From Rhodamnia argentea (lineage: Eukaryota; Streptophyta; Magnoliopsida; Myrtales; Myrtaceae), in assembly GCF_020921035.1 (NCBI RefSeq), contig NC_063160.1, positions 21,735,595 through 21,799,594 of the forward strand: 64,000 bases of DNA, read 5' to 3'. Position 1 is the stretch's first letter. Each line of letters starts with the position of its first letter. The position numbers and the translations under genes are program-made. The notes beneath the pieces are model-generated. The model was given only the letters and a program-made list of their open reading frames with translations. It was not told the origin of the DNA and made no database searches. Of the stretch, positions 1 to 64,000 are shown piece after piece.

Positions 1-1783
1 TCTTCTATACCCTTTGCTTCACTTCTCATGACTTGCCTATCTCTCAAGGCTTCACCCAGGCATCTTGCTAAGACGATGCCATCTTCTAGGGCCGCACAGC
101 CTCCTTGGGCAATATCTGGTGTCATGGGGTGGAATGCATCTCCAGCTACACAAACATTGCTTTTGCTTATGTTTCCCCATAAAATCTCCCATGCATGTCT
201 AAATCTCAGTGGAGATAACACCATGTTATCCAAATCCGTGTCATCTATAACAGCTTTTATGTTGTCGGCGACTTTTCCGAGCTTGCTTAGCACAAATTGC
301 TTTATCTTAGGCGGATTGTCTATGATCTCCTCATCTACATCAAGGAAAATGGCAGAATTGCTTGAACAAAACATGCATACCAGTCGAAAAGGATTTAATA
401 TATGTCGAGGCCATTGGAGAAAAAAAGAAGAAGATGAAGATTTGATCTTCAAAGGAAAAACTGCATATTGAAACTCACTGTGGCTGGAAGGAGAAAAACT
501 GAAGAACCAGTATATAGTCTTATCATCGCAAGGAATGACACCATATCTAACTCCTTCGCCCATGAACTGGAAAATTTTGGGCTCAAGATCATGACCATTT
601 TCATAATATACAAAGGCCCTAATGCCGAATCGGCCAACAAAAGCAGGCATCTTGAAGCCTAACGATTTGGCCACAGCGGAGTTCACTCCATCGCACCCAA
701 TCAACAGCTAGCATGAACAAACAGAGCATAAGCATAACAATCAGTCGTAACCATATACAACCTCAAGCTTCGAAACACGAGCAGTCGATAAAAGGTGGGT
801 GCTTCTCTCAAGCATTAATTCTAATTGTCATTGTAAGCAAATTTTCGTAATCATTGGTCGATTACAAATTGATACCTTTGCCTTGAGAATAGAACCATCA
901 GAAAGATGAATAAGCTTGAGGTAACCTGATTCCTCGATTGAAACCACCTTGGAAGAAAATTTAATAGTGCCACTTGGAAGTTCTTTCTCAAGAGTCTCCA
1001 ACAAGATCTTCCTCTGCACACAACGGAATTCATGGTCTCTCCTGCAATACACAGACCAGATTACATAAGGAAATGAAATAATGTTCTTCTTTCCACAAAA
1101 GATACAAAGAGTACATCTGCTAAATTGACTGGCTGATTTCAAATATAAACGGCTTAACTGCGGCCCCATCGCACTTAATGGTATCTCTGCTGTACGAAGT
1201 CCAGAAATTGTGGAAGAGGTCATCACCCTACAACCAAAATCTCTAACATGTCAATTAAAACAACGGGCACAGATATATGAATAACAAAAGAACTTTATGG
1301 TACCTTCGTCCCATATAAGTCATCACTTCATCACCTCTTCTTTTTGCCGGTTTGGGTGCAGCGCATATCTCGCTATTGAATCTATTAAAATTGACTGCAA
1401 CAAGTCTTCCACATTGTTACAGCCAGAGAAGGGGAGTTTCTTAGTTACCTGAGAAGTCGGTTGTGCCGCCGACGGAGTGATTCGCCAACCCCCACTGCGT
1501 CCAAAGCTTTCCAACCATTTGTCCATATTCCCAGCGCAAACCCTGTGGTCCTCAAATGGTCATGCGACTCCAAAACCAAGCTTCTTATGCCCAGCCTGCA
1601 ACACACAGCATTCTTAGTAAGTGACACAAATAAACAAACACGTAGAGGGCGTAAAAGATGAGTAAGAAACTTCTGAGCGAAATACTCCTAGTCGCTTCAA
1701 GTACAAAACCTATGAAGTCCTAAAGCTGTGGCAAGTCCTGCTATGCCAGCTCCAACGATCACTATGTCCTCAACTGCTTCCAT
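1..1783 (-). CDS. alpha1: FAD-dependent monooxygenase (MO1-like), 3' end outside window
   Basis: Flavin monooxygenase of the plant MO1/salicylate-hydroxylase-like family, expected to bind FAD and hydroxylate a small substrate that is not known here. Exons read 1710-1783, 1449-1595, 1159-1227, 876-1041, 479-707 and <1-334, all with GT-AG borders and the same phases as the gamma genes. Exon 1 carries the FAD-binding GAGIAG motif, exon 5 the LIGCDG motif and exon 6 the VAGDAFHP motif that contacts FAD. No stop or frameshift is visible in the 1,019 coding bases present. The missing 3' part would, by comparison with alpha3, include a C-terminal membrane-type helix and give about 450 aa. It is the first gene of block 1 and the only alpha copy that keeps its first exon together with exons 3-6. 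Family assignment is firm; substrate is unknown. Confidence 0.87.
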
Positions 1784-3677
1784 GACACTGGCTGACTGGA
1801 GACGAATGTCTCGAGCTGATGGTAGTGGGGTTCCACTTCAGACAGCAACATAAAGCATATATAGGTAAGAGGGACAAAGATGATTCACCAGTAAATTAAG
1901 CAAGATATGATGCCCAAGAAATGAATTGCATCAAAAGACAAACAAAGAGTGAATACCAATATGATTAAGCAAGCCATTAACTACAAAAAAAAACACAACT
2001 TGAAGCGATAAGGTATGATGGGTCCAATTACGCGTGCGCGTGCGTCAATCCGATTATGGGATAAGCTATTTTAATGCATCAAGTGGACAGCTCTCACAAC
2101 AAGCCCGACCAAGCCAAGGGTCTCCTCCAAAGATGCGGCATCATGAAAGCAAAAGCGGTCCTTGCCTTCCAAGTGCAAGCATTCGAGAGGAACTTCTCCA
2201 GAAGATTTCTGCAGCCCCATTGGCCTTCCATACTTGCAGAAGCCAAAGTAAATTCAGCTTGGACTTTGCACCTTACTTGAGCAGAAAAGCGACATTTAAA
2301 GAACAAAAGAGAGCGAATTCGGAGGTATTGGTCTTCTTCTATTTACGAGCGCACGTGTGTTCCTCGTGTGGTTTCAAATTTGTACATTCCAATTATTGTT
2401 TTCATATATTTTGCCTTGCTTTTCATTTAGCGTTCTCATGTAATGGCGTGGGGTTCTTGTCCAGACGAAGTGTGTCGTTCTTTTTTATTTGACACTAACT
2501 TTAATATATTTCAAGGATCATCACACAAATGGTGCCTAAATTTTAGCTCAATGTGCAACGTCATTCTCGAGTTTTTAATTTGTTCAATGTGATTCCTAAA
2601 CTTTACTTCACTATGCAATGTCATCAATGTACTTTTCATTTGTTTACTGTAGTCTATGAGATTTTGGTAAATGCTCAATCTAGTCTTTCGACTATGTGAA
2701 GACATCCAATATCGTTTTTTTTTTTTCATTATTTCAAATTAACAAAACTTATCGCATTGGCTTTCGATTCGGTAAGATTGAACGGCGGATGAAAAAATAA
2801 AGTTAAACGTAAGATATTTAGCTGAAGTCATGATATAATAACACACGCCATCAAGTTACATGGATAATCATCTTTCCAAATAGAATTAACAAAAAAAAAA
2901 AAAGACAGTTAAAAGGTATTGTTATACTTGAATTTGAGTTGTACCCACGTGTAACTTTTCTTTGTTCACCGTTTAAAAGTGCCATATTGGAAGCCAAATC
3001 ACTCAGTTCCATTAATTTGAATTAATATAAAGATAATATTGAATACTTTTATATAATTCAGGGATTAAATTGAATATATACTAAAAGTTCATAAACTATA
3101 TCAAACGCGTATCAAAAGTTCATAAATTCAGATACCGTTGATATTATTATCCCTATGTTTTAAACATAACCTTTTAGCTCTTTGTCTTACAGTTGTTTCG
3201 GCTTTATGGCGTCAATTTTCTCCTAGACACCGCGTGGCATCTATTTTTTTCGGTCTAACACGTGGCATCTCTTTGTTGAGCTAAAAATTACAATTATTTC
3301 CTTTCATTTGCGAATGGAAAAGACAAACATGACCTAAGTATCTTTCTCATTAAGAATGCAATAAAGAAACAAGAAATATGACGATCGTTGAGTAGACCTG
3401 GTACTCGTTTTAAGTGCTCAATAAGATACTCAACATATATATTTCCAAAGAAGCAGATTCCATCACTCCCATACGAGGACAAGATTCCCCGACAGTCAAA
3501 GTGACATTGTAGTTCATGCATTCATCATGTAACATGAAAATGCTACAGCAAATTAATGGGAAGAAGACACAAACATTTCCTTATTTTCCCTCTACATGAG
3601 AAGAAGAGGAACGAGGAAAATTTGAAAACACCATGTAACCTGAAAATGCAACAGCAACATATGGGGGGGACCAAGGT
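1784..3677. other. alpha1-beta1 intergenic region
   Basis: This is the upstream side of alpha1 followed by the 3' flank of beta1. It is AT-rich and no coding exon was recognised. Near-identical DNA lies at 11,914-13,803 and, in shortened form, 26,347-27,859, so it is part of the repeated block. It contains the MITE-like element at 2515-3153. Confidence 0.6.
2515..3153. mobile_element. MITE-like inverted-repeat element, block 1 copy
   Basis: The left arm holds imperfect tandem units of about 60 bp (pattern: short TTTAG, then CAATGTGCAACGTC). The right arm, best preserved in the block 2 copy, carries the reverse complement of the same units, so the pair forms long imperfect terminal inverted repeats. 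Tandem subterminal units inside long inverted repeats are typical of non-autonomous MULE-type elements. It has no coding capacity. The same insertion is present in all three blocks and so predates the amplification. Confidence 0.55.
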
Positions 3678-5567
3678 CTATATACGAGGATTTCTTAGCT
3701 TCCTGCAATTGTAGCTCATTAATCTCAGTCGCTGCCTGGCCGCTAACTCGGCCAGTACTGTATTCCTCGAGAAGTTCAATACCTTGCCATTGCTTTGTTG
3801 GATGGATCGCACCATATAAGATGTACTTACCAGCTCAAATGCTCTCCATCTTCTCTCTTTGGCATAATTCCGCAAACCCTTCTCAATCCTCTTGAGCTTA
3901 TCCTCCTCTTCTATACCCTTTCCTTCAATTCTCACAGCTTGCCTATCTCTCAAGGCTTCGCTAAGGCATCTTGCTAAGACGACGCCGTCTTCTAGGGCCG
4001 CGCAGCCTCCTTGGGCAATATCTGGTGTCGTGGGGTGCAATGCATCTCCAGCTACACAAACATTGCTTTTGCATATGTTCCCCCATAAAATCTCCCACGG
4101 GGTGTCTAAATCTCGGTCGAGATAACATCATGTTGTCCGGTTCCGTGTCATCTATAACAGCTTTTATGTTGTCGGCGACGTTTCCGAGCTTGCTTAGCAC
4201 AAATTGCTTCATCTTAGCCGGATTACCTATAATCTCTTCATCTACATCAAGGAAAATGGCACAAGTGCTTGAACAAAATATGCATATCGAAAAGGATTTA
4301 ATATATGTCGAGGCCGGTTCGTATCAGAGAAAACAAAGGATGAAGATTTGAGATAAGAACTGCATATTTGAAACTCACCCTGGCTGGAAGGAGAAGAACC
4401 AAAGAACCAGTATATTGTCTTATCATCGCAAGGAATGACACCATATCTGACTCCACCACCCACGAACAGGTAAAACTTGGGCTCAAGACCATGACCATTT
4501 TCGTAATAAACACAACCTCTGATGCCGAATCGGCCAGCAAAAGCAGGCTTGAAGCTTAACGATTTGGCCACTGCGGAGTTCACTCCATCACACCCAATCA
4601 ACACCTAGCATGTACAAACAGAGTATATGCATAAAGATTAGTTAAAACCATAATACAACCTCAAGTTTCGAAACCCAAGAGAAGTTTTCAGTAGAGAAAA
4701 GTTGCTCCTCTCGAGCATTAATTCTAACTGTCATACTAAGCAAATTTTACTAATCAATGGCAGGTTACAATGTGGTACCTTTGCCTTGAGAACAGAACCA
4801 TCAGAAAGATGAATAAGCTTGAGGTAACCTGATTCCTCGATTGAAACCACCTTGGAAGAAAATCTAATAGTGCCACTTGGAAGTTCTTTCTCAAGAGTTG
4901 CCAACAAGATCTTCCTCTGCACACCACGAAATTCGTTGTCTCTCCTGCAATACACAGAGACCAGATTACATAAGGAAATAGAGTGTGTTCTTCTTTCCGG
5001 AAAAGATACAAGGAGAACATCCGGTGAATTGACTGGCCAATTTCGAATATAAGCGACTTAACTGCAGCCCCACGGCACTCAATGGTATCTCTGCTATACA
5101 AAGTCCAGAAATTGTGGAAGAGGTCATTACCCTGCAACCAAAACCTCTAACACGTCAACTAAAATAACAGGCGCAGAGATATGAAAAAAAGAACTTTATG
5201 GTACCAATTTCAAATAAACGTCTTCCACATTGCTACTACTCGAGAAGGGAGTTTATTAGTCACCTGAGAAGTCGATTGTGCTGCCGACGGAACGATTCGC
5301 CAACTCCCAGTGCGTCCAAGGCTGTCCAACCGTTCGTCCATATTCCTAACGCAAACCCTGTGGTCCTCAAATGGTCATGCGACTCCAAAACCAGGCTCCT
5401 TATGCCTAGCCTGCAACACACAGCATTACCAATAATAGAGACAATTAAACAAACACGTAGAGGGTAACTACTCTCAGTGGCTTCAAGTACAAACCTATGA
5501 AGTCCCAAACTGTGGCAAGTCCTGATATGCCAGCTCCGACAATGACTATGTCCTCAGCCGCTTTCAT
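3678..5567 (-). pseudogene. beta1: FAD monooxygenase pseudogene
   Basis: Six exons align with the paralogues: 5495-5567, 5264-5410, 5063-5131, 4779-4944, 4379-4604 and 3678-4241. FAD-family motifs remain recognisable (LIGCDG in exon 5, CVAGDALHP in exon 6). Exon 1 is 73 nt instead of 74: one base is missing near 5510, which moves the frame off the conserved GLATALGL sequence. Exon 6 has one base too many near 4100-4110, which shifts the frame just before the expected PWEILWGN stretch. An intact version would end SYNCRKLRNPRI, nine residues longer than gamma and without a membrane helix. Both lesions are absent from beta2 and beta3. At least one lies in a short homopolymer, so an assembly error cannot be fully excluded. 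Confidence 0.82.
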
Positions 5568-6267
5568 GACAGTCTGACTGGAGATTGATGTCTTGTGCCT
5601 GAAAAGTGTTGGAAGTGCTATTGCAGCGAAAGTGGATCTTGACCTTTGTAATTGAACCGGGAGCTATAGAAATTGATAGAGAAATAAAACAAGCACTAAT
5701 GAAAGGACACGATAAGATTCGATTCGAATGTCGAAACTTACATATGCGGGAAAAGCTAATAATAATTCATTAATAATCGGAGAATTACAGAGTTTATAGT
5801 CACTCACACTCAAGTGTTTCCCAACACCAGATTATACCCAATAACCATGGTATTTAACTACTCAACTCGACGGGTTCAACTCTAAGCACAAGTCTCTCCG
5901 AGCTCTAGACTCTCTTTGTCTCTTGAGCTCTTTCTGAACTTTGCCACCACCTTCACTTTTATAGGAGGAGAGAGGAACTTTATGACAAAAGGAAGGTCAA
6001 GCATGCGCCCGTAATCTTTGAAAACAATCCGAACCGGCGTCCGGTTTCAATGTCTTGTCCATGTGGATGAGTGAAGCAAAATGGACGTTGCTCCTGACAT
6101 GCACCAACGAAGGAAGAGAGTAAAAGTCCAAGAGTGCATGCTTCCCTTCATTAACAATTCACATATATATATATATAGGGCAACAAAGGATGACGAAAAA
6201 ATGATGACGTTCGGCGCCCACATACGTGCATGCATTCACGATGAAGAGGAAAAATGGACGTGGAGAC
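5568..6267. promoter_or_regulatory. Upstream region of beta1
   Basis: About 700 bp of non-coding DNA upstream of the beta1 start, repeated upstream of beta2 (15,695-16,403) and beta3 (29,751-30,452). A TATA-like stretch (tatatatatata) lies near 6165-6177 and is replaced by a longer CA/TA microsatellite in block 2. No promoter element could be assigned with confidence, and the gene it would drive is dead. Confidence 0.35.
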
Positions 6268-7625
6268 TGTTAGAGAAATGTGTATATTTAGGAGATTGTG
6301 TATATTTCTTTGATTCATTGTGTATTGATTATAATTGACATTTTGCTAGGTTTTAGCTATTTTATGAAGCCTGTAAATACGCTCATGTACTCTTCACTTC
6401 AAAATAGATAGAATGTTATATTTCTCTGTTACTATTGTTCTCAACTTGGTATTGGAGCCATTATTGTCTTAAAAGCGGTTCCTTTGGAGTCGGTGGCTGT
6501 GCAATGTTCTGACGGGGGGAACGGTGTTCATTTTTTGCCGAACCCGCCGATCTTGAGCACGTTGTTACGATTAATTTGGTTGCTTGTTTCCACAAAACCA
6601 ACCCACCCACCTGTCTCTCCCCCCGCAGAACAGACAATTATCAAAATTTCGCTGCCACCCACCGGCGTACGCACTCCCAAGCGCTGCCCTCCGTCACTGC
6701 AAGGAAGGGTCACGAGCCTCTAGGAGAGCCAACCTCGTTTGGTGTTGCTCCGGCACCACCTACCTTTTCGGCCGACGGCGAGTCCAATCTAGAAATAGCC
6801 GTCGCACTCAATACACGCGCCGCTTATATATCTCACTGTTACTCGAGATGACATTGCTTATGTTATTCGTGTTGTTAGTCAATGCATGATTGCTCCTCGT
6901 ACAACTCACTTTGCTACGGTTCTTCGAATTCTTAGCTACATTGAGGGTACTTTATTTCACGGCCTTCATTTTTCTGCTAAATCTACATTTGAGTTGACAG
7001 CTTATTATGACGTTAATTGAATTGGTGACTCTCAAGATCGTTGCTCTGCTATGGGTTACTGTTTCTTTTTGGGCACCTCATTTACCTCATGGCATAGCAA
7101 GAAGTAGACAACTATCGCTTGCTCTAATACAGAAGTAAAATATCGAGCTCTTACTAATATCACATCAGAGTTACTATGATTATGATGGCTACTAAAAGAA
7201 ATGGGAGTATGTCAACACAGTGAAACAGTCATTCATTGCGGCAACCGAAGTGCTATTCAAATAGCACATAATGATACCTTCCACGTGAACCAAGCATATT
7301 GAAATAGACTGTCACTTCATTCGATGTCACACTTTTCATGGCACTGTTCGACTTGTTCCACTTCATCCCATCCACCTAGGCATTTTCAGGTTCTTTTCTC
7401 CTAACTCAAGTTGATATCTTATAGATCACCTTGAGTTTGAGGGACCTATTAGAGATATAGATATATTTATGAGATTTTGTATATTTCTCTAGTTGATTGT
7501 GCATTGATTCTGATTGATAATTTGCTTGGTTTTAGCTATCCTTTAAAGCCTATAAATAGGTTCATGTACCCTTTATTGGAAAATAGATAGAATCTTATAT
7601 TTCTCTGTCACTATTGTTCTCAACT
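6268..7625 (+). mobile_element. Ty1/copia LTR retrotransposon remnant, block 1 copy
   Basis: Two direct repeats of about 179 bp (6268-6446 and 7447-7625) act as LTRs and are flanked by a 5-bp duplication, GAGAC, at 6263-6267 and 7626-7630. A primer-binding-like site, TTGGTATTGGAGCC, follows the left LTR, which is the usual tRNA-Met-type site of plant copia elements. The interior is short and retains only a piece resembling the end of copia reverse transcriptase and RNase H, in plus orientation. Most of gag and pol is missing, so this is an old, broken copy. The same insertion, in a shorter form, lies at 16,404-17,224 and 30,453-31,254, so it predates the block amplification. Confidence 0.85.
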
Positions 7626-8881
7626 GAGACATGCCATAAATCCAGGTGCAGAAGACTTACGTGCAGCCAAAGGAACAGTGCCATTTCTTTGGTCTTCTCA
7701 TGCAGCGCATTTAATTCCTCACGTATTTGATAAATAGCGGATTGGATTTCGTATACGTGCTCAAATTCGAGACATGATTTAACAAAAAATTATCTGCGAC
7801 AGGGGTTTCAAATGGTAATTCCACTCCAGCCAGAAACATAAAGCACATAAAGGTAAGGGGCGAAGACGATTTATCGGGGGTGACCAGTAAATTATGCAAG
7901 ATACGACGCCCAAGAAAAGGTGCTGCATGCAAGGACAAACAAAAAGTGAACGCCAACACGATTACCAAAAAAAAAAAAAAAAAGAGACACAAATTGAAGC
8001 GAAAAGGGTTCAATTATTGTATTGAGCAGGAAAGTGACATTCAAAAGAACAAACGAGATATAGTCCTCCTTACACTTCCAGCAAAATAAGCACAACATCT
8101 AAGTCTGGTCCCTTTTTTTTTTTTTCAAGTTCTAAGCATGAAAATATTTAATTAAAGAGGCAAATAAAGTTAGAAAGACTTAAAATTAAAATCTCATATT
8201 ATTGAAATACACATTTGAGTTGTGTTAAAAAAATTTCACATCGATGAATTGGTGCGTATAGAGCAGTTAATATATCACCGATGGCTCATAACTCGTTGAC
8301 CTAAACATTGATTGAAGATAAATCTAACCGAATATGTTAACAGGCTCGAATTTGAACTTTTTCTTAGCGATATCCTCCATGTGAATGTAGTCGAAAGCCT
8401 GCGCATCAAAGGATGAAACAGCCCCCATGCTTTCGATTTAGTAGTCTCAACAATTTCACTACCTGCCTCGTATACAACTCCTCGAATATATTTTCACAAG
8501 ATGTTGTTCCAGAGTACTCACAGGACAAAGTGAAGAAACTGTTCCCTTCCTTTGAGGACACAATGAAATTTTACTCGATCATTCTCCTCACATGAAAAGC
8601 GATGTTCTGCAGTAAAGAAATGCATGTCGCCTAAATGAAGACAACGATGGCACGTTGTCATTCCTTAAAATCCCAGAAACCGTACATAAAAGTGCCCTTA
8701 TTAGTCCCTCGCTTCACAAGATCTTTTGCTGTAAGCTCCAATTACATGGGATGTCTCCGCATAGACAGGAACCCCTTCTCTGATGCTTGAGATGCGAAGC
8801 AAACCAATCACAACTTAACCATCTACCCTTACATATAAATGCCCGCACACAACACATTGATAAGTAAACAAACAGGATGAG
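7626..8881. other. Copia-gamma1 intergenic region
   Basis: Non-coding 3' flank of gamma1, near-identical to 17,225-18,357 and 31,255-32,398. It holds short A/T homopolymers near 7969-7983 and 8111-8124. No exon or RNA gene was recognised. The part nearest the stop codon (about 8600-8881) is the most conserved between blocks and probably includes the gamma1 3' UTR. Confidence 0.5.
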
Positions 8882-11299
8882 TCAAGAAGCGCTCAGCTTC
8901 CCGCAATCGAAACTCGCCATCTTCAGCAGCTGCCCGGCCAAGAAGGCGGTCAGTACTCTGTCCCTCAAGAAGTTCAATACCTTGCCCTTGCTCTGTTGGA
9001 TGTATCCCACCATGTAAGATGTGCTTATGAGCCCAAATGCTCTCCATCTTCTCTCTTTGGCATAACTCTGCAAGCCCATCTCAATCCTCCTGTGCTCTTC
9101 TTCACTGCTCATGCCTTGCCTGTCCCTCAAGGCTTTGCCTAGGCATCTCGCTAGAACGACGCCATCTTCTAGAGCTGAACAGCCTCCCTGGCCAACATCT
9201 GGGGTCATCGGGTGGAATGCGTCTCCGGCTACACAGACATTGGTTTTGCTTATGTTTCCCCATAGAATCTCCCATGGGGGTCGAAATCTCAGCGGTGACA
9301 GTATAATGTTATGCAGTTCTGTTTTCTCAATAACAGCTCTCACATTGTCCGGTACTTTTCCAAGCTTGCCCAGCACGAATTGCTTCATCTTGGCCGGACT
9401 CTCTTCCATCTCTTCATCTGCATTCAGCAAAGTGACATTGTTTGCTTGTAGATAATATGAAAAGCAGAGAATTTAATTGTTGCCAAAAGCCAACTCATAC
9501 CGAATCAAGTACAGAAACTTACGCTTGCTAGAAGAAGAAAAAGTGAAGAACCAAGAAACAGTCTTGTCATCGCAAGGGATGACACCATATCTAACTCCTT
9601 CACCAAAGTACTGGAAGAATTTAGGCTCGAAACTGTGACCGTGCTCGTAATATGCGCAGCCCCTGAAGGCAGATCGGCCAGCAAAAGCAGGCTTCTTGAA
9701 GCCCAGCCATTTTGCCACTGCTGAGTTCACTCCATCACACCCAATTAAGACCTAGCATTTTGACATAGAGCATAAGCATAAAGATACGTTAAACCATAGA
9801 TATCCTGTTCAGACAAGCAGGTAAATTTTGCATAGACAAAGGGGCTTCTATCGAGCATAAAGTATCTCTCCCGCACTCTAAGCCAGTTTTCCTAATTGAT
9901 GGTTATTATGTGATGCAATACCTTCGCCTTGAGAAGTGACCCATCAGAAAGCTGGACCAGCTTAAGGTAGCTGGATTCCTCGATCGACACAACCTTAGAC
10001 AAATACCTTATAGTGCCGCTAGGAAGTTCATTCGCAAGAGTTTCCAACAAGGTTCTCCTCTGCAAGCAACGGACTTCATTGTCTCGTCTGCAATAGACGC
10101 ACGAAGTTAAATTGGTATGTCATGCATAACAAAGGAAATTAGGAATCCATTGAAGTTTGCACAAGAAATGAGAGGAATGGATCTGGTTTATTTGAAAGGC
10201 CAATTTTGCATGCAATTTTAAGCCCCGTAGATTTTCACGAATTTAAATGACTTAACTGTGTCTCTGTGGCATCAAATTGTCTCTCAGCTGTAGAAAGTCC
10301 AGAAATTGTGGAAGTGGCCTGCAACCTGAAGCAGAACCTCTCAGATATCAATTCAAATCAGGCACAAAGCCATGACAACAAGAACTAGCTTTTGAATTAA
10401 CATCATGGCAAATATCTTTTCCATCTAGTGTTGATGGATCTATGTTGCATCTCAGATGTCATGCAAAGGTGCTCTCTCAAAATCAGGATGTGTCTAATCC
10501 CTCTCCTATTGCATTCCTTCTTGAAAACCCCAACAAATGGCGAACTCTCTAGATGAAAACAACACCGTCCACGGACACTTGTACTTCTGGGAACACAATG
10601 CTTGGAAATCATTCTCGACGATAACAAGCTCAAATTCTAATGGACGATCAGTATAAACCATTCCATCATCATGTGAGAATGTTTCTCCATGATCATTCCA
10701 AATTAGAATGACGTGTCCGCCCTTACCCTCGATGAAATTGGAATTATCAAAACAATAGGTGGTCAAGTAAACCGGTAGGCCTAGCTAATCACTAGAAAAG
10801 CTCATGTCTTTGTTTGTGGGCTGAATTTTGTGTAGCACTATACATTCAAATTGCAATTGGAATGATCAAATCACAGTAGTCCTAAGAATTAGCCACAGCA
10901 AATGGAGGAGGATTTCCATCAGTTACCCAAAAAGTTGGCTGTGCTGTGGGCGGAGCGGTTCGCCGATCCCGACCGCGTCCAAGGCCCGCCAAGCATTTGT
11001 CCATGTTGTAAAGGCGAATCCTGTGTTTCTCAACCCATGAGACGACTCCAGAACCAAGCTTCTAATGCCAAGCCTGCAACACACAAAATATTATCAGCAC
11101 CCACTCGAATATCAGACACATACGAACAAACATAAGGCGGGTGAGAATGAGAACAGAGCAGAAGAAGAAAATTTCAGAGAACAACTCATTTCAAGTTGTA
11201 GCTGCTCCAATTCCAGTACAATCACCTGTGAAGTCCTAAGGCTGTAGTGAGGCCTGCTATTCCAGCACCAACAATCACTATGTCTTCGACTGCTTCCAT
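8882..11299 (-). CDS. gamma1: FAD-dependent monooxygenase (MO1-like), intact
   Basis: Exons 11226-11299, 10927-11073, 10257-10325, 9922-10087, 9523-9751 and 8882-9417 sum to 1,221 nt, giving 406 aa plus stop, with GT-AG introns throughout. The N-terminal FAD dinucleotide fold has G11-x-G13-xx-G16 (VIVGAGIAG). The DG motif is at about D158-G159 (IGCDG) and the GD motif at G293-D294 (VAGDAFHP), followed by the helix [16 protein letters not shown]. These are the three signatures of group A flavoprotein hydroxylases. The protein ends FDCGKLSAS with no transmembrane segment, so a soluble enzyme is expected. Intron 2 is about 600 bp and carries an unexplained reading frame. The 5' UTR contains a CT/GA repeat and a TATA box lies about 60-65 bp upstream of the ATG. 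The substrate cannot be read from sequence. Confidence 0.9.
10506..10766 (-). other. Unrecognised reading frame inside gamma1 intron 2
   Basis: An 86-codon open stretch on the gene's own strand lies wholly within intron 2 of gamma1. It shares [21 protein letters not shown] and [13 protein letters not shown] with frames at the same place in gamma2 and gamma3. Alpha and beta genes lack it; their intron 2 is only about 130-230 bp. I do not recognise the family. It could be a captured exon, part of an old insertion, or chance conservation because the copies are young. Confidence 0.3.
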
Positions 11300-11356
11300 G
11301 AAACAACAGCTTGATCTCTCTCTCTCCCTGTGTCTCTCTCTCTCGGGTGAGGTCTC

Positions 11357-11454
11357 TTATAAAGAAAGATAAGAGAGGCAAAGGCAGCGAAGACAACCTG
11401 TAGAAAGATGATGACTGCATGCAACGACAAATAGGACAGTGATGACGTAAGTCA
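11357..11454 (-). promoter_or_regulatory. gamma1 core promoter: TATA box and TGACG-type bZIP site
   Basis: On the minus strand a TTTATAAG TATA box lies at about 11,357-11,364, roughly 60 bp upstream of the ATG. About 80 bp further upstream is TGACGTAAGTCA at 11,443-11,454, a near-palindrome with the TGACG core bound by TGA-class bZIP factors (as-1-like). The same pair occurs at gamma3 and, split apart by an insertion, at gamma2. Binding is inferred from the motif only. Confidence 0.5.
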
Positions 11455-11544
11455 CTACGTATATTTGGTCTGGCAAATAGTAACTAGTGAATGTCGAAAT
11501 GTGTGCGCTGTGTCCGTAGCACTTGTTCTTCATCTATTAGTTAC

Positions 11545-11913
11545 CTGAGAAGTCGGTTGTGCTGCCGACGGAGCGATTCGCCAACCCCCACTGCGTCCAA
11601 GGCTTTCCAACCATTTGTCCATATTCCCAGCGCAAACCCCGTGGTCCTCAAATGGTCATGCGACTCCAAAACCAAGCTTCTTATGCCTAGCCTGCAACAC
11701 ACAGCATTCTTAGTTAGAGAGGCAAATAAACAAACACGTAGAGGCCGTAAAAGATGAGTAAGAAACTTCCGAGCGAACTACTCCTAGTTTTGACCAAAAA
11801 AAAAAAAAAAATTACTCCTAGTTGCTTCAAGTCCAAAACCTATGAAGTCCTAAAGCTGTGGCAAGTCCTGCTATGCCAGCTCCAACGATCACTATGTACT
11901 CAACTGCTTCCAT
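11545..11913 (-). pseudogene. alpha2: two-exon remnant of an alpha monooxygenase
   Basis: Only exon 1 (11840-11913) and exon 2 (11545-11691) of an alpha-class gene remain. Both are intact, start with ATG and carry the FAD-binding N-terminus and the [11 protein letters not shown] stretch. Sequence identity to alpha1 stops a few bases beyond the exon 2 donor, at about 11,540. There it joins directly to the far-upstream flank of gamma1, which in block 2 (about 23,420) and block 3 (about 35,060) continues for another 0.8-1 kb. One deletion therefore removed alpha2 exons 3-6 plus the distal gamma1 upstream DNA. Its own upstream region is still present. At most it could give a short FAD-fold fragment. 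Confidence 0.85.
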
Positions 11914-13803
11914 GACACTGTCTGACTGGAGACTAATGTCTCGTGCTGATGGTAGTGGGGTTCCACTTCAGACAGCAACATAAAGCATATATAGGTAAGA
12001 GGGACAAAGATGATTCACCAGTAAATTAAGCAAGATATGATGCCCAAGAAATGAATTGCATGCAAAGACAAACAATGAGTGAATACCAATATGATTAGGC
12101 AAGCCATTAACTACAAAAAAAAAACACAACTTGAAGCGATAAGGTATGATGGATCCAATTACGTGTGCGCGTGCGTCAGTCCGATTATGGGATAAGCTAT
12201 TTTAGTGCATCAAGTGGACAGCTCTCACAACAAGCCCGACCAAGCCAAGGGTCTCCTCCAAAGATGCGGCATCATGAAAGCAAAAGAGGTCCTTGCCTTC
12301 CAAGTGCAAGCATTCGAGAGGAACTTCTCCAAAAGCTTTCTGCAGCCCCATTGGCCTTCCCTACTTGCAGAAGCCAAAGTAAATTCAGCTTGGACTTTGC
12401 ACCTTACTCGAGCAGCAAAGCGACATTCAAAGAACAAAAGAGAGCGAATTCGGAGGTATTGGTCTTCTTCTATTTACGAGCGCATGTGCGTTCCTCGTGT
12501 GGTTTCGGAATTTGTACGTTCCAAGTATTGTTTTCATATATTTTGCCTTGCTTTTCATTTAGCGTTCTCATGTAATGGGTGGCGTTCTTGTCCAGATGAA
12601 GTGTGTCGTTCTTTGTTATTCGACATTAACTTTATATATTTCGGGATGATCACACAAGTTGCTCATGAACTTTAGTTCAATGTGCAACGTTGTCTCCGAG
12701 TTTTTAATTTATTTATTGTGATCCATGAACGTTAGTTTATTGTGCAATGTCGTCCACGTACTTTTAATTATTTATTGTGATCTATGAGCTTTTGGTAAAT
12801 GCTCAATCTAGTCTCTCAACTATGTGAAGACATCCAGTATCGTTTTTTCATTATTTCAAGTTAACAAAATTTATCGTTTTGGCTTTCAATTCGGCAAGAT
12901 TGGACGGCATATGAAAAAATAATGTTAAACGTAAGATATTTAACTGAAGTCATGATATAATAACACACGTCATCAAGTTACATGGATAGTCATCTTGCCA
13001 AATTGAAAAAAAAAATTAGACTGATTAAAAGTGTTATTATACTTTAATTTGAGTTGAATACCATATGTGGATAATCCACATGTAACTTTTCTTTTGTTCG
13101 CCATTTAAAAGTATCATATCGGAAGTCAAATCATCAAGTTCCGTTAATTTGAATTAACATAAGGATAATATTGAATATTTTCATATAATTCTGGGACTAA
13201 ATGAAGATATACCAAAAGTTCCGGAACCATATCAAACACGTATCAAAACTTAACGGATGATATTGCACGTTGAACTAAAATTCAGGTACCATTAATATTA
13301 TTATCCCTATGTTTTAAGCATAACCTTTTAGCTCTTTGTCTTATAGTTGTTTCGGCTTTATGGCGTCAATTTTCGCCTAGACACCACGTGGCATTCATTT
13401 ATTGAGCTTAAAATTACAATTATTTCCTTTCGTTTGCGAATGGAAAAGACAAACATGACCTGAGTATCTTTCTCCTTAAGAATGCAATAAAGAAACAAGA
13501 AATATGATAATTGTCCGGCAAACCCGGTACTCGTTTTAAGTGCTCAATAAGATGCTCAACATATATATCTCCAAAGAAGCAGATTCAATCACTCCCATAC
13601 GAGGACAAGATTCTGCTGCAGTCAAAGTGACATTGAAGCTCATGCATTCATCATGTAACCTGAAAATGCTACAGCAAATTAATGGGAAGAAGACACAAAC
13701 AGTCCCTTATTTTCCCTCTACATGAGAAGAAGAGGAACGAGGAAAATTTGAAAACACCATGTAACCTGAAAATGCAACAGCAACATATGGGGGGGACCAA
13801 GGT
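11914..13803. other. alpha2-beta2 intergenic region
   Basis: Counterpart of 1784-3677, offset by about 10.13 kb and nearly identical. No coding exon was recognised. It contains the block 2 copy of the MITE-like element. Confidence 0.6.
12644..13306. mobile_element. MITE-like inverted-repeat element, block 2 copy
   Basis: Same insertion as at 2515-3153. This copy keeps the longest right arm: TTGCACGTTGAACTAAAATT near 13,263-13,282 is the inverse of the left-arm unit CTTTAGTTCAATGTGCAACG near 12,671-12,690, so the inverted-repeat structure is clearest here. It is non-coding. Confidence 0.6.
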
Positions 13804-15694
13804 CTATATACGAGGATTTGTTAGCTTCCAGCAATCGTAGCTCGCTAATCTCAGTCGCTGCCTGGCCGCTAACTCAGCCAGTACAGTATTCCTCGAGAAG
13901 TTCAATACCTTGCCATTGCTTTGTTGGATGGATCGCACCATATAAGCTGTACTTACCAGCTCAAATGCTCTCCATCTTCTCTCTTTGGCATAATTCCGCA
14001 AACCCATCTCAATCCTCTTGAGCTCATCCTCCTCTTCTATACCCTTTCCTTCAATTCTCACGGCTTGCCTATCTCTCAAGTTTTCGCCCAGGCATCTTGT
14101 TAAGACGACGCCATCTTCTAGGGCCGCGCAGCCTCCTTGGGCAATATCTGGTGTCATGGGGTGCAATGCATCTCCAGCTACACAAACATTGCTTTTGCAT
14201 ATGTTCCCCCATAAAATCTCCCACGGTTGTCTTAATCTCGGTCGAGATAACATCATGTTGTCCAGTTCCGTGTCATCTATAACAGCTTTTATGTTGTCTG
14301 CGACGTTTCCGAGCTTGCTTAGCACAAATTGCTTCATCTTAGCCGGATTACCTATAATCTCTTCATCTACATCAAGGAAAATGGCACAAGTGCTTGAACA
14401 AAATATGCATAACCAAAAGGATTTAATATATGTCGAGGCCGGTTCGTATCAGAGAAAACAAAGGATGAAGATTTGAGATAAGAATTGCATATTTGAAACT
14501 CACCCTGGCTGGAAGGAGAAGAACCGAAGAACCAGTATATTGTCTTATCATTGCAAGGACTGACACCATATGTGACTCCACCACCCCACGAACAGGTAAA
14601 ACTTGGGCTCAAGACCATGACCATTTTCCTAATAAACACAACCTCTGATGCCAAATCGGCCAGCAAAAGCAAGCTTGAAGCCTAACGATTTGGCCACTGC
14701 GGAGTTCACTCCATCACACCCAATCAACAACTAGCATGAACAAACAGAGTAAAAGCATAAAGATCAGTTAAAACCATAATACAACCTCAAGTTTCGAAAC
14801 CCAAGAGAAGTTTTCAGTAGAGAAAAGTTGCTCCTCTCGAGCATTAATTCTAACTGTCATACTAAGCAAATTTTACTAATCAATGGCAGGTTACAATGTG
14901 GTACCTTTGCCTTGAGAACAGAACATCAGAAAGATGAATAAGCTTGAGGTAACCTGATTCCTCGATCGAAACCACCTTGGAAGAAAATCTAATAGTGCCA
15001 CTTGGAAGTTCTTTCTCAAGAGTCCCCAACAAGATCTTCCTCTGCACACCACGAAATTCGTGGTCTCTCCTGCAATACACAGAGAGCAGATTTCATAAGG
15101 AAATAGAGTATGTTCTTCTTTTCAGAAAAGATACAAGGAGAACATCCGGTAAATTGACTAGCCAATTTTGAATATAAGCGACTTAACTGCGGTCCCACGG
15201 CACTCAACGGTATCTCTGCTGTACAAAGTCCAGAAATTGTGGAAGAGGTCATTACCCTGCAACCAAAACCTCTAACATGTCAACTAAAATAACAGGCGCA
15301 GAGATATGAAAAACAAGAACTTTATGGTACCGTTTTCAAATAAACGTCTTCCACATTGCTACAGCTAGAGAAGAGAGTTTATTAGTCACCTGAGAAGTCG
15401 GTTGTGCTGCCGACGGAGCGATTCGCCAACCCCTAGTGCGTCCAAGGCTGTCCAACCGTTCGTCCATATTCCTAACGCAAACCCTGTGGTCCTCAAATGG
15501 TCATGGGACTCCAAAACCAGGCTCCTTATGCCTAGCCTGCAACACACAACATTACCAATAATAGAGACAATTAAGCAAACAAGTAGAGGGTAACTACTCT
15601 CAGTGGCTTCAAGTACAAACCTATAAAGTCCCAAAGCTGTGGCAAGTCCGGATATGCCAGATCCGACAATGACTATGTCCTCAGCTGCTTCCAT
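13804..15694 (-). pseudogene. beta2: FAD monooxygenase pseudogene
   Basis: Exons 15621-15694, 15390-15536, 15188-15256, 14905-15069, 14504-14730 and 13804-14366. Exons 1 and 2 are open ([16 protein letters not shown], then [12 protein letters not shown]). Exon 4 is 165 nt instead of 166: one C is missing near 14,923, so the frame leaves [10 protein letters not shown]. Exon 5 is 227 nt instead of 226: one extra C lies in the CCCC run near 14,584. Exon 6 is fully open, with [13 protein letters not shown] and end SYDCWKLTNPRI. The two frameshifts are about 340 bp apart and different from those of beta1 and beta3. Both are single-base changes, so reads over 14,584 and 14,923 would settle whether they are real. 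Confidence 0.8.
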
Positions 15695-16403
15695 GACAGT
15701 CTAACTGGAGATTGATGTCTCGTGCTTCAAAAGTGTTGGAAGTGCTATCGCAGCGAAAGAGGATCTTGACCTTTGTAATTGAACCGGGAGTTATAGAAAT
15801 TGATAGAGAAATAAAACGAGCACCGATAAAAGGACACGATAAGATTCGATTCGAATGTCGAAACTTGCGTATACGGGGAAAGCTAATAATAATTCACTAA
15901 TAATCAGAGAATTATAGAGTTTAGAGTCACTCACACTTAAGTGTTTCCCAACACCAGATTTTACCCAATAACCATGGTATTTAACTACTCAACTTGACGG
16001 GTTCAACTCTACGCACAAGTCTCTCCGAGCTCTAGACTCTCTTTTGTCTCTTGAGCTCTTTCTGAACTTTGCCACCACCTTCACTTTTATAGGAGGAGAG
16101 AGGAACTTTATGACAAAAGGAAGGTCAAGCATGCGCCCGTAATCTTTGAAAACAATCCGAACCGGCGTCCGGTTTCAATGTCTTGTCCATGTGGATGAGT
16201 GAAGCAAAATGGACGTTGCTCCTGACATGCATCAACGAATGAAGAGAGTAAAAGTCCAAGAGTGCATGCTTCCCCTCATTAACAATTCACAAACACACAC
16301 ATATATATATATAGGGCAACAAAGGATGACGAAAAAATGATGACGTTCGGCGCCCACATACGTGCATGCATTCACGATGAAGAGGAAAAATGGACGTGGA
16401 GAC
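15695..16403. other. Upstream region of beta2
   Basis: Counterpart of 5568-6267. A CA/TA microsatellite near 16,290-16,312 replaces the shorter TA run of block 1. No gene seen. Confidence 0.45.
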
Positions 16404-17224
16404 TGTTAGAGAAATGTGTATATTTAGGAGATTGTGTATATTTCTTTGATTGATTGTGTATTGATTATAATTGACATTTTGCCAAAAATAGCACCGCCAA
16501 ACTCCGTTGCACTCAATACACGCGTCGCTTATATATCTCACTATTACTCGACATGACATTGCTTATGTTGTTCGTGTTGTTAGTCAATGCATGATTGTGC
16601 CTCGTACAACTCACTTTGCTGCGGTTCTTTGAATTCTTCGCTACATTAAGAGTACTTTATTTCATGGCCTTCATTTTTCTACTAAGTCTACATTGGAGTT
16701 GACAGCTTGTTTTGATGTTAATTGAATTGGTGACCCTCAAGATCGTCGCTTTATTATGGGTTATTGTTTCTTTTTGGGCACCTCATTTATCTCATAGCAT
16801 AGCAAGAAGCAGACAACTGTCCCTCCCTCTAGTACATAAGCAGAATATCAAGCTCTTGCTGATACGACATCAGAGTTACTTTGGTTACGATGGCTACTAG
16901 AAGAAATGAGAGTATGTCAACACAATGGAATAGTCATTCATTGCGGCAGCACATAATGATGCCTTCCACACGAATCAAGCACAATGAAATAGACTGTTAC
17001 TTCATTCGATGTCATGTTCTTCGTGGCACTATTCGACTTGTTTCCACTTCATCCCATCCACCTGGGCATTTTCGGGTTCTTTTCTCCAAACTCAAGTTCA
17101 TATCATATAAATCATCTTGAGTTTGAGGGGGTTATTAGATATATATTTATATATATATATATATATATATAGGACATTTTGTATATTTCTCTAATTGATT
17201 GGGTATTGATTCTGATTGACATTA
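16404..17224 (+). mobile_element. Ty1/copia remnant, block 2 copy
   Basis: Same insertion as 6268-7625, entered through the same GAGAC flank, but in a shorter form that it shares with the block 3 copy at 30,453-31,254. It keeps part of each LTR and the RNase H-like piece, and is broken. A TA microsatellite has grown at about 17,142-17,171 in the right part. Confidence 0.75.
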
Positions 17225-18357
17225 CATGCCATAAACCCACGTGCAGAAGAGTTAGGTGCAGCCAAAGGAGTAGTGCAATTTCTTTGGTCTTGTCATGCGG
17301 CGCATTTAACTCCTCACGTATTCGATAAATAACAGGTTAGATTTCGTATACATGTTCAAACTCGAGACATAATTTAACATAAAAATGTATCTGCGGCTGG
17401 GGTTTCAAATGGTAGTGTGGTTCCACTCTGGCCAGAAACATAAAGCATACAAAGGTAAGAGGGACGAAGACAATTTATTGGGGGTGACCAGTATTGTATT
17501 GAGCAGAAAAGTGACATTCAAAAGAACAAACGAGATCGAGTCCTCCTTACAGTTCCGACAAATTAAACACAACATCTTAGTCTGATCTTTTTTTTTGCTC
17601 AGTTCTAAGCGTGAAAATATTTAATTGAAGAGATAAATGAAATTGAAAAGACTAGAACTCAAGACCTCGTGTTGTTGAAATACATGTTTGAGTTGTGTTA
17701 AAAAAGTTCCACATCGACGAATTGGTATGGTATAGAGCAATTAATATATCTTCCTTAACTCATAACTCATTGACTTAAGCTTTTGATTGAAGATAAGTTC
17801 AACCGAATATGTTAACAGGCTCGAACATGAACTTTCTCTTAGCGATCTTCACTATGTGGATGTAGTCGAAAGCCTATGCATCAGAGAATGAAACAACCCC
17901 CATGCTTTCGATTTAGCAGTCTCAACAATTTCACCACCTGCCTCATTTGCAAACCCTCGAATATATTTTTACAAGATGTTGTTCCAGAGGATTCACAAGA
18001 CAAAGTGAAGAAACTGTTCCCTTCCTTTGAGGACACAATTAAATTTTACTCGATCATTCTCTTCACGTGAAAAGCGATGTTCTACAGTAAAGAAATGCAT
18101 GTCGCCTAAATGAAGACAACGATGGCACGTTGTCATTCCTTCAAATCCCAGAAACCGTACATAAAAGTGCCCTTATTAGTCCCTCGATTCACAAGATCTT
18201 TTGCTGTAAGCTCCAATTACATGGGATGTCTCCACATAGACAGGAAACCCCTTCTCTGATACTTGAGATGCGAAGCAAACCAATCACAACTTAACCATCT
18301 ACCCTTACATATAAATGCCCGCACACAACACGTTGATAAGTAAACAAACAGGGTGAG
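17225..18357. other. Copia-gamma2 intergenic region
   Basis: Non-coding 3' flank of gamma2, near-identical to the block 1 and block 3 counterparts. No exon or RNA gene was recognised. Confidence 0.5.
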
Positions 18358-20782
18358 TCAAGAAGCGCTCAGCTTCCCGCAATCGAAACTCGCTATCTTC
18401 AGCAGCTGCCCGGCCAAGAAGGCAGCCAGTACTCTGTCCCTCAAGAAGTTCAATACCTTGCCATTGCTCTGTTGGATGTATCCCACCATGTAAGCTGTGC
18501 TTATTAGCCCAAATGCTCTCCATCTTCTCTCTTTGGCATAACTCTGCAAGCCCATCTCAATCCTCCTGTGCTCTTCTTCACTGCTCATGCCTTGCCTGTC
18601 CCTCAAGGCTTCGCCTAGGCATCTCGCTAGAACGACGCCATCTTCTAGAGCCGAACAGCCTCCCTGGCCGACATCTGGGGTCATGGGGTGGAATGCATCT
18701 CCGGCTACACAGACATTGGTTTTGCTTATGTTTCCCCACAGTATCTCCCATGGGGGTCGAAGTCTCTGTGGTGACAGTATAATGTTATCCAGTTCTGTTT
18801 TCTCAATAACAGCTCTCACATTGTCCGGTACTTTTCCAAGCTTGCCCAGCACGAATTGCTTCATCTTGGCCGGACTCTCTTCCATCTCTTCATCTGGATT
18901 GGGCAAAGTGACATTGTTTGCTTGTAGATAATATGAAAGGCGGAGTAAGAGAATCTAAAAGTTGCCAAAAGCCAACTCATATCGAATAAAGTACAGAAAC
19001 TCACTCTTGCTGGAAGAAGAAAAAGTGAAGAACCAATAGATAGACTTGTTATCGCAAGGGACGACACCAGATCTAACTCCTTTACCAAAGTACTGGAAGA
19101 ATTTAGGCTCGAAACTGTGACCGTGCTTGTAATATGCGCAGCCCCTGATGGAAGATCGGCCAACAAAAGCAGGCTTCTTGAAGCCCAGCCATTTTGCCAC
19201 TGCTGAGTTCACTCCATCACACCCAATTAAGACCTAGCATTTTGACATAGAGCATAAGCATAAAGATAAGTTCAACCATAGATATCTTGTTCAGACAAGC
19301 AGGTAAATTTTGCATACACAAAGGGGCTTCTATCGAGCATAAAGTATCTCTCCAGCACTCTAAGCCAGTTTTCCTCATTGATGGTTATTATGTGATGCAA
19401 TACCTTCGCCTTGAGAAGTGACCCATCAGAAAGATGGACCAGCTTAAGGTAGCCTGATTCCTCGATCGACACAACCTTAGACGAATACCTTATAGTGCCG
19501 CTCGGAAGTTCATTCGCAAGAGTTTCCAACAAGGTTCTCCTCTGCAAGCAACGGATTTCATGGCCTCGTCTGCAATAGACGCACGAAGTTAAACTGGTAT
19601 GTCATGCATAAGAAAGGAAATTAGGAATCCATTGAAGTTTGCACAAGAAATGAGAGGAATGGATCTGGTTTATTTGAAAGGCTAATTTCGCATGCAATTT
19701 TAAGCCCCGTAAATTTTCACGAATTTAAATGACTTAACTGTGTCTCTGTGGCATCAAATTGTCTCTCAGCTGTAGAAAGTCCAGAAATTGTGGAAGTGGC
19801 CTGCAACCTGAAGCAGAACCTCTCAGATATCAATTCAAATCAGGCACAAAGCCATTACAACAAGAACTAGCTTTTGAATTAACATCATGGCAAATATCTT
19901 TTTCCATCCGGAGTTGATGGATCTATGTTGCATATCAGATGTCATGCAAAGGTGCTCCCTCAAAATCAGGATGTGTCTAATCGCTCTCCTATTGCATTCC
20001 TTCTTGAAAACCCCAACAAATGGCGAACTCTCTAGATGAAAACATCACCGTCCACGGACACTTGTACTTCTGGGAACACAACACTTGGAAATCATTCTCG
20101 ACGATAACAAGCTCAAATTCTAACGGACAATCAGTATAAACCAATCCATGATCATGTGAGAATGTTTCTCCATGATCATTCCAAATTAGAATGACTTGTC
20201 CGTGCTTACCCTCGATGAAATTGGAATTATCAAAACAATAGGTGGTCAAGTAAACCGGTAGGCCAAGCCAATCACTAGAAAAGCTCATGTCTTTATTTGT
20301 GGGCTGAATTTTGTGTAGCACTATACATTCAAATTGCAATTGGAATGATCGAATCACAGTAGTCCTAAGAATTAGCCACAGCAAATGGAGGAGGATTTTC
20401 ATCAGTTACCCAAAAAGTTGGCTGTGCTGTGGGCGGAGCGGTTCGCCGATCCCGACCGCGTCCAAGGCCCGCCAAGCGTTCGTCCATGTTGTAAAGGCGA
20501 ACCCTGTGGTTCTCAACCCATGGGACGACTCCAGAACCAAGCTTCTAATGCCAAGCCTGCAACACACAAAATATTATCCGCACCCACTCGAAAATCAGAG
20601 ACATACGAACAAACATAAGGCGGGTGAGATTGAGAACAGAGCAGGACAAGAAAATTTCAGAGAACAACTCATTTCAAGTTGTAGCTGCTCCAATTCCAGT
20701 ACAATCACCTGTGAAGTCCTAAGGCCGTAGTGAGGCCTGCTATGCCCGCACCAACAATCACTATGTCTTCAACTGCTTCCAT
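18358..20782 (-). CDS. gamma2: FAD-dependent monooxygenase (MO1-like), intact coding sequence, disrupted promoter
   Basis: Exons 20709-20782, 20410-20556, 19739-19807, 19404-19569, 19005-19233 and 18358-18893 sum to 1,221 nt (406 aa). All splice borders are GT-AG and identical in phase to gamma1. The GAGIAG, IGCDG and VAGDAFHP signatures are complete. It differs from gamma1 and gamma3 at scattered residues only, for example a Lys in YYKHGHSFE and VVPCDNK in exon 5. A 2.4-kb solo LTR sits 115 bp upstream of the ATG, between the TATA box and the TGACG-type element, so expression may differ from its sisters although the protein should be functional. Confidence 0.9.
19989..20402 (-). other. Unrecognised reading frame inside gamma2 intron 2
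   Basis: The longest form of the intron 2 frame: 137 codons on the gene's strand, inside the intron 19,808-20,409. It includes [20 protein letters not shown] and ends [10 protein letters not shown]. It has no clear signal peptide or membrane helix apart from a hydrophobic start. I do not recognise it. Confidence 0.3.
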
Positions 20783-20834
20783 GAAACAACAGCTTGATCT
20801 CTGTCTCTCTGTCTCTGTCTCTCGGGTGAGGCCT

Positions 20835-20896
20835 CTTATAAAGAAAGATAAGAGAGGCAAAGGCGACGAAGACAAACTGTAGAAAGATGATGTCTG
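20835..20896 (-). promoter_or_regulatory. gamma2 TATA box, cut off from upstream element
   Basis: The TTTATAAG box lies at about 20,835-20,842 as in gamma1 and gamma3. About 55 bp upstream of it the homologous promoter is interrupted at 20,896 by the solo LTR. Confidence 0.5.
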
Positions 20897-23293
20897 TGTG
20901 ACGCCCTCAAAATTAGACCCTCTGTACGAAGACCGAGTTCAATAAAAAGAATTTTTATTGAATTCCAGTTGGTGTAAATTTCGGATCGCAATGGCGTAAG
21001 TGACAAATTTTTGAACGATTCCGAAATATCATTCGATTTGCATTAGGTTCTAAAAATCGTAGTTGTCGCACTTTAGGATTTTTAATCCTCACGCCTAAGC
21101 TTAGTCCAGACCGAGCCTAGCCAGCAAAAACCAATTCTATTATCAATCAGTTGAGTCAAAAATTCATTTAGTCCTGATTTATCAATTGACCCTTTTACCC
21201 CTCAATAACACACAAGAAGACAATTTTTTTAATATCCCACGTAGTGGGCTCCACTTGTCTCCCTCACCTCTCTAATCTCCCACCAACCCATCCCATCACC
21301 TTTCCCCCCTTCTTTCACGTCATTTCAGTGAGTTAAACCTCTAAATCCCGACTAGGGTGTTAATTGCGTTCAGTAATAGTTAATTAGCGTAGTTAGCAAC
21401 GTATGGTGTTTAGGTAGATTAATTGTGGTTGGATTAGATAGAAATTCGGTTTAAGATAAATGACCACAATTATTTAAGGTAGTCGAACTAGTTAGATCGT
21501 ATGTGGTTAATTGGTGAGTAGATTGGACTGATTATTTAGACGGTGATTGCTGGTATTTGATCGCAGCGAGCGAGCGATAGGTCAAAGTTGATCATGAGCG
21601 AGCGATAGGTCAGAGTCGAGCGTGCAACTATTAATTGGTTGAAATTGGGTTAATAATTATTGTTGGGATTATTAATTGTGTTTAATTAATACGCGGTGAT
21701 TGAATGTTTGACTAGAGGCTTGATGTTGATTGTTGCTTGTTGCGTGAGCAGTTTTGAGTGTCAGGCATCTTATTTCATATATAAAGCCTTATGGATAATA
21801 TTGTGCATTCATATGACCACATGCGGAATTAAATTGCATATTGTAGCATAAAAATGACCGTGGGACCGAGTGTTCGAGCACGTCCGCATGAGCATTCGGC
21901 TAAAAGTAAAAGGTAAAAATTATTTGGTTGTTGGATGTGCACGAGTGGTAGTGGTACGGGAACCTAACAAGTTCGCACCGTGCCGGTCATGCGGAACCAC
22001 ACTACTTGTCAGAAGCACGTCAATTCGTGCATGTGCCGGTCGTACGGATCGCACGAATTGTCGGATGCCGGTCGCAGCTTGTGACGGGATGAAACTCCTT
22101 TTGGAATGCCTATCTGCTATGCCGTGTCGGTTGCATCGGATACATAGCTTTTAGTCGCCGAGTAAAGGACAATGCCTGCTCCTACCAGTAGACACCGTCA
22201 ATCGTAGTATTGGGGCCACACCGGTCGTGTGCGCCGACCACGCCAGCCGCGTGGGTCACCAATTAATAATTGGACTTTGTGTGGTGTCCTACGCATACAA
22301 ATTGATATGATGTCGTGCCCGTTGATTGTCCGATGTGACTCTTGAGTTGAGTCGAGCATTGCATTGTGCATGGCTGAAAACCGGCAAGTTTGCATGTGGT
22401 TGACCGTTATACGTATGATGCTTTTATGGTTGCATGGTAGGATTTGGGAAAAGTACAACTAGAAGTGCCATAACTTTTGTACGGCGTTTACTTAAGTGTC
22501 ATAACTTTCAAAACGTTCACTTAAGTGCCATAATTTTCAAAAATCGTTCACTTGAGTGCCATAATTTTCAAAAATCGTTCACTTGAGTGCCATGTTGACG
22601 TGGCAGCCGGAAAAAGCGACGTGGTAGCTGAAAAGCTGACGTGGCACGCCGGAAAAGTTATCGTAAACGTCGGAAAGCCGACGTGGCATGTTAGAAAAGT
22701 TACCGTAGCCCTCAAGTGAACGATTTTGCTCCGACGTGGCACTTAAGTCAACGATTTTTGAAAGTTATGGCACTCAAGTGAATGCCGTACACAAGTTATG
22801 GCACTTTAGTGTACTTTTCCCGTAGGATTTTCTGAGCAAATCAACGTTTTAACTGGGCTTAGGCGTTGACTTACTGAAATTCATATCTCATCCCGTCATT
22901 ATTATCCCTTTTTTAGGCCCTTAGTCTTGAAGAGCTGGAAGTGGCATGGACCTTATTGGAGTAGTTTGGAAGTCGTGTTAATCTCGACCTAATACCTCGG
23001 AAAGTGGTAGAAAGTGGCCCGAAGAATGGGCTTGTAGATACTTCGCTTCCCTGGGTTAACAAAGACAATTAAACAAAAGGTGGACTTTGCTAACCTGTCA
23101 TGATTTGATCGTTGCGATTGTCTGTTTTAACTATCCATCCCTGTTGTGCGATTTAATGTTTGGGAGTTGCACGTTCCGCATGCGAAATAAAAGATTAAAA
23201 TAAAAAGGGGTCGATAACGTGCCTGGGACGTTATTCTTTATGACCCGAGGCGATTTGGTAAGGATGTCACGGGCTGAGGATCGGGGTGTGACA
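20897..23293. mobile_element. Solo LTR, probably Ty3/gypsy, in gamma2 promoter
   Basis: A 2,397-bp segment starting TGTGACGCCCTC and ending GGGGTGTGACA (TG...CA ends) interrupts sequence that is continuous at gamma1 and gamma3. It is flanked by a 5-bp target duplication (gtctg/gactg, one mismatch). There is no primer-binding site, coding region or second LTR, so it is a solo LTR left by recombination. The size and TGTGACG start resemble long LTRs of plant Ty3/gypsy (Tekay-like) elements; this family call is an inference. It is absent from blocks 1 and 3, so it is younger than the amplification. A MITE is nested at 22,446-22,821. Confidence 0.8.
22446..22821. mobile_element. MULE-type MITE nested in the solo LTR
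   Basis: 376 bp with inverted ends: GGGAAAAGTACA at the left and its complement TGTACTTTTCCC at the right. Subterminal units (AAGTGCCATAACTT) are repeated in both arms. It is flanked by a perfect 9-bp duplication GTAGGATTT at 22,437-22,445 and 22,822-22,830. Nine-bp duplications are diagnostic of Mutator-like elements. It has no coding capacity. The ends match those of the larger MULE at 48,828-54,819. Confidence 0.88.
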
Positions 23294-24452
23294 GACTGCA
23301 TGCAACGACAAATAGGACAATGATGACGTAAGTCGCTACGTATATTTGGTCCGGCAAATAGTAACTAGCGAATGTTGAAATGTGTGTGCTGTGTCCGTAG
23401 CACTTGTTCTTCATCTATTGGTACTAAAACTATGGGCGCTATTTTTTGTTTTTAGCCATTGGAATAATGACTTTGGCTTGCGCTTGATGATTGATCTTAG
23501 TATCTGAAGTTTGTTTTGTATTGAAATTGCAGCAGTTGGACTACGATATTTTACTCTATTTCTTTGCGTGCATGAATGAACTGTTATTTCAACAAAAAAA
23601 AAATTGTAATAATGACTTGGGCTTGTGCTTGATTGAATTCATTACTACCATTTGTCTGAACTAATTAATTCCAATTTTTTCCGTCGCGTCGCATTATTGA
23701 GATCTCATTACCATATTGTCATTTCTAGTGTTAATTCAATAATGCCCATTCACACTTGCAAACATATCTTACTTCAAGGAAAATTATCCATAAAATTCTA
23801 AATTTATTGCATGGCTGCCAATCCGGTTTCAAAATTTTCAATTCAAACAATTTAGTCTTAAATATTATGATAATTTTTCAATACGGTTCTTCCCGCCAAT
23901 TTTGATAAGAAATTGTTGACTTGGTGGTCTAGTCGGTGTCTGCCGTCCTACGTGGTACGATCGGGATGACCGGCCCAAAAACACTTCATATGTATATATA
24001 TTATTTTCTCTTTCTCTTGTGGTCTCATTCATCTCTTGCTCTTTTCAAATGCTTATGTGAAGTTGATAGATACCATTGCAACCAAACTCCACGTTCGTGG
24101 AAGAAGTTCTCTAGTTGCAAAAATTGGAATTTTGAATGGTCGATTCGATGTGTCGACTTTGTAGGGGGCCTCCATAGAAAACGATGAGCTAAGGCTTTTC
24201 GTCATTGAAGAAATAGCAAAATTGCCAAAAAAAAGAAAAAAAAAATCTCGAGCTACGAATCGTAGTTAGATAGGGAGGAATTGATCTGACACTCGGCGAT
24301 AGAATTCTCCCCAAAAAAGTCTAAAAAATGTAACATATATCTCGAAAGAAGCAAATTCAACCACTCACATGTCTGAAATCGCTGCCTTAAAGAGGAAAAG
24401 ATTTTCTTGCAGTCAAAATGAAATTGTAGTTCATGCATTCATCATCCTCACT
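23294..24452. other. gamma2 distal upstream region to alpha3
   Basis: Continues the gamma upstream DNA after the solo LTR and matches 34,940-36,062 upstream of gamma3 up to about 24,268. There the similarity stops and the alpha3 3' flank begins, marking a junction of the duplicated block. The stretch 23,780-23,960 (CGGTTTC, TTTAG, AATTTT units) resembles one arm of a MULE-type element but no second arm was found. No gene seen. Confidence 0.5.
23324..23335. promoter_or_regulatory. Displaced TGACG-type element of gamma2
   Basis: TGACGTAAGTCG is the homologue of the TGACGTAAGTCA site that lies about 145-165 bp upstream of the gamma1 and gamma3 start codons. Here the solo LTR has moved it to about 2.55 kb upstream of the gamma2 ATG. 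Confidence 0.45.
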
Positions 24453-26346
24453 TTACATGCACAGACACAAACGTTCCCTTATTTTCCTTTGCATGGGAAG
24501 AAGATAAACACTCGCTATGTAACCTGAAAAGGCAATAGCAATATATGTCACTAAGGTCTGAATTGAAGGAGTTCTTAGCATCCCGCAATCGTAGCTCCCT
24601 ATTCTCGGCAGCTGACCCGCCAGGAACCCGGCCAGTACTTTCTCCCTCAAGAAGTTCAATATCTTACCATTGCTTTGTAGCATGTATCCCGCCATATAAG
24701 CTGTAGTTATGAGCTGAAACGCTCTCCATCTTCTCTCTTTGGCATAATTGCGCAAACTCATCTCAATCCTCTTGTACTCCTGCTCCTCTTCTATACCCTT
24801 TGCTTCACTTCTCATGATTTGCATATCTCTCAAGGCTTCACCCAGGCATCTTGCTAAGACGATGCCATCTTCTAGGGCCGCACAGCCTCCTTGGGCAATA
24901 TCTGATGTCATGGGGTGGAATGCATCTCCAGCTACACAAACATTGCGTTTGCTTATGTTTCCCCATAAAATCTCCCATGGATGTCTAAATCTCAGTGGAG
25001 ATAACACCATGTTATCCAAATCCGTGTCATCTATAACAGCTTTTATGTTGTCAGCGACTTTTCCGAGCTTGCTTAGCACAAATTGCTTTATCTTAGGCGG
25101 ATTGTCTATGATCTCTTCATCTACATCAAGGAAAATGGCAGAATTGCTTGAACAAAATATGCATACCAGTCGAAAAGGATTTAATATATGTCGATGCCGT
25201 CGGAAAAAAAAAGAAGAAGATGAAAAGTCGATCTTCAAAGGAAAAACTGCTTATTGAAACTCACCGTGGCTGGAAGGAGAAAAACTGAAGAACCAGTAGA
25301 TAGTCTTATCATCGCAAGGAATGACGCCACATCTAACTCCTGCGCCCATGAACTGGAAAATTTTGGGCTCAAGATCATGACCATTTTCATAATATACACA
25401 GGCCCTAATGCCGAATCGGCCAACAAAAGCAGGCATCTTGAATCCTAACGATTTGGCCCCTGCGGAGTTCACTCCATCGCACCCAATCAACAGCTAGCAT
25501 GTACAAACAGAGCATAAGCATAACGATCAGTCGTAACCATATACAACCTTAAGCTTCGAAACACGAGCAGTAGATAAAAGGTGGGTGCTCCTCTCAAGCA
25601 TTAATTCTAATTGTCATTGTAAGCAAATTTTCCTAATCAATGGTCGATTACAAATCGATACCTTCACCTTGAGAATATAACCATCAGAAAGATGAATAAG
25701 CTTGAGGTAACCTGATTCCTCGATTGAAACCACCTTGGAAGAAAATTTAATAGTGCCACTTGGAAGTTCTTTCTCGAGTTTCCAACAAGATCTTCCTCTG
25801 CACACAACGGAATTCATGGTCTCTCCTGCAATACACAGACCAGATTACATAAGGAAATGAAATAATGTTCTTCTTTCCACAAAAGATACAAAGAGTACAT
25901 CTGGTAAATTGACTGGCTGATTTCAAATATAAACGGCTTAACTGCGGCCCCATCGCACTTAATGGTATCTCTGCTGTACGAAGTCCAGAAATTGTGGAAG
26001 AGGTCATCACCCTACAACCGAAATCTCTAACATGTCAATTAAAACAACAGGCACAGATATATGAATAACAAAAGAACTTTATGGTACCTATGTCCCATGT
26101 AAGTCATCACTTCATCACCTCCTCTTTTTGCGGGTTCGGGTGCAGCGCATATCTCGCTATTGAATCTATTAAAATTGACTGCAATACGTCATCCACATTG
26201 TTACATCCAGAGAAGGGGAGTTTCTTAGTTACCTGAGAAGTCGGTTGTGCTGCCGACGGAGCGATTCGCCAACCCCCACTGCGTCCAAGGCTTTCCAACC
26301 ATTTGTCCATATTCCCAGCGCAAACCCCGTGGTCCTCAAATGGTCA
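24453..26346 (-). pseudogene. alpha3: FAD monooxygenase pseudogene lacking exon 1
   Basis: Exons 6 to 3 are present (24453-25120, 25265-25493, 25662-25825, 25943-26011), followed by about 114 nt of exon 2 (26233-26346). Exon 2 then joins directly to DNA that in blocks 1 and 2 lies about 485 bp further upstream, so exon 1, the start codon and the proximal promoter are gone. The junction has a 4-bp microhomology, GTCA. Exon 4 is also 2 nt short near 25,775, a frameshift. Exon 6 is open and shows the alpha C-terminus: after SYDCGMLRTPS comes a hydrophobic segment (LVTYIAIAFSGYIASVYLLP) and a basic tail, absent from beta and gamma. Confidence 0.88.
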
Positions 26347-27859
26347 GTCCGATTATGGGATAAGCTATTTTAGTGCATCAAGTGGACAGCTCTCACAACA
26401 AGCCCGACCAAGCCAAGGGTCTCCTCCAAAGATGCGGCATCATGAAAGCAAAAGCGGTCCTTGCCTTCCAAATGCAAGCATTCGAGAGGAACTTCTCCAA
26501 AAGCTTTCTGCAGCGCCATTGGCCTTCCCTACTTGCAGAAGCCAAAGTAAATTTACCTTGGACTTTGCACCTTAATCGAGCAGCAAAGCGACATTCAAAG
26601 AACAAACGAGACCGAATTCGGAGGTATTGGTCTTCTTCTATTTACGAGCGCACGTGTGTTCCTCGTGTGGTTTCGGAATTTGTACGTTCCAAGTATTGTT
26701 TTCATATATTTTGACTTGCTTTTCATTTAGCGTTCTCATGTAATGGCGTGGCGTTCTTGTCCAGACAAAGTGTGTCGTTCTTTGTTATTCGACATTAACT
26801 TTATATATTTCAGGATGATCACACAAGTTGTTCATGAACTTTAGTTCAATGTATAACGTCGTCTCCGAGTTTTTAATTTGTTCAATGTAGTCCATGAACA
26901 TTAGTTCACTGTGCAATGTCGTCAACGTACTTTTTAATTATTTACTGTGGTCTATGAGCTTTTGGTAAATGCTCTATATAGTCTCTCGACTATGTGGAGA
27001 CATCCAATATCGTTTTTTCATTATTTCAAGTTAACAAAATTTATCGTTTTGGCTTTCGATTCAGTAAGATTGGATGGTGGATGAAAAAATAACGTTAAAC
27101 GTAAGATATTTAACTGAAGTCATGATATAATAACACATGCCATCAATAATCATCTTTCCAAATTGAACCAAAAAAAAATAGACAGATTAAAGGTATTATT
27201 GTACTTGAATTTGAGTTGTATCCACGTGTAACTTTTCTTTTGTTCACCGTTTAAAAGTACCATGTTGGAAGCCAAGTCACTAAGTTTCAGTAATTTGAAT
27301 TAACATAAAGATAATATTGAATATTTTTATATAATTCAGGGACTAAATTGAAGATATACCAAAAATTCAGGAACTATATCAAACACGTACCAAAAGTTCA
27401 TAAATTCAGGTACCGTTAGTATTATTATCCCTATGTTTTAAGCATAACCTTTTAGCTCTCTGTCTTACATTTGTTTCGGCTTTATGGCGTCAATTTTCGC
27501 CTAGGCACCACGTGGCATCTTTTTTTTTTTTTGTCTAACACGTGGCGTCTATTTATTGAGCTAAAAATTACAATTATTTCCTTTCATTTGTGAATGGAAA
27601 AGACAAACATGACCTGAGTATCTTTCTCCTTAAGAATGCAATAAAGAAACAAGAAATATGACGATTGTCCAGCAGACCTAGTGCTCAATAAGATACTCAA
27701 CACATATATCTCCAAAGAAGCAGATTAAATCACTCCCATACGAGGACAAGATTCTGCTGCAGTCAAAGTGACATTGAAGTTCATGCATTCATCATGTAAC
27801 CTGAAAATGCAACAGCAACATATGGGGATGTTGTGGGGAGGGGGGGGTTGGACCAAGGT
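26347..27859. other. alpha3-beta3 intergenic region
   Basis: Counterpart of the distal part of 1784-3677, entered through the deletion junction at 26,346. No coding exon was recognised. It contains the block 3 MITE-like copy. A G-run (about 27,836-27,848) lies close to the beta3 stop codon. Confidence 0.55.
26813..27431. mobile_element. MITE-like inverted-repeat element, block 3 copy
   Basis: Same insertion as 2515-3153 and 12,644-13,306, with tandem ACTTTAGTTCAATG-type units in the left arm and an eroded right arm. Non-coding. Confidence 0.55.
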
Positions 27860-29750
27860 CTATATACGAGGATATGTTAGCTTCCCGCAATCATAGCTCG
27901 TTAATCTCAGTCGCTGCCTGGCCGCTAACTCGGCCAGTACTGTATTCCTCGAGAAGTTCAATACCTTTCCATTGCTTTGTTGGATGGATCGCACCATATA
28001 AGCTGTACTTACCAGCTCAAATGCTCTCCATCTTCTCTAATTGGCATAATTCCGCAAACCCATCTCCATCGTCTTGAGCTCATCGTCCTCTTCTATACCC
28101 TTTCCTTCACTTCTCACGGCTTGCCTATCTCTCAAGGCTTCGCCCAGGCATCTTGCTAAGACGACGCCGTCTTCTAGGGCGGCGCAGCCTCCTTGGGCAA
28201 TATCTGGTGTCATGGGGTGCAATGCATCTCCAGCTACACAAACATTGTTTTTGCATATGTTCCCCCATAAAATCTCCTACGGGTGACTAAATCTCCATCG
28301 AGATAACATCATGTTGTCCAATTCTGTGTCATCTATAACAGCTTTTATGTTGTCTGCGACGTTTCTGAGCTTGCTTAGCACAAATTGCTTCATCTTAGCC
28401 GGATTACCTATAATCTCTTCATCTACATCAAGGAAAATGGCACAAGTGCTTGAACAAAATATGCATATCAAAAAGGATTTAATATATGTCGAGGCCGGTT
28501 CATATCAGAGAAAACAAAGGATGAAGATTTGAGATAAGAACTGCATATTTGAAACTCACCCTGGCTGGAAGGAGAAGAACCGAAGAACCAGTATATTGTC
28601 TTATCATCGCAAGGAATGACACCATATCTGACTCCACCACCCACGAACAGGTAAAACTTGGGCTCAAGACCATGACCATTTTCGTAATAAACACAACCTC
28701 TGATGCCAAATCGGCTAGCAAAAGCAGGCTTGAAGCCTAACAATTTGGCCACTGCGGAGTTCACTCCATCACACCCAATCAACAACTACCATGAACAAAC
28801 AGAGTATAAGCATAAAGATCAATAAAAACCATAATACAACCTCAAGTTTCGAAATCCGAGAGAAGTTTTCGGTAGAGAAAAGTTGCTCCTCTCGAGCATT
28901 AATCCTAACTGTCATACTAAGCAAATTTTACTAATCAATGGCGGGTTACAATGTGGTACCTTTGCCTTGAGAACAGAACCATCACAAAGATGAATAAGCT
29001 TGAGGTAACCTGATTCCTCGATCGAAACCACCTTGGAAGAAAATCTAATAGTGCCACTTGGAAGTCCTTTCTCAAGAGTCCCCAACAAGATCTTCCTCTG
29101 CACACCATGAAATTCGTGGTCTCTCCTGCAATACACAGAGACCAGATTACATAAGGAAATAGAGTATGTTCTTCTTTCCGGAAAAGATACAAGGAGAACA
29201 TCCGGCAAATTGACTGGCCAATTTCGAATATAAACGACTTAACTGCGGCCCACGGCACTTAACGGTATCTCTGCTTTACAAAGTCCAGAAATTGTGGAAG
29301 AGGTCATTACCCTGCAACCAAAACCTCTAACATGTCAACTAAAATAACAGGCACAGAGATATGAAAAACAAGAACTTTATGGTACCGTTTTCAAATATAA
29401 ACGTCTTCCACATTGCTACAGCTAGAGAAGGGAGTTTCTTAGTCACCTGAGAAGTCGGTTGTGCTGCCGACGGAGCGATTCGCCAACCCCCAGTGCATCC
29501 AAGGCTGTCTAGCCGTTCGTCCATATTCCGAACGCGAACCCTGGTCCTGAAATGGTCATGCGACTCCAAAACTAGGCTCCTTATGCCTAGCCTGCAACAC
29601 ACTGCATTACCAATAATTAGAGACAATTAAACAAACACGTAGAGGGTAACTACTCTCAGTGGCTTCAAGTACAAACCTATAAAGTCCCAAAGCTGTGGCA
29701 AGTCCTGATATGCCAGCTCCAACAATGACTATGTCCTCAACTGCTTCCAC
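27860..29750 (-). pseudogene. beta3: FAD monooxygenase pseudogene
   Basis: Exons 29677-29750, 29447-29591, 29244-29311, 28960-29125, 28560-28785 and 27860-28422. It is the most damaged beta copy. The start codon is GTG where the others have ATG (29,748-29,750). Exon 2 is 2 nt short near 29,541, exon 3 is 1 nt short near 29,250, and exon 6 has two stops: TAG in place of the Trp of PWEILWGN near 28,277, and TAG in the AKERRWRAF stretch near 28,039. Exons 4 and 5 are open. None of these lesions is shared with beta1 or beta2. Confidence 0.88.
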
Positions 29751-30452
29751 GACAGTATGACTAGAGATTGGTGTCTCGTGCTTCAAAAGTGTTGGTAGTG
29801 CTGTCGCAGCGAAAGCGGATCTTGACCTTTGTAATTGAACCGGCAGCTATAGAAATTGATAGAGAAATAAAACGAGCACCAATAAAAGGACACGATAAGA
29901 TTCGATTCCAATGTCAAAACTTACGTACACGAGAGAGCTAGTAATAATTCACTAATAATTAGAGAATGACAAAATTTACAGTCACTCACGCTCAAGTGTT
30001 TCCCAACACCAAATTATATCCAATAACCACCGTGTTTAACTACTCAACTCGATGGGCTCGGCTCTATGGTCAAGTCTCTCCGACCTCTAGACTCTCTTTG
30101 TCTCTTGAGCTCTCTGAACTTCGCTACCACCTTCACTTTTGTAGGAGGAGAGAGGAACTCTATGACAAAAGGAAGGTCAAGCATGCGCCCGTAATCTTTG
30201 AAGACAATCCGAACCGGCGGCCGGTTTCGATGTCTTGTCCGTGTGAATGAGTGAAGCAAAATGGACGTTGCTCCTGACATGCATCAACGAAGGAAGAGAG
30301 TAAAAGTCCAAGAGTGCATGCTTCCCTTCATTAACAATTCACAAAAGACAATATATATATATAGCCAGCAAAGGATGACAAAAAAATGATGACGTTCGGC
30401 GCCCACACAAGTGCATGCATTCACGATGAAGAGGAAAAATGGACGTGGAGAC
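29751..30452. other. Upstream region of beta3
   Basis: Counterpart of 5568-6267 and 15,695-16,403. No coding exon was recognised. Confidence 0.45.
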
Positions 30453-31254
30453 TGTTAGAGAAATGTGTATATTTAGGAGATTGTGTATATTTCTTTGATT
30501 GATTGTGTATTGATTATAATTGACATTTTGCCAAAAATAGCACCGCCAAACTCCGTCGCACTTGATACACGTGCCGCTTATATATCTCACTGTTACTCGA
30601 CATGACATTGCTTATGTTGTTCGTGTTGTTAGTCAATGCATGATTCCGCCTCGTGCAACTCACTTTACTGCGGTTCTTTGAATTCTTCGCTACATTAAGA
30701 GTACTTTATTTCATGGCCTTCATTTTCCGCTAAGTCTACATTGGAGTTGACAGCTTGTTTTGATGTTAATTGAATTGGTGACCCTCAAGATCGTCGCTCT
30801 ATTATGGGTTATTGTTTCTTTTTGGGCACCTCATTTATCTCATGGCATAGCAAGAAGCAGACAACTACCCCTCCCTCTAGTACATAAGCAAAATATCTAG
30901 CTATTGCTAATACGACATCAAAGTTACTATGGTTACGATGGCTACTAGAAGAAATGAGAGTATGTCAACACAATAGAACAGTCATTCATTGCGGCAGCAC
31001 ATAATGATGCCTTCCACACAAATCAAGCACAATGAAATAGACTGTTACTTCATTCGATGTCATGTTCTTCGTGGCACTATTCTACTTGTTTCCACTTCAT
31101 CCCATCCACCTGGGCATTTTCGGGTTCTTTTCTCCAAACTCAAGTTGATATCATATAAATCATCTTGAGTTTGAGGGGATATTAGATTTATAGATATATT
31201 TAGGAGATTTTGTATATTTCTCTAATTGATTGGGTATTGATTCTGATTGATATT
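30453..31254 (+). mobile_element. Ty1/copia remnant, block 3 copy
   Basis: Same insertion and same shortened form as 16,404-17,224, with partial LTRs and the RNase H-like piece. Broken. Sharing the shortened form indicates that blocks 2 and 3 are closer to each other here than either is to block 1. Confidence 0.75.
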
Positions 31255-32398
31255 ACATGCCATAAACCCACGTGCAGAAGAGTTAGGTGCAGCCAAAGGA
31301 GTAGTGCAATTTCTTTGGTCTTGTCATGCGGCGCATTTAACTCCTCACGTATTCGATAAATAATAGGTCAGATTTCGTGTACGCGTTCAAACTCGAGACA
31401 TAATTTAAGAAAAAAATGTATCTGCGAATGGGGTGTCAAATGGTAGTGTGGTTCCACTCTAGCCAGAAATATAAAGCATACAAAGGTAAGAGGGACGAAG
31501 ACGATTTATCAGGGGTGACCAGTATTGTATTGAGCAGGAAAGTGATATTCAAAAGAACAAACGAGATCGAGTCCTCCTTACAGTTCCGACAAAATAAACA
31601 CTACATCTTAGTCTGATCTTTTTTTTGCTCAGTTCTAAGCGTGGAAATATTTAATTGAAGAGACAAATAAAATTGAAAAGACTTGAACTCAAGACCTCAT
31701 GTTGTTGAAATACACGTTTGAGTTATGTTAAAAAAGTTCCACATTGACGAATTAGTATGATGTAGAGCAATTAATATATCTTTATTGGCTCATAACTCGT
31801 TGACCTAAACTTTTCATTGAAGATAAGTCCAACCGAATATATTAACGGGCTCGAACGTGAACTTCCTCTTAGCAATCTTTCCTACGTGGATGTAGTCGAA
31901 AGCCTGTGCATCAGAGAATGAAACAACCCCCATGCTTTCGATTTAGCAGTCTCAACAATTTCACCACCTGCCTCATATGCAAACCCTCGAATATATTTTG
32001 ACAATATGTTGTTCCAGAGGATTCACAAGACAAAGTGAAGAAACTGTTCCCTTCCTTTGAGGACACAATTAAATTTTACTCGATCATTCTCTTCACGTGA
32101 AAAGCGATGTTCTACAGTAAAGAAATGCATGTCGCCTAAATGAATGACAACGATGGCACGTTGTCATTCCTTAAAATCCCAGAAACCGTACATAAAAGTG
32201 CCCTTATTAGACTTTTTTTGTCCCTCGCTTCACAAGATCTTTTGCTGTAAGCTCCAATTACATGGGATGTCTCCGCATAGACAGGAAACCCCTTCTCCGA
32301 TACTTGAGATGCGAAGCAAACCAATCACAACTTAACTATCTACCCTTACATATAAATGCCCGCACAAAACACATTGATAAGTAAACAAACAGGGTGAG
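31255..32398. other. Copia-gamma3 intergenic region
   Basis: Non-coding 3' flank of gamma3, near-identical to its block 1 and block 2 counterparts. No gene seen. Confidence 0.5.
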
Positions 32399-34817
32399 TC
32401 AAGAAGCGTTCAGCTTCCCACAATCGAAACTCGCCATCTTCAGCAGCTGCCCGGCCAAGAAGGCGGCCAGTACTCTGTCCCTCAAGAAGTTCAATACCTT
32501 GCCATTGCTCTGTTGGATGTATCCCACCATGTAAGCTGTGCTTATGAGCACAAATGCTCTCCATCTTCTCTCTTTGGCATAACTCTGCAAGCCCATCTCA
32601 ATCCTCCTGTGCTCTTCTTCACTGCTCATGCCTTGCCTGTCCCTCAAGGCTTCGCCTAGGCATCTCGCTAGAACGACGCCATCTTCTAGAGCCGAACAGC
32701 CTCCCTGGCCAACATCTGGGGTCATGGGGTGGAATGCGTCTCCGGCTACACAGACATTGGTTTTGCTTATTTTTCCCCATAGAATCTCCCATGGGGGTCG
32801 AAATCTCAGCGGTGACAGTATAATGTTATCCGGTTCTGTTTTCTCAATAACAGCTCTCACATTGTCCGGTACTTTTCCAAGCTTGCCCAGCACGAATTGC
32901 TTCATCTTGGCCGGACTCTCTTCCATCTCTTCATCTGCATTCAGCAAAGTGACATTGTTTGCTTGTAGATTATATGAAAAGCAGAGAATTTAATTGTTGC
33001 CAAAAGCCAACTCATACCGAATCAAGTACAGAAACTCACACTTGCTAGAAGAAGAAAAAGTGAAGAACCAATAAATAGACTTGTCATCGCAAGGGATGAC
33101 ACCATATCTAACTCCTTCACCAAAGTACTGGATGAATTTAGGCTCGAAACTGTGACCGTGCTCATAATATGCGCAGCCCCTGATGGCAGATCGGCCAGCA
33201 AAAGCAGGCTTCTTGAAGCCCAGCCATTTTGCCACTGCTGAGTTCACTCCATCACACCCAATTAAGACCTAGCATTTTGACATAGAGCATAAGCATAAAG
33301 ATAAGTTAAACCATAGATATCTTGTTCAGACAAGCAGGTAAATTTTGCATACACAAAGGGGCTTCTATCGAGCATAAAGTATCTCTCTGGCACTCTAAGC
33401 CAGTTTTCCTAATTGATGGTTATTATGTGATGCAATACCTTCGCCTTGAGAAGTGACCCATCAGAAAGATGGACCAGCTTAAGGTAGCCTGATTCCTCGA
33501 TCGACACAACCTTAGACGAATACCTTATAGTGCCGCTAGGAAGTTCATTCGCAAGAGTTTCCAACAAGGTTCTCCTCTGCAAGCAACGGACTTCATGGTC
33601 TCGTCTGCAATAGATGTACGAAGTTAAATTGGTATGTCATGCATAACAAAGGAAATTAGGAATCCATTGAAGTTTGCACAAGAAATGAGAGGAATGGATC
33701 TGGTTTATTTGAAAGGCTAATTTCGCATGCAATTTTAATCCCCGTAGATTTTCACGAATTTAAACGACTTAACTGTGTCTCTGTGGCATCAAATTGTCTC
33801 TCAGCTGTAGAAAGTCCAGAAATTGTGGAATTGGCCTGCAACCTGAAGCAGAACCTCTCAGATATCAATTTAAATCAAGCACAAAGCCATGACAACAAGA
33901 ACTAGCTTTTGAATTAACATCATGGCAAATATCTTTTTCCATCTGGAGTTGATGGATCTATGTTGCATATTAGATGTCATGCAAAGGTGCTCACTCAAAA
34001 TCAGGATGTGTCTAATCCCTCTCCTATTGCATTCCTTCTTGAAAACCCCAACAAATGGCAAACTCTCTAGATGAAAACATCACCGTCCACGGACGCTTGT
34101 ACTTCTGGGAACCCATCGCTTGGAAATCATTCTCGACGATAACAAGCTCAAATTCTAACGGACAATCAGTATAAACCAATCCATGATCATGTGAGAATGT
34201 TCCTCCATGATCATTCCAAATTAGAATGACGTGTCCGCCCTTACCCTCAATGAAATTGGAATTATTAAAACAATAGGTGGTCAAGTAAACCGGTAGGCCA
34301 AGCCAATCACTAGAAAAGTTCATGTTTTTATTTGTGGGCTGAATTATGTGTAGCACTATACATTCAAATTGCAATTGGAATGATCAAATCACAGTAGTCC
34401 TAAGAATTAGCCACAGCAAATGGAGGAGGATTTTCGTCAGTTACCCAAAAAGTTGGCTGTGCTGTGGACGGAGCGGTTCGCCGATCCCGACCGCGTCCAA
34501 GGCCCGCCAAGCGTTTGTCCATGTTGTAAAGGCGAACCCTGTGGTTCTCAACCCATCAGACGACTCCAGAACCAAGCTTCTAATGCCAAGCCTGCAACAC
34601 TCACAATATTATCCGCACCCACTTGAACATCAGAGACATACGAACAAACATAAGGAGGGTGAGAACGAGAACAGAGCAGAACAAGAAACTTTCAGAGAAC
34701 AACTCATTTCAAGTTATAACTGCTCCAATTCCAGTACAATCACCTGTGAAGTCCTAAGGCTGTAGTGAGACCTGCTATGCCAGCACCAACAATCACTATG
34801 TCTTCAACTGCTTCCAT
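32399..34817 (-). CDS. gamma3: FAD-dependent monooxygenase (MO1-like), intact
   Basis: Exons 34744-34817, 34445-34591, 33774-33842, 33439-33604, 33040-33268 and 32399-32934 sum to 1,221 nt (406 aa plus stop). The FAD-fold GAGIAG, DG (IGCDG) and GD (VAGDAFHP) motifs are complete and no lesion was found. It is closest to gamma1 and gamma2 and differs at isolated residues, for example Asn for Thr in the exon 3 QANSTISG stretch and IQYFGEG in exon 5. Its promoter is undisturbed, with TATA box, CT repeat in the 5' UTR and TGACGTAAGTCA site. Soluble enzyme expected; substrate unknown. Confidence 0.9.
34024..34374 (-). other. Unrecognised reading frame inside gamma3 intron 2
   Basis: A 116-codon open stretch on the gene's strand in intron 2 (33,843-34,444), homologous to those in gamma1 and gamma2. 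Conserved pieces are [36 protein letters not shown] and [12 protein letters not shown]. Function not recognised. Confidence 0.3.
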
Positions 34818-36128
34818 GAAACAACAGCTTGATCTCTCTCTCTCTCTCTCTCTCCTCTCCCTCTCTCTCGGGTGAGGTCTCTTATAAAGAAAGATAAGAG
34901 AGGCAAAGCCGATGAAGACAAACTGTAGAAAGATGATGACTGCATGGAACGACAAATAGGACAGTGATGACGTAAGTCACTACGTATATTTGGTCTGGCA
35001 AATCGTTACTAGCGAATGTCGAAATATGTGTGCTGTGTCCGTAGCACTTGTTCTTCATCTATTGGTACTAAAACTATGTACGCTATTTTTTGTTTTTAGC
35101 CATTGGAATAATGATTTTGGTTTGCGCTCGATGATTCATCTTAGTATATGAAGTTTTTTTTGTATTGAAATTGTAGCAGTTGAACTGTGATGTTTTACTC
35201 TGTTTTTTTGCATACATGAATGAACTGTTATTTCAACCAAAAAAAAATTATAATAATGACTTGGGCTTGTGCTTGATTGAATTCAATATCATCATTTGTC
35301 TGAACGTAATTGATTCCTATTTTGTCCGTCGCGTCACAGTATTGAGATCCTATCACCATATTGTCATTTCAAGTGTTAATTCAATAATGCCCATTCACAC
35401 TTGCAGACATATATTATTTTAAGGAGAATTATCCATAAAATTCTAAATCTATTGCATGGCTGCCAATCCGGTTTCAAATTTTCAATTCGAACAATTTAGT
35501 TCTAAACATTTTGATAATTTTTCAATGCAGTTCTTCCTGTCAATTTTGACAAGAAATCATTGACGTGGTAGTCTAGTCAAGATCTGCCATCCTACGTGGC
35601 ACGGCCAGGATGACCGGCCCAAAAACATTTTATATGTATAGATATTATTTTCTCTTTCTCTTGTAGTCTCATTCATCTCTTGCTCTTTTCAAATGCTTAT
35701 GTGAAGTTTTAATTGGGATAACTTGCACTATCCTTTTCATCCAACTAAAATTCACATTTACATTCGAGTTTTAAATGGGCTCAGACCCATCTGAAATGTG
35801 GGGAAAACATTTCCATTTTCCAACCGTTGGAGCAAATGCTGTCTGAGATGATGAATGACAGTTGATGGATACCATTGCAACCAAACTCCACGTTTGCGGA
35901 AGAAGTTCTCTAGTTGCAAAATTGGAATTTTGAATGTTCAATTCGATGTGTTGACTTTGTAGCGGGCCGCCAGAGAAAACGATGAGCTAAGGCTTTTCGT
36001 CATTGAAGAAATAGCAAAATTGCCAAAAAAAAAAAAAATCTCGGGCTACGAATCGTAGTTGATGATATTTATGTGAATAGGAATCCTCCTTGACATTCCT
36101 GAAACCATACGTTAAAGTTCAGGGCAAT
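34818..36128. other. gamma3 upstream region to gamma4 3' flank
   Basis: Matches 23,294-24,268 (block 2) except for about 155 bp at 35,709-35,866 that block 2 lacks. The block 2 sequence runs straight through a shared AGTTGAT, which suggests a deletion between short direct repeats in block 2 rather than an insertion here. The match ends at about 36,062, where gamma4's own 3' flank begins. No gene seen. Confidence 0.5.
34882..34979 (-). promoter_or_regulatory. gamma3 core promoter: TATA box and TGACG-type site
   Basis: TTTATAAG at about 34,882-34,889 and TGACGTAAGTCA at 34,968-34,979, the same spacing as in gamma1. A CT/GA microsatellite lies between the ATG and the TATA box at about 34,833-34,869. 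Confidence 0.5.
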
Positions 36129-38426
36129 TCAAGAAGCGCTCAGCTTCCCGCAATCGTAACTCGCCATCTTCAGCGGCTGCCCGGCCATAAAGGTGGCCAG
36201 TACTCTGTTTCTCAAGAAGTTCATCACCCTGCCGTTGCTCTGTTGGATGAATCCCACTATGTAAGCTGTGGTTATGAGCTCAAACGCTCTCCATCTTCTC
36301 TCTTTGGCGTAGCTCCGCAAGCCCATCTCAATCCTCTTGTACTCTTCCTCGCTGCACACGCCTTGCTTGTCCTTCAAGGCTTCGCCCAGGCATCTCGCGA
36401 GGACGATGCCGTCTTCCAGAGCTGCACAGCCGCCCTGGCCGATGTCCGGCGTCATGGGGTGGAACGCATCTCCGGCTACGCAGACGTTGCTTTTGCTTAT
36501 GTTTCCCAGCAGGATCTCCCACGGGGGTCGAAATATCAGCGGGGACAGTATTACGTTATCCAGTTCTGTTTTCTCGATGACAGCTCTCACGTTGTCGGGT
36601 ATTTTTCCGAGCCTGTCCAGCACGAATTGCTTCATCTTGGCCGGACTCTCTTCCATCTCTTCATCTGCATTAGGGAAAGTGACATTGTTTGCTTGTAGAT
36701 AATATGAAAAGCAGAGTAAGAGAATCTAATAGTCGCCCAAAAGCCAACTCATATAAAAGGTAGCACGGAAGCTTACTCTTGCTGGAAGAAGAAAAAGTGA
36801 AGAACCAATAAATAGACTCGTCATTGCAAGCGATGACACCAGATCTAACTCCTTCAGCGAAGTACCGGAAGAATTTACGCTCGAAACCATGACCGTGCTC
36901 GCAATACACAGAGCCCCTGATGGCATATCGGCCAACAAAAGCAGGCTTCTTGAAGCCTAGCCATTTTGCCACTGCTGAGTTCACTCCATCACACCCAATT
37001 AAGACCTAGCATTTTCACATAGAGGGTAAGCATAAAGATAAGTTAAACCAGAGAAATCTTGTTCGGACGAGCAAGCAAATTTTGCACAGATGAAGGGGCG
37101 TCTCTCGAGCATAAAATATCTGTGTCATTCTAAGCAGATTTTCCTAAGTAATGCTGATTATGGTGCCATACCTTCGCCTTGAGAATTGACCCGTCAGAAA
37201 GATGGACCAGCTTAAGGTAGCCCAATTCCTGGATCGACACAACCTTGGAGGAATACCTTATAGTGCCCCTAGGAAGTTCTTTCTCGAGAGTTTCCAACAA
37301 GGATTTCCTCAGCAGGCAACGAATTTCGTGGACTCGTCTGCGATAGATGCTCCAAGTTGATAAGACTTGCGAAACACAAGGAAAACCACTAACAAAGGAA
37401 ATTAGGAACCCATTCGAAATTTCGCAAGAAACGTCAGGAGTGGATCCGTTTTAATTGCATGGTTAATTCCGAAAGCAATTTTAAGTCACATAGATCTTCA
37501 TGGATCCAAACAACTAACTGTGTCCCCGTGGCATCAGATTGTCTCTCAGCTGCAGAGATTCCAGAATCTGTGGAAGAGTTCATCAACCTGCACCAGATCC
37601 TCTAAAATATCAGTTCAAGTCAGGCACACTTCCATCTAAAGGCGATGTATCTATATCACATATCAGATGTCGTGTAGCGGTGCTCATGCACTTCTAGTTC
37701 TACCGTGGGAACATGAGGCTTGGAAATCATTCTCATTGATAACAAGCTCAAATCCTAAGGGACAGTCAGTATAAGCCATTTCTTGATATTGTGAGAATGG
37801 TTTCTCTACAATCATCCCAAATTGGAATGACGTGTCCGGCCTATACCATCGACACCGGCTCAGCCGTGGGAAAAACTTTAGGTGGTCAAGTAACCAAGTA
37901 GGCCAAGCCAATCACTAAAAAGCTCATGTCCTCCTTGGTGCGTTCAATGTTGTGTCGCACTATACAATCGAATTGTAATTGGAATTATCAATCACGGTAA
38001 CCGTAAGAACAAGAAATATGTTCGTCTTAGCCACAGCAAATGGAGGAGGATGTTCATCAGTTACCCAAAAAGTTGGTTGTGCTGTCGGCGGAGCGGTTCG
38101 CCTATGCCGACCGCGTCCAAGGCCCGCCAAGCATTTGTCCACGTTGTAAGGGCGAACCCTGTGGTTCTCAACCCATCAGACGACTCCAAAACCAAGCTTT
38201 TAATGCCAAGCCTTGCGACACACAATAGATTATCAGCACTCACTTCATACGAACAAACATAGGAGGGTGAGAATGAGAACAGGGCAGAACAAGAAACTTT
38301 CAGAGAACAGCTCTTTTCAAGTTGTAACTGCTCCAAATTCAAGCACAATCACCTGTGAAGGCCTAAGGCTGTGGTGAGGCCTGCTATGCCAGCACCAACA
38401 ATCACTATGTCTTCAACTGCTTCCAT
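36129..38426 (-). CDS. gamma4: divergent FAD-dependent monooxygenase (MO1-like), intact
   Basis: Exons 38353-38426, 38065-38211, 37519-37587, 37172-37337, 36777-37005 and 36129-36664 sum to 1,221 nt (406 aa). FAD signatures are complete: GAGIAG in exon 1, IGCDG in exon 5 and [17 protein letters not shown] in exon 6. It differs from gamma1-3 at many positions, for example [15 protein letters not shown]-type changes in exon 5 and KFSVATF-type changes near the C-terminus, and is not flanked by alpha or beta genes, so it is probably the older gamma locus outside the amplified block. The exon 2 acceptor is GCAAG rather than TTGCAG, still a legal AG. Its promoter has a long CT repeat (about 38,436-38,470), and the TGACG-type site is eroded. 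Confidence 0.88.
37684..37911 (-). other. Eroded intron 2 reading frame of gamma4
   Basis: Intron 2 of gamma4 keeps [18 protein letters not shown], matching the frame in gamma1-3, but the frame does not continue on either side. The segment was therefore present before gamma4 and gamma1-3 separated. Confidence 0.3.
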
Positions 38427-38435
38427 GAAACAACT

Positions 38436-38474
<39 letters not shown>

Positions 38475-39940
38475 CTGTGCTGAGGTCGTCTTATGAAGAA
38501 AGATAAAAAGAGGCAAAGAAGATGGAAGTCAAAACTGTAGAAAGATGATGACGGCATGCAACGACAAGTAAGACACTAACGACGGAAGCCACTATGTATA
38601 TTGCTATGGTCAATAGTGACTCGCGAGTGTAAAAATATTTATGATAGTGTCTGTAGCTCTTGTTCTTACTCTATCCGCTCCGGCTATAGGCTTATTCTTT
38701 CTAGTCCAATTTATTAGTTGATATCAAAATCAAATGCGCTTTTCTTTCCATTGTAATCATGTCTGTCTAAACCAGTAAGGTAACTAGTTTTTATTCTGTC
38801 CTGTCGCGTCGCATTATTCCTACACCCTGACGTGTCTTACTTTCTTAAGACGCGTGGCGATGATTGGGCCGCCAATAAGTGCCACATCAGAAAAAATTCA
38901 AAAATTTTAAAAATACAAAGTAAATTAGATTAAAAAAAAAAGCCAAATGTTTTTCTTTTGATCAGATGGGAAAAAAAATCTAGAAGTACGAAAAAAAAAG
39001 GAAATCACACCAACTGCATGGTCAAGCCATTTCCAATGGCCACCGCCACAACTGCCAGGAAGGGCCGACGAATGTCACCTAGGCCATTCGAAAGCCCGGT
39101 GAGGGGGAGAGGGCGCAACCCTCACCCTAAATTTGAGCAAGGGCCAGCGAGGCCTAGCCTGGGGTGGGCAATGGTTGCTCGGGAGTTTTGACTGCTCCAA
39201 CATAAGCCTTCTTAAAAAAGAGAAACATTCTCTAGCACTCTAGTCCACGGAGAAACGAGCAAGATCAAAATTCTAAACCGACGTTCATTCGACTAAAGTG
39301 TGCTTGAAACCTTGTTGAACTTTATCTTCTGGAGTGGTGCGAAGGTGTGAGACTACGCGTACATTTGCCGTTTCAATATGAGCTTCGGTCTTCTCCATGC
39401 GCTTTTGCTCCATATGAACACGTCTCCCTATATCAGTGAGGCCTCGCTGACACTCGGCAGAAATGAGCAAACCACAACACTTGGTGCCATTCCTCAAAAT
39501 CCATAGAACTGTCAGCGCTTTTCGTCGGTTCATCAATTCCCTGTTCTGGGATACACTGATTCTAAACGAAAAACCACACATTTCCCTTTGAAATCCGACA
39601 GCTTCATGTGGGAGAGAAGGAACATTGCGATGGAAAATCAATAGGAGAATATACCTAAACATTTCACTCCATATGGTACAACAATCCCCAGAAAGACCGC
39701 CTATTGGGAGCACAGGACTGAGACATAAGTTCAAGAAACGGAGAGCCTTCCATCAAATCAGGAAAAGACAGACAAGGCAGGCAAAGGAAAAGGAAAAGCA
39801 AGACACTAGACAGGTCCTCTTTCTCTTTCCTATAGGTTGTGCAAATTAAGAAACTTGGATCCCTGACAAAAACCTCAATCAGTGATGTCCGCGGTATGCG
39901 ATGAATGCAACATCGCAATTGAGCAGCCAACTCCATAATC
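38427..39940. other. Intergenic region between gamma4 and the RBM39-like gene
   Basis: Includes the gamma4 promoter with its CT microsatellite. A GC-rich patch at about 39,030-39,185 (GGCGAGG/GGCCAGCGAGG style) resembles patches at 61,570-61,670 and 63,735-63,800 and is probably a transposon fragment. The RBM39-like 3' UTR probably fills roughly 39,300-39,940. A 149-codon open frame on the minus strand at 39,285-39,734 has no recognisable domain and is probably fortuitous UTR. Confidence 0.45.
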
Positions 39941-42900
39941 CTATCTGCTGTCAGGGAACTTAGCTTCATAGGTTAGGGGTACCTGCATTTGGCAAAGCAA
40001 AAAATCATGCCTCTTTTCTAAATTTCTCTAAGGTGAAAAGGCAGGGGTGCTAATATAACCCGCATATGAAAGAGCACATTTCGAAATATGATACCATGAA
40101 TGTCGCAGTTATCATCTTCCCAGCAAACCATCTTCCATGAAGAGCTCGTTGTGCATTACTTGCAGACTGCGTATTCTCGAACCTCAGATATACAAAACCA
40201 GCGCTATTCCTGTTTTTGGGTAGCAAAGAGACAAGCCACAATACTTAAGCAACAGAACCAGGGTGACCGATTTCGATATTTTGACAAGTAGGGAGGATTA
40301 TAAATTTCCTACCGTGTGAATGCTAGACCAACAACAATAGGGAACGGATGAATTCAGGCATATATGCATATAAAAACTCGCCCTAATTTTTCAGAGAGCA
40401 TTCTCTGCACACATCCGAGTCAGAAGGGATAACCTTCTAAGTCATGCTGAGAATCATGCACACGCATCAGGTGTGTAAGATTAAGTCCCCCAAAGATTCT
40501 AATCAGTAAAATTGCCAGAGACTTACTTCTCTACAAAAATGTGCTTCAAATTTCCAAACTTTGCGCATTCTTCTTGAACATCTTCCTTAATGTCCAAATC
40601 AAAATCTGGTTCAGTCTGCCAAGAAGTATCATGCTTCATCAAGAACGGGGAGAAGAGTAATATATCATAACACCAACACAAGCAATCTAACTTACCTCTA
40701 GCGTTGGATCAAACATGTTCTTCAACAACAAACATTCGCTTGGGACACCAACTGTATCAATTGTAGGACCAGTAGTAGCTGTGACCTGAAGACCTGATCC
40801 TGAAAGTCCAGTGAGGGCCGCAATATTCGGCTGCATAAGAGAAGCAGCCAGTGGGGGAACCACAGGTGCCACACCAAGAATAGGTCCTGCTGGAAGAGCA
40901 GCACCTGTGCTGTTGATGGCAGGAGTGCCCACAGAACTGGCAATGCTGCAATGATAACTGATACTGTCAAATGACAAACAAACACAGTAACTCCATAAAA
41001 GTAAAACTAAAGTGTCATACCAACCTTGATGCAGTTCCGCTGCGGTCCAACTTCAGCATAAGACTTGCTCGAGAAGAGGCATTCAAGGACTGAAATAAGC
41101 CAAAAAAATAAAACAATTATGAGAGAATCATGCAAAACAATACTAACTTCACAAAATATCTAAAAGCTGTTAAAAAAAGTCCTCACAAATAAGTTATTGT
41201 GAGTTACGAAAAAGTGTGGCAGGTAAAAGAAGAATCAGTAGCACGTGATTGTGAATTATAGAAATTAATTGCTATTTTTCCTTGAAGCAATAATCCATCA
41301 CCAAAACATAGCTCTGATCCAATATTGATTTTAAGACTACCTTCCAACCAAAAAAGAAGTATGTACAAGTCAAAATTGCTTTTCATCTAATACAAGAATA
41401 ACAAATGAAATTGTATCATAACTCGCATTGCAAAAGGACTCTTCTAGACCTCCAGGATTCATGGCTTTTATTGCAGCAGCTCTTCCTCTTCATCACTTGC
41501 ATGCCATGAAAGTTGCCACTTCTTTTTGGCCATTCATAAAACTCCCCACTTAAAGAATGCCAAATGATATGATTCGTTCAGCTTAAGCTTGATGAGCTCA
41601 ATCCGGAGCCAATGAATCGACCTTCTAGGCAAGATATGCTTGCAATTTCATAATCTAGCACCCGCCGCCGCCCCCCCACAAACCCACAAATAAAAAAAAG
41701 AAAAAATGAAGGAAAAAGGAAAGAAAAACACGATTAGACCCATGCGTTGAATTGCTGAGCATCCAGCCGAAAACCTTTTCAGCTGAAACATGAATGTATT
41801 CCAAACATCGTGAATGTATTCCAAACATCTATTTCTCCAAATGGAAAAAGAGAATTGATTCTAACAACAAAAGGTGCAGAATAATCTACATTTGCTTAAG
41901 AATAAAGACTTAAGCAACAAAAAGAGATAAAAATTATGAACACAAAACAGGAGGTACTCTCCAACATTGTAAATATGAAATACTGAGGTGACAGTAGGAA
42001 GAATAAAAGCCAATCCAAAGGCACGACATTCAGAAAAATGTAACTAGAGGAAGTCCACATAGCAGAGGCAGTGCAAATATCTAATTATCACACTGCTGAG
42101 AGATGTAAAGATTCTACTCACCAAGCCACCACCTTCATCGTCATCAAAATCTCCAGCATTAGTCCCAACGTCCTGTGTTCCTGCTTGATCAGTAACAGCT
42201 GAGACCTAAATGGAGGAAGAAACTCCACTTACCATTCAAAAGTTTACTGAAGCACTATCGTTTAAGATGGATTTGCAAGCTTTTCACTACAGAGATATAA
42301 GCTACATGAATTTGCTGGCACCACAAACCTACACACGTCATCCCTGATTCCCCATTTATTAACCTGCAAGCAATTTCCACAAGTGCAAGTGAACTACTAA
42401 CCTTGATAGTCCGTCCTGCAATTTCCAATCCATTCAGACTTAGCGCATTCCGGGCATCCTCAAGACGTGCAAACTGCAACAAAAAAATTTACCTATTAAA
42501 ATCATCATATGCAATAATCCATCGCCATTTTTGTGTGCAGACAAATGCGACACTAATATCATCATTCAGAGTCGAGTCAAGACATGTCCTATTCAGTCAA
42601 AAAGATTGGACTCCTAAACTCGCAAGTACACATCAATATATCAAGAAATTAACAAAATAAGACATTTTTGCACAGGAAAAAGTCGACCTCTAAGAACAGA
42701 TTTTGACAGGTGATTAATAAAGGGTAGAGTATAGTAAGAAAGTTGTCATTCTAACCATTACTTAAGTTTCAAAGTCCAGAGGTGTTGCTTCTTGTTGAAC
42801 ATACCAATATACCACTACATATCTTCCATGTCTTTCTCATACAACATGCTTAGAACATAATGAAAAGAAGTCAACCGCAATTATGAAAAGAAGTCAACTC

Positions 42901-45900
42901 TTTATCCGTGAAACCTCTTTGCCTGCCCTTAAACCTCCTTTCCATTTCTGCTGTACTGAAGACTATTATTGTTCTGTAAATTCTGCCATCAGAGCCTCTT
43001 GAAATTCTTTTATTTAGTATTCAACTGCAATGTTGATCAATATAACTCGTTTTACCTATCACAACATACAAGGGTCTTTTTAAACTTAAAAAGTGCACTT
43101 ATTGCTATCCCATCAAATTTTGAAGAAGGAAAAAGAAAAGAAAGAAAAGAAGTAAATATACATGTAGGAGCATATCTATTTTAAGCTCTAAAAAGTTTAT
43201 AAGTAGTTCTAAACGACTCTAAATGTCAATATTTTCTACATACTTCAAAATTCAGGCATCCAACAAATTCCAAGCGCTACTAGGAAAAGGAAAAGTAAAA
43301 ACTACAAGAAGAAAAGAAAGTCACGCAAAATAGAAGCCAAGCATCATACATTAGAGCATACTCACCTGCACAAAGCCAAAGCCCTTACAACTTCCAGATT
43401 CATCAAGCGGCAGCTGCACAAGCTCCACCTCACCAAATGGTTCAAAAATCTAAGCATCACAAAAAAGCAAGTATCGAAGCCTATTAGATAGAATGAATAT
43501 CAATAATTCCTACATAAAGCCAAACATCACATTCATACAACAAATAATAAAGAAAAATGAAGATCTACTCAATGAAAAAAAATAAAAAATCACTGACTGC
43601 AAATAGAGAACAAGAGTTTATGTCAGAAAGCACATGTGCTTCTTCAGTTGAATAACCAAATCTTCGGTAAAAGAGGACAAATGAATCCCCGAAAAGACAC
43701 ATAATATGAATAGAATATTTACTAACTGACTTCACCTTTTTCAGCTGCTCAGTTGTCAAGTTTGTATGCAGGTTACCAACGTAAAGCCTTCTAGCACCTC
43801 CTGAATAAGGACCAATTGATCCACCTGGGCCTCCAGCTGCAGCTGCAGTTGACTGAACCAAGTTTTTTTCAGCTTCTGATGGTTTTACCATCACTGGTAT
43901 GCCAAGAAGTGGCTGGCCGGATAGTGCTATAGCCATTGGAACAGACATTGCATCATAGAACTCAACATATCTGCAGAACAAAGTTATTTTGCATAACCCA
44001 GCAAAAAGAAAAAAGTTATCTCAGTGAAAAGGATAACAATTAACAACTCCCCATCCATAAATTCCATGTCAGCTAGACCCCACTTCTAGTGATCCATAAG
44101 GTAACAATGAATCCAATTCTCAAATCAACAAACAACATGTTGAAGTGTATGAGTATATAATGCAATTCCCGGTGCAAAAAGCTTAGAGTGAACCTTGAAT
44201 GATTTGCAGGAAGTCATATTCACATATATTTATGATTACTACTTCATGCAAATACTTAACACATGCCACAAAACTCAATGAGCAAACAAATGCACTTATA
44301 TATTTGTTTGAATTGCCTTATTAACTCTCATAGGCTAAGCTATCTATGAGCTGTCAACACAAAGTCCACTCCTGCCAGAGAAACCCAAGATTTGATCTAC
44401 GAAAGAATCACTGTACATGGAGTTTAAGATAAATCCAACTGAGCGTTCTGCACTCCATAGACTACTTTATCTTGAGTAGTAGAATAGCCTTAAATTAGTA
44501 AACAAGCTAAGATCTGCACGCACTGTCCTTTCAAGATAACAGTTGTAGCGACAACTTAACGTAGAATAAACAAACAAGCATACTGATCAAAGAAGATTGA
44601 CTCAGTTTTTTCACAATGCCATATAATGCTTACCCAACCCCTTTGGAGCGCCTTGAGATCCTATCCATGATCAAACGTACATCTCGCACCTGAAATTGTG
44701 TCACCAACTTGACAATCATCAAGAGATACAAATTGGTTGACATTTTATATGAACGCATACATAGATACATATTTGTCAAGCTGCTGGCGCTGATTTTCCT
44801 TTTCCTCTTTTCTCAGAGTTGGAGGGGAAGAGGGAGGGGATGGGGATTGAATGATTTATATAAACCTAAAATGACCAAGTGAAGTCAATTGCTCATCAAC
44901 CTAGGCAAATAACATGAGCTAAAAATAACATCATATAGGATGTGGATCGAATAATGCACAAACAAAAGTCAGTGAGAGCTGTGTCCATGGGTGCAGCAGG
45001 CCTGTAGCAGTCCACTCACAGACATGTCAAAGCTGCACGAAATGAAGAGTGAAAGGAAATACCGAAATACATATGAAGCATCATAATTTTTTACCATGCA
45101 AGACACGCACGGATCGGGATGAAATTCTTCTTTATCAGGAGAGCTCCAAAGATTAAGAAAGTGACAGTATATACTTAAAACATAACCACAACCTCCCTCC
45201 ACATTCAACAAGGAAACAAGTTACCTTGCCAGCCCTTGAGAAGAACTCATAAACGTCTCTTTCATCTGCTTTCAAGTTAATCTGTGAAATGTTGGCACAA
45301 CTAAGTAAATTTGCAAGTAAAGAAGAGTTATAAACCATAAGTTTAAATGCATGTGAACAAACCATTTACATTACCTGATAGGCAAAGACAGTCCTCTGGT
45401 CCCGTTCAGGATCCGCCTCTGGCTCTTTGGCGTCTTCCTTCTTTTCTTTATGCGGCCTGAAAAATGAAGAAAAAATTCAAACAATTAATCATGGTTTTCA
45501 TAGATAAAAGAGCAGACCTTCATAGGACCAGTCAATTATGTACTTCAGAAGTATCTTGCTCTGTCAAACAGAGCAAAATTTTACGTGGTGGAAGTGTTAC
45601 AAAACACTAAACCAAAGAACAAAAGTTATCCCAAAATGGCAGCCAAAATTTCTCCGCTTATGATATAAGGCCGAACCCATGTGCCCTAGTCCTGCAGGGA
45701 ACTACACAAAGTTATTATGAGAGGACAACCCACACACATTGGTATCTAAAAGACTTTATCATCTTAATGTGATCATTAACATGGAGACCAAGTAATTTAT
45801 GTACATAATCTGACCTCAAGCAATAGATTAGCATCAAATATTGTACCTTCTATAAACAACTTAATCTTAAATGATAACGGCGTCATCAAGTTGCATAGAT

Positions 45901-47647
45901 GGCGTGCCAAAGAACCTAATAGCATAATTTGGAACCTGTTAATCTTAGATTCCAGCAGAACACAGTACATTAAAATAAAGCATATATAAGACCAAAAATA
46001 ACCAAGAGATAGTGGTAGTGAGGCAGCTAATTTCTCATGAGGTACAAGATCCAATGCTGATTATCAGATCAACCAAAAAAGCGGTGCAAGGAAAAGCAGA
46101 AAAAAAGATATAAGAACCTAATCTAGACATGCAGGTAGACTCCGAATTAAGCATACTATAATCTAGTTGATGAACAACCCTAAAGACTAGTCACAATTCC
46201 TTCCAAAGCTCAGCATGTCCTACAACAACCGAGACGAAAAGCTGCCACCAATAATGAACATGCTAATAAATATATATGCATAGTACCCCAATTCAGTATC
46301 AGCATGGTCCACTTAGGCAGCAGTACTTGCAAACTTAAACATTGAAAGACATGGATCCAAAAATTATCTCATCGGTATCAGAATTGAGCAATGGTGAACT
46401 GCTCTTGACTGCATAAAGCAAAACCCGCTTTCAAGCAAAACCAGGTTCCAAATGGCTTAAAGACAACAATAAAGCCCATCTGTCTTGAGCAAAATGCTGC
46501 ATTCTGTCAAAACATAAAAATGCTATTTAAACATTCAAGTTCAAGAGAATCAACATCACCTTTATCCCAAACTAGTTGGGGTCGGCGGTCGATGAACCCA
46601 AAAATAAATAAAATAAAAGCAAAACCGATTGAGGGAAAAGAAATAAAAGTCAAAGTTCAGGGCCGCAAGATTTTTGAAAAAGTAAAATGTAAAATGTAAA
46701 AAACATATATCTATATATCACAAGGTTTAGAACCAGGTTGCTCCCACACCCATTACATTACACATACTAACACACACATAAGCCTAGGTAACTATAACTA
46801 GAGGACTGATAGATAATTGGTTGACAGCTTCCTTTCCTCCATAGAGTTGTACTTTAATATTTTAATAGAAGGCAGATAATAGAGCAATTTAAGCACAGAT
46901 TTTTTGAGAGAAAGGACCAAACAAATAAAAAGGGAGCTGTGAGAAGAGAACAGCACGTGATATCCAATTAATTAGCACTACAAAACCTTGAAAAAGCATG
47001 TCAAAATTTCTTCACACCATCAGAGGATAGTTAACTGACACAAATGCAACCATTAAAAAGAAAACAAACTTGAAATACCTGCTCTCTCTTTCTCGTTCCC
47101 TCAACTCCTTCTCTTTATCTCTTTCTCTATGCTCCAGCTCTTGATTCCTTTCTCTGCCCATTTCATCTCGACCACCTCGATGCCTTCCAGAAGGGCTCCT
47201 GCTTCTCCGTGGCTTCTCTTGTTCCCTTTCCCTAACCCTATTATCCCGTTGGGGATCCCTCCTGTCTCGATCGCGACGCTTGTCTCTATTTCTATCTCTC
47301 TCTCCCCCATTCCTGTCCTCCCTCTCACTATCCCTTTCCCTGTCTCTCTCCCTCTCTTTCCGTTCCCGGCTACTCTTATGCCCTTCCCTCTCTCCATCCC
47401 TTGACCGCGACCGATGCCGTGAAGAACCACGCCTATCATTATCTCGGGTTTTGTCCCCGGACTTTGAGCGTTTGGAGAGATGATCAGCATCATCCTCATT
47501 CTCTTCATTCTTATGCTTTGAAGACCGACTTCTACGCCTGTCTCCTGAATTCAGGTTCTCTTCCCTGCCATTCGCAACTTCCTTCACCTTCTGTGGTTCT
47601 GGATTCTCAACTGTTTTCTCCAGATATTCATATTCATCAAAATCCAT
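39941..47647 (-). CDS. RBM39: RBM39/CC1-like splicing factor (three RRM domains)
   Basis: Nuclear pre-mRNA splicing cofactor of the RBM39/CAPER (CC1-like) family, related to U2AF65. Thirteen coding exons: 47079-47647, 45375-45456, 45225-45281, 44634-44689, 43736-43970, 43366-43449, 42402-42473, 42122-42205, 41025-41089, 40696-40945, 40527-40615, 40095-40209 and 39941-39982. They total exactly 1,800 nt (599 aa plus stop), which supports every splice choice. It begins MDFDEYEYLEKTVE, as plant family members do. Residues about 20-189 are Arg/Glu/Asp/Ser-rich (RS-like). RRM1 is at about 210-290, RRM2 (RRLYVGNLH...GFGFVQF) at about 317-390, a Gly/Ala/Pro linker follows, and the C-terminal UHM-type RRM at about 502-586 carries the Arg-x-Phe motif GRWFAG that binds ULM ligands. 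The protein ends TYEAKFPDSR. No defect was seen. Confidence 0.95.
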
Positions 47648-48390
47648 GGTTTAAATTAGCCAGTTAAGGAAAACCCTCAGTGAGCCTGGCCACAATCTGT
47701 AAAATACGAGGAAAACAGTTACATGCCATTATTTTCTTTGAAAAAAAAATAGGTTGAAGAAGTCGGCTAGAAGATTCGGAAACAAATGCATAATCCATTG
47801 GGTTGCCGCCAAGCTTGGAAGAGCAAAACTAGAGTTGGACAGGCAGAAACAAAACCGAGCAATCAGCAAAAAGGAACAGCTACAGCCAACCCCTATATTC
47901 AACCGCAAAACTAACTGCACAAACTACCATTAACTTTCCGAGCACAAGTCACTGAATAAAGCCCAATCCTTCGAACCTTACTAACATCACTTCGCAGGAA
48001 AAAGTTCTGCCGGGAAATTTTGTTCCAGACAAACAAAAACTAAGCCGTAAAGTCCGACACAACCTAGACCAAACGTGCAAAATCCATAGCGAAAAACCGT
48101 AAACAATGGCCAACCAATGCGAAACTGCAACAATTGCGAAACCGAACCTCTCTCCTGGAATCAACATGAACCAAACAAAACTTCAATAGAACTAGAAAAG
48201 AAGGAAACCCTCCCCCTGGAAGGGACGAAGCAAAACCGAACCTTACTGACAGGATATAAGAGGGGATTGGAGCAGAAAGTGAAGTTGGTGACGACGACAA
48301 TGGAATCCCGCAAGAGAGAGAAGGAAGAACTTCGAGCAAGAATTTCGAAGAGCAAGGCTCCAATCTCTCTCTAAATTGCTCGCTAGGGCA
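47648..48390 (-). promoter_or_regulatory. 5' UTR of the RBM39-like gene with an upstream intron
   Basis: A 5' UTR exon is inferred at 47648-47696, with acceptor TTTACAG. An upstream intron of about 550 bp follows, with donor at 48,247 (TGTCA/GTAAGG). A first non-coding exon from 48,247 to roughly 48,390 is CT-rich on the sense strand. Upstream introns of this kind are common in plant splicing-factor genes. The transcription start is a guess. Confidence 0.5.
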
Positions 48391-49231
48391 AGGCCATTGG
48401 TTTGGACTCCCGCACTCAAAACTGTGTCGGAACACGCGGGGCTTTGTACGTACTCAGAGTCAGAGAGAAGCCCATCCCCATCCAAACGGGCCGGGCAGGC
48501 TCGCTCCAGATTTGAGCCGAACCGCCAAGTCCGAAAACTCGGAAACCGAACCAAACCTAGATTGGTTTTATAAGGGTATGAAGGTAATTTGCCTATGATC
48601 GCTGCTCAACATAGGCCGAATTCCCTACAAGAAAAGCACCCCAACTTTAGAACGAGTCCCAATAATATCCCAAATTTTTTTGTCTCAAGAAGAATCCCGG
48701 AATTTGGGCCTAATCCCAAATCTGCCCGGAACTTTTTTTGCCTCAGAAAATACCCAAACTTTAGGTCTAATCCCAAATTTACCTCACATTTTTGTTTTTT
48801 GTTTAAGAGAAAATCACCAATTTTAACCGGTGCTGAGAATACCTAGAGTACCACAACTTGTGTCCCGTGCTCACTTGAGTGTCACAACTTTCAAAAATCG
48901 ATCACTTAGTACCATCGGTGATTTGCATTATCAAAAAATTCAACGTGGCATTCAACTAATATAAACCGACCAACTTGGCGAGCCGGAAAGTCGAATAAGC
49001 AAATGAGATGCTAAACGACGTCACCCAACTCATCTTATTAAAGAACCCTTCGCTTCAACAATTTGGGGCAAAATCAAATTTCCTCAAGCGCCCTAAGCCT
49101 ACCGAACCAAAATCCACGATTTCCAATCCTTCAAATTGGCCAAATAATCTCATCAAATTCGCAATGGGGAGTAGAACTAGGAGAAGCGGCCATGAATCTA
49201 TGAGCAAAGGCCAATTGAACCTCTACATTTT

Positions 49232-49402
49232 TGCTATTGTGGGTTGCAAAGTCCAACAAAAATAGCTTGGACGAGAGATAATCCTAAGAGAAGATTTCAT
49301 GGATGCGCGAGGTATAGAGAAAACTTCAATTGTGGATATTTTCGGTGGATTGACGCAACATTATTGAGCCAAGCAACAGAGGTGATCTTGGAGCTACTTT
49401 AA
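49232..49402 (+). CDS. GRF-type zinc-finger reading frame carried by the MULE (degenerate)
   Basis: A 56-codon frame reads CYCGLQSPTKIAW, TRDNPKRRFHGC and CGYFRWID. This is the plant GRF zinc-finger consensus: C-x-C-G, then W-T-x-x-N-P-x-R-R-F-x-G-C, then C-x-x-F-x-W. A hydrophobic segment follows downstream in another frame at about 49,530-49,590 (YLILLLGFVWFMVIC), matching the membrane tail often found in these small plant GRF proteins. There is no start codon in frame directly upstream and the tail is out of frame, so this is a decayed copy. GRF domains are thought to bind single-stranded nucleic acid. Its place inside the MULE suggests element cargo, though whether it belongs to the element or was captured is open. 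Confidence 0.7.
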   Translation, partial: CYCGLQSPTKIAWTRDNPKRRFHGCARYRENFNCGYFRWIDATLLSQATEVILELL

Positions 49403-49739
49403 GGATGAGATGAACCGGTACATGCATTGATAGATGAGTTAGACGATATCGACTCGATGCAACAAAAATCAAGGGTTTGGGTGAACCATTGGAAAAAGGA
49501 ATTTTCAATGATGAAAATTCAAAAAGATATTTGTCGAGTGTATCTTATCTTGTTGTTAGGTTTCGTCTGGTTTATGGTCATATGTAACCCTATGAAAGAG
49601 AATAAGCTACTGAGTCTATCATAGTTTTTTTTTTTTTTGGTCGAAAAGTCTACCATAGTTAAAGAGCAATGAAATGTGTGGTTCTATTTGGAGCAATGAA
49701 TGTTACTTGTTGGAATGTTTTTATGCATGAATGTTCTCA

Positions 49740-50125
49740 CTTTTGGCAATTCTATGTATGTGGCTTGAATGGCAATACTTGACTAGGTTGAATATCCACA
49801 TATGGTTGATTTGGTGGAAATTGGTGTTTCTAAATGATAGATGATTTGCAATTTGTGTTGTAGTTTCTACAGCAAGAACACAGATGACTCTGCATTTTCT
49901 GGTTTGTTTTGGCCATTCTATGTATGGTGTTGAAGGACAAGCCAAGTTCCAAAAACATATGATCGATTTGGTGGAAATTGTGTTTGTGCATAATTATTGG
50001 TGTATATAAATGATATATTGTTTGCAATTTGTGCCGCAATTTCTACAGCAAGAGCATAGATGATTTTGCATTTTGTGGATGGTTTTCGGTCTTTTGCATA
50101 TAGTATTGAAGGATAAGACAAGTCC
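49740..50125. repeat. Imperfect tandem repeat, about 170-bp unit
   Basis: The pieces CATTCTATGTATG, GATTTGGTGGAAATTG, GATTTGCAATTTGTG and TTTCTACAGCAAGA recur in the same order at intervals of about 165-175 bp, giving two to three units. It lies just past the GRF frame inside the MULE. Non-coding. Confidence 0.65.
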
Positions 50126-50318
50126 CAAGAACTTTACGGATTATCGCTTGGATGCCACAAATTCTTTTCGATCGACCACTTAGCTTACTCAACTTTTTAA
50201 AAGGTGCCACTTAGGGCTCGCATGGCAACGATTTTTATTTGAAAAAGTGATTCTGATTAGAATTGATTTTTTTTTATTATATTCCATGAATAAGTTTTAG
50301 AGAATCGGAATGTGTTAA

Positions 50319-51276
50319 GGGAGTACGTGACAACCATTCTACTTATATGCTTCTATTCCAAACCTATTTCCGGAACAAGTTTGGAACGTAAACTCGTTTA
50401 ATAACGTAATTCTATTTTTCTATTTTTGAAACAAAATTTTGTTCCATAAATAGATTTGGAAGGGAAATCAGAAACAAAAAATTTTAGCTTTTCAAAAAAA
50501 TAGAAATCAAAAATAATAACCTCTCACTTTTTCTCAAGTACTTGACGCCGCCGACCATCACCTATCGTTGTTTGCCATTGCCCCCCGCCTCACCGTCGAC
50601 CGCCGCCGCCGACCCCACCTCCACCGACCATCACCTACCGCCAACCACCGGCCATCACCACCCTCCGCCAGCCACCTCAACTATGGCCGGCCGCCGCCAA
50701 CCTCCGTCAGCCGCCGCCAACAATCACCCACCGTCGACCTTCGCCGACACCAACCACTGTCCTCGGTCTCCCACCTTCGTTGCCCCTTGCCTCACCGTCG
50801 GCCGCCACCACCCACTACTAACCTCCGCCAGCTGTCGCCACCCACGCCCATGACCACCGCCGACCGCCGTTAACCACTGCCGACCTTCGCCGTCAACCAC
50901 CACTCGCCACTACCCGTCGCTAGTCGCCACCGACCACCACCCACTACCAACCTCTGCCGCCCATTGTCACCCTCGGCCGGTTGCTGCAATCATTGCCGGC
51001 CGTCGCCGACCACTTCCGACCTCCGCCGATCGCCGCAACTACCGCCACCACCGGAGTAAAAAATAAATAATATTTTTTATTTTTAAATAGTAAATAATAA
51101 TTTTCAAAAGTATAAATTTTGAACTGTTGTCTAACGAACTTCTATTCCAATATCATAAATTTTATGTCGTTATCAAACGCGTTTTTTCGCTCAAAAACTC
51201 ATCCAGAAATAGAAATAAAAAAATTTATTTCTAGCCAGGAATCTATTTCTAGTACGGAATAGTTGTCATATACCCC
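50319..51276. mobile_element. PIF/Harbinger-like element with GC-rich core
   Basis: The left end GGGAGTACGTGACAACCATT is an imperfect inverse of the right end, whose complement reads GGGGTATATGACAACTATTC. Both are flanked by TAA (50,316-50,318 and 51,277-51,279). A TAA duplication plus G-rich ends fits PIF/Harbinger or Tourist-like elements. The core, 50,545-51,055, is a long C-rich CCGCCGACC-type low-complexity tract on the plus strand. It translates only to Pro/Thr/His-rich repeats and is not a credible gene. Confidence 0.6.
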
Positions 51277-53040
51277 TAAGTAATTGCACAAAATTTTTGT
51301 TCCTAGAATAGAAACAGGTTTGATAACATGAAAATAATTTCTCATCCCAATTTTTGGCATTTAAGTCAAATAATTTCATAGTGACTTTGTGAAATTTCAT
51401 CATACATTTCTAATTAAGTAGAGATTAATTCATATTAGTTCTCTTATATAACTTATTGCATGTTGCATATAACATATTGTCGTGCTATTCTGTCCAATTG
51501 TCGTGTCATAACGTGTCATTTTAAACTTAAAAAAGGAGAGACCAAGTTGGGTTAGTGTGTGATTTCAAATTAGCTCGAGTCCTACCAGGCCCGTACCAAA
51601 TCGCAACAAGGGAATATCGGATCTAATCTTAATATGATTGATAGCATATCTATGCATATATGCAAATGGAGTTGCCACTAGTCTTTGAGGAAGGTATACT
51701 GAAAACCTTATCGAGCGATCGGGAGAAACCGTTCAATTCTACACGACTAAAGAAATCTAGGGTCCCGAGACTTGGTTACATCGATATTTCCACCGATACC
51801 CTTTCAAGACCGAAGTTGAGTATTTTCTAAACATGTTTCATGCAAATTTTTAATTTATTTTTAAACCTAGGAGGTAAGCCAATGTTAAGTGTTCACAAAG
51901 GTTGTTTTATCTTTTTCTAAATTTTTTAAAACTAGACTAAGTCAAAAGTACTTAAACCTAAATAAATCACAACCAATGAAATCAAGTGCATAATCAAGAA
52001 ATCATGGCTTGATAAATTGCATCACAAGATCCTAATGAAGCTCTAATGGCTTAGAGAAATGTGGTTCGAAAGGGTGGTTATGATTTTCCTAAAAAAGAAT
52101 AAAATCCATAAAATTTAAGGAATTTTTTTTAGGCCCAAACTTATGAAAACGAGTTCAAACTAGCCTAATCAAGCTTATTTTATTTTTAGAGATTTTCTGA
52201 TCTCATTTATTAGAATTTTTTTCAATATATTTTCAAATTTTTTATTTTTTATTTTATAATCTTATATAATTTTCTTTGAAAATAAGACCCCGTTCTGTTT
52301 TAGATCAAGGGAAAAATGATGAGAGAACAAAAAGGGAAAAATAAGAGACGTGGAACTTCATTCTGTTTTGTAATTCTCCAAAGTAATTTTTTTAAAACCA
52401 ACTTTTTTTGTTCTTGTTTTTTCTCCAAAATTGTCCTCGGGAACAAAATTAGAATCATTTACATTACCAAATATGATTATCATCCTTTTTTGTTTCGGAA
52501 AATAAAATCAAATAACCATAATAGTTGTCAACTTGTCATGCATGCCCTTAAGTTCCTTAACTCTTTAAAAGTTGCAATTAGGTTCCTCAATTTTCTAAAA
52601 GTGACTACTTAGGTTCACTTTCTTAAACACATCCTGTAATAATTTAACTTACACTCGCGTGTCTCGATCTTGTCATCCTATAATAGCTTACAATAACAAG
52701 ATAACTATTATGTTAAGATGCCATCAACCTTGGTCTAGGTTTAAACTAAATACCATTGCATTATGCATCAAACAACAACACAATCAATAAACTAGCAAAA
52801 CCATGTTCTCTAACATCAACCACGGGACGATGTCCTTAATTAAGACCGAAAATATTACTACTAAACACACCAGCCAAAATGCAGCGATAAAAAGCCTAAC
52901 AGCATTACTACACAATTTTTTATAATAATAAAAAAATTTATTGCACAATACATAACCAACCAAGATGCAACACAAAACACCTAACAACATTGCTGCACAA
53001 CGCAAAATCATATTGAGTGATTGGGTATTTTGATGGCGAG

Positions 53041-54025
53041 TTATTTTGTATTATCAAATCTCATCGATAAGCAAAACACGGGACTTGTACCGGTTGAATC
53101 ACAAGAAGGATACTTAGTCTTCCTTCTCCGTTGAATTGCAACATCTTCATTATCATCATTCTCCGAGCTACCATTGTCATCATCACTGCTTTCCTTATAT
53201 TCTGTATCGCCACTATCATTCAAAGGAGCTCCATCTTCCATATTTACATACATGCCATCATCCAACAACCCAAGCTCCGAACCAAAAAAAAAAAAAAAAA
53301 AAACAACAACACAAGTGGTGCTTCCCTCCTTTGAAATGCCCTCGCTTCTTCTCCCGCTTGTGCAATTTCTTCATTGTCAAAACCACTTTCAGCAAACTGT
53401 ATGCACTAATGTTTTGTCATCTTCATCATTGGACAATACAACTTCCCAAAAGCCCAAGTTTATTCTAGTCGATTCTTCGGGCAATGTGTCTTTACCATCG
53501 GATGTGTCACCAGTTCTCTCAAGTTGCTCACATAGCTCTTAACACACGAGCTGTATGGAAAGTCACAGTGTCCTCTATTGTCAAATCTCTTTCTTAAACA
53601 TATCAATGACCACCCCGGGTTTCAATACCTGCTTCCTCATCTTCATCACCATGATATTCAACATACGCATGAACTTCATGACCAAGAAGAAAATGATAAA
53701 TAAGATCTCTCATAGCACTATCATCAAGCATTTATCTCAAACCATCCTCAAGGCTCTTACTAGGTATTTGATAATGTAGTTTCCCTATTTTACAGCATAG
53801 CTGTTCTATTATATCTTTCTTAAAGTTTTTATATGATAGCCTGTTCACACCGATAAGGACAACAGTGACATTTCCACCGATATATTCCCACTCTTTGTCC
53901 CCAGCAACAAACTCTTCACCATAGTAAATATTGATGGGCGTAGTGGTATCATCCAAGTTCACCCTATACCGAAGACAAAAAAAAATTATTTCTATAATAG
54001 GAACCACAACGCATACAAGCGACAA
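53041..54025 (-). pseudogene. MULE transposase, N-terminal part, degenerate
   Basis: At 53,732-54,025 the minus strand reads TPINIYYGEEF, EWEYIGGNVTVVLIGVNRLS and LHYQIPSKSLEDGLR. This is the PB1-like N-terminal domain of plant MULE transposases. After an in-frame stop the same frame continues MLDDSAMRDLIYHFLLGHEV. At 53,041-53,268 come an acidic stretch and RRRKTKYPSCDS, then PVFCLSMRF, matching the segment that precedes the MuDR DNA-binding domain. Nothing resembling the DDE catalytic core follows. Several stops and frame changes make it a dead copy. Confidence 0.7.
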
Positions 54026-55287
54026 CTTCGGAAATCGATCCCCATAACTGCATGACTTTAACTAAACAATAATTTTGGGTGTCGACCAAGGGACACAAAA
54101 CGACAAAGTATTACATTTCCTAAAATAAAGCAATCACATTTACACTCTCGCACCAAACTCTAATATTGGCCCTCCAAGATATCGCATTTTCTCTCGCTTG
54201 TATCCGCTTTCAATAACACCAAATTGAATAAGCATTCACGCATTTTGTTGTTCAATTGACACAAAACATTAAATTACTAACCTTTGCTTTTGTTGACCAA
54301 GTTTCGTCACGCGACAAACCGTATTTGCAAGTGAGAACTAGATTTGCTTCAAAGACTAAGTGTTGAGGAAGATCGAAGCGCTAATTTGAGATTATAGAGT
54401 GTGATTGAGATGAGAATAGAGATTGATTAGAGAGCGGGAGAGAGTTGCAAGCCCAAATTTGCAATTCAAAAACGAATGTGCTTTTTTTTTTGTCTCGGAA
54501 GCCAATTGGTTAAATGCAAGCCTAATTGACTTGATGGAGAGAAACGACACCTTTTTTGTTAAAGATAGAAACGACATCGTTTGCGTTTAAGAAGGAGACA
54601 CGGTGAGAAAAAATTTCCACGTTGGACTTCCAATTATTTTTTTAATAGCCACTTTAGAATGAAAAACATTAAGTAGAAAATCCACGTAGGATATTTTGCC
54701 GGAAGTGACACTCAAGTGAACGATTTTACTCGACGCGGCACTTAAGAGAGTGAAAAAAAAGTTATGGCACTCAAGTAAACATCATACACAAGTTACGATA
54801 CTTCAAGTGTCTTTCTCCCAATTTTTACTCTAATATTAAATTTGCCCCCATTAGCCATTTGTCTAAAAATTATTGTTAGTCATCCCCAATTTTCATATCC
54901 TAAAACGACTTCTTTTTGGAGAATTTCAATAATTTTTATTGTGGTGTATGTGTTATCCATGTGAAAATGCTACGTTGGTCCGTCCCTATCACATCATTAC
55001 TTTGTTGATGTGGATTTATTATCGGCATGAAAATACCTAGTCAAGTTGGGACTGGACTCGGGTTGATTCGATAATAAATTGAAAGTTTGTGTTTTTTTTT
55101 GGACAAAATAAAATTTTGGGTAGTTTTAGGACTAAACCTAAAGTTTAGGTTTTTTTTTTAAACAAAAAGAAGTTTAGGACATATTTGGGACTAGAACTAA
55201 AGTTGAGGGTTTTTTCTAAGATAAAAAAAAGTTTAGGGTAAAATTGAAACTTGATCCAAAGTTCAGAGTTTTTTAGGGAATTTGGCC

Positions 55288-56072
55288 GCTTAACGTACAC
55301 TAATACCGCTACAATTCGGACTAATTCAGATGATTTAAGTGTTTTTCGCCTCAGGCCGGAAAACCAAAATTAGAGGATTATCCCCTTTCGTTTCTCAATT
55401 CTGCCTTTTGTTTCCTTAGTAGGATGCTCAAATTTGATTTACATGCGAATAGTTAAATGATGAGAAAGATTTAAGATGTTTAATATTGATTTATAACTTC
55501 CATTTCAAGTTATATATATCTGCAAACAATGTAGAAATTTGATATGAAAAACCAACAAGGTAGTTCGAAAGCCTTTGCCACCAAAGCCAACATCGACAAG
55601 ATTATCATTTCGATCGAATCATTCTTTCCGGTCAATCCAACACCAATACAACAACAGATAGAAACAAAACATCAAACCCGAGCCGTCCTCAGAGGAAAAG
55701 AAAAGAAGTGGGAGTGAGCCTTATTCACTTACACACCACCAAATACATGGAAAACTCGAGAGGATAATCTCAAAAATGAACCAACAATGGTCCTCCCCAG
55801 AATTCCCATGCAGTATGAAGGTATACAACACGGAATGAAAAGAATAATCAGCCTAACAATCAAATAATATTGTCTAAATCTTAACACCATAATGTCTTCT
55901 CAGCAGTTTGGAAGGAGTCTCAACATGCGAGCGCTCAGAGCATTTTATAGGTTAATAACTTAATTAACTGACAAGCAGCTATCGCCTCACAGAAGTCCTT
56001 ACTAGCCCTAGCTATGTCTCTCGAGCAAGAAGATCGCCCTGTAATTTATAAGCTCATCCGTTGTTACTTCTC
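55288..56072. other. Intergenic region and probable IF-3 3' UTR
   Basis: AT-rich DNA without a recognisable exon. The part from roughly 55,700 to 56,072 is less A/T-simple and adjoins the IF-3 stop codon, so it probably contains the 3' UTR. Confidence 0.4.
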
Positions 56073-59000
56073 TCAAGCTTTTGGTGCCTCACCATGATTG
56101 CTGGGAACACTATTTCTAGGGGAACTAAATAACCCAAAACTCGAGCGTGAGGGGCGAGGAGGAGTCTCGGCTTTCTTAGACTCTCCTGTTAAATGTGAGG
56201 TATGTGTATCTGAAGGAGTTTGCCTCCTTTGATATGGAACCTCTTGTCTTCTTGGAACCTCAGGCTGTAACCTGTGAGAGTCTCGCACCCCTTGGCTCCT
56301 AGATTGTGCAAACCTATTATTTGCTCCTCCCCTCGCATACCTGTTCTCAGTTTCTGTGGAAGGCTCTCCTATGTTCACTGGATAATTAGGGTTTGATGAA
56401 GAGGGAGCTCTTCCAGTCCTATAGTTCGCCCCACCAGTTGACCAGCCAGCATAGCTGCCTGCAGCGTTTCCATTGTCAGAAAATATCTCTTTCTCAGATT
56501 CCAAGCCTTTTTCACCAAGGTCCTCATCTTCAAAGTCTCCCTCCTTCTCAGATCCCAAGCCTTTTTCGCCAAGGTCCTCATCTTCAAAGTCTCCACCGGG
56601 TTGACCTGCCATATCTTGTTTTATATCTCCAGACAGCTTCTTACCTTTCTTAGGCGGACCAAACTTTGCATGCCTGACAATGACATAAGCCTGTTCCTTT
56701 TCCACCCTTGGTCCACTTTCTACTACCGCTACATCTTCAATCTGCACAGATAGTTAGTACAAGAAACTTCAACCAGATAGCAAGTTTAAAAAGAACGAGC
56801 GTGACAACTAAAAACCAATGAGAATCAGAATCTTTAAGAATGTATGGCTGACCAATGCAGAAAGTCGAGTTAATAATCCTCCCAAGTCTTGATCTTCAGT
56901 ACCCATTGCCCTACACTGTAAGAGCCATAGGGGAGAGAGCATCTTAATAGAGACAGAAAGGAAAGATCCCATGTAGCCTTGTCTGTACACTTCAAGAGCC
57001 CATATCCAGTGAATATGTGAATAAAGCAAGACTTTATGCAAGGTTTACCAACGTAAAAACCTTTTGGTTGCTAGTGCTACTAGTACACACACCACATGCA
57101 TACGAACTGACCTGCACAAAATGATAAGAGAAAGCTTCCATGTACGTGTCCTTGTATCAATATATTGCCCAATTTAAGATTTTTCATTAAGAAGCGAGAT
57201 TGGGACTTGCTGCTATTTCCCTAACATGTCTCTAACAAGGATAAAGAATCAGCACATACTGTTGGAATCCTTCGTCCTTGTAACAATATATTGCCCAATT
57301 TAAGATTTGTCATTAAGAAGCGAGATTGGGACTTGTTGCTATTTCCCTAACATGTCTCTAACAAGGATAAACAATCCGCACATATTGTTGGAATCCTTCT
57401 TTAGCATGAGAAGAACACTAAACTTCTTCTACAAATAATACCCAGCACAGTTCATAAATCCTCGTAGCAAAGAAAAGCCCTCCTAAGCTTCAAGAGAAGT
57501 CCAGCTCGCCATATAGAAGCAGAATCCACATTAACATCAGGACACTATTCCAAATTGACGAAGAAACACGAGCATATGCAAATCAAACTCTCATGCAACC
57601 CTTGCAATCCCCAAAACTTCCTTAGCATGATCCCAGAAACAAAGCATACAAAATTATGCAGGTAACAAGTTAATATGCTTTAACCAGGAAAAAACTCATC
57701 CAGACTCATACAATGGAGAGCAAAATTATGTAAAATTACTGCATTATTCAACATTAACCAACATTCCGAATTTAATCAATTTATCCAACACCCACCATGA
57801 AAAACGACGCAAAAACCATCTCAAACATTGAAGAAAAGAAAATAAAAATAGGCCAACAAGTATCACGCGCCATAAACTAGAAAATGCGGCATGAGTATAT
57901 ATAAAGGCACAATAACAATACCCTCACACGGTAGCCACGTTCCATCAACCTTTTGACCGTGTCTGCTTTCGTCTGTAGGTCCTTCTGTTCCTGAAAGCAA
58001 AAAGGAGAAACACAGAATCAATTTTCCTTCATGATTCATGAATTGTCCACATATGCATGCACACACGCATATAACATGGGAGAGTCAGCGAAGAGTTAAA
58101 TAGGGAGGAGTGTGGGCGCACGCTCGTGCATGCACTTGTGTGTGTAAAATTGCTATCATGATCTGTGGGAACAAGTCTGACTAGATAAAAAAAGGGGTGA
58201 GGAAAGAGAAGGCAATGATATGTTGGTAGGGGGCAAGAGAGCAAAAGTGACTCACTGTCTTTCCTTTAAAACGAACTTCTTTGCAATCTCCTTTTCGTAG
58301 AGTCACCCCTGACTGCATAAACACAATTTACAAACTAAGTAGTATGTCCCGAGAGAGACGTAAATGTCTGACAAAACTAACTTGGGAGAGAAAAGGTTTA
58401 GAATTCTTAGGAAATAATTACCTGACTTTTAGCACGGTCCTTGTCCTTCAGCTGCTGTTTATACTTCTCCTTATGGAAGTCCATAATCTTACACACAGGT
58501 GGATTAGCATTTTTCTGAACCTGCATATTGCATGGATTTAGAAGCTCGCTTTGTCTTTCTTGTACCCAAAAATGGCAAATATGTTCACCCATTTGCTCGC
58601 TCAACCAAGCCTACATGCTTCTAGGAGACTTGACTGACTAGGCAAGTAACAATAGTCTATGTAAAATTGACCTTTCTTTAACTCCCAATATTAGGCTGGG
58701 CTGACTACCGAATATAAAAGGTTGAGCAGATACTAAGACACATAAATCTAGACAAGGATAGCCAATGTCCATCCCATGACATAAGGACAACTCAGTCCAC
58801 GTACAATAGACAGTGTCTAGCCAGGCAAGAAGGTTATGGAGTAAGCTATGATAAGTAACTCACTGTCAATTGCTAAAGGCTGATAGTACAATTGTCACGC
58901 CATTTTTGGACGTCTGTTTTGACCATTGATGGTCATTACAAACTATACCAAATGAAGATACTAAACAATCATAGGAATATCTAACTTGTCGACTGCACCA

Positions 59001-60370
59001 GCTCTTAATACCTACCGCATTTGAAACTTCATTCAGATAAGTACACTGTGGCAAATTACCTCAACTAAATCAAGATTGAGTTTTCTCGCTCGTTCAAGTG
59101 CTTCACGGATTGAGACTACAAAATGCCCTGCACATGTAGAATGGTCGTACGAAAGCTTTGAATTACCGCTTTCTTAAAACATACAATCACATTGTTATAA
59201 CACCAGGTAGAATAGACAGTTACCCAGCTATAAAACCATATGCAAAGATTCACAATACCAGTACAAAGCAGTAACACTCTTATCAAATTAATCGTTGACG
59301 TCAAAACCTAGATCAAGAGGCATTCAAGAGGCGTAAATTTCTCATTTGGTTTCCAGGGTTTTAATTTCCTGCTGCTGCTGCTGCTGCTAAAGTGGACATG
59401 GAGATCAAAAGCTCAGGATAGTACAAAAATATGCAGGCAAAATGAGATGACACATAAGCTGGCAGGACAAGAGTGACTTCTTCTTTACTTGCCCGTACAA
59501 ATGGACATTTTTTTCATCATGTCCAAACCCATTTTAGGCCTTCATGAGTACATTCCAGCGTCAAAAGAAGTGGATATACCCTCATTCATCCACTCCAAGC
59601 ACTCCAGAGCCAACACCCGTTAACACAAACCTTCCACACAAAATTTTGCAGAGAAAGCAATCTATGCAGACGGCATGCTCCAAATAAACCAGCAAAATTT
59701 TCCTCGTCCGTATAACTACCGAGAAGCAATACTGTGACTTTGATCCTTTAGAGATGTACCTTCATCTGTCACGACCCGGACTATTTTCGCTTTAATTTTC
59801 TCATTCAGGCACGGCCCACTGGAGTCCTTAGCTTCCTCTTTCGGCCTAGCCTGCCGTTTTGTCCAACAAGCATGGGCAGTCAATACGCAAGTACTCCAGA
59901 AACAAAAATGAAAAATGTCTGCATTGCTATTACAACAAAAGCGAAACCTCTACAACACAGCAATATAGTTCCAACCGAGCACACTAATATTAATAGCTAG
60001 GCAAAAATGCCTCGCTCAATATGGAGTAAAAGGATCGCAACTGGGAAAATCAATCCCTTCTCATTCGAAAAATGAATCTGGCAGTACTCGATCACACGAA
60101 AAAACAAAATAATCCCAAGTGTCGTCCAAGAAACCTGAATTACGGAGTTTCTTCAATTACCTGAACCGGTGCAGCAAAGAACCTCACGTTGCTGCAGAAA
60201 TCAGTGGGTCGCCGCCGGATATCGGCGAAAGGTGCCGGTTTCGCCCCCATGGACGCACATGAAGTGGCGCAATCGTGCGTCGAAGCATAAAAGGATTGAG
60301 CGTAATATGACTTGATGTAGTTGGACGCGTGACGGAGCTTCGACTGGTTGAGTCGATACCAGCACACCAT
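56073..60370 (-). CDS. IF3-1: Mitochondrial translation initiation factor IF-3
   Basis: Organellar initiation factor that binds the small ribosomal subunit and proofreads start-codon choice. Eight exons: 60161-60370, 59760-59850, 59060-59127, 58422-58520, 58256-58312, 57922-57990, 56853-56915 and 56073-56741. They sum to 1,326 nt (441 aa plus stop). Residues 1-70 are Arg/Ser/Tyr-rich with few acids, a plausible mitochondrial transit peptide. The IF3 N-domain (about 82-155) includes GPCLNEKI and NPPVCKIMDFHKEKYKQQ. The C-domain (about 156-255) includes LRKGDCKEVRFKGKT, RGYRVRCRAMGTED and AYVIVRHAKFGPPKKGK. A tail of about 185 residues, rich in Ser/Arg/Pro/Gly, is typical of the plant mitochondrial form and absent from bacterial IF-3. 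It contains an 18-residue tandem repeat. Confidence 0.95.
56486..56593 (-). repeat. 54-bp tandem repeat in the IF-3 tail
   Basis: Two adjacent 54-bp units encode GDFEDEDLGEKGLGSEKE and GDFEDEDLGEKGLESEKE. They differ at one residue and stay in frame, which indicates a recent in-frame duplication within a disordered acidic tail. Confidence 0.9.
57148..57399. repeat. 126-bp tandem duplication in an IF-3 intron
   Basis: Two copies of a 126-bp unit (start GTCCTTGTA, end GGAATCCTTC) lie head to tail in the long intron 56,916-57,921. They differ at only a few positions, so the duplication is recent. It does not touch splice sites. Confidence 0.9.
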
Positions 60371-60718
60371 ATCGTCTATCTACAGAGAGAAATAACGCAT
60401 TCTCGACCTCGATAGACGGATCCGTGGAGTGAACCAGAGACGGGAATTGAAGACAGAAACCCTAATCAGAGCTGATTGATTTCCCCAATTTTGCCTTAAC
60501 CAGTGCCTACCGGTGCTGGGAATTGGTTAGTGCCCCTCGCCATTGGAAGCACAATCTTGAAGTTGGAGCGAGCAAAAACCAGCGATGAGAAGCGGGTTCG
60601 ACCCATTTCATTGATACGGGGCCCGAGTCCAGAGAAGGTTTGGGCAGCTAGGAAAGGAAACCAAACATGTCCGGCCTTAGCTAGTGATGCATGTTTGGCC
60701 CGTATATGGTTATCTGTA
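60371..60718 (-). promoter_or_regulatory. IF-3 5' UTR and proximal promoter
   Basis: About 350 bp separate the IF-3 start codon from the MULE at 60,719. No clear TATA box was seen. The sequence is less AT-rich than the intergenic DNA beyond the element, consistent with a housekeeping promoter. Confidence 0.35.
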
Positions 60719-61541
60719 GGGTTAATACCATGAAAAACCCTAAACTGGTACACCTGTGACAAATTTACCCCAAACTATTTTTTTTACCACGAAAAACCCC
60801 AAACTGGTACATATGTGACAAATTTACCTCAAACTATTTTTTTTACCACCAAAAACCCTAAACTGGTATATTTGTGACAAATTTACCATAAACTAATTAT
60901 TTTGACCACGAAATACCCTAAACTGGTACATATGTGACAAATTCACCCCCCGTTAAATTGTCACTTTGTTTTGGCTTTTGGTCCGCTACGGTATGAGAGG
61001 ACACAACCCTTGGTGCTCCACCCATCCGTGCGCTATGGATGGTGTCATCGTACAAGAAGAGACTACTGAAGGAAGGAGGTTCACGATTTGACATAAATAG
61101 GTAAGCCTTAGGGGCAGCCAATGGCGAAGATCCCGACCATGGAGACCATGGGGATAACCCGGTAACAATGATACGGAAAGCAAGTCTTCGATCTTACAAA
61201 GAAATGCGATGGCTCGAAGACCTCGTCTCTAATGCTTTTGCCTTCCACGAGACCGTACCTGTCAGATCCGAAGATCGCCTATCTCAAATTGATAAACCTG
61301 TAACAAATAGAGGGTTAAAACCCCATATTGGTATACCCGTCAACTATCACATGTCACTAAATCAACAATTTGATAGTTAAATTTAATGAAAATTAACGAA
61401 GGGTAAATTTGTCACATGTGTACCAGTTTAGGGTAAATTTGTCACGGGTGTACCGGTTTAGGATTTTTTGTGGTCAAAAAAATAATTTGGGGTAAATTTG
61501 TCACAAGTGTACCGGTTTGGGGTTTTCCATGGTATTAACCC
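60719..61541. mobile_element. Non-autonomous MULE, 823 bp
   Basis: The ends are inverted copies: GGGTTAATACCATG at the left and CATGGTATTAACCC at the right. Both arms contain tandem units of about 60 bp (AAACTGGTACA, GTGACAAATTTACC, ACCACGAAAAACCC). There are four units in the left arm and three in the right. It is flanked by a perfect 9-bp duplication TTATCTGTA at 60,710-60,718 and 61,542-61,550. The core of roughly 400 bp (about 60,965-61,375) is GC-richer than the arms and could be captured host DNA, but no gene was recognised in it. Confidence 0.92.
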
Positions 61542-61550
61542 TTATCTGTA

Positions 61551-63510
61551 TTATGTTTTGTGGGTGGGCAGGCCCTCGCTCGCGGTCGCCCGAGATCGCC
61601 GGCCGATCCTCGCCGCACTATCGCCGGCCCTTTTCGTCGATGGTGGACGGCAGTGGCGAGGACGTCCTTTTTAAAAAAATTTATTTTTAAATTCAGTTTA
61701 CTTTAAAGTCTAATTTAAACAATATTCAAATTTTTTAAAAAATCAAATTTAGACAAAACGGCGTCGTTTTAGCCTTGTTCCTTCATTGTTTGAGCCACGT
61801 TGAAGAAAGAAAATAATGAAAAAGCCATGTCGGCTTTTTTCGTCAGTCAAGTTGGACGGAACTAACAAGAGAATTTGATTGCATCAATTCCATATGTTTA
61901 GCAATTTGATTGCATATACTTTCGTGATGAGTTTTATGACTTCAAGTGCTTCTATTTTTTTTAAGCAACACGACAAAAATCATGACGTCATGCAATAGGC
62001 AATGCGAGTCGGTGTCTCAAAGCGGGCCGCTTCAAAAGAAGCACGCTCACCTACTAATTAACAATTTGTAATTCGATAGAGAAGTTGAATAATCAATCGT
62101 CCATATTAAAATAGAAAGACCTAAAATGCGTGAGTAGATAATATTATCCATCTCCAATATGCTTTTGATAACTTATCTAATAAATAAATAAAAAAAACTC
62201 AAGATCTCGAATTATCCTATCTCCCTCTTCTCTATTTTTCTTCTAGGTTTTGTTCTGTGATTTTCGTCATTGATTTCTTTCGATTATCAATGATTAAAAT
62301 ATTTTTCGTAATGAAGCGTTTTTCCTTAATTGTCCAGATATCAAAGTTTTTAGATGCCCATTGTAAGCATTTTTCATGACGCATGAAATTTCAAAATGGA
62401 AATACTCTCCCTTTTGGGATGTTGTCCATACTCACTATCGATAGAAAAGCACAGGGTCCCACTCTTTGACGAGAGGGTTGGGGTCACGAGGGCAGCGCCC
62501 TCGAGTCGGCCGCCTCGAGTCGTCAAAGCACTGCTATAATTTAAGCCCATATTTTTTTATTGATAGTTTGGATTTGGACCCATAAATAGCTATTGCTATA
62601 TGTTATCTTTTTTTCTCTTATATTTAATGGATGTAACAGAGAGGTGCGTTATGCTAATTACAACGAAATCCTCTCTTGGATATAGCCCTAATTTAAAGGT
62701 GAATCAAGATTAACGTTGTGTGTTGATTTCCTTTTCTCTCTTTTACGTTTAACTTAGTCTGTGATTTTGTGCGTCGAATCCTAGCACTCCGCCCACCCTC
62801 CACAACCCTCATCCGTAGCTTTTAGATTTTATAAACATCGCTCTCATACGAATTCAGCCATAATTCAAAGCGGGTAACGTTTATATTTGTAAATCACAAA
62901 TCGTAGAGACGCGGTCGTTGGGTTTGAGGAAGAAGAAGAAGAAGAACGCAGCCAAATTTCCAAATCGCTTCTAGAGCTTCCCGTGATAGCAAGGTCGGAT
63001 CTATCGAAGTCAATGGCTCCATCATTGATCTTACAATGAAAAAATTTTGACCGACGGGAAGCATAGAAACTCAATAAATCAATAAACTTATTGAGTATGT
63101 TGACCGCTCGTGGGTTGAATGGTACTATGTACTTTCATCTCATAACGCACGACGTTTTTAATTATCAAAACCAAAACAAAAAAAGAAAACAAAACAAAAC
63201 TCAACAGATCCACAAATTACTCCATCGAGAAATAAAGGTGCCCGAGAGTGGAGTCCACCATTCCGATCACCTCTTCCACTTTTATATAAACCTGTCATTA
63301 CCAGTTCTTCAATCTCGCATTCAAAACAAAATATTCCCTAAGACTTTTGCTTGCGTCTACATCAAGATTTTATTGATAGGCCCACTTCGATATCCATCGA
63401 TTAAATTGCCCGTCTAAGTCGAAGCTCCATCACGCTTGACGTTCGGGACATTAGACTAGCGACTATTCTTAACTAGACGAACCCAATATAAAAGTCCTCT
63501 CATCGCCAAT
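61551..63510. other. Intergenic region, repeat fragments
   Basis: A GC-rich patch (61,570-61,670, GCCGGCC/TCGCCG style) is probably transposon core. The rest is AT-rich, with a GAAGAA run near 62,930-62,945. No exon, RNA gene or complete element was recognised. Confidence 0.4.
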
Positions 63511-64000
63511 ATAGGGAAAATTAGCAAAAAAAATCGTAAATTTGTTGCAATTGTGCAAATTCAGTCTTAAATCTTCTTCTTCTTTTGCCAACTGGATCCT
63601 AAATCTTTTACTTTAGTGCCAATTCAGTAAATACGTGGCGTTATCATTGCTGACGTGGCAAATTTTAGTACTATTTTTTTTCACTATTTTTTTTTTCTTA
63701 GTTCTCCTTCTTCCTCCAGTTAGTCACTGCCAAAGGCGAGGGCAACCTCATTGGACACCGGCGAGTCCTCGCCTCCGGTCGGTCACCGGGCAATGGGCTA
63801 GAGAAAGAAGGAGGGAAGAAAAAAAGAAATGAAAAAAAAGGAAAAAATAAGTAAAAAATTTGAAAAAAATGTTAAAATATTATTCAAACTACCACGCCAT
63901 TACCAGCCAGTTAAAATTAAACGGATGAATTGAATTGGCATAAAGGTAAAAGATTTATGAGTCAATTAGCCAAAAAATATATTTTTTGATTGAATTGACA
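63511..64000. mobile_element. Inverted-repeat element running off the window
   Basis: The left arm from about 63,511 (AAAATTAGCAAAAAA, then CTTAAATCTTCT, CCTAAATCTTTTACTTT, GACGTGGCAAATTTT) is mirrored by the sequence up to 64,000 (AAAGGTAAAAGATTTATGAG, AATTAGCC). A GC-rich core lies at 63,735-63,800. The layout matches the other non-autonomous MULE-like elements in the window. The right end is beyond the window, so no target duplication can be read. Confidence 0.5.

What the first reader, a model, noticed from the sequence alone, without database searches (positions are those of the whole stretch)
3678..29750. Alpha and beta copies decayed independently while every gamma copy stayed intact
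The three beta genes carry no shared lesion: beta1 is hit in exons 1 and 6, beta2 in exons 4 and 5, beta3 at the start codon and in exons 2, 3 and 6. Beta was therefore intact when the block multiplied and then died three separate times. Alpha2 and alpha3 were cut by two different deletions. All four gamma frames are exactly 1,221 nt and open. This contrast suggests selection for gamma dosage with alpha and beta relaxed.
Basis: partly seen in the sequence, partly recalled or inferred. Interest (0 to 1): 0.75.

Follow-up and report, generated by a model that had tools for sequence, protein, structure and literature searches.

The report
Plant monooxygenase array: unequal copy survival
A plant chromosome carries ten neighbouring copies of one oxidising-enzyme gene, made by copying a three-gene block; one kind survived in every block, one kind died in every block and one kind survived once, which is ordinary turnover of duplicated genes with some unexpected detail in the survivors.

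Summary
Three beta copies carry eleven coding lesions, none shared; alpha2 and alpha3 are truncated differently; four gamma frames are 1,221 nt and open.

In a neutral simulation gamma1-3 all stayed open in 0 of 4000 runs (0.4% without indels), so gamma is selected. Beta nonsense changes match the neutral expectation (4 seen, 3.8 expected). But dN/dS does not separate gamma (0.54) from beta (0.68; p=0.51). Gamma1 (0.85) and gamma3 (0.71) are indistinguishable from neutral; gamma2 (0.33) and gamma4 (0.39) are constrained. Alpha is not simply relaxed: alpha1, completed beyond the window edge, is a full 413-aa frame (0.22). At copy level the contrast is weak (p=0.14).

Dosage is not shown. Gamma1's 5' flank is cut about 240 bp above its ATG by the alpha2 junction, gamma2 has a 2.4-kb LTR-like repeat 115 bp above its ATG, and gamma1 has serine at a conserved tyrosine. 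Gamma exons 4-5 lost amino-acid constraint while the rest kept it (post hoc split), which points to divergence or local relaxation rather than dosage. This is birth-and-death evolution of a FAD monooxygenase array.

The parts
1..1783 (-). alpha1: intact 6-exon gene (exons 1783-1710, 1595-1449, 1227-1159, 1041-876, 707-479, 334-1); the last 223 bp of exon 6 lie left of the window (L009); 1,242 nt, 413 aa
3678..5567 (-). beta1 pseudogene: 1-base loss in exon 1 (after 5510), 1-base gain in exon 6 (4102-4105)
8882..11299 (-). gamma1: open 1,221 nt; exons 11299-11226, 11073-10927, 10325-10257, 10087-9922, 9751-9523, 9417-8882; serine at residue 218 where the other copies have tyrosine
11537..11541 (.). 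junction of gamma1 5' flank and alpha2 intron 2, about 240 bp above the gamma1 ATG
11545..11913 (-). alpha2 fragment: exons 1-2 only (11913-11840, 11691-11545), open, own upstream region kept
13804..15694 (-). beta2 pseudogene: 1-base loss in exon 4 (14925/14924), 1-base gain (14584-14587) and nonsense (14631-14629) in exon 5
18358..20782 (-). gamma2: open 1,221 nt; lowest omega of gamma1-3 (0.33)
20897..23293 (.). 2.4-kb repeat inserted 115 bp above the gamma2 ATG; TG...CA ends, imperfect 5-bp flanking repeat (GTCTG/GACTG), relatives in many places of the genome
24453..26346 (-). alpha3 pseudogene: exon 1 and first 33 nt of exon 2 deleted (about 480 bp, join at 26343-26346), 2-bp loss in exon 4 (25776/25775)
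27860..29750 (-). beta3 pseudogene: GTG start, 2-base loss and nonsense in exon 2, 1-base loss in exon 3, two nonsense codons in exon 6
32399..34817 (-). gamma3: open 1,221 nt, omega 0.71; 5' flank without the join or insert seen at gamma1 and gamma2
36129..38426 (-). gamma4: open 1,221 nt, outside the triplicated block, about 11% exon and 19% intron divergence from gamma1-3, omega 0.39

Best explanation
This is a tandem array of an FAD-dependent monooxygenase gene (MO1 type, recalled) evolving by birth and death. An alpha-beta-gamma block beside an older gamma4 was copied to three blocks in a short span (shown: intron divergence between copies is nearly the same in the three families, 0.039-0.046). 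After that beta was surplus in every block and decayed; its nonsense changes reached the neutral number (shown), loss of need is inferred. Alpha was kept once (alpha1) and lost twice by truncation. Gamma stayed open in every block because it is selected as a protein (shown for the set). Selection is uneven: gamma2 and gamma4 are constrained, while gamma1 and gamma3 tolerate amino-acid change. In gamma the loss of constraint sits in exons 4-5, which carry the residues aligned with an arginine and a tyrosine of HpxO (catalytic by recall), so divergence of substrate range, or local relaxation, is more likely than selection for copy number (inferred).
For: Block copies and joins. Similar intron divergence in alpha, beta and gamma. 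Polarised changes among three copies against a neutral expectation from noncoding columns: gamma S 25, N 33, nonsense 0 (expected 24.3, 61.2, 3.9); beta S 28, N 48, nonsense 4 (expected 23.9, 61.3, 3.8). Codon model: gamma tips 0.54, beta tips 0.68, alpha1 0.22, alpha3 0.64, remaining branches 0.31. Simulation. Exons 4-5 of gamma1-3: N 18, S 5 against N 15, S 20 elsewhere (Fisher 0.014; 0.007 with three-state sites included); in alpha1 against gamma the same exons are as constrained as the rest (0.17 against 0.20-0.22). Altered 5' flanks of gamma1 and gamma2.
Against: Few changes per copy, so omega values have wide error; 18 likelihood-ratio tests were not corrected, and the codon model was written here and not checked against another program. 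The exon 4-5 split was chosen after seeing the sites, and N there does not exceed the neutral share (p 0.25-0.33). Beta nonsynonymous changes are below neutral (48 against 61.3; ratio 0.67, p=0.059), so beta was not clearly neutral throughout. Zero truncations in gamma1 and gamma3 (P 0.004 for two named copies, 0.027 without indels) argues against calling them simply relaxed. alpha1 does not differ from gamma tips (p=0.20). No expression or read data.
Confidence: 0.7

Rival explanations
1. Selection for gamma dosage: more gamma enzyme was favoured, so all gamma copies were kept while alpha and beta were free to decay.
For: All four gamma frames open; neutral loss of at least one expected. Gamma omega below 1 as a group (p=0.022).
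Against: gamma1 and gamma3 are indistinguishable from neutral in omega, and gamma and beta do not differ; gamma1-3 differ by 20 to 27 nonsynonymous changes per pair; gamma1 has serine at the HpxO Tyr216 column; two of four 5' flanks are disrupted; alpha1 is also kept and constrained.
Confidence: 0.2
2. Functional divergence of the gamma copies: each copy was kept because its flavin/substrate half (exons 4-5) changed toward a different substrate, with the rest under purifying selection.
For: Exons 4-5 ratio 1.57 against 0.30 elsewhere in gamma1-3; elsewhere N is below neutral (15 of 35, p=0.0004); changes are at different residues in gamma1 and gamma2; no such split in alpha1 against gamma.
Against: 18 of 23 or 20 of 25 nonsynonymous does not exceed the neutral share (p 0.33 and 0.25), so it may be mere loss of constraint; post hoc; beta shows the same direction without significance (13:4 against 35:24, p=0.26); gamma3 shows none (1:1).
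Confidence: 0.35
3. gamma1 and gamma3 are on the way to becoming pseudogenes: function is carried by gamma2, gamma4 and alpha1, and lack of truncation in the other two is luck plus recent relaxation.
For: omega 0.85 and 0.71, not different from 1; gamma1 Ser218; gamma1 5' flank cut.
Against: Two named copies both open has P 0.004 if neutral throughout (0.027 without indels).
Confidence: 0.3
4. beta was silenced once before the block multiplied (for example in its control region), and the coding lesions only followed.
For: beta stem omega 0.59, near-significantly above background (p=0.053) and not different from 1 (p=0.105); one in-frame codon missing in all three beta copies.
Against: No shared disabling lesion; only a short silent period is compatible (last quarter of the stem neutral: P 0.13; last half: 0.02).
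Confidence: 0.25
5. The lesions are assembly errors.
For: The beta1 exon 6 and beta2 exon 5 gains and the beta2 exon 4 loss are in short runs of one base. Reads were not available.
Against: Each beta copy has a lesion of another kind; four are nonsense substitutions; gamma exons have no indel between copies.
Confidence: 0.03

Closest known systems
Arabidopsis MO1 (AT4G15760) type FAD-dependent monooxygenases of plants
   Same: gamma2 matches Pfam FAD_binding_3; MO1 is described as a monooxygenase that shares homology with salicylate-degrading enzymes and whose reaction is not known (passages of PMC2664814). That the window genes are of the MO1 kind is recalled: no plant protein set could be searched.
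   Different: No plant MO1 sequence was compared here; the alpha-beta-gamma block arrangement was not compared with other plants.
HpxO flavoprotein monooxygenase (PDB 3rp6/3rp8) and 6-hydroxynicotinate 3-monooxygenase (8uiq, 5eow)
   Same: Best solved relatives of gamma3 by sequence, E 1e-24 and 7e-21; Arg206 and Tyr218 of gamma align with chain positions 227 and 239 of 3rp6, which are HpxO Arg204 and Tyr216 by recalled numbering.
   Different: Distant; gamma1 has Ser218. Substrate of the plant enzyme unknown.
Birth-and-death evolution of tandem gene arrays
   Same: Block duplication, independent pseudogenes, partial copies at joins; tandem copies born partial or chimeric are described in PMC10762295 (passages).
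   Different: Family-specific fate within one block: one family lost in all blocks, one kept in all, one kept once.

Membership tests
Class A FAD monooxygenase (FAD_binding_3) | Pfam FAD_binding_3 match above the curated cut-off | tested here: met
   gamma2 protein only, 84 bits against a cut-off of 22; the other copies were not scanned with Pfam
Class A FAD monooxygenase (FAD_binding_3) | N-terminal GxGxxG and C-terminal GD motif (motif names recalled) | tested here: met
   GAGIAG and [10 protein letters not shown] in gamma1-4 and alpha1, read from the translations
Class A FAD monooxygenase (FAD_binding_3) | Active-site arginine and tyrosine as in HpxO (role recalled) | tested here: inconclusive
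   Present in gamma2-4 and alpha1; gamma1 has Ser218; in 17 tblastn matches to genomic paralogs the tyrosine column is Tyr 13, Phe 2, Ile 2
Class A FAD monooxygenase (FAD_binding_3) | Flavin-dependent oxygenation of a substrate | not testable with these tools
   no assay
Plant MO1 subfamily | Closer to MO1 than to other plant FAD monooxygenases | not testable with these tools
   no plant sequence collection at hand; recalled
Birth-and-death tandem array | Tandem block copies with some members lost independently | tested here: met
Gene kept for dosage | Clear purifying selection on every kept copy | tested here: not met
   gamma1 0.85 and gamma3 0.71, not different from 1; low power
Gene kept for dosage | All copies expressed and additive | not testable with these tools
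   no RNA data

The most novel reading that the evidence does not exclude
The broken alpha2 is not dead but is gamma1's new front end: its upstream region and its two open exons sit about 250 bp above gamma1 on the same strand with matching intron phases, so transcripts from the alpha2 promoter can splice into gamma1 and make alpha-gamma hybrid enzymes, while gamma1's and gamma2's own distal control regions were replaced; the gamma copies were thus kept for divergence in control and substrate range, not for dosage.
Probability: 0.12. Interest if true: 0.55.

Novelty: new member of a known kind. Interest (0 to 1): 0.36.

Why it matters
The array is a small natural replicate experiment: three gene families were copied together, at nearly the same time, in the same surroundings, and met three different fates. 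It shows that open frames alone overstate function, since dN/dS, control regions and an active-site residue tell a different story from the frame count. If the gamma copies have diverged in exons 4-5, the locus is a tractable case of enzyme divergence after tandem duplication in a family whose plant reaction was unknown in the one paper seen here (PMC2664814).

Tried and rejected
Gene conversion from gamma4, alpha or beta as the source of the gamma2 exon 4-5 changes: set aside by eye; gamma2 shares a few of these codons with gamma4 (for example 176, 207, 226, 229) but most match neither gamma4 nor, in the translations, alpha or beta. Lesion counts as a measure of selection: set aside, because lesions after the first are free, so copy survival was used. 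Identification of the plant: not possible; genome and contig sizes suggested to me a Myrtaceae species, and I looked up one candidate in the taxonomy, but nothing tests it. Paper searches for the family or such an array: (6, 10, 4, 0 and 10 rows listed; one search listed 10 of 56 papers); no listed row is such a case. I saw those listings, and passages of PMC2664814, PMC10762295, PMC8260726 and PMC9838390. The HpxO structure paper is not held, and the passages do not name Arg204 or Tyr216, so their roles and numbers are recalled. Exon ends of alpha and beta exons 2 and 5 were one base short and corrected; one search tested 14 of 33 for the gamma remainder, redone as 15 of 35.
Full report
What is there. 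The window is part of a 346.66-Mb genome of 74 contigs, C11:21735595-21799594. On the minus strand lie ten copies, one of them a two-exon fragment, of a six-exon gene for a FAD-dependent monooxygenase: gamma2 matches Pfam FAD_binding_3 with 84 bits against a cut-off of 22. In window order: alpha1, beta1, gamma1, alpha2, beta2, gamma2, alpha3, beta3, gamma3, gamma4. A DNA search of the own genome with gamma1 exon 6 gave 12 matches: the nine exon-6 copies of the array and three far weaker ones elsewhere on the same contig. A protein search with gamma2 gave 117 exon matches, with distant paralogs on C2, C5, C7, C9 and C11. No N is present in the window.

The lesions. beta1 has 2, beta2 has 3 and beta3 has 6 disabling changes (6 frameshifts, 4 nonsense, 1 start), none shared. 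alpha2 has exons 1-2 only and its intron 2 joins gamma1's 5' flank at 11537-11541; alpha3 lost about 480 bp with exon 1 and 33 nt of exon 2, and has a 2-bp loss in exon 4. alpha2's truncation may be the duplication join itself or a later deletion; the sequence does not decide. The alpha1 gene runs off the window; with the fetched flank (L009) it is complete, 1,242 nt and 413 aa without lesion, 223 bp of it outside. So one alpha survived.

The blocks. Alignments show alpha-beta-gamma repeated three times with gamma4 outside. Intron divergence between copies is much the same in all families: beta 0.039-0.043, gamma1-3 0.041-0.046, alpha1-alpha3 0.046, which fits one short period of block copying. 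Exon divergence is 0.039-0.052 in beta, 0.027-0.039 in gamma1-3 and 0.026 in alpha1-alpha3 (window part).

Selection. Changes unique to one of three copies were classified and compared with a neutral expectation built from noncoding columns of the same alignments. Gamma: 25 synonymous, 33 nonsynonymous, 0 nonsense (expected 24.3, 61.2, 3.9). Beta: 28, 48, 4 (expected 23.9, 61.3, 3.8). The ratio is 0.52 for gamma (p=0.012) and 0.67 for beta (p=0.059); the two do not differ (Fisher 0.48). So beta nonsense changes are at the neutral number while its nonsynonymous changes are somewhat below it. Tests: gamma tips against 1, p=0.022; beta tips against 1, p=0.10; gamma equals beta, p=0.51; alpha1 against 1, p=0.024; alpha3 against 1, p=0.44; beta tips equal background, p=0.003; gamma tips equal background, p=0.058; alpha1 equals gamma tips, p=0.20. 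With free tips: gamma1 0.85 (p=0.73 against 1), gamma2 0.33 (p=0.006), gamma3 0.71 (p=0.59), gamma4 0.39 (p=0.002), beta 0.65-0.72 (p 0.30-0.41). These 18 tests are not corrected for their number.

Chance. A simulation of neutral decay (substitutions by the noncoding spectrum, frameshifts by the intron indel rate, start and splice losses included) kept all three block gammas open in 0 of 4000 runs, also 0 of 4000 with the beta-exon frameshift rate, and 0.43% with indels switched off; two named copies both open has P 0.004, 0.0005 and 0.027 in the three settings. For beta it gives 7.8 lesions in three copies (95% 3-13), observed 11, and all three broken in 80% of runs. A wholly neutral beta stem would leave no shared lesion with P 0.0003; the last half neutral 0.02, the last quarter 0.13, the last tenth 0.44. 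So beta was intact at, or shortly before, the block copying. Independent coding lesions do not prove three separate deaths, since one earlier silencing could precede them. At copy level, 5 broken of 9 leaves some family wholly intact with P 0.14, so the contrast between families is itself not strong.

Gamma is not uniformly intact. gamma1's homology to gamma3's 5' flank stops about 240 bp above its ATG, where alpha2 begins. gamma2 has an insert of 2.4 kb, 115 bp above its ATG, with TG...CA ends and a 5-bp imperfect flanking repeat, a member of a repeated family (95 matches, from 40 scored of 3793 first-look candidates). A TATAAGA box about 60 bp above the ATG is kept in gamma1-3 and, as CATAAGA, in gamma4. 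Residue 218 is Tyr in gamma2-4, alpha1, alpha3 and the three beta copies but Ser in gamma1. It aligns with chain position 239 of PDB 3rp6, and Arg206 with position 227, where 3rp6 and 3rp8 differ; by recalled numbering these are HpxO Tyr216 and Arg204. In 17 tblastn matches to paralogs of this genome the tyrosine column is Tyr 13, Phe 2, Ile 2.

Where gamma changes. Exons 4-5 hold 18 nonsynonymous and 5 synonymous changes, the rest 15 and 20 (Fisher 0.014; with three-state sites 20:5 and 15:20, 0.007). The ratio to neutral is 1.57 in exons 4-5 and 0.30 elsewhere; elsewhere N is below neutral with p=0.0004, while in exons 4-5 it does not exceed neutral (p 0.33 and 0.25). gamma1 (8:1) and gamma2 (9:3) carry it, gamma3 (1:1) does not; gamma2 alone is significant (0.016), gamma1 is not (0.16). 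In alpha1 against gamma, with dS near 0.8, the same exons are as constrained as the rest (0.17 against 0.20-0.22); gamma against gamma4 is between (0.49 against 0.26-0.27). Beta shows 13:4 against 35:24, not significant. The split was chosen after seeing the sites. It fits either divergence or local loss of constraint; positive selection is not shown.

A bold reading. alpha2 keeps its upstream region and two open exons, ending 246 bp from gamma1's ATG on the same strand; its exons have the same phases as in gamma1, and the three joins of alpha2 exons to gamma1 exons that were tried give one open frame with only the final stop. Read-through and splicing would give an alpha-gamma hybrid. No RNA was available.

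Verdict. Observation confirmed with additions; interpretation partly supported: gamma is selected, beta decayed after the copying, but alpha survived once, gamma and beta do not differ in dN/dS, and dosage is not shown. An ordinary kind of tandem-array turnover with some unusual detail.

Noticed in passing
20897-23293: 2.4-kb LTR-like repeat with TG...CA ends inserted 115 bp above gamma2's ATG; related stretches in many places of the genome.
   Followed up: partly
11537-11541 and 35062-35066: The gamma1/alpha2 join falls within a few bases of where gamma3-gamma4 5' homology ends (35062/38674), a coincidence that may mark a recurrent breakpoint.
   Followed up: partly
6799-7517, 16504-17219, 30553-31252: Decayed retrotransposon-like stretch between beta and gamma in all three blocks, so older than the block copying (kind judged by eye).
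   Followed up: no
L010-L012, L021-L025, L034-L036 (C11:1.83-2.08 Mb): A second, larger cluster of distant paralogs of the same enzyme on the same contig, plus clusters on C2 and C5.
   Followed up: partly
24453-25120 and L009: alpha1, alpha3 and beta end at different C-terminal stops; alpha3 reads on into a hydrophobic tail that alpha1 and beta lack.
   Followed up: no
47012-47647 and 56073-56612: Two long minus-strand frames right of the array, one Arg/Ser-rich and resembling a splicing factor by eye; neither matches Pfam at E 0.001.
   Followed up: partly
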